A stretch of 64,000 nt of DNA. It comes from Fragilaria crotonensis (taxonomy: Eukaryota > Bacillariophyta > Fragilariophyceae > Fragilariales > Fragilariaceae). Location: assembly GCA_022925895.1 (NCBI GenBank), contig JAKSYS010000052.1:95413-159412 (forward strand), given 5' to 3'. A program made the translations under genes and the position numbers. Shown in pieces: positions 1-64,000 of the stretch. The notes beneath the pieces were generated by a model, which made no database searches, was not told where the DNA came from, and saw nothing but the letters and a program-made list of their open reading frames with translations. Each line of letters starts with the position of its first letter. Within the stretch, counting starts at the first letter, position 1.

Positions 1-628
1 CCAGGGGTCGGTGAAGTTAAACTTTAACTATACTGGACTTACGCTGCCTTCAGCAGTTGCAACTTAGTACTGCGAAGTACGTATGGTGGGTTACTGGTAC
101 TGCAATACGCAATTCTCAGTAACTAGTCACCGGAAATACTTATGTTTTTTAGCCTCCAGTATTCAGTTATTTGTGAATTTCGTAGTTAATTGCAGTTATA
201 CTGCAGACGGTACCAGTGGTGTAGTAGCATAGTAATCATTGCTATACATACGTACAGTACCCGAGTTTTGAGGGATTCTGGTGAGTTCCAACAGAAATCA
301 GGGCATACGTCATCAATATCCACTTAAACTATGTTGCGAACACCAATCATTTCCTACGCATTTCTCTACGTATCCCTAGTACATAATTACTCGGACCCAC
401 GACCAGCCAGTTACCCTTTAACTTAGTTAACCCCGCACTGTCTCAGTAGTATCCTACTGGACGTTGCAGTTTTTAGTTAAGTAAGCAACAAGTTTCAGTA
501 GTTAGTTAAGTCACTCGAGGAGTCACAGTAGTTGGTTAGTTAACTGTCGTGATTTCTTTAAAAGTTGGTCACTGCAGTTAACTAACTGCAGTTAACTGGT
601 GGTCCAGTAACTTATTACCGACCCCTGG
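1..628. mobile_element. Short element with 12-bp terminal inverted repeats (MITE/foldback-like)
   Basis: The first 12 bases (CCAGGGGTCGGT) are the exact reverse complement of 617-628 (ACCGACCCCTGG). The interior holds repeated GTTAGTTAAGT and TTAACTGCAGTTAAC words and no ORF of note. This suggests a non-autonomous foldback or MITE. The left end coincides with the window edge, so a target duplication cannot be checked and the real end may lie further left. Confidence 0.45.
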
Positions 629-979
629 TTTAAACAGTTGGGTTGCTAAAACTCGTTTTAGTAAGACAACAAGACAGACATGTAAAATGATAATGTGTGT
701 CGGTACACTGGCACGTTTGCACGCTCGTCGTCGTCTTAGGCGTATGTACCGTTTTGATGGGCATGCGTTTTATTGTATGACATGCGTTTTCATATGCGTG
801 ATATTCGCAGCTCAATTCGATAATTTAGCGTAGTATACTAACGCTGGACCTTGCGGCATGCAGGCGAGACGAATGCGCTCGTCGGGCTAATTACAACACA
901 TGGTGTGGGCACCGAGGCGGCTCTGCTTGCTCGGGAATGCTAATACACATGCGAACGCTACCCGAAAGGGTGAATCTGA
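629..979. other. Non-coding stretch between the short element and the DIRS-like element
   Basis: No convincing ORF. The sequence holds short repeats of ATGCGTTTT and CGTCGTCGTC type and may contain the 3' end of the adjoining minus-strand retroelement, but no clear terminal repeat was found. Confidence 0.4.
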
Positions 980-2221
980 TTACACAAAATTAGGTATTTC
1001 GCTTGTGTCGTTCACCGCGTCGTTTTGACGGCGGGAGGTGACGGCCAAATTGCGCAGGTAAGTCATGAATGCATTGCTTTTCCACCGCAACAAATACTTG
1101 ATTTCCATCTCACTAAACCCTTTTGAATACAATAGGGTACACGCACCGACGCGTAGTGAGTGACTTGACCATAGACTAAGAGTAGCATGGTGGGTGACAG
1201 GGTCAAGTTTGTACACGGAAGCGGCTGCGTGTCGGAGCGTCGCGTCGATGTCGACTGTTGTGATATTATAGACTGTTCCGTCCGTGCCTCGGTAGACACT
1301 CAAAGGTTGGATTGGCGATGCATTGGTCAGGCGTTTATGCCTCGCAAGTATGCGCATGAAATGCATGACAAAACAGAGGTGGATTGCTGTGGTTTTGGTG
1401 AATAATTTCCACTCTCCGTTTTGGCCATTTTTTTGTTCTTCGAATCGGAGTTTGAGTTTCCCGACTGTGAGCGGGTGAGCCAGTGCTTGCGCGAATGTTA
1501 GGGGGCCTGAATTTTCTGTGAAACATAGAACGTCGGACAGCGTGAACGCGTATGCGTTTTTGAAACGATTCATGTGGAACTTGTTGACGGGCTTGTGGAT
1601 GAGCTGTGTCTGTGCCCATTCAATGCCTCGGCAACCCGCATAAAGGTTACACAGTGTCCAGTTTACCATGGCGGCATTCAGACAACAATCATCCTCATGG
1701 GAACTTGACAGGTTGGCGATGGCGAGATGCATTTCGACCGTAAATGGTTCACGTCGATTTGGGACCATTTCCCATCGTCGTTGTTCGGCGAGTACCTTTG
1801 CGATAGCAGGTGCCAAAGTTGTGTCGGCCGCTGAAACAAACCTGGGGTCAATTGGTCGGAAACGTCCCAAGAACGTTGCAATATCGTGTACGTAACTTGC
1901 AATCGTGCTCGACTTGATAGCACGGCAGTGCAACGTTGATCCCGTCGCCAGGTGAGTTGCATACATTCTTGCCAGTTGGAAATTTGCCCTTTCTTGCGGC
2001 TGGTTTTCGAGAAGCCAATCGTCCGTCATCTTCATATGATAACAGAACAAGAGGTAATGGAGTCGGCGGTTTCGAATCGTCCGAGCGACTTTGGGAGAGG
2101 CGGGCTTGCTTGCCAGTGTACGGTGGACAGCCTGGACACCAGGCATGATAAGAGCTTGGGATGGGGCCGGAAAAAGCAGTAAGACTGCAGCCTCGGCTCC
2201 TTTAGAAAAATCTGTTGGCAT
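980..2221 (-). CDS. Tyrosine recombinase of the DIRS-like element
   Basis: Intact 413-residue ORF from an ATG at 2221. It would cut and rejoin the cDNA intermediate at integration in place of a DDE integrase. The catalytic Arg lies in NLYAGCRGIEWAQ (about residue 195). The C-terminal box has HSLRVGACTLLYSKGF (H-x-x-R), then LLRWKS and the nucleophile candidate Tyr in FMTYLRN (about residue 385). This R...HxxR...Y arrangement is the tyrosine recombinase signature. The N-terminal 60 residues overlap the RNase H ORF in another frame, as is common in DIRS elements. A solitary Crypton recombinase is the alternative, made unlikely by the adjacent RT-RNase H on the same strand. Confidence 0.8.
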   Translation of the reverse strand: MPTDFSKGAEAAVLLLFPAPSQALIMPGVQAVHRTLASKPASPKVARTIRNRRLHYLLFCYHMKMTDDWLLENQPQERANFQLARMYATHLATGSTLHCRAIKSSTIASYVHDIATFLGRFRPIDPRFVSAADTTLAPAIAKVLAEQRRWEMVPNRREPFTVEMHLAIANLSSSHEDDCCLNAAMVNWTLCNLYAGCRGIEWAQTQLIHKPVNKFHMNRFKNAYAFTLSDVLCFTENSGPLTFAQALAHPLTVGKLKLRFEEQKNGQNGEWKLFTKTTAIHLCFVMHFMRILARHKRLTNASPIQPLSVYRGTDGTVYNITTVDIDATLRHAAASVYKLDPVTHHATLSLWSSHSLRVGACTLLYSKGFSEMEIKYLLRWKSNAFMTYLRNLAVTSRRQNDAVNDTSEIPNFV

Positions 2222-4906
2222 CGGGCAATGTGAGTGATGGGATCGGGGAAGGGTCGCGAGATAAAATCAGCGAGGTCGTTATCGGTTCCCGCGATGTGGG
2301 TACAATCAACTGTGAGCTCGGTTCGCTCGATCATGTCAGCATATATACTGACGAAAAGTTGCCCTCTCTCTGATTTTGCCGACGCTTTGTGTGCCCAGTT
2401 ACACGATGGCGAGTTGTCAGACCGAATCAAAAGCTTGTGGAGGGGGCGGATATATTGTCCGTCAAATTGGAATCCGTTTTCGTGCCTCGTGATCGCTGCA
2501 GCGAGTTGGATTAAGGCAACAATAAACTCGAGGACGTTGATATGGACCTGTCCGCTTTGGAATCGTTGGCGGGTTTGTTCCGAACACACTATATCGAACC
2601 AATAACAGAGTTCGTGGCAGTACGCTCCGCCTCCGATCCCACACGCATCGCCAAGGCTAGTGAACTGCGCGTCGCGAGGGATTACGTGCCCGATATTAAT
2701 GGACCATGGCCGGTTCTTGTCAGCTAAAAGGGATCGAAGGTTTTGGAGTTTGAAGCGGGCTGACGCAGGAACTGGGAGAATTGTTTTCGTTTGCCATATG
2801 AGTGCAGCCATGTCTCGAGCAATCAGTGAGTCCAGGCGATGATGCAAGTGCTGTGGGAGTTGTTGGGACAGGTACTTGCGTTTGGATTGGCGCGAGTAGT
2901 ACCCCTTTACTTTGTGGTATTGTTCCCGAATGGTTCGGCGCAATGCGTTTTGAAATCCAAAGAACATTGCACGACCTTTTCTGTTTGCTCGAGATGCATC
3001 GGCAAGTGTCCCATGCAATTTGGCAGCTTCGACTAGAGTGCATGATGTTTTTGTGCTCCAATCCTCGAGTGTTACCAGAATTGCTTCCCTCTTGTCATCG
3101 GGAAGTGCAAATGTGAGGTCGCGGTATTGAAATCCCACCTGACCACTCTCCTTATGTGCCCATGAACAGTTGCAAATTTGTCCCACGATATTGGGTCGGG
3201 GATTCTTCCATCGGGATATCCCAGGATTTCATACAAGGCTATAACGCTTGCTGCTGCCGCGAGAGGCATGAAGTCAGATATGTCACCGTACATATTGTCA
3301 TCAACGTGGTGGTCGTATGTTGGCGCCCGACGGCCCCCATTCTCGTCCATAACTCCTGTATTTATGGAGTCTGGGATTGCTATAGCAAATGCGGCTTTCT
3401 CGGCCTCGGTTGCTGGGGGGGGCAAACTTGAATGTTGGGAGGTACTTCCTTGCTTGTTCTTGGGCCATGTCCGGCTGGTGGAGCCAGTAGTGTTGCGCGA
3501 GTTGTTGGCGGGCCCTCGCAATTGGTTCCCAGTTGGAGGGGCTTGTGTTGTCACCGAAGGTAAGTCCTGTGTTCATGACCAATGTGTGATTGGAAATGGA
3601 ACTGTGCATTGCAACTAACTGGGGGTGATATTTTAGACGTGGGAATGCACATTGAACGTCGTCATCACCAGTATGGCGGTCATGAGTTGGATAAGTGATG
3701 GCAAGATTCCATTGCCACACGCAGAAGTTCAAAAATGACTTGGCAAAATGGAGTTGCGGCTCATTCTTTTTGCTCGTCCAATCATTAATGGCCATTGCTC
3801 CTGGCCAAGGTCGGAAGCTGCTGTCGGACAACGGTCTAGGCTTTCGTCTGGGATGAAGGACGTCGACGAGACCTTGTGGCGACAAGTGAGCATCTAATGC
3901 GAAGTGGATGAGTTGCGGGTCCATAATTAGGTGAGTCCCCGTTTGTTTTGCTTCACAATCGTTGAGGCATACACTTGTTGGTTATTCGTCACGGATTTAT
4001 GATTGCCGTATTGCAGATACGCTTGGAAGTTCTCTTCCGTCGCTGACGAATTACACCGTGCTGGTGCTCCCAGCAAAAGTATACGACTTACGTCAGCATA
4101 GATGTCAGGGTCGACAATCAACTTAAGTTTTGCGAGGATTGCGGGGATGTCAAGGTGTGCGTTAACATGTGGCCCTCCGATCCATCGCACCATTGTCGCT
4201 ACATCTCCGTTAAAGTGAAGTAGACATGCCGACGTCATTGACTTCCAATCGGTACGAATGGTTGTTGTTGATTCCCAATCCTCTTGGAATCCTTGCAAAG
4301 GTAAGAAGTCGACGGCGTCGTATTTCTTTCGCATCATCTGGAGCTGTCGCACTCGCCGAGATGCCTTTTCGAGGTACTTTGTGGCACGGCACGATAAAAA
4401 CCACTTTTTAAAACAGGTAGCAAGACATGACGAAAACATTTTTGCGCGTAAAAGGAATGAGTGAGGGAGTCCTTACCAAAGGGTTGGGCGAGTTGAATTT
4501 GCACATTTGACGGAAGGGCAACTTTGGCAAAGGTGTCCAAACGTTTTGACGTCAGCTTGCCTTGCGTCCAGTTGTCGCTTAAGTTTGTGAGGCACAGAGC
4601 CTCGTTAACAATGCCTGTTGAATCGAGAGTCGGTGTCATAGTCTGCAAATATTCGGACGTGACCGGTACTGCGTCTTCGCTGGCAGTATTGGTCGCGGCG
4701 CTTCGATCCGAATGGGGCATTGTGTTCGAGCCGGTGGAGCTTGGATCTGGGCCAATTTTCGTCACATTTTGGTGGATTGGGGGTTTTCCCCCCGCATCCG
4801 ACCATAACATGGTGGTGAGTGGACAATCCTTTCGTACAGCACGTTCGTCGGCAAGGGAGTTCTGTGGTGTGCGATTGTATGTTCTTGATGTTGGTGGTAT
4901 CTGCAA
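2032..4906 (-). pseudogene. Reverse transcriptase-RNase H of the DIRS-like element, frameshifted
   Basis: The path runs through frames 4906-4334, 4439-3927, 3924-3301, 3554-3072 and 3186-2032. RT signatures are visible in order: motif A as DDDVQCAFPRLKYHP, a GLTFGD...NWEPIARARQQ segment matching motif B, and the catalytic HHVDDNMYGD (xxDD, motif C). RNase H follows, with SLGDACGIGGGAY, LEFIVALIQLAA, IRSDNSPSCNWAHK and GTDNDLADFISR carrying the expected acidic residues. Frames 3924 and 3186 are the same, with an excursion between a C8 run (minus strand) near 3420 and a point near 3150. All catalytic residues remain, which suggests a young copy or consensus indels more than an old relic. Confidence 0.75.
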
Positions 4907-5342
4907 GCGGAAATTAGGGACGAAGAAAACAGGTACTATATAATTGCGGTTAGTTATACTTGGAGGAGGCAGTTAAGCAGGGAGATTGGTTGCTGCGCGA
5001 GGGCCCGAACGGACATTACCTGGTGGGTTGGCCCAGTTGGCCGCGTCTGCGTGCCATGAAACAAGATTGTGGTTGGACACCCATTCTTTCAATTTATCTT
5101 TCAAGTCTCGGGAACTTGGGTTAGTTGGTTGGGGAAGTGATAGAAGGCGCATGTTGGAATGGTGCAGCTGCGACCTTCAAAAGCACTTCTGCAACAGAGG
5201 ATTGTGAATTGGTTTGCACGAGTCGGGTGAGGGAAAATTGCACCCGGGTGGGGTAACTTTGTGGTGCCGGCGATGTATGAACGAAGACAGTTTTCCCGGC
5301 AGAGAGGCTGCTGCGGTTGGACTTCCGTTCGGGGTCACGCGG

Positions 5343-7421
5343 TTAGTCGGCTGAGGAAGATCCTGAGTTATGATTGCCTCCACCTGTTGTGGCAAACGGA
5401 CGGTTACGTGCGGATGACGAGGAATTCGAATAAGCATCCTGTCCTGCTTCTCGTTTCTTCTTGTCCTTTTCATCTTTTGTCGGTTCCGGCAGAAAAAGCT
5501 TGTAGATGACGGATACATCTTTGTACGTTCCTGCGGATGCTGCCAGCACGGTCAACGTGAATCTGCTTCGAAGTTCGTTTGCTTGGTTCTGTGCCATGGA
5601 AAAAATAAGTGGGGATATGTCATTTCCTGCTTTCACGGCTGCCTTGTAACTTGTCTTTCTTGCTTCTGAAACAAAACCAGCGATGATTGATTGGACGTCC
5701 TGACCGATATTGAACATAACTTCTTTGATGTTGCGGTGGCGACTGGTGAACCCTTTGCCGTCGCCTGACCATAGTATCTGGACGTATTGGGCAATCTCTG
5801 TCCAAATTAAGGGCGGGTTGGCACGGTCAAAGTCGATGATTACACTCATGAGACCATAAAAATTGCCAATCATCTCGTGTATATCCGATATGGATCCCAT
5901 ACATCCCGAGTGGTAAAGCTCTGTGGTCTTTGCTTGGAGGCGGCTTCTGTCTTCTTCGACTTGCTCTTGTTGGGTCAATTGGAGTTCTCCTTGCTGGCGC
6001 GTGATATATGCTGTCGTCCATGTTCGTGGCGGAGCAAGATGGTGGATGCCGAAGTTTGTTTTGATACCTTCTGGGTTCAGCACTGTGTGCTGGTACTCCC
6101 ACTGACCGGTTCGAGTGCCGCGGTGAGAGGCTGGTCGAACATGCGGAATAAGTTGCTCGCGGATGCGAAATGATTGTCTTGCATGCTGAGTTCCGCCGCC
6201 ATGGTTTCGACAGCTTCATGCATAGCTTTTGTCGCCTTGGAATTTTTGTTCGCCGCCACGACAGGCACAAACAAGGGGTGGAGGGTTGCATGGACAAACA
6301 TTTTAGATGCGGTGCCATCTTCTCCGAAAACGTCGCGAACGGAGCCAAACAAGATCCCGTAGAAACGTTTTGCATCTTCGGCTTCTGACGCTTTTTCACG
6401 CTCCGTTCCAGTGAGTGTCTTAGAAGATGAATCGCTGATAGCCTTCGCCAATCCTTCGAGCAATACATTCATTTCCGACTGCGGTGGGTTCATTACTCCT
6501 GTGGGAATTGCTGCGAGGTACTGGTTGGCGGGGTTTGTTTGGAATGGGAGTTGCGGTGGTGCCGCATTAGCAGGTGGGTTTGCCACAATGATCTTTGCCC
6601 CATACATAAGCAACAGTTTCTCTTTTCTTCAAGAAAATGCTTAGTGACTGTATGGTACAGTTCGTCTTCTGGTTGAGGTAAGTAACGATCGTTGTAAAAT
6701 GCGACACCAATTTGCAATTCTCGTTGGTGAATTCTGCTTTCTCAAGGCTTTCATAGTGAAAAAGGACATCCCGGGCTTGGAGAGAACAGTTGTCGAGCTT
6801 TCTGATGCCATACCTCATCGCTTCATACCAGATGGCTGTCATACTAGCGACGGGGACGGATGGAATGGCTTCTGTGTCATCGATAGACGTGCTAGAGCTA
6901 AACTCCGCGCATGCCTTCGCACCGCTTGGTACTGGGAGGACTTTTGGAACCGCGACGAAGCATGGTTCCTTGGTAGGGACGTTCAGTTCGATACCGATAC
7001 GCTCAGGGCCGGTTGCCAATACAACGAAGTCTTGCTCGTCGCCTGGAGGCGCGTCTTCCTCGAGTGGGTTTGACTCTGACGTTGGGAGCTGGAAAGCATT
7101 GGCTTCGGCGCGAGTCTCGCAGATACTCAATACGTCACCCCGCACATCTTTCATCCGAATAGTGACTGGGCATGGGAAATCCATAGAGTCGCCGAGACTC
7201 CCAGCAAATACCTCCTCGCCGTTTCGACCTTGGGCTGGGAAAGGGCAAGACAAGACGGCCATCTTTTTGGAAGCATGCAAGATAAAAGCAAATTGCTTCA
7301 CAACACCAGTGTCGCATAGGGTTGCGAAACGGGTGAGAGTTGGGCAGGTTTTAGCAAAGGTTGCGTTGACCCTGTCTGCATGCGCCTGGTTTAGCGTGGT
7401 TGCGTTGGCAAAGCTGACCAT
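5343..7421 (-). pseudogene. Gag-like region of the DIRS-like element, frameshifted
   Basis: Three overlapping minus-strand frames join into one long reading path: 7421-6567, then 6613-6077, then 6083-5343. The first and last are in the same frame, so two compensating single-base shifts near 6615 and 6100 are enough to explain the breaks. The protein has no recognisable enzyme motif. It has an Ala/Pro/Asn-rich segment in the middle, and its C-terminus is Lys/Glu-rich and then Ser/Asn/Gly-rich. Assignment as gag rests on position upstream of the RT; homology was not recognised. Confidence 0.5.
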
Positions 7422-9466
7422 CTTGGCTGAGTTGGCTGCTTGGAGTGCGAGGTCACGGAACGAAGGGTCCGTAGATGGGGTTGTAGAGGCATCGTGGAGT
7501 TGAGAGTTACTGTGTAAAGGCTTATCGATGAATTCGACGGATTGTAATCCTTAAATTAAAATGTTAGAAATAAGGAAGTCAGTCCCTCTAGTACACCACA
7601 AGCTAAGCTGTACAGCTTAATAAATGCTCATTTGAGTAACACTTTGGGAAAGGCCAATAAATTCGTTGTTGTGAATGACTGACAGGTTTTGTGTTGCATC
7701 TACTGTCAGACACATTTCATGTCTATGTACCATCATACAGTTCATACCCATAAGTTCTTGAAAAGGGTAATTAGTTTTTAGTCACACGATCGGCATCTTT
7801 CAGATGCAAGTAGGGATAACTTTGTATTGGGTAAAATTGGTTATTGATTTAACTTACGATATACGGTACTGTGTTTTATAAAGACGCGGTCTGACACGAA
7901 AGTGTGACCAAGGTTTTTATGATTTTAGTGATTCGGAATTTTATATACCGGTTCCGAGTTATGACAAATTAGGCGCGTTGATTTCTCTAAACAGTGAGAT
8001 TGAGTGATAAGGTGGTTCTACTGGGTCATTGCAAATTACTTAGAGATCCTGAGGCAATATAAATATCGGTATCTTTACATGCATTACATGGCAAATGGTA
8101 CGTAGTTAGAGTTGGATAGGTAAGTCATATCAAATATGGGAAAGATCGGCGTCGACATCACGCAATACGAACGATGAGCGACAAGTGTATGGTTGTTTAT
8201 CGCTTTTTGGGATTGTTAATCAAACATCGTTCTCTTGCAGTTCGTTCGGCTGCGTTTGTTTACTGCCTCTCGACAAATCTCTAGTGGTTAGAAGAGATTG
8301 GTGTAGTGCGTGCATTCATTAGTAATCATTGGTCAAAAAAGGGGCGCGCGCCGTTGAACAGAGATGTGAATGCGATAGCCACCAAATGAATTCCGGATTA
8401 TTCGTAGTACAAGGCATTCGTTAGGGTAATTGCTAGCATCGGATCATGATAATGAAGATTATCTGATTTGCTTGATTAGTAGCCATGATCATTGAAAAGA
8501 AAGGGAAATAGCCGCGCTCCATTGACCGTACATGATGGGTACAATGGTTTGCGAATGGGTGCTGGTCCTCTCGAGGTACCAGACATCCAAAAAAGGTAAT
8601 CGCCAATTATTGGATCGTAAAAGATCTCAATTATTGGAGTCGAATGGTTAACGCGATTCACGGTTATCATTGACATGGGGTAGAACTGCACGCGCGCCAT
8701 TGGCCAAAAGTGACAGGCACAATGGTTTGCGAAATTAGAGATGTTGGACCACTCTTAGTCTCAAACATCTGGATAACAGGGTATTACAAATGACGTTGGC
8801 GTCATGACATTGTTGTGAAACTAGCAAAAAGTACATCGGCAGATATCGCATCACCGATGTATTCAAATCGCTCATTTGCAAAACAAGTGAGTGATTTCCA
8901 TCAGGGAACAAGTTGTTTGCCCTCGACCGCGCTGCGGTCGAATGTCCTAGGGCCGTCAGTATGTCATTTACGTAACGACGAATGTTAGATAGACACTTGG
9001 GTACTGCAATAGAAGGGAGTAGCTTACTCGTCTACTGTTGCATTGGCTTAGTGTCTTATCTGCAATTAACCGGTGTCGTCAACTGTACGACGTGTATCAT
9101 AGGCATGTACAACGTGTATCAAGTGGAATAGATACCACACTTCTCACACTTATCTGATTCGCACACACAGGGGGCACGAGCGCTGAGTCATGCATTTTGT
9201 CTCACTGCTGATGTGAACATCTGTGTACAGGTACCAGGTACTGCCCTCGTCTGCGCTGTTCACAACCACTCAGCATAACAGTTATATATACTCGAATATT
9301 TCTATATTTCTGTGTTTATCACGAACATCACGATGATTCGAGGTGTTTTTTAGAGAGCTCATGTTTTAAGTTTCTCCCAAACTGCACTCCTATATGGGTT
9401 CGATAAAGTGACGCTATATTGAATCACTCAAATCAACAAGTGAAGGTTTGCAATCAATCTTGCAAT
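7422..9466. other. Intergenic region upstream of the carotenoid oxygenase
   Basis: About 2 kb without a supportable gene. It is AT-rich near 7560-8100, contains a diverged repeat (separate entry) at 8336-8760, and probably includes the 5' end of the DIRS-like element and the promoter of the downstream oxygenase. No TATA-type signal was clear enough to mark. Confidence 0.5.
8336..8760. repeat. Diverged tandem repeat, three units of about 175 bp
   Basis: The core GCGCGCC(G/A)TTG recurs near 8343 and 8692, with the variant CGCGCTCCATTG near 8514. The last two units also share ACAATGGTTTGCGAA followed by a conserved GGACC/GGTCC and CATC(C/T)GGA-type segment. The units are strongly diverged, so this is an old local duplication. 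No ORF is conserved between the copies. Confidence 0.5.
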
Positions 9467-11082
9467 ATGACCGAAGGCAAAGAAGCTACGAGAACCGAAA
9501 AGAGAAGCAACTACGTTGGCATTGCAGCTTTCTGTGGCTTGCTGTCCATTGCAGTGTCCAGAATCTCGCTGCTGACGGTTGTCGATTCCGTCGATGATTT
9601 CAACTCTGCTGCAGCGTCCGAAGGAGCATTTGGCGACAAACCCCTACCTGAATGGCAATTTTGCACCAGTCGCCGAGGAGTACATTGGTGTCCCCGTTGA
9701 TGTGGCCGAAGGCGCCATCCCTGTCGACTTGGAAGGCATGTTCGTGCGCACAGGACCCAATCCTTTGCCAGGCTGGACCAAGCGATATCACTGGTTCGAT
9801 GGTCATGGCATGCTCCACAACCTTCGGTTCAAAGGTGGCAAGGCCACGTACTCCAATCAATTCATCCACACGCCTCGCTATGTCACTGAAAAGAATTACT
9901 CCAAAGACTACTTACGTTTCGGAGAATTGATCGGAATCACTGGGCTCCTCAAGGCTGTTCTTGTCGAACCAGTCAAGACGAAGGCTCATGGGATGAACGC
10001 ACTGACAAGTGGCCCTGCCAATACCGATACTGTCATGTTCAACAATCGTTTCTACTTGCTGAACGAAGGGAATCTTCCATTCGAAGCCAACCTGAATGAC
10101 GATGGGAGCATTGAGAGTCTCGTTCTCAACGTTTGGGGTGTCCTCGACTACCCCGTGTCGGCACACCCCAAGGTGGACTTTGCAACGAACTCATTGCTTT
10201 TTCATTCGTATGCTGCCGATCCTCAGCTGATGAAGGAACACGGTGCGTTTAAGGTTGGCGAACTGTTGGCGAATGGGACCGTACGGAACTATCGGGGCAT
10301 CCAGAAGAACCACACGAGCTTTGCTCACGACATGATGATTACGGAGAATTGGATGGTACTGTACGACTCATCTGTCCACTTCGATATCACCAAGATATTT
10401 GAAGGCAAGAATGTTTTTACTTGGAAGGAGCATTCCAACTTGGAGATCCTTCTTGTGAGTCGCCTCACGGGTGAAATCACGACCTTTGATGTGGGATCAC
10501 CGCACGTAATGATCCACCCTGTCAATGCATGGGAGGAAAGTGATGGAACAGTCGTGATGTGGGCTCCGCTAGGCGATCATATGGAGCTGGAGCTGGATTC
10601 AGGTACGAACTTTTACTTCATGAGCGAACTGAGAATGAACCCAACAACAGGATCAGTCAGCGTCGAACGTATCGATACGGAGCATAATCAAGAGTTTTGC
10701 AACGTCCGCAGGGATTTCTACGGAAGATTCGCACGATACGGAGTCGCTGGTATCTTGGATGCCGAGACCCAAGATGGAGTGTTCCGAGGGTTCATAATTT
10801 GGGATATGCTTGAAAGAAGGCCATCAAGATAGTTAATTATGCCAAGGATGAGTTTGGCGGCGAGCCCGTATTGCTCGCCAAGCCAAATACAACCGATTCT
10901 CGCGATTTCTACGTTGAAACTTCCTTTACAACAATGCAAACGGGAAGAGCTCGTTCGTATTGTATGATGAAGAAGCACTTGTGTTGAGGTTGGATATGCC
11001 GCATCGTGTCCCGTTTGGATTCCACGGAAAGTGGATTCCTGAAGAAGTGCTCCAAAGTCATATTGCAAGCAGAATGCATTAA
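9467..11082 (+). CDS. Carotenoid cleavage dioxygenase (RPE65/CCD family)
   Basis: Iron-dependent oxygenase that cleaves a double bond of carotenoids or apocarotenoids. Family landmarks are present in order: NPYLNGNFAPV near the N-terminus, the EGMFVRTGPNP box, and four iron-binding His candidates in SAHPKVD, SFAHDMM, MIHPVNAWE and, near the C-terminus, PFGFHGKWI. The first ATG at 9467 precedes a hydrophobic stretch (about residues 17-43) that could be a membrane or targeting segment. The main frame is 9579-10,832. Single-base shifts are needed near 9641-9644 (a C4 run that reads through if it were C3), near 10,820 and near 10,930 to reach the conserved C-terminus and the stop at 11,082. Substrate specificity cannot be read from the sequence. 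Confidence 0.85.
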
Positions 11083-12146
11083 AAGAGGAAACGAATGATA
11101 TTATCTTGTAGAGACAATCCACCGAACTGGTTATTGCTCGGCTGACTATGATCTCTCATTGAGTAGACCAGCGGCATGTATTAAGACTATGAAGCCATTG
11201 CTATTCTAGATTGAACTAACATAGCCAGGTTTCCTTCACACCAGAATGAACACGTAGTTTAGTTCATCGTCGAAATGTGGATGCTTGATGTCTCATGTCA
11301 AATAGGGACAGTCGGCAGTTGGCAGCTGGCAGCTGGCCTTTGGACTTGACCTGCGTCCAAGAGTCCACGAAACAAAAGAATGTAGTGCAGTACTTTAGTA
11401 TATCCTGTTCGTTTGTCGAGCTGTTTTAGTGAAATACATCAACCTACTGGTAGTTGCTTTCATGTATAATGATCAATGATACACAGTAATAGTCCGCGCA
11501 GTCCGTCCGTGCGTGCACGATAGTGCTCCCATGGTGCCATGTGCCATACCTTTCAAGGCGAAAATGTGAGGAGACAGAGATGCGATGGGAGGTTATAGTG
11601 TCTGTCTGTTGGAATGTGCGCCTATATCGTGGCACGTGGCATACGCTATACTCCGCATATCCGTATATTGTATAGAGTGTACGACGGTATGCAATTCAGA
11701 GACGAGAAATTCTGAAAACATCAAACCCATGGGTACAAGTACTATGTACCCACGTCCTACTTGTACCCAAACCCACCCAAACCCAGTTGGCAGTACTGGA
11801 CTACATGGTTCTACTACTACCGGTAGCAAACATCTACTGTCATTTTTTGCTATGATTTGCCGGCCCACCCAGACCCCCAACCATGAAATCCTGAGCTCAC
11901 CCAAAACCCACCCTTAACCCAATGGGTTTGGGTGGGCCATGGGTTTGGGTGGGCTGGGTTTGCAATTCCCGTCTCTATGCAATATATATATACTGCGTAC
12001 TGCGTACTGCGTGCAATACCTTGGATGCGGATCGGAGAGATCGGCGTTCGCGGAAGTGTGGGCAAACGTCAATCCAAAGTCATCATCAAATTATCGAATA
12101 CACAAGATTCAACCTGCACGTATTCTGATAGCTATAGTCTGTGAAC
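11083..12146. other. Intergenic region with an embedded hAT-like MITE
   Basis: No gene seen. The region contains a GCAGTTGGCAGCTGGCAGCTGG short repeat near 11,313, the MITE at 11,697-11,976, and TACTGCG triplets near 11,990-12,010. Confidence 0.5.
11697..11976. mobile_element. hAT-like MITE with CCCAAACCCACC tracts
   Basis: The left end CAGAGACGAGAAATT pairs imperfectly with the right end AATTCCCGTCTCT, and the element is flanked by near-identical 8-bp duplications (ATGCAATT at 11,689 and ATGCAATA at 11,977). An 8-bp duplication and a CAGAG terminus are typical of hAT elements. The interior carries inverted tracts of CCCAAACCCACC (left) and GGGTTTGGGTGGG (right) that could fold into a long hairpin. 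No coding capacity. Confidence 0.5.
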
Positions 12147-13507
12147 ATGGCGCCCAGCCCTCTTTTCATGTCCAGTTCGGACGAAAAGCCATCAGTCCTT
12201 ACAATCTCCTTCGCTGACGATCCAGCTGGTTCGCTAGGAGCACAGCTTACAAAATATGATTCGGTATGTGAAGAACACGACTTCCTCGGACTTGGACTCC
12301 TTTCTATTGTTACCATCTCTGGTACTTGTGATTGCACTCACAGTGATTCTTAAAGTGGATCAGACAATCCAATCTTGTACATTGCTAGTTTTCCTCATCT
12401 GATACGGCCTACTACTAGACACGTATCACCGTTTGCAGATGCTTCTCGATGTGTTCTAACACTGGAGCTCGTCTTCCTCCATAATTTCATCGACACAGGG
12501 CTCAACTGCTGAAATGTTCAACCCAGCGTACGCTCTGATTGGAAAGCTTCTGGATGGCGATACAGTCGCCAAAAAGGCAGGCGTCAAAGTGAGCGATTGC
12601 ATCGTGGCCATTAACCAAGAAGGATTTCGTAGATTCGCACCCGACTTTTCGGACGACGAATTGGTGGATCTAAATCAAACCTTGGCCAATCTGGAACTCA
12701 GCGCCGACCAAAGAAAATCTAAGTATGCCGTTGTGTCAGGAAAAGAGCCCGGCCATGTCTACAACACCTTACTGTCCAGAATCAAAACTATCAAGTCGGC
12801 TGCTGATCCCTCAAATCCTCTCATTCTGCATCTCGAGCGTTACGGATGGGATGCCCCACCAAACTCGTGGGGCCGATTCTTGACGGCCCGCGACGGCAAT
12901 GTGCCTGCCGCCATGCAGATGCAACAGGCTCATGAAGCTTGGAAGGCAGCGACATTTCCCATTGACTTGACTGACCCGGCAGTGCAGTCGATTTTGAAAT
13001 TGAGGGCCATTTCGGAAATTGATACGGGCAAGGTCCCGACGGTCTACGTGAATTACGCGAAACTGCAGTCATTAGAGAATGAACAGACACCAGAAAATGT
13101 CGTGACAGCATTTGTCATTTCGACGGAGATTGTCCTTGCAACTGTAGCGACCCTCGGAGCCCAAAGTCTTGCCAGTTGATTGACTTATCTGGAGTTGGCG
13201 TCACCTCTGGTTTCCGAGTAGACATTCTAAAAGGTGGGTAGTAGCATATGGGCATCATTGTTGCTTGATGGTTCTCACATAACTTATTTCGTTTCAGATT
13301 TATGGCTCCTTCGAACCCAATTACCCCGAAACCCTTGATAAGATGATCATGTACCCCGTTTCTAAGACCGTCGCCTATATGGCCAAGACCTTACTCAGCT
13401 TTGTAAACGAGCGGACGCAAAAGAAATTCATCATTACCGATAGCCTTGATACAGTGTGCGAGGAGCTGGGTTGGGACAAGGCCCAAGTGGAAGCCGCGGG
13501 TGGCTGA
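12147..13507 (+). CDS. PDZ-like plus CRAL-TRIO (Sec14-like) lipid-binding protein, three exons
   Basis: Exon 1 is 12,147-12,263 from an ATG. Exon 2 starts at 12,499 and exon 3 runs 13,298-13,507. The N-terminus (LGAQLTKYD ... AKKAGVKVSDCIVAINQEGFRRF) has the shape of a PDZ domain. The middle (residues ~150-240) resembles the CRAL-TRIO N-terminal helices, with FLTARDGNVPAAMQM. The C-terminal part (LIDLSGVGV, PNYPETLDKMIMYPVSK, KKFIITDSLD) is the Sec14 lipid-binding fold. Such proteins bind or transfer phosphatidylinositol or other lipids. Two single-base frame changes are required: near 13,163 (AAA where AAAA would continue) and near 13,230 (AAAA before the second donor where AAA would keep phase). 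Both fit homopolymer consensus errors. Confidence 0.8.
12264..12498 (+). other. Intron 1 of the PDZ/CRAL-TRIO gene
   Basis: GTATGT donor at 12,264 and ACACAG acceptor ending 12,498. Phase 0: the reading frame joins the exon 1 codon TCG to the exon 2 codon GGC without a stop, and protein similarity runs across the junction. Confidence 0.75.
13234..13297 (+). other. Intron 2 of the PDZ/CRAL-TRIO gene
   Basis: GTGGGT donor at 13,234 and TTTCAG acceptor ending 13,297. The Sec14 similarity resumes immediately after it (IYGSFEPNYPE). Strict phase is off by one base, attributed to the A run just before the donor. Confidence 0.65.
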
Positions 13508-13871
13508 GCGCCTATGCGACCCAGCAGGACTCGTCTGGAAACGACCTGATTTTCTAACAACACGGAGGCGCAGTAGCTACAATTAGTTGGACTCTAACGT
13601 GAGCTCAATAGATCGCCACCCTCCATCGTATCCAACCCTGCAGCTATACATTTATCAGCCTAGTCGTCGTGCGCCACCGGCGCTTGTGGGATTCGGAAGC
13701 GAGCATGATTCATGTGAGATATCACGAGCGATTATCGGCACGAAATCTCGGTGCAAAAACTGAAAGTCAATGAAACTAAACGTTACTGTCTGACATACTC
13801 CGAGAATGATACATAAACTATTGTACTGAATTATACTTCCGTCCAGCGCAAACCGCCACTTTTGATGCGCA
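13508..13871. other. Short intergenic region between convergent genes
   Basis: No gene seen. It separates the 3' ends of the PDZ/CRAL-TRIO gene and the minus-strand membrane protein and should contain both polyadenylation sites. Confidence 0.5.
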
Positions 13872-15148
13872 TCACGCACTTACACCTTCTTTAACGACGG
13901 ATTCCTGTGCAGCATGCTCACTTTCACCTTCATATTTGGGTAGAAGTTCGAGCGCTTTATCTTCCGTGTTCGCCAACGTTGGATTAGCAAGATAGTAGTA
14001 TGTGTTCCTTGCCATAGCCAAACTGACTAGAGCAACCATCAGCAAGCGAAAGGCCTCTATTTCAAAAATATCACCAGCATTGTCAGCGCGTTTCCAATAC
14101 TTCGCCTGAATATAGTCATGAAGGTCCTCGTCAGAGTAGAGTGAAGATTGCATGTTGAAAGGCAGTGCATCAATACTAACGGGGCACTCATTACTGCTTG
14201 TGCACATGCCGTGCACGTACAAATATGGATTTCCACTTGATTTGAGGTCTTCATCAGGGCTGTATTCGCCGATCTCCTGAAGATCATCTCCGCAAGGACT
14301 ATATCCGTTGTTAATGTGGTATTTGGTTTGGTACGTCGTGTCTGCTAGTATCTCCGAATCTCCAAGGTAGTCGGCATTGCCCATGTTGCTACAATAGAAA
14401 GTTGAAGTATTCAGGCACACAAAATCGCCACAATTCCAAGCAAGCTGCATGGTTCCTTCGATGAAGGATTCTCCTTGGTCTGCGTTGCCCCATCAGCCGC
14501 ATTCTCAAACTCGTATCCAGGATGGCGGCAACACCATGGTAAGCCAAACGGTTTTGAAGCTTCAGAGAGGCACCCTTGCCACATGCCAATGAGAACAACA
14601 AAGACCGATGCGACGAAAACCAACATGACAGACCATGCCTTCCAGTCCCTGGGTTCGCCCTCCTTCGTTTGCCTATGAAGAGAATATACCCAAATGTGAC
14701 GATCGCTATGGAATACATAACGGTAGTGCTCGTTGGAGGAGGGTACCTGTCCAACCAAATCATAGCCAAGAAGGACGCGAAAGTCAGGGACCAAATAGAA
14801 CAATGAGGATAAATTTGGCGATCTTGTTCTTGCCGTCCCAATCTGGATTGAAAGCATCGTCCTCATGACATTCAAACTCCATACGGTTATAAACACTGCA
14901 AGGACCACACCAAGCATGGAAGAAAGGATCAGAAGTGTACCCCAGCAAGCTGTAAAAGAACTCATGGTGAAGCGTTGCGGGATGGACGCCTTGGTCAATA
15001 CCTTGTGGTCCGGTGGTATTGTGACAGATGAATTAGAAAGATACCATCGAGATTGGATCCAGCTGTCCTCCAACAGTTCAACGGCCCGAAACGGCGCGCC
15101 GTGCGAGTGTGAGTCCTCCAAAATGTGATGTTGGCGCATCGGCGGCAT
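13872..15148 (-). CDS. Hypothetical multi-pass membrane protein, frameshifted
   Basis: Family not recognised. The reading path uses three minus-strand frames: from the ATG at 15,148, through 14,841-14,680, back to the first frame, then 14,450-13,872. Hydrophobic segments are visible in order: FTACWGTLLILSSMLGVVLA, SIWSLTFASFLAMIWL, MYSIAIVTFGYILFI, WSVMLVFVASVFVVLIGMW, and near the C-terminus FRLLMVALVSLAMA. Between the fourth and fifth is a roughly 130-residue Cys-containing hydrophilic domain, probably lumenal or extracellular. At least two single-base shifts (near 14,800 and 14,420) must be assumed for a full product of about 400 residues. The internal ATG before SSFTACWG is an alternative start. 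Confidence 0.5.
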
Positions 15149-16032
15149 CGTCGGAGCGTTGGTGCATAGATTTTAGTATGCATATGCACATGTTTCTCTA
15201 TGTAGATTGGAGTACTTTACTAAAGACAGTACTCCGTATAATACAACTATACGTACGTGCTACATGGTACAAGTACAATGAACTCCAGACTCCAGAGTAT
15301 CACAGATCACAGCATGTATTGATACATTGATACCAGATACCAGCATCCGAAATCCGAACTTGAATCAAGAATTCCGCCGAACAACAGTCGTACATGCAGT
15401 TCAATCAGTTCCATGCCTGGGTCTACAGTCCACAACTCTCTCATAGACTAAATAATATAAGAGAGTATGACGAATGACGAGTACTAAACCACTCAATAAT
15501 GTAATACCAGGTACTGTATGACATACAACTCTACGCATATGGCATATGATACTTTCCTACTTTCAATGGCAGCACTTGTACTACCAGGTACTGTACATGT
15601 ACAATAATGGACCTTGTATTACATACTGTAATTGCTCGTTCAAGTACTTCAGTACTACTACGCTCTACTGCTGCGCTCCGGGTTGTATGCAGAGGCATCT
15701 GTGTTTAAACTTCCGGAGTTTATCAGGACGCTACTGCCCCATATTGCACTGCTTTCGGTATTATTCGAAGAAGCTAAAATGGAGGTTGCCATCCCATTAA
15801 TTTAAGTAGAGATCGTGAGCTCACGTGGCCCAATATCCAACCTTACTCTGTCGGGCACATCGTAAGTCAAGGTCGGGAAGTTCGTGAGACTCGAGTGTAT
15901 TGTACGTGTGTGATTTGTACATCATCGCGTATTCGGATGACATATTCCTTTTACCGAAGTGCCGACACATGTTGGTCACACCCTTTATTGAGATCGTCAG
16001 AATCCATTCCGAAGTATCACAACAAACGTAAA
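15149..16032. other. Intergenic region rich in GTAC/AGTACT words
   Basis: No supportable gene. 15,190-15,660 is dense in GTAC, AGTACT, TACCAGGTACT and TATGGCATATG-type palindromes, the same low-complexity signature seen near 52-53.7 kb. The 3' part should hold the NTAN1 promoter. Confidence 0.5.
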
Positions 16033-17198
16033 ATGGTTATCGCCACCTCAAATTCCACCAGTACTCTTGAGAGCCTTGATGATGTTAGAAAGTTTGATCT
16101 GGAGCTGAACTCGTACGAGAAAGAATCGACATACGTCCGTACACACCTTCTGCTTCCGGAAGACAGCTGCAGTGACGGCGAGGGCGATTCCTGCTTTTTC
16201 CTCAGCGGCGCAGAGAGAAAACCATCTCTATCTCCCTGCTTCTTTCGATGCTGTTGACATCCACTTGAGATCGATCCCTCAGTTGATGGAAACTGCTGAT
16301 GAATTGCTGGCTAACACTCCTCGGCACTTCACTGCTGCTTCAAGTGATCGGCTCCTGTATGTTGGCCAAGGCGAGGCAGCGTACGCCACCTCACAACAAT
16401 GTGATGTCATCGCTTCTGATAAGGCTACTACCTGTCATATTCTTGCATTTCGAAGCTCGTCAGAGAAGGGGCCCATGGTCAGCTTGACACACATTGATGC
16501 AGCTGGATATGAGTCCTGCATTCGGAACATGATTACCAAGCATGTAGTTTTCCACAGCGATGGCGAAGAAAAGAAGTCGGAATGCGGATCTGGCCTTGTG
16601 AACATCGATGTTTACGTGATGGGCGGCTTCGAAGACCATGACGATTCGTCGCGCGCCATTGCCAACTTTATGATGCGCCTGCTGGTGGACGTTGCTGCAG
16701 AGCAGTCGCAAGTGCTGACACTTACATTAAAGCTCTGCGCTGTATCCTCCATGAACGACGACGGTCGTGCGTGTCCAATCGGGCGTGGGCTGGGTATCTC
16801 GATCCAGACGGGAGATGCATTTTTAGCAACTGTCGATGTGGCGGTAGCCGGCCCGGCGCCCCCTACTTCGTTCGGCTCGTCTCTGGTCTGGCAATGGCGG
16901 CAAGAAGCTTTCTGTCATCCATATGTTCAACTCCAACAAGATGGTGGTTCTGCCATTTCGCTACGCACCACTCAAGCAGCTAGATGAGTTGCTGTCACTT
17001 CCGGATTCAGTGCTGATCAAGTATACCTCGACGTCACCGGATGTTGAAGAGGTCGATTTTTGTGCTTCGGTGCGCGCCACTCTCTTGTTCATGAAGCACG
17101 TCGATTGTGAGCGCGCGTTTGGGGCTGGGTGTCGTCAACCAGCCATCTTTCGTCGAATTAAGATGACAAATCAGTGGAAAGTATCCAAACAATTTTGA
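16033..17198 (+). CDS. NTAN1: Protein N-terminal asparagine amidohydrolase
   Basis: Deamidates an exposed N-terminal Asn to Asp, feeding substrates into the Arg/N-degron branch of ubiquitin-dependent degradation. The family core is clear: LLYVGQGEAAYATS, then SDKATTCHILAFRSS, whose Cys in TTCH is at the position of the catalytic Cys of animal NTAN1, then VSLTHIDAAGYES, VMGGFEDHDDSSR and, at the C-terminus, YTSTSPDVEEVDF...RATLLFMK. The start is the ATG at 16,033 (MVIATSNS). The path crosses frames near 16,230 and twice between about 16,850 and 16,925, and ends at the stop at 17,198. With these small shifts repaired the product has about 390 residues, slightly longer than animal NTAN1 because of an acidic Ser-rich N-terminus. 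Confidence 0.85.
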
Positions 17199-17882
17199 AC
17201 ATTTTTGAATTTTACGCAGTGTGGAGCCTCGAGTCGTCTACCAGCCACCATTTACTGAGTCGACGCGACAATCCAATTTTACGCTATTTTTGCAGGAGAG
17301 GCGCGTTTGGCGTCTCCCACATTTTAGAACGCTACCATGAAGCTAAGTTTTCTGTATTAATATAATGACATTATATATCTTTCATCTTTATGATTCATGT
17401 ATGCGGCTTCGTGGCTGCCCTCTAGACATGTCAAGTTACACCATTCCAGACGGTCTTGGCCATAGTTTTGAGAAGATCTCGTTAGCTATCGCTGTGCATT
17501 CTTGTGTTGAGCTGGTTTTGGCTTATATCTTAACACCCATCACCCCTGGCAAAGTCATGCTCAATGGAAGTACAAGTACTTGTACTCGACCACGACGCAA
17601 TTGCATACAACTGCGAGACGCAGAAAATTTACTTATTGAGGCACTGTAGGATCATACTTGGGCTTACTGTACTATCTTTTGTACCGGTACGCCCATCAGG
17701 ACAAAACATCACTCTATAACGCACTCATAGATTTAGCAGCGGTTATTGTACGATTCCACCTTAGATCCACAATCGGATATTGCCTGCCTGACTTGACATC
17801 TCCATTTACCAAAAGTGTATGATACATGCTCCCGATTGAACTCATTTCCACCTACCGGTAGGGCCTTTGTCAGTACTGCGTC
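17199..17882. other. Intergenic region between NTAN1 and the SPX transporter
   Basis: No supportable gene. There are short ORFs only, plus GTAC-type words near 17,560-17,700. It should hold the promoter of the SPX-MFS gene. Confidence 0.5.
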
Positions 17883-20800
17883 ATGGTTGGATTCGGAAGC
17901 TCGCTGCGAATGGCTCGCCGGACAGGTTGGGAGCGGGCTTACCTGGACTACGAGACGCTAAAGATGCTTCTGAGTCAAATCGAGGCCGTCTACGAGGAAG
18001 AGGGCCATCGTCAGCGTAGTTCGAACGTGGAAGATACGAACGCGAACGAGAAGACTGACTATCGTGACGAACTATTTCTTGAGTTAGACTCGGACCTTGC
18101 CTTCGCATCGTCGGATGACGAACAAGAGATGGCAGAATTGCTCTCGAGTGACGATGAACGACGACTGATGCAACCTGCACACCAAGTCACCAGGCCATTC
18201 TCCCTTGCGTATTCTCACGAAGCCGAGTCCGATGCCGAGAGCGTGGATCTAGATTCCAATTGTGGAAGCGCTAGTTTAGTGAGTTTGGGATGGAAGTCAA
18301 GCGCTGCATCCAATACCAAACTGGCAGGCGAAAGGAAGAAAAAGCGCAGGGTGATGTCGACGCCTGCCAAACAAGAGTCGGAATACTTTGTCGGAGGCGG
18401 CATGGCGGCGTATTCTGGAGGTCCTACGAACTTTATTCTACAAAATCAGGAGGGCGTTGCAACTGAGACGGTTGTTGCCTCCTCATCGCTTTTGCAACGA
18501 AACTTCAGCAGCGAAACTTCCTCCTTCCTGCAGGCGGGCGGGCACAATCATTCAACATCGGGTGGCTTGTTCTTTCCATCGACTCCTCCGCGAGACTTGT
18601 ATGACACCTCACATGCTCCTTGGACACCCCAGATCGAAAACCTTAACACTTTGCAGGCGACTGTGGCCCCTCCATCGACAAGTCGTCGTCCCAGTACGAA
18701 GGAGGAGTTGGTCAAGAACGACTCAAGGAGGAACGACGTCGTCAGCGTCGCAAACGACGACGATGGTTGGCCCGGGAACACCGGCGGCGCGATAAGAAAG
18801 TTCCTCGTCATCTTCGCATTGCTCATGCAAAGGCGAGAGCTATCACAGAACGCTTTCTGGGACTACTCAGAGCCGAAGTTGAGAAAGTTACTTTGTTCAC
18901 TCAGGCGAGGCTGGGAGAACTGGCAGATACAGCAGGCAGTCTTCGATTTCCTTCCTACGACGATAGTGATTATGGGGGGAGCAACTCGTCTGTGAAGCGG
19001 CGTAATCCCCGAACGCCAAGGTTCGAAAATCCGTTGAGTGACAGCGGCCGACATCCTTCTGCGTCTTCCTCCGATGACGAGGACACAGGGCGGCGAGGGC
19101 GGCGCACACGTGCTTGGTCTGACTCATCTGATGGCGATGCAGATAGTTATGATGGCAGCAGGCCTGAAACAAATCGCCAAGTTTTGTCAGCCCGATTGGG
19201 AAGACGAGCTCTGGCGGTACATTATCTGCGGAAGGAACCGAGCACCGCAGTAATAAATCACAGGTTAACAAGACCACCGATAGACTGAGTCAAGGAAATC
19301 GCCGCACAAAAGCAAGTCCTACGATGTTGCGCAGCGACAGATATCTCACTTTGCTGACCTTCGATTGAGTCGGCCCCTCTTTCAACGCATTGATCACATT
19401 CTCGGTGAAGATCTACTGTTATTATTTGCTGTCGACGAAGCCGATGGATACACCGCTGTAGGTGTTGAATTGATGCATCTTCTTCGCTTCATTTGCGTCA
19501 ACGTGATTGCTGTGAGGAAGATCTGTCGCAAGCACGACCGTCTGCTCATGAACAGAATGCTTGGTGGATATTATCATCGCAAGCGTCAACAGAACCAAAT
19601 GCAGACTGAGATGAACGACGTTGAGAAACAAGGTGAAACACCGAATACCTTCACGTTGGGAGGCATTGTCTCCCGTTCGCTTGGCGACAGTAATGCTCGT
19701 CAAGTGTTCGTGACCGGAATAAACCAAAACAAGCTCACTGGGTTGTACGACACAAAAATTCAGCAGCTGGCTAATTCAAACACTGTGCAGGATATTTCTT
19801 CGTCGATTGCGCTTGCACTCTCTGAGTACGAAGTCTCACACTCTCGTGCTGATGCTCTCGCCAAGTTAAATTCAGCATCGTCTGTGAAGAAGACTCCTAA
19901 GCGAGTTGCTGGGGGCAGCACCGATGAATTCTCGTGGTCGTTTGGGCTTTCTCCCTCACGTTGGGCGAAGGCGAAAAGAACAAGATTTTCGGAAGGTGTC
20001 GTAGGCGGACCAAGCCCAATCGCTGAATCGGAACGATCTGACGACTCAATGGGCGAAGATGGGCCTCCATCCACAGCTTCGACAGTCTCATTAACGAGAC
20101 TCAGATTCACTGTTGTGTCGATCTTTGCACTCAGAGAAGTGGCCAGGCGAAAGAAGGACAACTATAAAGCCTTTATTTCTAGATCTTCCTTGGTGTTTTC
20201 TGGGGCGAACGTGATCGGCGAAGGATTGGACGGATGCTCTCGTGAGGTCCTTGACTTTTTCGTGCTGTACAGTCCCGACGCTGCATTATTACTCGATTCG
20301 TCCGCCCTTTACGAGGGTTTGCAGAAGGGTCAGTGGAAGGAAAGCCCTATCGGCACTGTCATGCTCTCGACGCTGGCGATGGGTGTTATGCCAGTGAAAG
20401 GCATCTCAGGTGCAATTGAAGGTAGTGATGATGTTGTTGCCGCTGTTTCCGTCATGCCAATATCAGGAGACCTAACATACCTGGACGGTAAGCACAAGAA
20501 AACACGGCAGTTATTCATGAGCAACATTCCGGATTTGCTCGGTCAAGGTATCAATCCAGCGACCCTACGCCTCAACGGCACGGGGATGTTTCTTTCCACT
20601 GTAAGTTAGTCGTTGCATGCATTTTATGTTGGCTGCACCGCGTTTCTCACCCCGTTTCTCACCCCGGCGTAGATGAATTACTACATTACACACTCAACTG
20701 CTACCGCGTTCGTGCAAGGTGTTGGAGCCCATTCTGCTCATTCGGCTTTAATTATCGGCGCTGCAAGTTTTGGGGCGCTCGTTGCAGCGCTGGTTCAGCT

Positions 20801-22242
20801 ACACGGCATATCCCGAGAAGTAGAGGGATCAGGGCCGGGCATGCTGACCACTGGTTACTTCCGTCACCGTTTCCTTCTCTTTAGCGCGTTCCCAATAATC
20901 GGCAACATTTTGCATGCCCTTGCTGTTTCCGAGGGGTCAGTTGTCCTCGCAGTTTTCGGTCGCTTTCTTATTGGCTTCGGTTCGGCAGAATTGCTCCACA
21001 GGCAACTTCTTTCCAGCTGCCTCCCTGCACCACACGTAGTGTTTGAGTCCGCAAACTTGGTTCACTCCCACGTGTTCGGCGTATTCTGTGGCCTTGCGAT
21101 CGGAGGGTTCCTTGCTCTGTTTGATGTGAACGTCAACGTTGCGACTATCAGTTCGCTACACAGTGGCAGTTATTTCATGGCCTGCTGCTTTTTTCATTGG
21201 GTTCAGCTCTTTCGATTGTTTCAGGAATCCAACGTTACAGAGGCAGGTCGATGTAGTCCTAATTATGACGACCTCGATGAGGAGTACGAAGCCAGTATCG
21301 ACGAGAGCTCGGACACGGGGAGCCCAGACAGCCTATTCTTCGGATCAGGAATCAAAGCTCGAGACGACTCAAAGTCGATCCAGATAGAACAACTAGAGGC
21401 AGCATACACGTCACCGAGGACTGCTGGGAAGAAAGAAAAGTTCCAGAAGGAGAAGCCCCGAGAAACGGATTCTTTGATTCCCAAGCAAGAAAAGAATCCT
21501 AGTGAGACAATGGCCAAGGCAAAAGCGAAGTCCTTCAGTTCGTTCAAGACATTCGCTCGACTTCGCAGGATACTCCTCTACAATGTGGGAAGTCCTGTTA
21601 CACTCGCAGTGATAGTGTTTGTGCGAATCAGCCATGAAATGCTCTTCACGTCGTGCGCAATAATTACGAATCGGTACTTCCTTTGGAATGGAAGTCAAGC
21701 CTGCCTTTGTTGGGAACCTTGGCAGCCGCTGTTCTCCTATAAACCACGCTGTAGAACGCATTTCCCGGAGCTATGACGAGCGAACTGTCATCAAGCGATC
21801 CGTGGTCATCACATTGATCGGACTCTGCATAATGGTGAACTACGTAAGCTTCATCAATTTGGTGATCCACCTTCGCGGTGTCTTCGACCGAGCATCCGAT
21901 AAAGGCTATTATTATCCGTACGATTGGATGATAGGTGCAGCTCAGTATCTCTGCGGGGTGTCGATCGCTTTCACAGGTATCACTGCACTCGAGCCAACGA
22001 CGCTGTCACTAATGTCCAAGTTGGCCCCCTCGCGAACAAAGAGCATCGCGATCAACTGCGGAACTGTCGTAACGATTCTGAGTCTAGCTGCTCGATGTAT
22101 CGGAGATCTTCAAATCCTTGCCGTTGGGCTTTCGCATCGACTCATCAATACCGACATTGTGAACTCTCTGATTGTACCGTTGATTATCGCTTGCCTCGCA
22201 GCTGCCTACATTGTTCGACGCCACTTTTTCTTCTTAATTTAA
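17883..22242 (+). CDS. SPX-domain major facilitator transporter (phosphate, vacuolar type)
   Basis: Membrane transporter whose N-terminal SPX domain senses inositol pyrophosphates. The SPX-MFS class moves phosphate, in plants across the vacuole membrane. The first residues (MVGFGSSLRMARRTGWERAYLDYETLKMLL) are the SPX start. The SPX core resumes with ITERFLGLLRAEVEKVTLF and ends at LRFICVNVIAVRKICRKHDRLL. The insertions between are acidic and Ser-rich. The MFS part begins in exon 2 (MNYYITHSTATAF) and has repeated hydrophobic segments to 22,242. One intron (20,601-20,672) joins in phase. Frame shifts are needed near 18,705, 19,260-19,330, 21,150 and 21,690. Its stop is only about 26 bp from the stop of the convergent primase gene. 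Confidence 0.8.
20601..20672 (+). other. Intron in the SPX-MFS gene
   Basis: GTAAGT donor at 20,601 and GTAG acceptor ending 20,672, 72 bp, phase 0. It sits between the SPX-linker exon and the first MFS helix exon. CCCCGTTTCTCACC repeats precede the acceptor. Confidence 0.75.
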
Positions 22243-22268
22243 GTAGAGAGCACTACATTTGTTTCACA

Positions 22269-23713
22269 TCAAAAATCCCCAGCTCTGGCAGCTCGTTCTT
22301 CCGCAATCTCTCGTTGTTGTTTTCGTAGGTCTTTCAGCATGGGTTCGAGAAAGTTTCGAATGAACGGCTCAAAGCTTTCCTTGAGACGAGTTTTCTGCCA
22401 GTCATGAGTGATTTTGCAATCTGGGTCCGCCTTGTTGTGTGAATCAAGCTCATCCATAAGTTCGGGTAAAGTAGGAACGCTGAACGGGTCGAAAGAATCG
22501 ATCTTATCCGCTTGAATTGGAATACAGACACGACCAGTCTTGGGATGTACACAGAAAGGAGATTTCAACAAGTGATTCTGCATTTTTGACACATTGATAT
22601 CCAACCGAGGGTAGGTATGGCGAAAAACTGTCTCAGCTGCCCACGATTCCAACTTGTTCTTCTCCATGGTTGACATAGTCTTCGCTGCCTTGCCTCCGCC
22701 CTTGGCTTTGGAGACAAACACCTCAAGGTGCTGTTTCAGCTCCTCCCACTTTTCTACAGGCGTCGAGTCTGTCTTTCTCCACTTTTCCTCAAGATTTTCT
22801 CGAACGGCGTCCGCAGTGCTAGGAAGTGTCTTAAGCAAAGCCGTCCACTGCTGTTCGGTCGCCAAAACGCCGTGTCCCGACTTTGGAATGATGTGCTTGA
22901 TGAACATTGGTTCCAGTATGGATAAGGCACGCTGCATCATTGGATGCAGTGGCTGTGGAAGAGTGATATTTTTATTCTTGTCAGTGCCTAGGTTGACCTG
23001 AAAGAAAGCATTGATACAGGTGAGGAAAACGTACTTTGCATGGCGTTCTTCATTGACGAAACACTCACCTCAAAATAAGAAGCCACGGCACTTCTCGCTT
23101 CGTTGCTGAGCGTACGAGCCTTCTCGTCACACACCCAAGCGTGAACACCACGACGTCCACTGTAGAACCATGCAATATGCTTGAACCCAAAATCCTCGCG
23201 GAGACCCTTCTCCATAACCTTGACAGCCATTGTCATCATTTGCCAGCACCTTGTGCAAATGTTTGCCCCAGCGCACCCGCATTGACGAACTTCGTCGTAG
23301 TCCGTGAGATCGATATCAAAGACTAGCTCACGTTGCTCTGTCTGAAACCCGTGTGCGATCGCTTTGTGATCTTTGGGAGGGTGTGAGAAAACGGCCCCAA
23401 TATCAATCTTCATAGGTTTTCGTTGTAGAATAGCCGCCTGAAAGTCAGCTTGCTTGCTGTAAGATTGATAGCGAATATAGATTTCCTCACCCCCAACATC
23501 AATTGTAAATGAGAATTCTCTCCTTGCGAATAGCTTCTCTGAGCTGGTGCCTGCGGGATCGTAGCTTAGCCAGTCAAACATGAGGTGGAACGGGAAAAGA
23601 CGTGAATAATACATGGCGAGAAGCTCTGGCGAGAATACAACCGCGTTTTTCTTCACTTCGGTGCCTCTCTCCGTCACAGCGGACTCCATTGGAGTAGCGT
23701 CGGCGGCTGTCAT
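22269..23713 (-). CDS. PRIM1: DNA primase small (catalytic) subunit
   Basis: Synthesises RNA primers for the polymerase alpha-primase complex at replication origins and Okazaki fragments. Exon 1 (23,713-23,069) carries ARREFSFTI, YIRYQSY, KIDIGAVFSHPP, the catalytic D-x-D in LVFDIDLTDYDEVR, a C-x-C...C-x2-C metal-site region (QCGCAGANICTRCW), and WFYSGRRGVHAWVCD. Exon 2 (22,997-22,269) carries RLDINVSK, NHLLKSPFCVHPKTGR and FDPFSVPTL. All landmark motifs of the eukaryotic small subunit are present, in order and in frame, with about 457 residues. The start at 23,713 is chosen because homology begins shortly after it; an in-frame ATG at 23,878 would add 55 residues. It is the one conserved gene here with no frame break. 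Confidence 0.93.
22998..23068 (-). other. Intron in the primase gene
   Basis: On the minus strand GTGAGT follows the codon GAG at 23,069, and TTTCAG precedes GTCAACC at 22,997. 71 bp. The primase similarity is continuous across the junction. Confidence 0.85.
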
Positions 23714-24540
23714 GATACCTGATACTAGAACACTTTCGGTTTGTTCTCGATCGCTCGTGGTGTCGAAAATGACAAAGATCAAGGTTCTTGTACCTTGACT
23801 GCAATGTGGTGAGGACCCTGCCGGTACAATAAGGATCCCCTCTTGGTATAGGAGGTACCATAGTAGAGTTTGAATCAACGAAGATATTTGGCGCGAAAAA
23901 TGTTTTATCCCATATCCCTAACATAAGTGAGGAATGTCATGATGTCATCCTTCGTACGTCACAAGTCACAACTGGTCGTCGGTCGTCGAATTTGAACCAG
24001 CGTCGGTTTTTCAGTAATTCTTGAATAAGCATATATATTAAAATATTTATATTGAAACGAACTTTCAAAAAATCGACTCCGCCCCTCCCTGCCTGCGATC
24101 ATCTTAATTGCAGTACAACAATACTGTATAATAATATACACTCGGAGTAGAACAGCATTACATCATACATGTAGAACCTATTAAATAGTCGGAGTACGCA
24201 CTAATCGCCAAAACAGATCCAATAATTGGTGACCCGCGTGCTCGCCCAGAAGGAGCGCCCTGACCCTATGCATGCATCATACTCGGCGTACAGCATGCGG
24301 TATGCACAGATCCAATTTTTTCTTCGTTCTCCGAGGCAGTAATTACTGGTCACTCATCCGACCGCTGCTGGTGAATTCGGAGTAGGTCTCTAGTAGTAGA
24401 GTAGAGAAAGTGGAAAAAGCTAGCTTTCAACAACTCCAACCACAATTGTTACAACTTGCACTCGACCGGGGTGCTGGAAGTTGTAACCCCCCTGAAGGCG
24501 AAGTACGGCGCTCGTCGCTGCACCAACGATCCCTAGCGTC
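23714..24540. other. Intergenic region upstream of the primase
   Basis: Contains the primase promoter. AT-rich 24,000-24,180, no supportable gene. Confidence 0.5.
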
Positions 24541-24804
24541 ATGGATCATCGCTACGATGAAGATTTTGAAGGTATACAAAAAATGACCAAGCAAATGAAA
24601 CTGTCATCGAGTCCAACGACAGTTGCCACAGTCCCTCCCTCTGCTATGCAAGTCCCTTCGCTAATCCAGATTCCTATATCATCGCTTGAGTCAGAGTCTA
24701 TGTTGGTATCATCAATGTCATCTACTTCGTTGACACCGGTGGCTGACTCAAGGGATACCAAAAGAAAGCGACATCGAAGGTCAAACTTCGTCCTTGTTGG
24801 ATAA
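24541..24804 (+). CDS. Small hypothetical ORF (87 aa)
   Basis: ATG-started ORF with an acidic start, a Ser/Thr/Pro/Met-rich middle and a basic end (TKRKRHRRS, a possible nuclear signal). No family recognised. Codon use is not clearly different from the conserved genes nearby. It may be a real small gene, an exon or chance. Confidence 0.25.
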   Translation: MDHRYDEDFEGIQKMTKQMKLSSSPTTVATVPPSAMQVPSLIQIPISSLESESMLVSSMSSTSLTPVADSRDTKRKRHRRSNFVLVG

Positions 24805-26396
24805 GGGGAGCCTATCATGATGGAACACGATCGGACCAACTTTTTGAAAGAAGATTGAATACAAGAGTTGATTTCTTGATGTGTCAACTCAACCCGCTAA
24901 ACCAAGATTTGTCTACGTTGAACCCCGACGAATGGGAGCATGGCATTTCATAACCGAAAAAGTGACTGCATGCAAAATAGATAGATTCACGGCTCATATG
25001 TAATATGTACCAATAGACGACCTACATTTCTTTTTGTTTGTCAAAACAAACATCTCGTCTTATAAGTTAATGTGTGTACTGTTTCAAAGGGGGTGGTCGC
25101 CTTTCTGCTTACGGATAATTTTCTTAGCTTCTCCCCGGCGATCAAGACGCTCTGCGGAGTTGGACCTCTGGGGACTATAGAAGGTTGGGGATCCACATGA
25201 AAGAGAGTTCCTATCGAAACAATGAGGCCCATTCCTAGTGTTCGTATTGTTCCTATTCCCAACTCCGCATTGGTACTTGTACTTTGAGGATCGAGTCCCT
25301 GCCTTTCCAATCGCTCCATAATCAACATTGGACCATCTTCATGGGTCATGAAGATACCAGCTGGAGTGGTATGCGTGTTCTGAGCATGCACACGTTACGC
25401 ACCTTTGATATTCAATGGAGAAGGGAGGACCTTCCCTCGATGTTTGCACTTCTCTGAGGGCACATTGTGTTTGATCGAGACTCCGCGTAGTTGTTGACTT
25501 TCGGTAGCTGATACCACCGGTCGCCGGAAGCGGGTATCGTTCTGGGTACTTCGAGTGCTGCATTGTTCAGAGTCGGACCGTGCGTACGGACTCTGGACAA
25601 TATTCTGGAAGCACTCTGTGAACGGAGTACCTGGTACATGTTGTTAGCTGTTACTCCTTCAGCTCAACAACTTTCAACGGTTCGCCATCATTCAGTTAGA
25701 GGAGTTGGAGCGGAGTATCATCTATATCGTGTTTCCTTAGAGGAGTTGGAGCGGAGTATCATCTATATCGTGTTCCCTTGCCGATCGGAAGCCAATATCC
25801 TTGTCGTAGGGAAATTCATCGACATCGCGGAAAAAGCTATGCAAGACTTGTGGCTAAATATGATGTGACTATATATGACTTGTCACTTCTACCATACTGC
25901 GATCTTGGCAGTGCGATGTAGTAGGGCGTACTCCGTACATGTACAGTTCGTTATATCAAACTCCGAGTACACTCTCTAGAGTAGTATTTGTTTTCGCCTG
26001 GTCATGGTACTTGTATCATACTAGGTAGGTTGTAGTAGTCTCAAGGCTCAAATAATAATTCTGTGCATTTCTGCTTGCCAAACCACCACAAGGAGTTTTT
26101 ATTATTATATACAGTATTATGTCATACGTACCAGCTGAAAGTTGAGAAACAGCAACCAACTACAGTACCAGGTAGCAGTACCTTGTGCTTGGTACTACTA
26201 CAAGAGTAACTAGGAAATATAATAACGCAGGATGTTACCGTAGGGTTTGGTACAGAATGTACGCACGGGAAAATCTACTGCAAGACATCCGACAAGACTG
26301 TCCTATTTTATGCCAAGTGCCAAGTGCCAAGTGCGCAGTAGACATGATGCACGCAAAATGTATATTCATGTCACTATTTCTAACCAACATATTCCA
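24805..26396. other. Repeat-bearing intergenic region
   Basis: No supportable gene. It contains the 41-bp tandem duplication at 25,696 and GTAC-rich sequence 25,920-26,220. Confidence 0.45.
25696..25777 (+). repeat. 41-bp tandem duplication, two copies
   Basis: TTAGAGGAGTTGGAGCGGAG begins at 25,696 and again at 25,737, with nearly identical 41-bp units that end in ATCGTGTTTCC and ATCGTGTTCCC. A single slippage-type duplication. Confidence 0.85.
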
Positions 26397-27386
26397 CCAC
26401 AAGTCAATCAATTCTCGTCCAATTGCTGAATTTGAAGCAGATCCAAGACCACGGAAGTACCTCGAAACTTACTGCGTACTCAGATTGTTCCCAAGTCCAT
26501 TTTTCCGAAATTCCAACTTCAACAGGCAACGACATCCATGGCATCCGGACTCTACATCTTGATGACATATTCGACCACAAGTCGATCAATTCTCGTCCAA
26601 TTGCTGAATTTGAAGCAGATCCAAGACCACGGAAGCACCTCAAAACTTACTGCGTACTCAGATTGTTCCCAAGTCCATTTTTCCGAAATTCCAACTTCAA
26701 CAGGCGACGACATCCATGGCATCCGGACTCTACATCTTGATGACATATTCGACCACAAGTCGATCAATTCTCGTTCAATTGCAGAATTTGAAGCAGATCC
26801 AAGACCACGGAAGCACCTCGAAACTTACTGCGTACTCAGATTGTTCCCAAGTCCATTTTTCCGAAATTCCAACTTCAACAGGCGACGACATCCATGGCAT
26901 CCGGACTCTACAACTTGACAACAGATTCAACCACAAGTCAATCAATTCTCGTCCGATTGCAGAATTTGAAGCAGATCCAAGACCACGGAAGCACCTCAAA
27001 ACTTACTGCGTACTCAGATTGTTCCCAAGTCCATTTTTCCGAAATTCCAACTTCAACAGGCGACGACATCCATGGCATCCGGACTCTACATCTTGATGAC
27101 ATATTCGACCACAAGTCGACCAATTCTCGTCCAATTGCAGAATTTGAAGCAGATCCAAGACCACAGAAGTACCTCAAAACTTACTGCGTACTCAGATTGT
27201 TCCCAAGTCCATTTTTTCCGAAATTCCAACTTCAACAGGCGACGACATCCATGGCATCCGGACTCTACAACTTGACAACAGATTCGACCACAAGTCAATC
27301 AATTCTCGTCCGATTGCAGAATTTGAAGCAGATCCAAGACCAGGGAAGTACCTCAAAACTTACTGCGTACTCAGATTGTTCCCAAG
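26397..27386 (+). repeat. 178-bp satellite array, about 5.6 units
   Basis: The word CCACAAGTC recurs at 26,397, 26,575, 26,753, 26,931, 27,109 and 27,288. The period is 178 bp, and one unit has an extra T. Units differ at a few scattered positions only. The array ends abruptly after CCCAAG at 27,386. Each unit is open in a different frame (178 is not a multiple of 3), which yields long shadow ORFs with repeated peptides; these are not genes. Confidence 0.95.
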
Positions 27387-27869
27387 CAAAACCAGCCATC
27401 AGCATGATTGCCAAATGTAGTTGTTGTGACTGTCGCTGGTATGTGAGAACTACGATACAAAGTACCACCGAGAAAGTGTCTTCAAGTAACGTTTTACTTA
27501 CGGCAGAAGTAACATTTCTGCACCATTTTTGAGTACCCACAGCGTTACGGAATCATTGAAAATACCATTCAATTCAGTAGGAATTACGCGCAAGAATACT
27601 GCTGCCTTCAGAGGGGTATTTCAGATTTACGTAGAGCGCCTCGTAGCATATAGTATCGATGAGGAAAGATCTACTACCGTAACGTTACTTTAGTAACGTT
27701 TACGATCTAATACTCCAGTATATGCAAAAATGGTACTACCGTGTCGCGGACTTCGCATTCCATTAAATTACCAAAAAGTTGGTATCCATGGCACACTCAC
27801 AGAGTATCTCCAAGAACTTGGTGGTACTAGTACCTTGTACTAGTAGTCCCTTGGTCATGGAGGCTCCCA
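27387..27869. other. Spacer between the satellite array and the mariner-like element
   Basis: No gene seen. It includes short GTAACGTT palindromes near 27,680-27,700. Confidence 0.4.
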
Positions 27870-27871
27870 TA

Positions 27872-30800
27872 TGGCTGGGTGCAAATAAAAAGTACTTTGG
27901 ATAGCCATCGTAGCTCTCGTACAATATATTTTTAGTTATCAATTTGTCTATGATGAACACCAGAAAGATTTCTGTATAAAGAAGCTACGATATTGAATAT
28001 TTTGAAAGCACGCTCTTCTGAATTCGCAGACGAGAGAAGTGTCTCATTCTTCCCAAAAAAAGCACATCATCACTCATCCATTCATTGCCTCCATGATGAA
28101 CTTGTAGTCAAAGTCAAATGCGCAACGGTGGGTTTTGAAGTTGTTGATCAACTTGTCAACAGCCACCGGGCCATACTTGAGGCAATCATGGCGAGTTTGA
28201 GCATCGACTTGTCCTGAATCAATAGCATGGTAAGCCATCAAGTATTGTCGTGCCCGACGTGCGTATTTTCTGACTCTCTCAATGGTTATTACTTCTTCTG
28301 ACAGGCAATGATGTAGACTGGATTTGAAGTTGTCCTTCCCTCTCTTTTCAGCAAGGCTAAACCGTCGATATTCGCCCTTTGCCCCGCCCCAGATGTACTC
28401 CACACCCTCTCCTGCGAGTTCGGCGTGGCACTTTGGTGTCAGGAGAACCTCGGTACCGAGACGCTTTGCAATGTGCTGAAGCATTCTCTTCGTTGACAAA
28501 GTCGTGACATAAACCCATGATATGCCGTAAGTTTGTACTGTAGTCAACAACAGTCCCAAAGTCGCCCTTCTTTCCGGTAAGTGAGTACTGCTTGACCCTT
28601 GTGCTGTCAATTTTCCTCGCTCCACAACACTTGTAATAACCCCTTCGCTTTCCCCATCCAACCCTCCTTGATTTTTCAGCTGTTCTTGTGCATGCAATGT
28701 CATTAGCTCTGCAAAGGTCAACCAGTTCTCGTTTGTTTTTACCTTTTGTCAATATGCCTCGGCTTCGAAGTTCAAGCTCAAGTTCCGCTCGATTGCGTTC
28801 GATAACGTTCTCGACAGGTCTCGAGATTGGAATCTGATGTTGTCGACAGAGATCCCTCAACTGTCTTGTAGTTCTTTGTGAAGTGGCATCCTCCTCCGCA
28901 ATGCCTTTCTTTCCAAGCTCTTCCTTCATTTCGGTGTTTGTGAGTTTCACGTTGTTAAACGTGCCGTATCGCTTGTCGCGACGGCATTCATCTCTCTGAG
29001 AATCCGAAAGCCAGAACGGACCACTATCTGATTCGCTGAAGACAAGCGACTGTGTATCTCCAGGCTCCAAGGTTCGGGGGAAGCTGCCGAGGTATCCCTC
29101 TTCTTGTTCGATAAGCGTTGTTCGCATGTGCGTTGCCTTCCCTCCGTAAGAACGATTCATCCGAAGATGGTTGAGACCATCGGGTCTTTGTTTTGCATGC
29201 CCTGAACTGTGATCAAAAAGAAAAATGAAGTCGTATTGTGGATGCATGACTCGTAGTACATCAACTGCATCCTCGAATTGGATAACCATGTTGTTGTAAT
29301 TCCAATAGCCCTCCCGATTCTCACCATACTCGAAGAATAAGAGGAATGGAGACTTGGATTTTGTAAGTGGCATTTTTTTCGAGCATCCGTGTACTTCGAT
29401 TGCTGCTTCTTCATCTGCATATACTTGTCCTGACCGTTGCTCATTCACTTCGTCCAGAACCATATCGCTTATCTCGCGAATAATCCCATGCTCTCTTGTT
29501 ACAAATGCAGAGACCATTATTCCTGAGCCTTCGTCCTTCGGTAGAAGGGCTCGTTGGCCACCTGGAGCGACCCACATCTTGTGGGAGAAGAGGAACTGCT
29601 TAAAGATGGCCTCATCTTGGCCAACATAGATCACAGGTTTTGCGGCAATCGGCTTTCGAATGCTTAGGTTTCCGCCAAAGGGATACCCAGCTAATTTTTC
29701 TTCAAAATGATACGAGACGTCAACATGATACTCAATCATGTCTATCCCGTCATCATCAACATAGATGTAACCGCAATTAGTTGGAATTTGTTCAAGACTT
29801 TCCATTCTTTTCGATTCTTCCAATGTCATCTGTATCCATCGGTGTGCTTGCACTTCACTTGCTAGGTACTTCCTCGTGAACACTGGGCGGTACGCAAGGG
29901 TCTCGGGTCTCTCGTGACCGTCGACGAAGTAGTGCTTTTCCCGCTTCTTAAATCGGAAGCCAACAGCATACATCCATCTTGCGATTGTAGTGATTCCTAG
30001 GGTCTTGAGGCCATATCTTTGGAGAAACAAATCCTTTAGAGTGTTAGGAGGAACCTCTACTGTATCAAGGACTAGACTTGGGGTCGGTGCGTTGTCGTTT
30101 GCACAAGTACTAGCATTGGTATCTTGTCGCTCCGTACCATCATCATCAAACAAACCATTCAGTACTGCTTTTGACAAAAGCTTCGGAAGGAGGTCTTGAT
30201 GCACAAAGTTGTACATTAATTCAACGCAAAGATCTTGAATGTGCGCCACCCCATGTTTCTTGAATGCCTCCAACGCATCCGGATTGTCGCGAAAGAACGG
30301 TGGAATCAGCAGCTTCGCCTCCGGAGTCGAACAAAGAAATGTCGGTGTTTCGCCAGTTTCCTATGCCATCTTGCTAATGTTCTAAAGTTTGTATAGTACT
30401 CAATTCCAACATCATTCATTCGCTCAATTGCAAACACGAGGCATTTCTTCCATGTCCATTGTGTCTTCATGTCACCGGTAACGTGGCATACAAATTGCCG
30501 TAAGGCCAAGGCAATGTACATACTCCGCAATCGCAGTGTGTATGTCTGATTCGAGTAGGGGCATGTCTCCATGCTCCAAGACCCTGGCTCAACAACATTT
30601 GCCCAAGTTTTCCATTCCTATTCACCGACTCTAGCAGCTCAATGCGATCAAGCACGATTGATTTCACGCATTCCATCGTTTCATAGATTACGGCAGAAGG
30701 AGCAAAGATTTTGCGTGCATCACCAGATTCCCACCAGGAAGGAGGTGAAGATGAGCTTGTTGCTGTCTCTGTTCCACCAGAAGCACCGCTGTCACCCAAA

Positions 30801-31495
30801 ATAAGATCACTTTCACCCGTCAACACTCTCGGTCGCTTTGCTTCTGGTTCTGTAGTTGTGGTGTCAGTGGACAATGGATGCATTCGGGCACCGAGAGTCA
30901 AACGCTTCAAGACGCAGTCTTGCTCCCATACTGTAGCATTAAGTTGCGACGGTTGTGATGGAATCAATCCAACCTGGGTTGTGACCCAGAAGAAGTCCCT
31001 CCGAGTCCGATTTTGGTACGTATGTCGAAAGACTTGCAGCTGCAATCCTTCTTGAATTTCAAGTATGTTCGCAAGAGTTCCCGTAAAAGGAAGCACCTTG
31101 TTCACCACTCTCTTCATTGTACTCAATGAGAACTTGATGGCATCTCCAATTTGAAACTTCATGTGCATGTAGTCAACAAGTTGTTCGGCAGGTAGCCATC
31201 TCCTTGCAGTTCCGGTTCGCTAAAACGCCACGCAGACACGTCAAGATAAAAGCGGATCCATTGTGTTCCCTGTGCACCGAGAGTGCGAATGCTCATGATG
31301 GACTTGACGAAGCTTCGCAGCTATCGGTGCACACGGGAGGTGCCTTTGATTTGAAGGTAATGATTGTCGAAGGTTGACAACAATGAAGCACGACGTTTGA
31401 CGTGATGAGTGCATCGACGGAGGGAGTACAAACAAAAATGTCATACTATGGTCTACTAAGTCTACCCAAATCCCTTTTTTTCGTGCACCCAGCCA
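27872..31495 (-). mobile_element. Tc1/mariner-like DNA transposon with TA target duplication
   Basis: The ends are inverted repeats TGGCTGGGTGCA (27,872) and TGCACCCAGCCA (ending 31,495), each directly flanked by TA (27,870-27,871 and 31,496-31,497). The element is 3624 bp and contains a single minus-strand transposase region. TA duplication, DDE catalytic triad and size fit the IS630-Tc1-mariner group. Confidence 0.85.
28074..31168 (-). pseudogene. DDE transposase with internal SAP-like motifs, frameshifted
   Basis: Catalyses cut-and-paste of the surrounding element. The main ORF (30,273-28,357) has a YVGQDEAIFKQF segment (first Asp), FIFLFDHSSGH (second Asp), and continues after a shift near 28,480 into TPKCHAELAGEGVEYIWGGAK, whose Glu before YIWG matches the third catalytic residue of Tc1/mariner enzymes. 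Between the second Asp and the final Glu lie two SAP-like helix-extended-helix motifs (TEMKEELGKKGI... and LELELRSRGILTKGKNKREL), probable DNA-binding modules. Upstream frames 31,168-30,467 and 30,572-30,306 appear to be the N-terminus, separated by one or two shifts. Frame breaks make activity uncertain. Confidence 0.75.
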
Positions 31496-31740
31496 TACAA
31501 AAACAAACGAAAGTCATTATCGCCTACATTCGGAGTATCAGCCCAGTCTGCACTGGCACTCCGACTGGTCTATGTACGCCTACAGTACTCCACAGTACAA
31601 AATGCTGGTACCTCGTACCTCGTACATGTACTACCTACCAGATACTTGTATCATATGCATATGCAATACTGCAATACAGCTTGTAGCTCATAGTAGTCGT
31701 AGATTGTAGCGATACAAAAAAATGGTTGCATGCCCGCTCA

Positions 31741-32479
31741 GGGGCGTTGTTAACTCCCAAAAAATGCACCAAAACCGGATACAACGCCGGGTATTTTGGT
31801 ATCATGCCGTTATTTTTGGCCGTTAGCTTGATACGGTATCCGTGAACCTGATACGAATTTTTTGGAACGAGAATATCAGGATCAGGATCACGGATACCGT
31901 ATCACGATGCCGGCAAACGATGAAATAACTTCTAACGGCAACAATGTCTTCATGTTTGATAAATAATGTAAAAAAACGCATGTTGCAGATTATATTACAT
32001 ACGAAGTACTTTGGCAATATACGGATAAACATACAGTACTGTACACGCAATGAAAACGTGTATGGTGCGCATACAATGTCTATTGTCTCAATTGTAGATG
32101 CATCACTGTATCATACATGTATGTTGCACTCCAGTATGATTGTCAACCGAACCAATGCAATGCCAGCACTGTGCACGCGAGGCACCACGACGATTGAATC
32201 CCACGAGGAGTTGGTCTCAGTGGACAGTGGACGTGTATGCATAGAGAGCAGCGTTGTGTGTCGTTTTTTGCTGAACGAACGAATCAAAGTGTGTGACGTT
32301 AAATGGGCAGTTTAAATAAGTGTGGATGCATCAGCAATCATCGTGATACAAGCTATTCTTGAGTTAATGACGAATTCTTGTATCACGGACTTTCAGGTGA
32401 ATTAAAAAAATATTTGACGTTAAGTTCACAACTGCCTGATACAAAATTTTGTGATACGCGAAGGAGTTAACAACGCCCC
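31741..32479. mobile_element. MITE with 17-bp inverted ends and TCA duplication (PIF/Harbinger-type)
   Basis: GGGGCGTTGTTAACTCC (31,741-31,757) is the exact reverse complement of 32,463-32,479, and both ends are flanked by TCA (31,738 and 32,480). A 3-bp T-N-A duplication points to a PIF/Harbinger-mobilised element. The interior has a perfect 17-bp inverted repeat (31,829-31,845 with 31,888-31,904) and an 11-bp pair around 32,345/32,380, but no transposase. Its ends do not match those of the Harbinger element at 35,295, so it belongs to another family. Confidence 0.8.
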
Positions 32480-33669
32480 TCAATCTTTCGTTGAATCTGA
32501 CTCCTGAAAATTCATCGACGTACTTCACCTGACCTTCATTTTTCACAACAGATTTTTCGAATTTTCACTTTGTCGGGAGAACGATTCTCCGTAACCGGCA
32601 TGAGCTTCGTAAACGGTTGCCTTTTGATTTTCAACACCACATCCGAACGATAAGGAGAGGCTGCTGGGACTTAGTTCAATTTTTATTTCATCTCATGACT
32701 CCACCGAGGTACATCCGAGTTAGCAAGCGAATTGACCTACCGAGACTTCAATCCATTCGCCGATCAGAGTCCAACCTTTTCGGCTCCATTCCAACCCCCT
32801 ACTGCTCATGTGGCGATTCAAATTCTTTGAACACGGGGTCCCAAGCGAATTCGACATTACCAGAGTCAGTAGCATTCTCTGACCCTGCGCAGGAGGCTGT
32901 GAGCGCGATCCAAGGCTCACAAGAACATGACGTTGACCCTCCCAAACCAGAGCCGTCGATGCGGTCTGTGAGTATCAAGACGCATCGGCGATCGCAATAT
33001 TTATTTATTGGATGAACAGATTGAGAGTATATCTTCTATCATTCCGTATTCAAGCAGCTACCACGAAACAGGAGAACACCCCAGCCGATCATGGCGAGGA
33101 CAGTGGCGACTGGTGATCAATTGGCGTGGAAAAACGTGGTACTCCGAGCATATTGGAGTCGATTTCAACCGCATGGTTGACGCCACTCTTTAGGATAAGG
33201 CGCATTTGTGCATGCGAGACTGGAACTGTAAGCCATTGTTTGTCAATGAAGTTCGATGGAAAAAGGAAATGCACATGGCGATTCTAATGTAACATTTATG
33301 TGAAGTGTCAAAACGTTGTTCTCTTCCTACTAGCTAATAAACATAAAGGCACTGCGCGGGTGTTGTACTCTCAGCTTCGAGAACCCAGCACTGGAGTCTG
33401 GACTTCACCTCTGTTCCAAAATGAAGGCTCAATTGTTTCTACGGCAACAACTATCCTTTCACCGAAACGAAATGGCATTTCCTGCACTCATTTAACATGA
33501 ATGCACGTACAGAAATCTGGACAAATGAAGTTGTTGAATGATCATCTTTAGCGTGCAAGATTAAAAACTGTGCTCGCTTGGTTTTAGTCTACGAATGCAA
33601 TTGCCCCTGAACCCCCACCAAGACGACACGACCTAGGACAACTGAGGAAGTACCTATCCTCAGGGCAGA
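32480..33669. other. Stretch without a supportable gene
   Basis: A 132-codon plus-strand ORF at 32,617-33,015 (Ser/Arg-rich, no family recognised) is the longest candidate, and I do not support it as a gene. The rest shows short ORFs only. Confidence 0.4.
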
Positions 33670-34310
33670 GAAGTGATATTGTATCAAGTGAAGGAAACCT
33701 TTGGCACAGTGTCATGCCTGCTGCTACAAGCACCTTTCACATGCATGAAACTGTAAGTAGGAAATTTGCTCTCTCCTCCTTTCCTGATCATTTTATGACA
33801 GCAATTGTGTCTCAAGACTGGCCTCAACAAAACGGTAGTGATGGATATTGAAGTGGTGTGTGGTGAGTTCAAAGTTACGTCACCAGAGCATGGTTTGACT
33901 GATAAAGGCAACCAGGAGATTGTCCTCTCAGCTGCCCAAGATTTATCAAGGCATCAGCAGAGCATTCACACATTAGTATGGAGCCTGGTGTGCAATGGTG
34001 TTCCTATGGAGCATGGCAAGAGTGCATGTTTCCTTGCAGGCATGTCTGTGCCACCACAACAAGAAAGTTGTAGGAAGTGGACTTGAATTATGTTTTCACC
34101 AATTTGGTTGACAAGAAGTTCATGTTGGGAATGTCAGAAATATTTTCAAGAGTAATGTCTTCCCTGTCATGATTCAATATGATCATGGTGTTACAAAGCC
34201 ACCACTTGTCATCATGACATGGCAATGAGGTTGGCCAAGGATGACAAAGATAAGAAGACAAGAAAGAAAATTCCTTGCTGCGGAGGATTTGACTCTTGTT
34301 TGTTCAAATT
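33670..34310 (+). pseudogene. Relic of a MULE transposase C-terminus
   Basis: The plus-strand text aligns in order with the end of the intact-looking MULE transposase at 59.4-59.9 kb: DIEVVCGEFKV against EIEVGCGDFKV, then GAWQECMFPCRHVCA against GVWQDFLYPCRHACA (SWIM zinc-binding region), then VCSNCGSRQDSRKNA against the CxxC zinc-knuckle. The His and last Cys of the knuckle are lost here and several stops interrupt. A possible GTAAGT...GACAG intron lies near 33,750-33,802. An old fragment of a related element. Confidence 0.65.
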
Positions 34311-35294
34311 GTGGCTCCAGGCAAGATAGCAGGAAGAATGCAACATAAAAGTGAACTACAATTAGTGTTGTCCTCTTCCCCCATTTTCTTGAAATAGCAT
34401 TCCACATCAATGATGCTACCATTTTCATTATGCAGCAGCAAGTTTAGTACCTTGTTTTGATGTACGTTGAGACAACAATCTGCTGCATCAACTCTACCAA
34501 TACTGTCTCTTGTGTAGACATACTCAGTTTGGTTGTTGTCAGTGTTTTGAAAGGCCATAGTCAAGTCAACCTTGCCTCAGTTGTCCAAAGATTTGTCATA
34601 GCATGATTTTGCCCGTTGGCTTTTGCCGTTCGCATCGTTCTTTCTGTCGTGGTACTCAATTATCGGCCTTACTTGCATACCCTTTCTCTTGCTTCTTTTT
34701 TCTTTCTACGCCTTCGCCATCCATTCGTCCCGTTCCCTTATCCCTGCGGACAAGTTCTCTCGATGTTCATTATGCGGATCACGGCACTTTGTTGTGCATC
34801 AGTGTCTTGGCCTTCTTGCGGTTGAATTGCTCTTTAATGGAAGAAGAAACAATTGACAGTGTCGGCGTCACAACCGATTGTTGGTGTGATTGAAGAATGA
34901 ATTGTCCATTGAAAAATCACGCCACTTTTTAAACCGAGTCTTATGGTATGGAGAGCGGTGTTCTTTGCACCAGAAGAGGGACGAGGAGATGTGGGCATCA
35001 TATTGAACGGTGCCAAATGACCAGTCATGCATCGCCTATCATCTCTGCCAGCCAGGCTTGGCAGCTTGCAGAATCTTAATCGAGATCACAATTTGGGACA
35101 AACTTCCGATGCTCACAGACACATCTCACGATTAACCTTTGTCAATTTTTAGCAGTTATTTGCATGTAAGTAAGTTTGCAGAAACATATGTGCATGTATG
35201 TAATGTTAACGAAAATGACATAACTTCATTTGTGAACACGATATTAATGCAATTCTTAGTCATACCTTAGGTGTATACTTTCCTCCCTCGCTTA
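34311..35294. other. Stretch without a supportable gene
   Basis: Short ORFs in several frames only. It may contain more of the decayed MULE relic. AT-rich towards the Harbinger element at 35,295. Confidence 0.4.
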
Positions 35295-35613
35295 GAGCAT
35301 CCTCCAAGGGACGATATCAAATGACGCATTTCCCGATCAAATGACGTTACGGTGACGAAAATAGTGTCTTCCTCAACGGTCGCGTTCTCTAACAGTTTAA
35401 TCAAATGTCGGGCCAGCTCGAAATGGACGGTCTTGAAGAGGCATCTTTCAAGGCGCGAGATTCAATGTTATCAAATTTATCACATCTGTCCTGTCCTTCG
35501 CCGAGTTCCCTCCATCAAGAATCACAATTTCACCGTGTCCTACGTTCGTAGCGTATGACGGCGATGCACTCCAATGGTGGCACACGCAGCAAAATGCTGC
35601 TACAACATTTATC

Positions 35614-37052
35614 TTGTTAGTGGTGTCTTCTTTGATTCCTCTTTTGTTCCTCCTGTGGTACACACAAGAGAGTGAAGATGATGACCAGCAACTTGCAGTG
35701 TCGGCTGAAGAAATCGCAAGAACTGCTTTGAGGACGATTCGCATCAGCCGTGGACAGGAGGAGGAAAAAGCCACGACTTTCATCATATTCCTACGAACGA
35801 GCAAGACTTGCGAAAGAAGCTGATTACTTCTCGCGCACGCCGCTCTTTGATGACCGACAATTTGAAAGAATCTTTCGTGTCACAAGATCGATTGTCAAAG
35901 TACTCATTCAAACCTGTGGTAACGCTGATCCCTTCTTTACCAACGTACAGGATGTAACAGGACGCTACAATAAATCCCCGGTAGCAAAGGTGCTTGTTGC
36001 TCTAAAGCAAATTGCATACGGCTGCTCCCCGTCTGCGTTTATCGATTATTTCCAAATGAGCGAGACTTCGGCGTCGAAACATGATAAAGTTATCGGTAAT
36101 TGTGGCAACAGATGACAACTTACAGAGTGTGTATGGAAGACAGATGACTCGCAGTGATGCAAGGAGACTTTCTGCCTTGCATGAGGCTTGTCATGGCGTG
36201 GCTGGAATGGTGGGATCGCTTGATTGTATGCATGTTGGCTGGAAGAACTGTCCGGTGGCGTGGCAGGGTTCAAATGCAGGAAGGTCGGGCAAACCTACCA
36301 TTGTCTTGGAAGCCATGGCTGACCACAACTTGTGGTTTTGGCATCACTCTTTTGGCTGGCCTGGATCCTTGAATGACATAAATATCTGGAACCGGAGCTG
36401 CTTGTTGAAGGCATTCCTGGATGGAAGCTTTGCACGAGACGTCGACTTTGAGTTTACCATTGGCGAGGACAAGGTTTTTAATCGTCTTTGGATTCTTGTT
36501 GATGGCATATATCCAGAGTTGAGTAGATTTGTCAAAACATTGCAGGAACCAGTTGGAAGGAAAGCATGCCGGTACGCCGTGTGGCAAGAATCTGCACGAA
36601 AGGATATGGAGCAAGCCTTTGGAGTCCTTCAACGTAAATTCCGTGTGCTTGTTGGAAAAAATGAGCTATGGTATGTAAGGGACATTGGCAATGTCGTGAA
36701 GTGTTGTTTGTGTCTTCACAATATGATTGTAGCAACTCGAATGGCACAGGATGAAGAAGAATCCGAGGAGTTTTACGCCTTTCCGGGACTTGGTCCAGGT
36801 GACGACACCGAAGGTGGTGGACTTGCGGATGAAGCAGAGCAAGTATACGTTGACCGACGAGTTGCAGAAATGCAACTTCATGCTCAACTTTATGAAACAA
36901 ACAATGAGCACGATCATACGATTACAGATCGTGAACGCCAGGTTCTGGAATCATTGCGGATCCAGTATGTGCAGCGACGTTGGGAATGCTTGTATGACTT
37001 ACAGGAACATCACAGGCTCCGTGATTCTATTATGAAACACATAGAAACTTAA
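35614..37052 (+). CDS. PIF/Harbinger transposase (DDE_Tnp_4 type)
   Basis: Cut-and-paste nuclease of the element. The main ORF (36,081-37,052) shows GSLDCMHVGWKNCPVAWQG (first Asp), EAMADHNLWFWHHSFGWPGSLNDINIW, LVDGIYPELSRFVK (second Asp) and SARKDMEQAFGVLQRKF (Glu). The DNA-facing N-terminus is in frame 35,750-36,115 (FDDRQFERIFRV...VALKQIAYG). Single-base shifts near 35,755 and 36,095 are needed to join the pieces. The true start is unresolved: the path can be followed up to 35,614 but has no good ATG there. Confidence 0.85.
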
Positions 37053-37223
37053 TTCTCGATCATTTTTTTGTTGTTCCTATAGTATTCTGAGTCCGATTGG
37101 CTGCATAGGTTGGGGGTCAGGTCGGGTAGGATCGCATACGCTCATTGAGTTGGATTGTAGCTATGTGGGTGGGGTTGTATCAGATTGCATCGCATTGCAT
37201 CCTAATCACTATTGTTATTGTTC

Positions 37224-38238
37224 CTAAAATTTTTCGTTGTCAAGCATGTCCTCCTCATCCCCGTTGGCAGACTTTTCGGCGGAAGAAAGAATGCTAACGC
37301 TGTTACGAGAGAACTCAAGAATGCGACGCCTCTTCTGAGAGAGCTCAGCCATTCGCAACGCCAACTGTTCCTTGGCGTACAACTTTCGATCAGGTGTGTC
37401 AAGAGACTGAAGGGACCTATTGTCTTGTTCAGCCTTCATGTTTTCAAGGAATGCTGTGCCTACATTGGCAATCACATTCGAAATGTTTTGCAAGACATCG
37501 CCCATAGCTTGACCGGGTGCAGTTGTGTCTGTATCAAACTCCGATACACACTCGCTCCCACCGCCACTTTTAAGGGCGGACCCCGGAAGACTGTTTCTCC
37601 TTTTTCACAACCACTTCAGAGACAATGGCCTTGATAAGTTTTGCATCGTGCTCTGTCTGCCTTGCTTGTTTTTTTCCAATCGGTCGCTTTAGTCCAACTT
37701 TCTCCTCATCGCACTTTGTCCTATAGGATGAGAGCTTGTTCTTGTCTTTGAGGTACTCATAGCAAGAAAAAAAATCAAAGGCCCTGCCATATCTGTCTTT
37801 GAATAATCCCAGGCAGACTGTCTTGTGGTCGTCGATGCTCCAACCGGATGCCATCTCCGTTGTCTCCGTAATGGCCATATACTTCATAACCTCCGCCAAA
37901 ATCTGCCCCTTGAATCTGTTAAAGATTGATTCTGGGGAACGGGGAGGAAACACATTTCCAATTCCCTTCTTGAGGTACTCCTCCCTAGTGGCATGAGATG
38001 ATTGCTCAAGAAGAGCCTTGTTTGCGTTGGTCTGCTCCACAGTCATGTTCTTGTACAACTCGCTCAAACATATGAGCCTTGAAGACCCGACCCTTTGATG
38101 TGCTCCACAGATTGCATTCTCAGAGGCGGCAATAAAGGCTTTTGCCACAATGATATCCTCTGCACTTGTGAAGGCTGGTCCTCTCTTGCTGAGCTGTTTC
38201 TCAGCATATGCTGCAACTGCGCCTTCATCTTCCATCAT
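37224..38238 (-). CDS. Myb/SANT-like DNA-binding protein of the Harbinger element
   Basis: Second Harbinger protein, expected to bind subterminal DNA and help the transposase enter the nucleus. From the ATG at 38,238 the N-terminal domain (GPAFTSAEDIIVAKAFIAASENAI...) has Trp/Ile-spaced helices of the Myb/SANT-like class, followed by a Lys-rich linker (KRPIGKKQARQ). After a single-base shift near 37,575 (an A4 run) the frame continues to 37,224 with a helical, basic C-terminus (RMAELSQKRRRILEF). About 330 residues. Confidence 0.75.
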
Positions 38239-38377
38239 GATTGTTGTTGATAGGCGTACAATAGTGTGCACCAACGCGGTCTGGCACAGGATCCACAGCG
38301 GGGAACATACGAGAGAGTACAAGTAGGACGTACGTTCTACGCTCGTACTCCAAGATTTGATATCGGATGTGATGTGA

Positions 38378-38417
38378 TTTGGTATTATCAAATCACCCCT
38401 GATTTGATAATACCAAA
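38378..38417. promoter_or_regulatory. 19-bp near-terminal hairpin in the Harbinger element
   Basis: TTTGGTATTATCAAATCA is followed after CCCC by its exact reverse complement; including one base each side the stem is 19 bp. It lies about 140 bp upstream of the Myb/SANT ORF start and contains the ATCAAAT word repeated near both ends of the element, so it may be a protein-binding site for the transposition proteins. Confidence 0.5.
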
Positions 38418-38578
38418 TGCATTATCAAATTTATCAAATGCCCTGCCGGCGCGTTACCTCCGGCGGGAGGTCAAATATTTGATAATCGAGCCTTGAAAGA
38501 TGCGTTTTTTGAAAATCTCGAGTTTGCGCGCCGGTCGGGCATTTGATAACGTTTGATATCGTCCCTTGGAGGATGCTC

Positions 38579-39283
38579 TTATACGGCTGGTTGCAATAAA
38601 GGAAAACTTATAGTAGCCCACGTAGAACCTAGTACAAAAGAATAGCATTAACCCTGTTGACCTAAAATTGACGGCAAATTGCATCCTCCGTTCGTCTCAC
38701 AATGGCGCTCAAGTATCTCTCAAGATCTCCGTTGTTGAGCTGCGGTATTTCCACGAGAGGTTATGGACTTGTGTTCAAGTCCATGAATGAAAACCTTTCA
38801 TGGAAATACGGCAGCAATGAAATTCACAAAATTATGGCAACATTGGTGAACACGCCGCTGCACTCATTGTAGAAATGCCACACGAGGGAATCACTCGCCA
38901 TGCTTTCCAAAAAATTTAAGAACGAGAAGTTTAGTATGGCTCAGTACGTAGAATCGTTAAGTGTCAAAAAAATCTAGACCAGGGTCTACGCATCCTACTA
39001 AATAAAATCATCATCATGAGTGCAACCAGCCATGTGATGGTGAAAGGGAGTTGCTCGTAACTTGACTGCAGAAGGAGTCATCGAAAAGGTCAGAGTCGTT
39101 GTTATGTCATTGACATCCACATTCAAATTACTTAAGAGTACAACGAACACCGATCTTTTCGTACAGACCAACACTATGACTACTATAAACAGTATTTAGT
39201 ATATTATTCAAGCAGGTAGGAGCGTACACCGAATACTATACAACTAGTGTGCGGAGTAACTTTTAAACCGAATGCTGTCGCAA
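38579..39283. other. Spacer between the Harbinger element and the MULE
   Basis: No gene seen. It includes the sequence flanking the MULE insertion site on the left. Confidence 0.45.
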
Positions 39284-39292
39284 TAGTATTTA

Positions 39293-39782
39293 GGGGAAAT
39301 TACAATATCACGCATTTTTTTGCCACTTTGCAATATAGTACAATGACTTACTATCCACAAATTCATATTTTACTATATACTACATTTGCAATTGTATTTT
39401 ACAATATCACGCATTTTGAAAAGATACATTTACAATATCACGCATTGTTTTGCCCTTTACTATATCACGCTTTTGTCGCCTGCCATGCTCGACCTCCACG
39501 GACATCATGGTACACCGTCTCGTAACATTCATCCAAGATGGACCACACTCATCGCTCCACCATGTCATACATACACAACGAACATCTTCATCACGCACTT
39601 CACATGTGTCGTTCGTTTATCAAATATCATGGTTTAAGTGCGGTCATAATTCTTTGTTGTGCTCTTTTCTTTCAAAAGAGCAACTTCATCTTCATCTATA
39701 TGGTCGACGAAGCTCCACCAAATCTGACATCAACAGTATACCCATACAAGATCTGCCTCACAGTACAGTACCACAAACAACT
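39293..39782 (+). repeat. MULE left terminal inverted repeat
   Basis: About 490 bp, matching 60,031-60,520 in reverse complement with scattered substitutions. The first 190 bp hold four copies of a TTACAATATCACGCA-type word (the fourth as TTACTATATCACGC), candidate transposase-binding sites. Confidence 0.9.
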
Positions 39783-39933
39783 CGTACGACGACCAACCTA
39801 CTGAGGTAGCAAAGTCCATGAAAGGCAACATGACATTGCCTTACAAATGTGTCCACTACTTTTCCTTTATACTCACGTTGCTACCGTTATACTTAGCAGT
39901 TGCCCTGCAAGTTAGTTATCATTAACATCAACA

Positions 39934-41699
39934 TCAATCGTCTTCTTCATCCTCGTCATCAGTATCTTTTGAACAGCATTCTTCATCGCCGTCAGGTCTG
40001 TACAAATCCAGACCCAACAAACGATTACGCATTGCCTGCCTCCTCCGTGCCTGCACTCTAGGACAGTCTTCGCCACTCGTCATTTCCAGGTCAGACTGGA
40101 ATTGACGTGCCGTCCCTTCCTCCTCCTGCATCCCTCTCGCAGTACCCATCATAACGTCTACGTCATCGTTGTAACGACAACCATGCCGAATACAACGACG
40201 AATGTATGTTTCGCCTCGTCATCGCTGTCATTACGGTCATGGGATCCAGTGGTGATCTTCTTTATTTCGTCGTCCTTCTCATTCACCTCGTGGAATAGTC
40301 TCTTCGGGCGCCTTGCATTTGAATGTGCCACATTCGTGACAACATCTGCTGCCGCACTATTTCCAGAAGCACGACATCGACCTGCTGCCACAATTTTTTC
40401 CTTGGCTGCCGTGAAGGTGCCATATAAGTGATTGTTGCCATTCCAACAACCCGAGCGTACTGGTGCTGTACCTGGCCCATCCGGTCGAGACACCGACGTG
40501 CAATGTCTCACAGCACGTCCGTCCCAACTTATGGCTGTCCCATGATAAAGCTTGACGGCAATGCCATTGTACTCCGTTCGCATGGCCTCCTTCCGTGCAA
40601 ATTGGGGAAGATCAAGTACCAGTTTGATGCACAACCGGGCATTTCCTCTGTCCACACACTAAATCCCTGCGACGCGTCGTTTACGTCGAAATGCGACGCG
40701 TTTCTAGGTCAACGCTCATATCAATCGTGTAACCCACCCGGATTCCATTGCAGTCATTCTCACCCATCGGAGCAATGGGTGGAAGAGATGAATCGGCTTC
40801 CATGTGTTGAACAACAGATAGCACATCGGAAAACAGCACATACCGACGGTTGCGAACGCCGCTATAAACCTTTTCAGTACTGTTTGCGGCACCTTATAGT
40901 TAGCGGCGTACCCAACAGTACCCGATCCGTCAAGGAGCACTCGTGTCCCGATGGCATGCATTGTCCCAACATCTCCTTTGTTCTGTCTCGCCGTTCCAAC
41001 AGGTACATGCCGACGCAGAAGCGAGTTGTGTTCCACAATTGCATCTAGGCAACCGACAACGCATATTGTTGCTTTAGATGACAATACCGCTGACTTGAGT
41101 GACGCATCAAGAATGCTTCGGACCATGATGACGGACTTCCTCCCAATCATGCTTGACACTGGCGGCTCAATGTCAACTATGATGTCAACGAATGGGCGTT
41201 CCTCAGGATCAACAATCCAGCAAGTATCCGGGATGTTAAGATGCAAGCATCCAGGAGCGTAATGACGACCACCCACCCTCGTGGAATTAGAGTTGACAAG
41301 GCGGCGGTTGTATTCTTGAGCTCGGTCAGGAACTGGCCACACACCCACATCATGGCCAGAGATAAGATCCGGTGGCATCCTTGGGCCTTCGTGATCCGCG
41401 CACTGTGTTGACGTGAACACTTCACGCGGAAAATTTATTGCGGCGGGATGGTACGAAACTCTCCACGCAGACACAAAAGTAGATGGTGGCGACCCGCACT
41501 TGTAACGCTGGCAAATCTTTTAACGTACCCATCCTCCCCAAATTGCAAGTCCAACTGTGGAGAGTGCTCCATGCCCGTCTTTAGACGAAACCAACTTATG
41601 TCCATGGCTATCCTGGAGCCATCAACACCTTCTGACTTTCTGCGCCAGTCCCTTACGGCGTAAAATACACCCGCCCCTGGGAGGAATGCAAGGAGAGTC
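39934..41699 (-). pseudogene. C-terminal part of the MULE accessory ORF, cut by an LTR retrotransposon
   Basis: Unrecognised protein. Frames 41,788-41,435, 41,474-40,716, 40,655-40,158 and 40,152-39,934 join into one path with small shifts. Visible blocks include GSRIAMDISWFRLKTGMEH, GVWPVPDRAQEYNRR, LHLNIPDTCWIVDPEERPF, a short KEKIVAAGR segment and a very acidic end (DTDDEDEEDD). No catalytic motif identified. The upstream part lies at 49,321-48,696 on the other side of the inserted retrotransposon, and the two halves are in the same frame once the insert and one CTGT are discounted. Confidence 0.65.
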
Positions 41700-41703
41700 C
41701 TGT

Positions 41704-41965
41704 TCAGTGAAATCTCCCGCAAGTGCGGCGAATCCGCCATTGCCGGAGATTGACCCTTAACAATATAACAATCGACAAGAAGCGGCATGCAACTTGATCA
41801 ATTATAAAAAGAGTGAGCAGATCTAGAATCTAGTTCCAAAACCGGTCCCACCATATGGACCAACAGGTTATCCGTGCGTGCGCGTCAGCAGTCCTCCACG
41901 TCATCGTGGGACACGCGCCTTGTATGCTTGTCCGAATATCCCGCACTCATGACAGGATTCATTCA
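41704..41965 (-). repeat. LTR (3' LTR in element orientation)
   Basis: 262 bp; by eye no difference from 48,434-48,695. On the minus strand it starts TGAATGAATCC and ends TTTCACTGA. Confidence 0.92.
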
Positions 41966-42592
41966 GTCCCCTCGCACTAGGCGTCACAGACAACTAGTTC
42001 GACTCTTAAATCCGCCATGCAGAGGCCGGCCATCATCAGCTATTCTTGGTGGTTCCACGTGTCATCACATGTACGTCCACCCATCAGTTCAATCTGTGGT
42101 TCTGCACCATTGCATACATCCACATGACGGTGGTTCCGCGCCTTGCGTACATCCACCTAGGGATAAGTGGTTCCATAATCATTATGTACTTCCACTTGCA
42201 TCATGTCCGTTTTGGACACTTCACCATGTCTGTGTTATGTCCCTTTGGACACTTCACCATGGCACACATGAGAGCACAACTCTCTTAGTCGCGGTCCCCG
42301 GAAGACACTTAGTCAGTTCATCTGCTCTAAGTTGTTGCCTCAGTCTTCCTCAGCAATCCACACAAAACCAACCGCTGACGTACTTCGCATTTGTCGATAA
42401 TGTATGTCACCGCCTTCAGTCGTTTACTTCACAACCAGGGTCACTGCAACCTTTGCAGCCACAAATTCAAATCTAATTCGTAAATCAGATCTTCGTTTGA
42501 TTCAACCATGTATCACACCAACCTGCTTGGTTTGTGTTGACATGGCAAATCATCAAAATCAAGCACTCCTGACATCAGGTAGTTACGTCTGG

Positions 42593-43340
42593 TTACACAG
42601 CAGCATTGCTGATAACAGAGCAATACTCCATCCAGTCATATAACCAGAAGCATGTCAAGCTTAGCTCCGCCTCGTCGAAGGCCACGCTCAACTGATTGTA
42701 CCATTTCAGGTATTCAAAGACATGGAAAGCACGGTCATGATGTCCCCTCCTCAGTGCAGCGAGGAAACGCAACAACATTGCAACGTCCACAGAGATACCG
42801 ATCCAACCAAATTCACAAGTCCAATGCAATACGCTGATTCAATCCTGGAACAGATCACACACTTGGCAATCCAACTCTGGGTGGTATCAATCTCATTACA
42901 TAACCATCTCTCATTATGATCAACACTCTTGCGCTCAGATGTTCACCAATCTCCTCAAGTTCACGTTCAATTTCAGTTGCACCAAGGCCAAACATCACTA
43001 CCATCTTTACTTAGTTCGTTTGCCTGTTCCATTGATCGATTTCTTGACTTTGGTTTTCACATAAGAATCAAGTTTGCTTTACACATCCGTTCCTCAAGGT
43101 AGGCTTTGCGGGAAGATAGTCCATCACAACTTGTGACTCACTATGTGGGATGCAATGAGCACCATTCACACAGCGTAGGAAATACTTTCAGCACGTCCCC
43201 ATTCAGCTTAACCCTTGGTCTCATCCACAAGTCAGGATCTTCATTACATATAAAGACTTCCCACATACTGTGGCTGCGGTCCCAACTTCGGACAACATTC
43301 GACTTCAAACCAAATGGAACACGAACAAGCAGTAGCACCC
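42593..43340 (-). pseudogene. Degenerate copia RT and RNase H remnant
   Basis: On the minus strand 43,260-43,180 reads EDPDLWMRP...LNGD, the block that precedes the RT active site in copia elements. The following frame reads LRCVNGAHCIP where YVDD would be expected, so the catalytic Asp pair is gone. Further on, 42,829-42,593 reads a GWIGISVDVAMLLRFLA...GHHDRAFHVFEYLK block that matches the region just after the copia RT leading into RNase H. Integrase and gag could not be recognised with confidence. Confidence 0.65.
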
Positions 43341-46300
43341 AACAACTAACTTTGCCGCACCCAGCTCATGCCTTGCAGCTGCGTATATCTCCTCCAGCAT
43401 TGGAGCATCCAGTCATGTCCCTTGCACATCAGCAGACAGGACATTCAAACTTATCTTCAACATTGAAGACTTCATTCAGTGTCGCCAACGTGGATGCAAT
43501 CCTTTTACAGCCACGCGACACAATCGATCTGGTGCCCTTTGGCAACCAGACTTGCCGTTCTTGTCAAGATCATCTCGACATCAAAGATCATATGACAGCC
43601 AACATACTTGTGGAACTTCAGCATGACACCATTGTCAATTATTTCGAACGCTGATCGGATGCACTTCATCTCCAGCTCGATTGCCTGTCCTCAAGATTGG
43701 TCCCCATTCATTGAACTTAAGGAGCATGTGTCAAAGACCTTCTAGCACAATTCCAAACATGCAGCTCCATGCCCAATGTCTGGCCTTGACCATTAACAGA
43801 ATCTGATCCTCCATGCGCAAGACCTTGTAACCACCAAGGAATTATAGACTCATTTCCACAACCCTGTTGGCAACATCGAACTCCGCAACTTAGACCAGAC
43901 CTAACTCTTCAATTCAATCAATTTATGGGACGACCGCAATCGTTGGCTCATCACAGCATTTGACTATCAGTTCCCAACCTTGCATTGTATTGATAGGCGG
44001 CCTGGTCTCCCCTGACATAAGTATGCCCATCACTCTTTGACGGCTTATGCTCAGTCTGCCATTGGTCAACCATCACCCACAACAACACAGAGCAGCCTCA
44101 TTCCTCCGTTAGACGTATAAATAGAAACCGCACCTGTCAATCCACCTGGGACACATAGTCACTCAGATAGCATACTAAGACATAGCACAATGATTACTTG
44201 TCAATTGCTTGACCAACATAGCCACGCTTCACCCTATGGCATGTGCTTTCATAGCCTCTCAGCCTTGTGCAACAGCGCCTGTTGAATTCATTGTGATTGT
44301 TGGACTCTAGGGTGTGGCCATCAGTCTCCTCCTTGGAGTCATCCATGTCCCCAGCCTCCAAACAACTTCCGTCTTCACCATTGAAGAACTCAATAGGATC
44401 CTCCAGCATGGAGTCCTTTCAATACGGGTCCATGTCCTCAACTTTGAGGCATTCCCACCTTTTTGGAGCAAATATCTTTGTCCTCCAATCTATTGAGCAA
44501 AAGCTTGGCAATTGGGTTGGCAAGATCATCTTCACACCCATTCCAAAAAAAACTTTCAAACAACATCTTCACCAGTTATAGTCACCGGGGTACAGAAGGA
44601 ATGCCAAAACTTCAGCAACTCCATCCAATCCACTGACCAAACAGCAATTGAATCAGACATCCTGGATTAAATCCCACTTGGGCCCAGCTCGTCCCCATCA
44701 ATGACTTCATTGGAGTTGTTGCGTTCCCGATACCATCAGGTTTCTTGGCGCCATCACTTTGTTTTCTGCCCCTGCACCAAATTGTTTCAGTGCCATGGAG
44801 CATCAGTTCTCAAGATTCCAGCTTAAAGACTTTGCATGGTTTGGTTGAAGACTGTTGGGCACCATCAGCTGTTCAGGAGAACTGCCAACTGACTTTCCAA
44901 GCTGCCCATGACCCATCTTCCAGCGCATTGTCAGCTGCAACTGCCCAAGGGATACCCGTTCATTAGGTAATGACATCAATGCAAACACAGGTTGAGATGG
45001 GCGCATCCTTGACCGCTCATAGGCGCCTGCGTAGCCAATGCCATGTCCCCAGACAGGTAACACATTCAGAATCAATCGGAGTTCCAACAGCCATGGAAAC
45101 CAGTAAACAACCTGACCACATTTCTGATGCACTTCCTTTTGCCCAATACGTCAGTCTGAGTTGCCACTTGCAACAATTTCTCAACAGCAGGCCAACTCCC
45201 CACTGTCCTGATGGAACACCTGGTGTTAGTATAGATTGCTCCTTGCTCACCGATAGAACAAATAACTTTTGGCTCTTAACATCCGGCAACAAGTAGACAA
45301 CTTTGCCTCTATGCCCAGACAAGCCATCTCCAGCGACATCATTAACTGCAAAAATGCGCCCACAAAACGGTCCCCTAGAGAGCCATCCTCCTGACCGATG
45401 TAATCACACATCAAACACAGCAATTCAACCGCAGAAACCAACCTTGGTGCATTCCGCATATGATCAGTTGCCAACAACATTTCAGCAACACACATGCTGG
45501 AAATACAAATCTCCTCCTTTTTGGCAAATCGATCAAAGTAGGAATCACAGAACATCTGTGAGATCAATGCAACAAGAGCTAACAACTCACGCATAGTGAC
45601 AAAGTGCCATTCAAGGATATGGAATACGCAACATTGCGGTTGGATAAGATAATGCAAGAACTTGGCATCAAACTGGTCAGGTACATCCATGACTAGTGAC
45701 ATCATTTGCACAATTGAGTTGGGGGTCAGCAGAGTCACATAACTCAGTCCCCATAGTACAGAGCCTCATGACATTGAGGATGTACTGTTTGTCCATTCTC
45801 AGGGTAAGTCCACATATTCGCAGCCGGGGCGATGGAATTCTCCTGTATGGGATAATGTTCACCATGAAAGGTGCACAGTGTTCTGACATCCTTTGTCAGA
45901 GACAAACAGAGCATTGCTTCTTGCAACACGTTTGCCTGTGTGAGAGTCAAGTTCACTCAAAAAAAGACAGTGATCAGTAGAACATGGCCCTGCCTGCAGA
46001 TCATACGGTTCTACTCTGCCAATCAGTGGCAAACCTTCTTCCAGCATTGGAAGTCACAGTTTTGGCGCTTAGTCCTCCTCAAAAGGTTCATCCTCCTGAG
46101 AATCTGCAGTTGCAGCAGCATTGTTACTTGCATTGGACTTGCCTTTCACATCCTTCTTTTTTTCATCACAGGCCTGTTTGGCATGGGCCTTGCATAAGGC
46201 TTCAAAGTGTTGTATGCCTTGGTGGAGAATTTCCAGAGTTGCTCACAATCTCCCTTCTGGCTGCCTTCACCCTCACTTCAGTCTCCTATTCACATGCTTG

Positions 46301-47185
46301 GACTACCATTCTTGTACGTGTCTGCCAGCCTTGGCAATCTCACAAGCAACAGCTAGAGCCTTGATTGCACACAGTAGCTCATTGAAGCCTGCAAGGGAAC
46401 CAGTCACTTCTTCAACTATGCCATTTCTGGCTCCTCCAGGAAATGCAACACATTATGCTCCTGTTGGTACCATCCTGAATTCATTCTTGACTGACCAAAA
46501 GTGTATCATCCTTACCCCTGAACAAGACCTCAGTAACAATCATTGCATACTGGGCAGCAGTAGTCATTGCATACTTCTAAGTCCCTCTGGTAGCAGTTGC
46601 AAAGTAAGCCGCCCCCCAAGCCAAAGGCACTGGAGACCTGCACATCCATTGTACATTCCATTGGGGAACTAAGCAAATGGCCAACCAGGTTCCTCCACAA
46701 CAGAAATGAGCATCTGTCTAGCACATGCCTGTCAGACATGCAAGAACATCTTGGTAGTCCAACATGGGCGCAACAGCAAGGCCATCATCAACCAAACCAG
46801 TTGCCATGTCATTACAGATACTTCACTGTTGCCATGGGTGAACATGTTCCTTTGGAGTCCCTGCAACAACACACATTTGTTAATCAGGACAAGGGTACAC
46901 GGTTCCATCCACTTCAGCCAGCTCAGCATTGAGTGTAGCATTGGTGGTTCCTTTGTTCCATCCCATCTTCTTGGCCAAGCAAGTCATGAGAACATCTCAG
47001 AATGCTGCACCAATCAGCACATGGGGACAAACAACCGGGGACAGGATGATTGTTGACATCAACATCAGCCACCTTGGGCCTCCACCCGGTAGAAACCATG
47101 GTCCTATAGTCAAAATCGAGGAGAGACAGGCTAGTTAGTAGGTTGTATATGGTATAAGTACCCAGCACCTCAAACAGTCCACACA

Positions 47186-47626
47186 TTAGAACATTGAAGC
47201 CCAAGCAAGGAGTAAAACAAACAGGGAATGACCGGGGATACACCATGCTGGTGAGAGGAGGAATTGTTGATAGTTACCAGGTGTGCGGAAAAAATGCGGC
47301 ATCCCGTGCAAAATTGTGAACTCCATGCCCAAAATGCACTCTTGGCAAGGTACGTGGAACTCGGTATGTTCCTTACGCGGAAACGCACTACCATTCATCA
47401 GTCTTGCCGTGAAACTCGGTATGTTTTGTACGCACAATCGCGTTACCAATCGTTCGTTCCACCATTCCAAAATTTTATCCGTGAATGCCGAGGCCAAACC
47501 GCCTAAGTAATACTTCAACCTCAACGTGCTCCTCGCTGGCACACGATCGTCATTCAATTTTCGACTTAGATGACACACAGACCAATCGTGGTTCGAGTAC
47601 GTCAGCGCGAAGAATCTCGTTTTCAC
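47186..47626 (-). CDS. Unrecognised ORF in the 5' part of the LTR element (146 aa)
   Basis: The longest open frame in the CpG-richer 5' part of the retrotransposon. It has aromatic/Cys-rich composition and no recognised domain. It could be a remnant of leader or gag or chance. Confidence 0.2.
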   Translation of the reverse strand: MKTRFFALTYSNHDWSVCHLSRKLNDDRVPARSTLRLKYYLGGLASAFTDKILEWWNERLVTRLCVQNIPSFTARLMNGSAFPRKEHTEFHVPCQECILGMEFTILHGMPHFFRTPGNYQQFLLSPAWCIPGHSLFVLLLAWASMF

Positions 47627-48433
47627 ACGACCGCTTACTTAAGGAATCTTCAGACCAATCGTGCGTATGGTCACACGTCGGTCGTACATCATCCGCACAT
47701 TTTGGTCACACTTAGGCGACTTCCGGATCAATTTTGAAATTGACCTGTCTGTGTGAGTGCGAACGTGTACATGTTGAAGTAACACGAACGTCCGGTACAT
47801 ACGTGGCGGATTCTGTGACATTTGTCACTCGTGTACCGCGCTAAGTAAAAAAACAAACGAGCTCTCACAACGACCATCGTTGTGCTCGTACGGTTCTCAC
47901 GTTCACACGTGCACCCTTTGCACACGTCAGTGGGCATTGTCCATACGTGTACGGCCATCGTACATATATCCAAATGAGCCAAAGAGCATAGTAAAATAGC
48001 ACACTTTGCTAATGTGTCCGGTATACACTAGTCCCATAGGGACAATACCAAACCTGACCACCTAAGTAGGCTCAATAAAGCAATTGTACTTAGGGCATCG
48101 CGTACCCATGACGCGCCACATCATGCATGACTAATTTTAGGAAACTTTTCCACGGAATTTTGCCTTGATGAAGTTGGTCCTTGTGCTTTCCTGTCAACAT
48201 TGACAAGCACATCCCCACCATGGGGATTCTGGCCTCCTGCGCTTCTGGTTTGAACCATAGCGCCTATGGTGTCGTCACCATCATCGTCAATTGCCGCCGC
48301 GCGCCCAAGTTGTGTGACCAACACAACAATGATGGTCGCATTTGCACAGAATCAGCAATCATGCTCGGATTGATCAAGTCCTCGCATCACTCACCAATGC
48401 AGCTCATCTGCAAAGCATGTGGGTCTGATAAAC

Positions 48434-48695
48434 TCAGTGAAATCTCCCGCAAGTGCGGCGAATCCGCCATTGCCGGAGATTGACCCTTAACAATATAACA
48501 ATCGACAAGAAGCGGCATGCAACTTGATCAATTATAAAAAGAGTGAGCAGATCTAGAATCTAGTTCCAAAACCGGTCCCACCATATGGACCAACAGGTTA
48601 TCCGTGCGTGCGCGTCAGCAGTCCTCCACGTCATCGTGGGACACGCGCCTTGTATGCTTGTCCGAATATCCCGCACTCATGACAGGATTCATTCA
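48434..48695 (-). repeat. LTR (5' LTR in element orientation)
   Basis: 262-bp direct repeat partner of 41,704-41,965. It contains TATAAAAAG-type text on the plus strand (ATTATAAAAAGAG) and CTAGAATCTAG palindromes. On the minus strand it opens directly after the truncated accessory ORF. Confidence 0.92.
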
Positions 48696-49321
48696 CTGTA
48701 CTTGAAGTCATTGATGTCATCCAGGTCTTCTTCTTCAGACGCAGGTGCCAGAACGACGTCGTCGTCACCCAAGGTACCAGAGCCACTTATACCCAACGCC
48801 GCGGCAGCTGTCGGAGTAATCTTCCGATTGCAGATGACATCCATGAGGATGAATTCCGAGAGGAATTCCGATGATGATCCGTGCTTCATGAAAATGTCAT
48901 CAACAGACCGCAATTGCGTGATGGCAGTACTACGATCGGAATCATTGTTGAGACCGAACGAGCAAGCAAGCGCATACGCAATCCATCGCAAGGGTGTCCC
49001 GCATACCTCGACCTCTCCCTTCATTGTCCCTGTCTTCACCGCATCGCGAAACGCAGTCGCGAAATCCCCACCTTCACTGAAATTACCGCCGTTCATGGGG
49101 AAGCACTTTAGTAGAAGCGCCAACACCTTTGGACTGGAAGGAAAGTAATTCCTCTGCTTGCGTTTCTTCGGCATCTTGTTACTTAACCGTTTTCTCGAAC
49201 GATCCACCACTACTACACGTGGATTTTCCTTTCCAAAGTTGAGCACAGTTGACCGACAAATGGACGTCCGACATCGCGCCTTCAACGTATCGTTGTCTTC
49301 ATTCGGTATCAAGTCCGACAT
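48696..49321 (-). pseudogene. N-terminal part of the MULE accessory ORF
   Basis: Starts at the ATG at 49,321 (MSDLIPNEDND). It contains a basic segment (MPKKRKQRNYF, possible nuclear signal), an Ala/Gly-rich helical domain (LRWIAYALACSFGL) and an acidic end (EEEDLDDINDF). The reading frame runs straight into the retrotransposon LTR, which supplies an immediate stop. Function unknown. Its divergent placement from the transposase suggests a second gene of the MULE. Confidence 0.65.
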
Positions 49322-49344
49322 GGCTGGTGGTTTGCCAATACTGT

Positions 49345-49506
49345 ACACCGCTAGATGGCAGGGAGAGTACTGTATAGTTTGTTGACAGTGAAACAAACTC
49401 TGTCGGCTAGATGGCAGACGGAATTTGTTTCGGTGACAACGGCTGTAACCCACGTCAAGAACACCTCGTTCTACTCAACGCAACAACCATTCCGGCTAGA
49501 TGGCAG
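49345..49506. promoter_or_regulatory. Three copies of a CTAGATGGCAG motif upstream of the MULE accessory ORF
   Basis: (C/G)GCTAGATGGCAG occurs near 49,349, 49,404 and 49,494, all in the same orientation, just upstream of the minus-strand ORF start and within the divergent promoter region shared with the plus-strand protease/transposase unit. Candidate promoter or protein-binding repeats. Confidence 0.45.
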
Positions 49507-50045
49507 GAAATGATGATGCGCTCTTAGTAGTGACGACGTGACGGACGTTACCTTGAGATGTGCTGAATCGAAGATTGTCCGAATGAGTTTACAACAAGAA
49601 GACAGGAAGAAGTAATCTAAAGTGGGGAAGTGACGCAGTGAAATGTGTTGGCTGTGAAAGTCCGCGCAAAATTCTTCGCCCAGTACATCTTCTACGTTGA
49701 ATTTCGCTTGATTTGAATCATAAACTACTACTTAGAGTACCAGCGCGAAGGATAACAAAATTTTGATGTTTCTCTCTAGTCATGAAAATTAGTGTGTACT
49801 GGAATGATAATATATGACACACCAATCCCTCCAACAACTGCAGTAATTTTTGTTCTTTGGATAGCAAAACGCAGGCACGTTTTGCAATGAAAGAAAATGC
49901 CAAACACTTAAGCGTTTAACTTACACATAATACGGATGAGTAGGAGTACCACTTTTACTACCGTAGATCGAATTCTGGAGCCGTCGTTGGTCGTCTTCGC
50001 TTGACGTTGTCTTGGGAGTTGTGTTGCGATCACCACAAATAAACC

Positions 50046-50878
50046 ATGAAGGAGGCACACTTTCCGGGAGATCCTCGCTTTTCTGGATGGATCTCACCCA
50101 GTAGTGAGGACACTTCTGCGCTGTCAACAAATGCTTGGTTAAGCACGTTGCTGTTGGACTGTATATTGCAGCGATCTGTCCTCCCAGGAGGTAATTTCCA
50201 CGAATGCATCTCACATTGGAAGCCTTGGCACCTATGAGTACTTCAATTCATGTAATGACTTGATCAATGATAATCAGAACTCGTGGAAGACGAGACGACG
50301 AAAGGACGTAAACTTGCTCGTAGTCGAACGTCGCTCGTATTCGGCAACAAATGAAAGCTTGTTTTGGATCGGCGCGTACTCAACAGGCTGCTTATCCCGA
50401 TTGTGTTGGGAAATCATTTTTGTGCTATGCCTGGACTGTTCGATCTCGACGCCGGAGTTCGTAAATGACATGACGTTTTATGATTCCTGGTACGCCGCAC
50501 ACGTCAGGTTCACCCCGATGTCCTACGCATTGTAAAGGTTGTGAATTTATTCATTCACAATTTCATTCTACACGAGAAGAAACATGCACACCTAAGGGAA
50601 AGTGACGCGGCGCTGATTGGCAGGGTGCATTATTGCGATTGTCCCATCCAGAAAATGGGTTTGACTGCGGCTTGTTTGCAGTGGGTGTTGTATTACACCT
50701 CATCGAGGGCATTGATGTCACGAGAAACGTTTGGCAACAAGACGTCACCAAACTGCGAAGTAGGCTGGTGACAGTATTTGGGGATGGTGCTGACTTGGGA
50801 ACAACAAGTCAGGTTGTGCGCGATTGCTTTCCAGGTTGCTGGAGTAGCATCTTAGAGAGTTTCGGCTGGAGGTAGTTC
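50046..50878 (+). CDS. Ulp1-like (C48) cysteine protease region of the MULE
   Basis: Ulp1/SENP-type proteases process SUMO or SUMO-like proteins, and several MULE lineages (plant Kaonashi type) carry such a domain. Visible: STNAWLSTLLLDCIL (domain start), LLIPIVLGNHFCAM (catalytic His position, normally HW), FYDSW (Asp position), and PIQ..ENGFDCGLFAVGVVLHLIEG (oxyanion Gln, catalytic Cys). The blocks sit in different frames (50,046-50,210; 50,260-50,535; 50,541-50,640; 50,633-50,878), so two to four single-base shifts must be assumed. The triad order His-Asp-Cys is preserved. Confidence 0.65.
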
Positions 50879-50922
50879 ATAAAGAACCGAAGAAGGAACG
50901 AAGGCACAGTTCCGACAGTGAT

Positions 50923-51835
50923 GTGAGCGCTGCTGTCTTGGTGTTGACGACGCTGCAGGCTGAGGCAGATCGTCCTGCCAGGGTGGGCAAGCTCTTGTTG
51001 GCAAAAACAACAGACAGAGCGCAGGCGAGGATAGAGAAGAGGACTGAGAATCACAACAACGACGACGATGACGACGACGACGACGACAAGGTTGAGTTAG
51101 TAGACGATGATGATGACGAGTATGTCACCCGCGACAGCAGTGACGAGTCCAGTGTGCAGTCCGATGGCAAGGAGAAGCACGACCACAGCGTCGGCACTTC
51201 CACGCTCACAGCAGAGGAACAAGTCGAAGGAAAGCAGGGAAGTTTGGTAGCTACAAAGTCACAGGATTATGTATTGTATGATATCCTTGGTGATGCGAAC
51301 ATTGACTGCTTCTCAACCTTGGAGGAGGTAGAACCGTTCATCGAAAAGTATGAGGTCAGATCGAAATCGTTTAAGAGTGCAACGTTCCATTAGCGACCGT
51401 TTCAAACAATATCAATGTATGGAGCACGTCGACTGTCCGTTTCGTGTATTGATATCCAGGCGGCGATCCGACCTGATGTTCTGCGTCCGAAAGATTACAG
51501 GTGTGCACAGTGAGGTGTGCCGACCTAAACAGGCAGCTGATGGGAGGAAGTGGAAGAAGAGGCGAAACGCAGAGCTTGATGATGTTATCGATCAGATTGT
51601 TCGCACAAAGAAGGGAGCTCCAACACCGGCAGATGTCGTGAAGACAGCTGCAACGAAGTCGGGAGTTGTCATTTCATACATGACAGCGTACAGGGCGCTG
51701 CGCTTTCAAACTAGTAGCGTTAGAAATGCTGTCGTGAAAAACTTCCAAATGATCATTCCATTTTTGGAGGGCTTGAACAAAAGTAATCCAGGTTCTGTGA
51801 TTGGGTATACTAGGGATGAGGAAAAGAGACATCTA
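50923..51835 (+). pseudogene. MULE transposase, N-terminal part
   Basis: An acidic low-complexity linker (run of Asp around residues 45-55) precedes the MuDR-type N-terminal DNA-binding region: FSTLEEVEPFIEKYEV, then after a shift near 51,355 the C-x-x-x-x-x-C block YQCMEHVDCPFRVLISRR, KITGVHSEVC, and the helix region KKGAPTPADVVKTAATKSGVVIS. The open frame runs into the inserted TIR transposon at 51,836. No ATG starts the frame; it can be followed upstream into the Ulp1 region with one shift, so a single Ulp1-transposase fusion is possible. Confidence 0.8.
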
Positions 51836-53359
51836 AGGGTGCCAAAACTAAGTACCATAGTTGATACAAGAATTTTTTCTCATATGTATTGGAAAAATTT
51901 CAGGATTCCCAAATGTAGTTCAGGATTCCTGAAGTTTTGTTCAGGTTTACTTATTTAGTTCAGGATTTGGAAGTTTGCAGTTTCCTCATTTTTATGAAGA
52001 AAATTTTGCACTCCTGAACTACTGCAGTATTATTCCTGAGCTTTTTTCTTCATAATTTCGACATCAATAAAAATGCTGGTACTGTATGCGCTGTTTACGA
52101 TGTACTGGAGCATGGTGTATTGTAGATTGTGTATTGTGTACGGAGTGTTGCTTCTGTGCGCCATACAGTATACGAGTACAGTAATACAGCTTTTTACAGT
52201 TTCTGGCATACGGTATTCGGTGCAATATTCGGTCTTCTATTGTTTACAAGCATGGTGCACATTTCATGGTCTACTGTAGACGGTCTACGTTCTACCACGA
52301 AGTATGGTAGTATGGTTTGTCGCGTCTATCGCTCACTGGGTTATATGGTACAAGTAGTAGTACTATGTATGATATACAAGTACAAGTACTCCGAACTCCG
52401 GAGTATGAAGGATGGTGGTGTATTGTTTGTATTTTTGTATGCTTGTTGTGCATGGCACCAGGCGTTGCGGTGTATCGTATGGTGTGCTGCATGGTTTTGT
52501 GTATCAGCATTTAGTGGCGTAGTGGCGTACTACAAGCCCTGGTATGGTTCATTCATAGTACCGTACGTTGTTGTGCGTTGTGTGTTGTTTGTGGTACGGA
52601 GTCTTACTGGAATACAGTCTACTAGTCCTACTATCTTTTCTGGCGCAATACGGTCAGTTTTTATGGTGGTACTCCGAGTACTGTACGTCGTATTGTGAAC
52701 TACAGTTCTTGTGTAGTGTACTGTCGATGGTGCAGTATGCGTATGGTATGGTGGCATACGGTATGATATGGCGCGGTTTATGGTGTCGTGTACGGAGTGT
52801 TGTACTGGTACGGTGCTTCATGTACATGGTAAGGTGGTGTATTGCGTACTGCATAGCTACTCGTATGACAAATGATGCCAAGTGTCTGCGCGTTTTACAC
52901 CGTTCTTGCGCATGCGAGAGCGATCCGAAGAACGGCATTCCGTACAGTACCAGGTACATGTACATTGTACTATGCATAGTACTACAAGTATGCATACTTC
53001 TGGTTTGTTCGTAGAGAGAACATGATACTACGCTGTAGATCTTACGTAAAAAAGGTATTGTAGGTGGAATATGTCATATACACAGATTTATTCTTTCATC
53101 ACCAATACCAGTGCATGCTGTACGTTTCTACTGGCTTCGAAAATGCAAACGTATGCAGCCATGGTATTGCGCTTCGTAGAACCCTACCTGCGAATTTTTG
53201 TACGAAGTATCACATCAATTCGTTCGTTGTTTTGTGAACTCCACCACTTGCTGTCACCCCCAATTGAATACTCCATTCTTTGGCACCTTCGCCCCTTCTT
53301 CCTCTTCCCACCAAGCACACTTTGCTCTCCTCGTTGGTGAGTTGTTCCTGCTGATTGTT

Positions 53360-53396
53360 TGAGTGTTGATTGATTTGTTCAATCAATCAACACTCA
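53360..53396. other. Perfect 16-bp hairpin
   Basis: TGAGTGTTGATTGATT, a TGTTC loop, then the exact reverse complement. It lies inside the nested TIR transposon, about 1.5 kb from its left end, with no gene next to it. Confidence 0.8.
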
Positions 53397-53479
53397 TGAT
53401 GAGTTTTTGAGGTGCTCCTGTTGTGTGGGTACTGCCTCCTACGTACAGTACTCATTTCGGTATCACCGATCACCGACCG

Positions 53480-53735
53480 CAGTACTGTAGTACTTGGAGT
53501 ATCTTTGAGGCTACGGTGAACCAGCAGTACTACTACTCATGTACTCCAGTACTCCAGTACTCCAGTACACTCCTCCACTGTGATACTGCTGCATTGTACA
53601 GTACTGTGTTACCTACAGTACTCATGACAATGGACTGCAGTATTCGGAGTAGCCTGAGGCTACGGTAGACCAGTAGTACTTCTACTGATCTCCCCTCTAC
53701 TCCACTATGACACTGCTGAATTGTACAGTACTGTG
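53480..53735 (+). repeat. Diverged tandem duplication, period about 155 bp
   Basis: Two units share GAGGCTACGGT(G/A)(A/G)ACCAG, a CTCC-rich stretch and CTGCTG(C/A)ATTGTACAGTACTGTG in the same order, starting near 53,481 and 53,636. The first unit has an extra CCAGTACT triplet. Confidence 0.6.
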
Positions 53736-54181
53736 GTGATGGCATTGTACACCAGTACTAGTGCAGCTGCTGATGTTCCCGTCCAGTTGAAGACAAAGAT
53801 ACGTCATTGTTCTTGTCCTGTCGTGGCACCTTCATCCCGATGTACTTCTACAGTAGGCTGGCAGCAGTATGCTGCTGCTTCATTGTATTGCTTACAGGCA
53901 GGCTGGTACTATTGTTCTTTCTTGTTGTTGTTTTGCATTCAATCTCACATTGTCCCGCCTTTGTTCTGCTTTTTCTTTTAGGCGGCTGCTTGTGACAATG
54001 AATGTTGAGTGCCTCATTTTGTTGTGCTTTGATGGAAAATGGGCTTCTTCTGTTTGTGTGCTTCGATTGAGCATGTAAGGCAATCAGACTTTCAGAATCT
54101 ATATTCGGTCACCTGAGAGATTCTCATTGATATGAGTGAATCAAACCAGGTTGATCTACCGGTATAGGTCCTGTTTGTCAG

Positions 54182-54706
54182 TTGTCTGTTTGCATGCTCA
54201 AGAGTTGTATACACACAAGCCAGTTGCAAGATCATTCTTATTTAAACCAGCAAAATGTTGCACAATCCATCACTGTCCCAAGTCTCTCGCAAACCAGCAG
54301 CTGCTATGAATGTGGTGTAAATTCATCCCCTGCCCTGCCCAGGAAAAACAGCCAACAAACAATTCATACACGTTTATTCCAGTACGCAACAAAGCATCAA
54401 AAAGGTGGAGGGGAACCGATGATTGCAAAGCTCTCAAGCTACGACTGTACTGATGCCACTTCCTCTCCCAATCCATGCCAGCAAAAACCAAATCTATTTT
54501 ACGTGCCTATGACAAAGGGGCATTTGACTCACACAGATGGGCTCCACACTGGGAGTGTAGTAGCCCTCGCAAAGATCTGTCTGATGGAACTTGTGGCCAA
54601 AGCCAAATTCACTGTTGTTGAAATAATCTCAAATGGATCGCATACTACTCAGTGTGCGCTGCTTAATCCTCCGGTAGCTTTCACGGAAAATGGAAGCATT
54701 GGCTGA
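54182..54706 (+). CDS. Unrecognised ORF in the nested TIR transposon (174 aa)
   Basis: Ser/Thr/Gln-rich, with no recognised domain. No ATG-led context convincing enough to prefer it over the minus strand, where part of the adjoining ORF may extend. Low support. Confidence 0.2.
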   Translation: MSVCMLKSCIHTSQLQDHSYLNQQNVAQSITVPSLSQTSSCYECGVNSSPALPRKNSQQTIHTRLFQYATKHQKGGGEPMIAKLSSYDCTDATSSPNPCQQKPNLFYVPMTKGHLTHTDGLHTGSVVALAKICLMELVAKAKFTVVEIISNGSHTTQCALLNPPVAFTENGSIG

Positions 54707-54906
54707 GAACCAATTCTTTGTGACAGCTTACGTGTGCTGATCATGATTGCCAATATCTTGATGGAGTAACTTCTGCAAATGAATTTTGTAAATGTTGATG
54801 AGTTGTCTTCGCACTTCACGCTTGGAAGCGTCTGCATGAGTCCGCGCATTGTGCCCATGGCTTCTTGGTTTTGCTCTTTTCAGAGTGTACTAGTATACAA
54901 TCTCTG

Positions 54907-55422
54907 TCAGAAGAAGTGAATGATGCTCGCTTGCCACCTTAAGCTTTGTCGAGTAAGGTCATCATGGGCCCTGTGTGATAAAAGTGTTGTCGCTGATGCC
55001 AACACCACTCCTCCTATCACATCAGATGGAGAGCCATGATCTACATCCACTCTTTGTACAAAGGGAAGCAGTTTCTTCCCATTACGAACTGAGTTGATTA
55101 GGGCATGAACGTTTTTGGCACGTGAGAGTCCACCCACTGGGTTGTAAGAATAATTATCAGCAGATGCAGAGCGTGCCCACTCCAGAACTTCACCAAAAGT
55201 GTAGTTGGGTTTGGCATGGTCCAGGATCTTGAGGAGAGAAACAGTGCGTTTCTGATTGGTAGTATACATGAAGTTGGAACAAAATGATGGGGCTTCCACA
55301 TCTTCATCAAGTGCAGAATTGCTGGTACAGGTAAGAATGTTTGGGTCATCACTTAACACGGACAAATCATCACTTTTGTTGCAATCCTCAATATCCTCAC
55401 AAGAAGTGCTTTCAACTTCCAC
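54907..55422 (-). CDS. Unrecognised ORF in the nested TIR transposon (171 aa)
   Basis: ATG-led minus-strand ORF. Acidic Ser-rich N-terminus, then a basic/hydrophobic block (TTNQKRTVSLLKILD, GEVLEWARSASADNYSYNP, GGLSRAKNVHALIN) of the kind that recurs in diatom transposon-associated proteins. I cannot name the family with certainty. The last 35 residues look shifted out of frame, and the original protein probably continued towards 54,300. It is the best candidate for a transposition protein of this element. Confidence 0.4.
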   Translation of the reverse strand: MEVESTSCEDIEDCNKSDDLSVLSDDPNILTCTSNSALDEDVEAPSFCSNFMYTTNQKRTVSLLKILDHAKPNYTFGEVLEWARSASADNYSYNPVGGLSRAKNVHALINSVRNGKKLLPFVQRVDVDHGSPSDVIGGVVLASATTLLSHRAHDDLTRQSLRWQASIIHFF

Positions 55423-55829
55423 ACCATTGCCAGCCGGAGACTACAGAAGGTTGTACTGCAGAAGGTTGTCTGTGCCAACAAAATCCATGCAGGGATCATT
55501 CACCAAATGTCGCCTTAAAAGGGCAGGCCTTTTGTTACTTGTGCATGTGACATTCCCATCCTCATGAAGACGGCAACGGTGTGAAACAGACGCACCATGT
55601 GTTGCTGCAAGGTGTGATTTCTTCACAATGAAATTATAGCACGCAATGTTTCTATCAATATGCTGTGTATATGCTGCTTGATTGGAAAATGGTTTCTTGT
55701 TGAACTTCTTCAGGCAGAAGGGGTTTTAACAGAAGAGCAGGGGTGCCTTTGAGGACAACATTTTGAAGAGGACGAGTGAAGTGAAAATGAGATGTCAAAA
55801 GATGACAGGGCACAGATTCACTGCACACC

Positions 55830-56240
55830 AGTGCATGACCTTGGGGCCCGTTAGCCGGCCGGAAACCGCGGGCCAGCCGTGATTTTGGGCGGCTGCGGTC
55901 CATGTATTTCTGTCCCGGTCGATTCCTATCACTTTTCGGCCAATCGCGGGTAAAGGGCGGATCACCTGTCATTTTTCACGGGTACGGTGGTTGCTGACAA
56001 CGTACTGTCAGTACAGTACTGTGTACTATGTTTGTACTATGTACTGTACTTCCTTACGACTGCGGCCGGGTCCGGGTACGGGCAGGGACAGTCCGGCTGC
56101 GGCCCTGTGCGGGCAGGGACTGTCGGACTGCAGACGGGTACGGCCAGGCTCACATATTGGCATACGGCCGGCTGCGGCCAAAAGCCTCTGCAAAAATTTG
56201 GCCGGCTGCGGCTTCGGGTACCGTTTTATCTCAGATGTCA
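55830..56240. repeat. GC-rich repeat patch (CGGCTGCGG, GGGCAGGGAC)
   Basis: GGCTGCGGC recurs at least four times, GGGCAGGGAC(A/T)GTC twice, and CCGGCC/GGCCGG several times, in otherwise AT-rich surroundings. Short degenerate tandem units, no gene. Confidence 0.55.
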
Positions 56241-56422
56241 TGCACTGCTGCACACCAGCACAGAATTTTGGGAAAGCATGCATTCAAATTGTACATGTAC
56301 TTTTGGTACATTTTTGGTGTATGTAAAAAATGAAGGGGGGTGTGGTATGAATTCAAAATTCAAAACCTCTGCATGAATGTGTAGAACCTACCTACGAACT
56401 TGGTACTTGGTACAAAATTCAA

Positions 56423-57684
56423 ATGGTCGCAAAATACTATCCCACAAAAAGGATTTCCAGTGTTCAAAATTTGGTGCACCATCAAAAGTTTTTCCAACAA
56501 CAAGCAAGCACAAATACGACCATGGCATCAATGCCACAGGAAACAGCAGCAGGCATCACTGCCTTAAAGCCCAGCTCTAGGAAACAAAGGAGAGAGTTCA
56601 TAAAAGGCGTGCAACAAGTGACCACAGATCCCAATGATCTGATTCAAAGTGACAACGAGGAGGAAGAGGAGTTGGTGCCACAGAAAATGGATGCAAAACA
56701 AGGATGGAGGCATGCATACGGAAATCCACCATCCCTACCTTCAACTATTGGAAGCATGCATACAGAAATCCACCATCCCTACCTTCAACTATTAAAGTCG
56801 GGGAATCAAGTGACAGCCAACTAACATCATCGGTTCCAGGGCTAAGCAGCTTAATGGACATGAGCATGACGGAAATCTCAGAAGAGAATCAAATCAGTAT
56901 GATCAAGACTTGCATGAAAAAACACGTGTTCTCTATTTGGAAGTTCTATCAAAAAGACTATCATTCTCATTCCAGTGAAGATGAGAAAACACTTTGTGGC
57001 TTTATCATGAAGCACACAAACATTCGAGGAACCCAAAACTGGTGGCTTGGGATGTGGAGAATACTTGTAAAAACACACACTGATCTTCGGAACAATGCAA
57101 TAAAAAACATGCAAATGAAATTCAAAGGTGAGGATTTGAAGTGGATGTAACTTTGCCAAGTCCGGAGCATACTCACACCCACTTGCTTTCAACATCAAAC
57201 ACCTTGCATTCAGAGGGATTCACTTCCCATTTAGGAACGTATGGACACAGCCTGTACAGTGGATGCAAGGATGAAACCAGTTACCTCCTCAAGATGAGGG
57301 ATAACATCTGCTACAATGCCCAAATCATAGACATTTACTCGGCAGCAGCAACTGGAATAACATTATCAACAACATGGAGAACCACTGTGCAACAACTGAC
57401 AGGAAAGTATGGAGCAAGAAAATCCTGTCCATAAGTGATGAAGCATTCATTTTGCGGTGCCTGATCAACTATGGGAAGAGGTGGTTTGCCGAATTAGTAA
57501 AGACAGAGAAAATGGTAAGTTTATCCGAGTGGTTTGTCACAGAACAAACAACAAGGAACTGACTTGTTTTGTTATCACTTGTTGGAAACATCAAATCGGT
57601 ACATTGACAGATGAGGACAACAAAAACCTACCCGTAAGTTACACTATGATAAGTGAAATGAAAAAACCACATCCTAAATTCTGA
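56423..57684 (+). pseudogene. Unrecognised frameshifted gene of the nested TIR transposon
   Basis: Frames 56,423-56,824, 56,704-57,150, 57,141-57,434, 57,374-57,562 and 57,457-57,684 overlap head to tail as one path. Features: an acidic stretch (NEEEEELVPQ), a 45-bp internal duplication near 56,705-56,795 (CATGCATAC...GAAATCCACCATCCCTACC), and an all-helical block with RGTQNWWLGMWRILVKTH. No recognised domain. The element's second gene by position. Confidence 0.35.
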
Positions 57685-58612
57685 CCAATCTTTTCTCATG
57701 TTCTGCAGCCACCACCTTACACATTCTCCAGGAACAAGGGTGCTCGCTCATGATAATGGGGGAGGCTGTGGTTGGTCACAGGCTGGAATGAGGAAATACG
57801 ATGAATTATACATGGCCATCAAGAATGATAGAAAGAAATCAGCCCAAACATTCAACCAGGAACTACTAAAAATGTTTCTGTCGAGAAGGAAAAGGAGTCT
57901 GGCCAGGGGGTCAGGAAACAATTTGATGACAAGGGTAAGAAATGCCCACACAAGCGCATGGATGTATTTGACGACAACTCTGATGAGGAGGATGATAACT
58001 ACCCAGGCATCTTGCTTCTGAACTTGTCTACAGTGAAGTGAAAGTGGAGGCAGTTTAGAATTGATCAGACACTTAGTATGAATAGTAGAATGCTTCATCA
58101 AAGCCACACGAATAGGCGCATTAACACTAATATCCAACAAAAGTTAAAATGTGTGAAATGTATGTCAATTATATGAACAATGTCAGCTCAGAACTACTGT
58201 GGTGATTACTTCATACACACTACACAGCAACCTTCTTCTTTTCGGATGTCAAATTCAGGAATTGAAATTCATGATCACAAATGAAGAAGTGGTATAGTTC
58301 AGATATTTCGAGTCCCAAAGCTCAGGAATTCCACTTGGAAGCTAGTAAAATGAGTCATTGAATTTCAGAATTTGAAATTTTGGAGCTCAGGAATACAAAG
58401 TACGAGATCCTATGCAAGAGATGAAAAATTCAGGAAAAAGAAATTTCCGAGTTCAGGAAATACGAGGAAACCCACTTCATACACATGATGTACAAGCTCT
58501 TTAGTCCTAAGTTTTTACCTGTATTTTAGGTAAACATTATGAGCAAAAAAATATCATATCAAAGATGATTGGTTTTTCATATCCAAGAGCCGACTTGGTT
58601 TTGGCACCCTTA

Positions 58613-59960
58613 GATGGACTTGTCGATCTTCACGTATTTCCCGGTATCATGAACGGGGTGCTCAAGTTTGTTCGGCCGGTGGTGTCCTTGGATGCTACAC
58701 ATCTGAGGAGCGAACACAAGGGAACTCTGTACATGGCATCGGTTCTCAGTGGGTGCAATGACATCTTCCCATTGGGTTTATGATATGCGCCGGGAACGAG
58801 GATGGAGCGACGTGGAAGAAGATGCTTGAATTGTTGAAGAAGGCATGTCCAATAATTGATGATCAGGGATACGGCGACAGTGACACGGATGGTGTTGTTA
58901 GGCCACCGCTTTCTTTTCATTTCAGACAGAGACAAAGGTCTGAAGGAGGCATTGAAAGCGGTGTTCCCAAATAAGTACGAGATGAGCTGTGCTAGACACA
59001 TCCAGGCAAATGTGACGAAGTATGGAAAGCAGTGTGCAAAGTTTGTCTGTTCCATAGCTAAGTCATTCTCGACACGAAATGCGAGCCTGTTGCTAGATGA
59101 GATTCGGAAGGTGAAGCCAGAGGCCGCCACATATTTGGAAAGCATAACCGTCGGGTGTTCTGTGGCGGAGTACTCAGTGGTATTCAGATTCACCGTCATC
59201 ACCTGCTCAGTTGCCTCCACGGTATGGAATTGTAACTTCGAACACCTCCGAGTCGGCAAACAGTATGTTATCAGAAGCAAGGAATCTTGGATGGCTGGAG
59301 GCTGTGAACAAAATTTTGACATAATGACGACGAGAGTGTGTACTTGCCGAAGGAAGTATGCTTCATGAGATGGATCGGAGGTGGTGCCTAGAGTTGCCCA
59401 GATTCTGAAGCGTAGGTGGATGCTGCGTCTATGACTGTCGATGAGATTGAGGTGGGGTGTGGTGACTTCAAGGTGGTGGAACCAATATCAATTGTGGATG
59501 AAAATGGCGATGACAATGTGCAACGGATGGCACGATCCTACGGTGATCCAGACCGTGTCCTTGTGGTCAAGCCATTTGGAGTGGTGCAGCTGTGGAGTAT
59601 GGCAGGACTTCCTTTACCCATGTCGGCATGCATGTGCAGTGTTCAGGAAATGGGAGGAAAAAGAATTCAATTATGTTCTGCGAAGTTTAGTCCATCCGTT
59701 TACTACATTTGAGTTCGTGCACAACACTTTCAAGAAGAACGTTTTCCTGTGTGCTTGGAAACAACTGTATATGATGGTGAAACTAAGGAACCTGACATGC
59801 CAAAACGGCAATCTGACGACCAAAAACAAAACGAATTCGCAAACGCAGTAAGTTCATTGTAGCTGAGGATTCTCCTGTCAAATGTTCTGTTTGTGGAAAG
59901 AGGGCACAACCGAAGAACTTGTCCTAATGTAGTTGGTAACAATGACAATAAGTAGAAGAA
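58613..59960 (+). pseudogene. MULE transposase, catalytic and C-terminal part
   Basis: Continues the same frame after the insertion. VRPVVSLDATHLRSEHKGTLY carries the first catalytic Asp, FISDRDKGLKEAL the second, CARHIQANV the conserved C-x2-H block, and SNTSESANSMLSEARN the downstream block with a conserved Glu. A SWIM zinc-binding motif follows (CSCGVWQDFLYPCRHACA near 59,595-59,650) and then a CxxCGK...C zinc knuckle near 59,880-59,930. Frame changes occur near 58,780, 58,925, 59,160, 59,330 and 59,545. MuDR-type assignment is firm. Confidence 0.85.
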
Positions 59961-60030
59961 ACGAGAAGTGTTGCTGACATTCGCCATGATGAGATCATTG
60001 TTCACAGATGATTGGAAATTTACGTCAATC

Positions 60031-60520
60031 GGTTGTTTGTAAAGTACTGTCACGCAGATTGTGTATGGGAGTACTGTTGAACTCAGATTTGGTGGAGTTT
60101 TGTCAACCATATCGATGAAGATGGAGTTGCTCTTTTGAAACAAAACAGCGACAAGAAGAATTATGACCGCACTTATGGTATGATAATTGATTAACAAACG
60201 ACACATGTGAAGTGAGTGATGATGATGTTCGTTGCGTATGTATGACATGGTGGAGCGATGAGTGTCGACAATCTTGGAGGATTGTTACGAGACGGTGTAC
60301 CATGTTGTCCGTGGATGCGGAGCATGGCAGGCGACAAAAGCGTGATATTGTAAAAGAGGGCAAAATAATGCGTGATATTGTAAATGTATCTTTTCAAAAT
60401 GCGTGATATTGTAAATTACAATTGCAAATGTAGTATATAGTAAAATACGAATTTGTGGATAGTAAGTCATTGTACTATATTGCAAAGTGGCAAAACAATG
60501 CGTGATATTGTAATTTCCCC
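60031..60520 (-). repeat. MULE right terminal inverted repeat
   Basis: Reverse-complement partner of 39,293-39,782, with the same four TGCGTGATATTGTAA-type words near the tip. Divergence between the two ends is modest and spread along the length. Confidence 0.9.
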
Positions 60521-60529
60521 TAGTATTTA

Positions 60530-60852
60530 TTCTACTTGAGAAGCAGTTGTTGCAGAGCTTTCAGTCGATACGGTTGTTGCAGTACAACTCTACTTTTAAG
60601 CTTGCAGGGATTTCTGTATTGTTTAGTGTTGGATCCATTCGGATGCGGTCATACTAGCCCATCAGATATCTCTGTAGCCGTTGCTCAAGAATCGCTGATA
60701 GCAACCAGCGTTACGATGATGCAAGGGTCGCTGTCTACTGAACAGGCTCAGACGACGCTCATGTTGAGTCGCACGACGCATCACAATCGCTTAATGAAAA
60801 CTCGGGGGACGATGACTTAGTATCGGTTATCCCCAGGGTTTCCCAACCTTCG
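60530..60852 (+). other. 5' region of the membrane lipase gene next to the MULE insertion
   Basis: The lipase frame can be followed upstream of 60,853 through SGDDDLVSVIPRVSQPS with one interruption near 60,757, so part of this interval is probably N-terminal coding sequence. The MULE has inserted just upstream and may have separated the gene from its original promoter or first exon. Confidence 0.4.
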
Positions 60853-63621
60853 TTGCGACATGAGATTGAGAGCATTAAAGATCACTTTACTTTGCCATCT
60901 CAGTCTTCGACAATCCGACTCGATCGTCTGTGCTTCGAGTTTTCCCGACACAAACAGCACAAATCAATTTGTCTTGAGAGTCGTACCGCAACCGATGGCA
61001 TGCAGGAGATCTCTATGAAACGCATGCACGACTCTTCTTATGGCATCTATGCATTGAGGGCATCATATAGCTTCGTGGCTGTATACCTGGCAGGAATCCT
61101 TGCTGTGTATGCTATCAGTTTTATCTTCAATCTGATGACTGACCTGGTAATTCATTCGGGTGGGACATCTGCCTCAATGACTATAGTTACACCGTCTACC
61201 ATTATTGGCATCTTCTTGTCCTTTCCAGTGGTAACCTACGGCTTGGCGTCATGTCTTGTATATTGTGGAAGCTTTATTTCGGATACATGGATGGGCAGCC
61301 CTTTACTGAAACGTTACACCTTCAGCAATTTCTCCGATGTACTGTTTCAGTGGGTGCTCTTCTTCGCATTTATTGGCCTTCCACTCTTGGTCATGTGCGG
61401 CTGTCTTCTTGCCAAAAGTTTCGATTGGTGGACTATCACTTTAATGACATGGTTCTGCAGTGTTGCGTGTTTGTTCTGCACCTATACCTTTACCGTTGCG
61501 TACTTCGAAACTCAAGCATGCTGGAATTTGGCGTCATCGATTGCGTGGATGGTCAAACGTTTTGGCAAACTTGTCGTACAGACATTCTCTTACACCAATC
61601 GTCAGCCTACTCGGGGTATAAAAAGGTTCGCTATCTGGCTGAGGACCGACAGATGCCGTACATGGCGGGAACGGGAAATTATTAGACAGACTTATGTCGA
61701 GAAGAGGAGTTTCTACACCCGCTTGTCCATGTCGAGCTTTTGTTTGGAACGTTTGAAAATCTTTAAGGTTCTTGAGGAGCCCTATCGCCTGGTGACCGTC
61801 AGTGAAGCACAGGGAGTGTCTTCGTTCTTGACTGCCAGTTCCTGGAGTCTCGAAAAAGTCTTCTGTCAAGGGCGAAGCGATCGATTGGTCACAGTGATCA
61901 AGGGTCCCGATGCGCTAACTCGTCCGCAGATGGTCAGTTCCGTTGTCTGCTCAGTATTGGGTCAAGTCCTTGTGATGTTAATCGTAGCTTCCATCTTGGT
62001 ATACTTCAGTGAGAGTGCAGCGATCGCGTTCTTTTTCGTAGCCATCGCCCTCGGCTTCTGGATCATTCCGTACGTCATTCGGTTTGTCCGTCTGTACAAG
62101 ACCGTAAGCAACCTTTCCGAGACTTTAGATCCCGATGATGTTCGAGTTAATGTTGAATTTTCTCAAGGGGACGCTGAGTATGATGTCAGGAATGACAATG
62201 TCTTGAGGGACAACCCCGCAATTGCTGCTCCAGGTGTTGCCGGGAACGACGGAGTCTTCCAAGTACAGGATACGTTTCGTTTAACGCAACCAACGCAGTC
62301 GTTTTCTTGGGTCATGTTCTCTCTGGAAGTTGCTTCTTTATTTGGCCAGTGTGTTCGTATCAAATCGGAAACACACGTATCGCAATCGAGTTTATGTTCA
62401 TGGCGATCTTCGCTTTTCTTCGTCGATTTTGGAATCCTGCGACAGCACTCCAGGAGGTTGGAACTATAACCTTGGCGAACCGAAATCACGATAACGATGA
62501 TTGGAGGCGATTGGCTCGGATAAGTCGCATCCTCGATGACGTTACAGTCAACCGCGGCCGTTTCACTGGATGGCAATTTTGTCGTTCATCATGGTAACGT
62601 TCCTCTTCATCTGTTTCCTCGCAATTGCCTGCGATGGCTCAGTCGACCCATATAGTTCTGCGTTCGAGACAGAGACATTTTTGCCTGATTTTGAGTACGC
62701 TGCTGCAGACGAGCTGCCCTACCCTACTTGCACAATCGCTGATGGTTTCCTGCCGGATGCAAGAAGCGAGACTGCGGACTACGCGTTTCTCGCATACATG
62801 GATACAAAGATGACTCGATTCTGCAAGGCGAGCTCGATTCATGGTTTGGAGAGGGTGTGGCAAAAGACATGTACGAGGAGGTTCGTCTTTATCGCGAGGC
62901 AACGTTTTCAGAAAACATACCAGTCAGCTACAAGCTGATCAAATTCAAAAATGGACCTTCCGTCGTAAGCATTCGTGGCACGTTCTTGATTTGGGATTTG
63001 TTTGCGGATGCTCAACTGTGGATGGTTGCTGCGTTGACACAAACTATCTGAGCAGTGTTGCCGCTTGGATTCTTATGGACGCCGATTTTAGACCTGCTTG
63101 TGGCTGCGGTTTCCGCGTTGCAATCTGAAGCTCTGCAAAACATTGCCTTCTATAAGGAAACAACTGCTTTCGTGGAATACCTTCAGAAATCAAACAGTAG
63201 CGGCACTGTGACGATCACAGGTCATTCACTTGGAGGAGGGTTGGCGATTATATCTGCAGCGCAAACAGGTGCTCCAGCGGTGGCAATTTCTGGTCCTAAT
63301 GCGATGCTTTCTCGTCTAACTTTTGAACCTCCTTTATCGGAGGATGCATTGAATCGTTTCACATTTAATGTGATTCCACACAAAGATCCGATTCCTATGA
63401 TCGACGATGTCGCTATGTTGTACCAGAAAATCAAGTGCACTGCTTCGCCAAACCGTATTTTTGCCTGTCACCAGATAGAGCGGACGATTTGCGAGCTTCT
63501 GGTAACGTGTGGGAGTTCTGGGAGACCTCCATTTTGCAAGTGTGTGACAGACTTTTCGTATCCAAAACCAATTCAGATGGGAAACCGAACGTTTGAGGAA
63601 GCATGCGGGATTCCCTCGTAG
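60853..63621 (+). CDS. Multi-pass membrane protein with C-terminal class 3 lipase domain
   Basis: Predicted membrane-bound lipase acting on acylglycerols. The N-terminal half (60,853-62,300) has about seven hydrophobic segments, e.g. SFVAVYLAGILAVYAISFIF, IIGIFLSFPVVTYGL, VLFFAFIGLPLLVM and AIAFFFVAIALGFWIIPYVI. The lipase domain starts at VVSIRGTFLIWDLFAD. It carries the nucleophile motif TITGHSLGGGLAII (G-x-S-x-G), an Asp candidate in PHKDPIPMIDD and a His candidate in FACHQIER, and ends Cys-rich (CKCVTDF) at 63,621. Frame changes occur near 62,310, 62,560, 62,850 and 63,050, so the coding path combines 60,853-62,469, 62,307-62,597, 62,570-62,938, 62,857-63,051 and 63,055-63,621. No ATG at the left end of the frame; the true start is unresolved. 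Confidence 0.8.
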
Positions 63622-64000
63622 ATCAACTTTGTGAACTTTGTTTCCGCGGACCGACGGCGATTTTTAGTAGCTGACTTCTCTTATCACCAATGGTGCAAGC
63701 GTACCGTTTCTATCCTGCCTCAGGTCACCTGAAGTTGTTATTAGCCCCACCGAGCGTGGCAGCTTGGTTGAATGGGTTAGTTCTTGATGCTGGTGGCAGT
63801 CGTATGCTCGAGGAAGCTAATGCATGCGCCGAAGAGCATATACTTTGCGTGTGGGTTGTCCATTCGTTAGAATCTGGGAGTAAATGTTGTCGTAGTGATT
63901 GCATTCCTTCTCATTCCCTGTCATCTCTCTTTGTCGGTAGGGGCTTCTTGTGAAAGCGCGGCGTGAGATCACGCTGCATTTTTCGGCAGAGTTGCGACTC
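63622..64000. other. Stretch after the lipase gene
   Basis: No supportable gene. An 88-codon plus-strand ORF (63,690-63,953) has no recognised domain and the window ends here. Confidence 0.4.

Follow-up and report, generated by a model that had tools for sequence, protein, structure and literature searches.

Positions 39293-60520 of the window, by which we mean the whole 64-kb stretch of DNA analysed, are a copy of the Mutator-like element (MULE) superfamily. Between its terminal inverted repeats, the copy carries a transposase gene on the plus strand, tentative remains of an Ulp1-type protease gene upstream of it, antisense frames that we infer to be a second gene, and two insertions, one LTR-type (insert 1) and one DNA-transposon-like (insert 2). 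Insert 2 interrupts the transposase gene, several frame changes disrupt it further, and the copy is unable to make its own transposase.

Ends of the element

Members of the MULE superfamily duplicate 8-11 bp of their target, typically 9 bp, and have terminal inverted repeats that are often long, and their MULE/MuDR DDE transposases contain a zinc finger, of the SWIM or another type. Here, the 9-bp word TAGTATTTA lies at 39284-39292 and again at 60521-60529, directly abutting the GGGG tip on the left and the CCCC tip on the right. These are its only two occurrences in the 64-kb window, from which its reverse complement is absent; the chance of two random 9-mers of the window agreeing is 6.4e-6. 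The perfect 9-bp target duplication of the original prediction is therefore present on each side and nowhere else in the window.

Inverted ends of about 490 bp had also been predicted, despite the 21-kb spacing, and this agrees with our measurement. BLAST paired 39291-39781 with 60032-60522 and, as these extents include two bases of each duplication, the arms are about 489 bp long: the left one, with the tip GGGGAAATTACAATATCACGC, spans 39293-39781 on the plus strand and the right one 60032-60520 on the minus strand. The arm-versus-arm alignment proposed beforehand, carried out globally on 490 bases per arm, gave 443 matches, 43 mismatches and 8 gap columns, so that 443 of the 486 ungapped columns are identical. 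The two 900-base ends of the element reach a local score of 781, as opposed to a maximum of 50 among 192 random pairs of 900-base stretches from the window, in which one stretch was always read as its reverse complement (of 200 pairs drawn, the 8 that overlapped were discarded). The 21-base tip had 0 exact matches in the genome-contig and viral-contig collections, which hold viral, bacterial and archaeal contigs and thus say little on this point.

Each arm has four copies of the motif ATATCACGC within its outer 181 bp, at 39305, 39404, 39435 and 39462 on the left and, on the minus strand, at 60500-60508, 60401-60409, 60370-60378 and 60340-60348 on the right. Counting both strands, the window contains 10 copies compared with 0.39 expected, 8 of them in the arms, and the largest count in 100 shuffles was 2, for a motif that was picked after inspecting the arms.

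Two nested insertions

LTR retrotransposons are characterized by near-identical direct terminal repeats with TG...CA bounds, a duplication of 4-6 bp and gag-pol coding capacity. Insert 1 (41704-48695; 6,992 bp) has direct repeats at 41704-41965 and 48434-48695, 262 bp each and 100% identical, and is flanked by a 4-bp CTGT duplication (41700-41703 and 48696-48699). It probably lies on the minus strand, judging from the purine-rich GCGAGGGGAC beside the repeat as read on that strand, on which the repeat bounds are TGAATG...CACTGA, provided that the 4-bp duplication is right. When gag-pol was sought, Pfam gave no match for any of the 8 ORFs of at least 120 aa, which suggests an element of the non-autonomous type. 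With the flanks of insert 1 joined, one minus-strand frame is open through all 133 codons; the other five frames have stops.

Insert 2 (51836-58610; 6,775 bp) has the TA duplication and inverted tips of a TA-targeting DNA transposon. Thus, AGGGTGCCAAAAC stands at both ends inside the TA copies at 51834-51835 and 58611-58612, and the tips form a perfect inverted repeat of 19 bp when CATCTA is counted in. Joining the flanks yields a plus-strand frame that crosses the junction and SLDATH and meets its first stop after 117 open codons. We also considered an insert without duplication, whose 19-bp arm would start from CATC. Removing those bases too would shift the transposase frame; because keeping one TA preserves that frame, as deduced from the joined flanks, the CATC start was rejected. 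A transposase of a known superfamily was looked for among the ORFs of at least 120 aa in insert 2, and 0 of 10 passed the Pfam cut-off, the sole match below it being YL1_C (E=0.07); one ORF compared with viral contigs gave 5 pattern-matching stretches, none of which encodes a relative.

A separate observation concerns TTCAGGA, a motif picked after inspecting the ends of insert 2. Its count in the window, 16, is modestly above chance (shuffle mean 10.8; 16 reached in 5 of 100 shuffles). What stands out is that all 8 copies in insert 2 are near the insert's ends: the left-most 200 bp contain 5 of them and the right-most 360 bp the other 3.

Taking away both inserts with their duplications leaves 21,228 - (6,992+4) - (6,775+2) = 7,455 bp. 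The two nested insertions hence account for the 21-kb span, and the subtraction returns the ancestral size of about 7.45 kb that had been claimed. Arms that lie 20 kb apart, with unrelated elements in the interior, could also have come about as a composite, in which a pair of separate short elements, alike at their ends (oppositely oriented non-autonomous MULE copies, for example), bracket unrelated sequence and the 9-bp match is due to chance. We regard this as very improbable, since TAGTATTTA is found in the window only at the two outer tips, the transposase pieces on either side of insert 2 join in frame, and the residual 7,455 bp is a usual length for a coding MULE. The single element with nested insertions is the reading carried forward below.

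Coding content of the element

The transposase gene runs on the plus strand. Its N-terminal part (50848-51833) consists of an acidic region followed by a MuDR-type DNA-binding piece, with one frame change between them. The catalytic part (58613-59370), which contains SLDATH, ISDRDKGL and the MULE domain PF10551, has several frame changes, and 59435-59930 holds the SWIM zinc finger PF04434 together with a CCHC-like knuckle that was read by eye over two frames. The SLDAT stretch holds what we take to be the first catalytic aspartate. In Pfam searches, the DNA-binding piece matched PF03108 with E=0.012 (15.7 bits, below the curated cut-off of 25), and the MULE domain matched PF10551 with E=2.4e-5 over profile positions 66-99 of 99 (25.1 bits, below the cut-off of 27.6). 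A match to PF00872 had E=3e-4 (20.2 bits, below the cut-off of 21), and the SWIM finger, with E=4.7e-6 and 26.5 bits, was above its cut-off of 19.6. Two further pieces of the same broken gene, 58613-58780 and 58762-58971, had no Pfam match. The assignment to the MULE/MuDR DDE transposases was made on the E-values and on the order of the parts (DNA-binding piece, SLDATH, ISDRDKGL, SWIM) rather than on the curated cut-offs. Judged in this way, the gene is of MULE type, interrupted by insert 2 and, as read by eye, by frame changes at several points, and the MuDR-type transposase expected inside the element is there, its MULE and MuDR-type pieces below cut-off and its SWIM finger above.

The second gene is on the opposite strand, and the two genes are divergent, pointing outward from the middle of the element. 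Its upstream part (48698-49474, minus strand) is an open frame of 259 codons cut by insert 1. The downstream part (40161-41701, minus strand) has stops and a frame change and is made up of the frames 41438-41701, 40719-41519 and 40161-40658. We infer that these antisense frames form one gene of the MULE. None of the pieces belongs to a Pfam family above cut-off, and single-sequence structure prediction for two of them gave mean pLDDT values of 34.5 and 43.0, too poor for use. Three of the four pieces could be compared with an opposite-strand frame in a codon model; each beats its own opposite by a small margin, and one piece (-0.045) is no better than the opposite frame of another (-0.033).

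Upstream of the transposase and in the same direction, 50050-50880 on the plus strand may be the weak remains of an Ulp1/C48-type cysteine protease, spread over frames. PF02902 matched a single piece with E=0.16 and the pieces joined with X with E=0.042 (14.1 bits, below the cut-off of 20.7), where the frame change was set by eye to suit the signature of the family. In a PDB search, a yeast Ulp1 chain (E=0.97) came tenth among the 11 matches listed, behind unrelated enzymes. The match below cut-off, the frame change placed by eye and the poor PDB rank are the reasons why the Ulp1 reading is kept tentative.

The weak and broken Ulp1 match and the second-gene pieces without a Pfam family above cut-off would suit captured host fragments, that is, Pack-MULE cargo rather than genes of the element. 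This we consider rather unlikely, given that the antisense frame is open for 259 codons and across the joined site of insert 1, and that the three comparable second-gene pieces beat their own opposite frames in the codon model, by small margins as noted.

Relatives of these proteins were sought in the contig collections. Against viral contigs, the two transposase pieces gave 3 and 3 pattern-matching stretches and the second-gene pieces 3, 2 and 15, none encoding a relative, and this result for five MULE protein pieces says little; one transposase piece against the genome contigs of the viral, bacterial and archaeal collections gave 26, again none encoding a relative. Regular expressions for RING-CH, CCHC, SWIM, C48, two integrase patterns and LDATH, applied to all six frames of the window, gave 8 matches. 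Three of these, one each for SWIM, C48 and LDATH, fall in the MULE's own genes, and the remaining five (two CCHC, three SWIM) were taken as chance.

Discussion

The ends, the duplication, the domain order and the nested inserts, whose flanks are open when joined, make a single MULE of the scattered-looking region, as first proposed, and we are highly confident in the whole reading of one Mutator-like transposon of about 7,455 bp, a 9-bp cut and two later nested insertions. What appeared to be scattered fragments is resolved into one ordered series of insertions. In the history that we propose, the transposon of about 7,455 bp landed at a staggered cut of 9 bp, which left TAGTATTTA in two copies. 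The transposase of the element, with a DNA-binding piece, a DDE domain, a SWIM finger and a probable knuckle, may have bound the ATATCACGC arrays in both arms and mobilized the element by a cut-and-paste mechanism. The second gene would run leftward from the middle on the other strand, with a role that is presumptive. Later, on the presumed order of events, an LTR-type element entered the second gene, and the transposase gene took in a TA-flanked DNA element upstream of the first catalytic aspartate (SLDAT).

One variant of this explanation, compatible with it, is that the same MULE was already non-autonomous when it landed, with a broken transposase, and was moved in trans by a relative. The divergence of the arms is graded, with 3 mismatches in the outer 150 bp and 40 in the 336 inner ungapped columns (Fisher p=1.9e-4, for a boundary of 150 bp picked after inspecting bins), a gradient that also counts in favour of the preferred reading, and the transposase gene is frame-changed in several places. 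The near-identical outer arms would then reflect a recent landing, the inner arms having diverged beforehand. The same gradient could, however, come from conversion between the arms or from constraint acting on the ends, and an arm divergence of 43 in 486 overall is also in keeping with a decay that set in throughout the element once it had landed. We hold landing in a non-autonomous state to be possible but less likely than not.

As it stands, the preferred reading, one MULE with two nested insertions, is a good annotation and no surprise: the element is a well-preserved example of an ordinary, known kind, with a few uncommon details. Added to what the original prediction held are the ATATCACGC array in each arm, the divergent antisense gene and the weak remains of Ulp1 type. 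Relatives, if they have retained both the second gene and the protease, would allow a test of whether MULEs outside land plants encode helper proteins acting on their own ends.

Several known systems share parts of this layout. Maize MuDR has two genes, the second in antisense, that converge from the element ends. The present element resembles it in the 9-bp duplication, the long inverted ends, the MuDR/MULE-type transposase with SWIM finger and the antisense second gene, and differs in that its genes diverge from the middle and its transposase is broken.

Two groups are compared here by their table descriptions only, and the SWIM finger is common to both and to the present element (PMC6446971). 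MULE-Diatoms (group 37) is tabulated as having 123-124-bp arms and a single ORF and as lacking a duplication, unlike the 489-bp arms, the 9-bp duplication and probably two genes seen here, whereas MULE-Cc of red algae (group 38), with arms of 244 and 640 bp, shares the 9-bp duplication (PMC6446971). Mutyl, as described in the same source, is similar in its 9-10-bp duplication and antisense second ORF (MutB), and different in its arms of only 22 bp and in having a C2H2 instead of a SWIM finger (PMC6446971).

KI-MULE (Kaonashi) and VANDAL of plants have an Ulp1-type protease beside the transposase, for which the counterpart here is tentative, and they share an extra gene and short non-coding motif repeats with the present element; they are described as non-TIR elements, in contrast to the 489-bp arms found here (PMC2528002, PMC13317346, PMC10398659). 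The Ulp1 domain of KI-MULE is described as reversed relative to the transposase, whereas the tentative one here has the same direction (PMC2528002, PMC13317346). Anti-silencing belongs to the known elements (PMC10398659) and would be conjecture for the present one. A literature search, thin on subscription journals, returned no link of an Ulp1-bearing MULE to stramenopiles or diatoms. One might envisage an undescribed non-plant MULE lineage in which a transposase was independently brought together with an Ulp1-type protease of the same direction, a second gene that diverges from it and four-site motif arrays in long arms; either the protease or the product of the second gene might there counter silencing by acting on the arms, as VANC proteins do on VANDAL non-coding repeats. 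We think this improbable.

Nested insertions of the kind described above are also reported from other hosts. Over a third of the candidate coding MULEs of maize and rice have them, those in maize being mostly LTR retrotransposons (PMC3903597); the present element has one LTR-type insertion and one TA-flanked DNA element.

Boundaries of the element

The 9-bp word TAGTATTTA lies at 39284–39292 and again at 60521–60529, where it adjoins the GGGG and CCCC tips, as the original prediction had it; these are its only two occurrences in the whole window, with none on the opposite strand. Between them is a Mutator-like DNA transposon (MULE, 39293–60520) whose terminal arms (39293–39781 and 60032–60520) form an inverted pair of about 489 bp each, close to the predicted 490 bp; aligned over 490 bases per arm, they are identical in 443 columns, differ in 43 and are gapped in 8. 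The local alignment of the two 900-base ends scores 781, compared with a best score of 50 among 192 random pairs of 900-base stretches. Matching arms together with the duplication are far beyond chance.

The mismatches (14 transitions and 29 transversions) number 3 in the outer 150 bp versus 40 in the inner 336 ungapped columns (Fisher p = 1.9e-4), with the 150-bp cut, like the motif considered below, picked after inspecting the arms. Gene conversion between the arms would explain this gradient, as would functional constraint on the ends. Counting both strands, the window contains 10 copies of the motif ATATCACGC, versus 0.39 expected and a maximum of 2 in 100 shuffles. Eight of the ten copies are inside the arms, four in each, all in the outer 181 bp and three per arm in the outer 151 bp; the distance to the tip is equal between arms for three of the four copies, the remaining one being offset by three bases. 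The outer arm is likely a functional end carrying several transposase sites.

Nested insertions and original size

The 21-kb separation of the arms is due to two later insertions inside the MULE. Insert 1 (41704–48695) is an LTR-type element with 262-bp direct repeats and CTGT on either side; because the repeats are 100% identical, they point to a recent landing. The purine-rich GCGAGGGGAC, directly before one repeat in the minus-strand reading, suggests that insert 1 is oriented on that strand, and it looks non-autonomous since its eight internal ORFs of at least 120 aa all lack a Pfam match. Insert 2 (51836–58610), a DNA-transposon-like element, has the inverted tips AGGGTGCCAAAAC within a TA duplication, the perfect inverted repeat amounting to 19 bp when CATCTA is counted; of its ten internal ORFs of 120 aa or more, none was above the Pfam cut-off. 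It holds eight copies of TTCAGGA, a pattern spotted post hoc, five of them no more than 200 bp from the left end and the other three no more than 360 bp from the right (whole window, 16 vs 10.8 expected).

Subtracting both inserts (21,228 − 6,996 − 6,777) leaves 7,455 bp, bearing out the proposed ancestral size of about 7.45 kb. When the short flanks of insert 1 are fused at a single CTGT, one minus-strand frame is open over all 133 codons, with NDFKYRTLLAFLPGAG at the junction, and each of the other five frames has stops. Fusing the short flanks of insert 2 at a single TA yields 117 open codons in one frame, which begin at the end of the DNA-binding region, pass through RDEEKRHLDGLVDLHVFPGIMNGVLKFVRPVVSLDATHLRSEHKG and end at a stop. 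Thus, two separate genes are continuous once each insert is discounted. Both begin mid-element and run outward.

Coding content

The predicted MuDR-type transposase is supported. Its parts follow in order: an acidic N-terminal region, a MuDR-type DNA-binding piece (PF03108, E = 0.012), SLDATH, ISDRDKGL with the MULE domain (PF10551, E = 2.4e-5, 25.1 bits vs a cut-off of 27.6), a SWIM finger (PF04434, E = 4.7e-6) and, read by eye across two frames, a CCHC-like knuckle. However, only the SWIM finger is above cut-off, PF03108 and PF10551 being below, and the coding frame is broken, with several changes after insert 2 and one before it (by-eye reading). No match was found for the pieces 58613–58780 and 58762–58971, between the domain matches. 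This copy cannot make a whole transposase.

Upstream, at 50050–50880 on the plus strand, pieces in two frames (e.g., ENGFDCGLFAVGVVLHL) are similar to the Ulp1 (C48) protease. Against PF02902 one piece gave E = 0.16 and the X-joined pieces E = 0.042, both under cut-off, and in a PDB search yeast Ulp1 was tenth of 11 rows (E = 0.97); the stretch is tentatively read as protease remains. Ulp1 domains in either direction are described for plant MULEs (PMC2528002). The putative protease may have a role.

The second, antisense gene has an upstream minus-strand piece open for 259 codons (48698–49474), resumes past insert 1 at 41701 and runs to about 40161 with stops and a frame change. With a codon model trained on seven window ORFs, some possibly not real genes, its four pieces scored +0.036, +0.019, −0.045 and −0.002 bits per codon; pieces 1, 3 and 4 each outscored their own opposite-strand frame (−0.033, −0.108 and −0.053). 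Since these margins are small and the transposase SWIM piece itself reached only −0.098, the scores argue weakly for coding. No Pfam family matched at cut-off (one piece had three matches far below, best E = 0.066), a search of viral contigs turned up no relative, and single-sequence structure prediction of two of the pieces yielded no usable fold. This gene, too, may have a role.

All features of 39293–60520 stay within the known MULE kind. A 2019 survey of MULEs tabulates a group from red algae whose duplication is 9 bp and whose arms measure 244 and 640 bp, a diatom group given with 123–124-bp arms and no duplication, and Mutyl, whose second ORF is antisense (PMC6446971). Nested insertions are reported as common in coding MULEs of maize and rice (PMC3903597), and MuDr elements are listed for a diatom genome (PMC7466962).

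Neighbouring features

The MULE ends about 210 bp upstream of a 575-codon stop-to-stop ORF with no Pfam or PDB match. Read by eye, this ORF is membrane-protein-like, and the frame after it carries a lipase-like GHSLGGG motif (60742–63620). On the other side, a complete-looking PIF/Harbinger element (35295–38578, region 35292–38581) has inverted ends that are perfect over 27 bp, or 28 when a flanking base is counted, and TTA on either side. It encodes a transposase of the plant-transposon type (PF04827, E = 2e-58) and carries another ORF on the minus strand (37573–38421). Minus-strand ORFs at 983–7550 are perhaps a recombinase-bearing retroelement; ORF 983–2266 weakly matches tyrosine recombinase (PF00589, E = 0.0089, below cut-off). 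Long minus-strand ORFs at 28077–31219 include one of 667 codons, with a weak SAP-domain match below cut-off, and one of 250 codons, with a match at chance level. A 178-bp unit is repeated in tandem at 26387–27386 (5.6 copies, 95% matches), and a plus-strand frame of 246 codons (26792–27529) is open across part of this array. An imperfect palindrome at 31816–31917 has two 46-base arms, 78% complementary.
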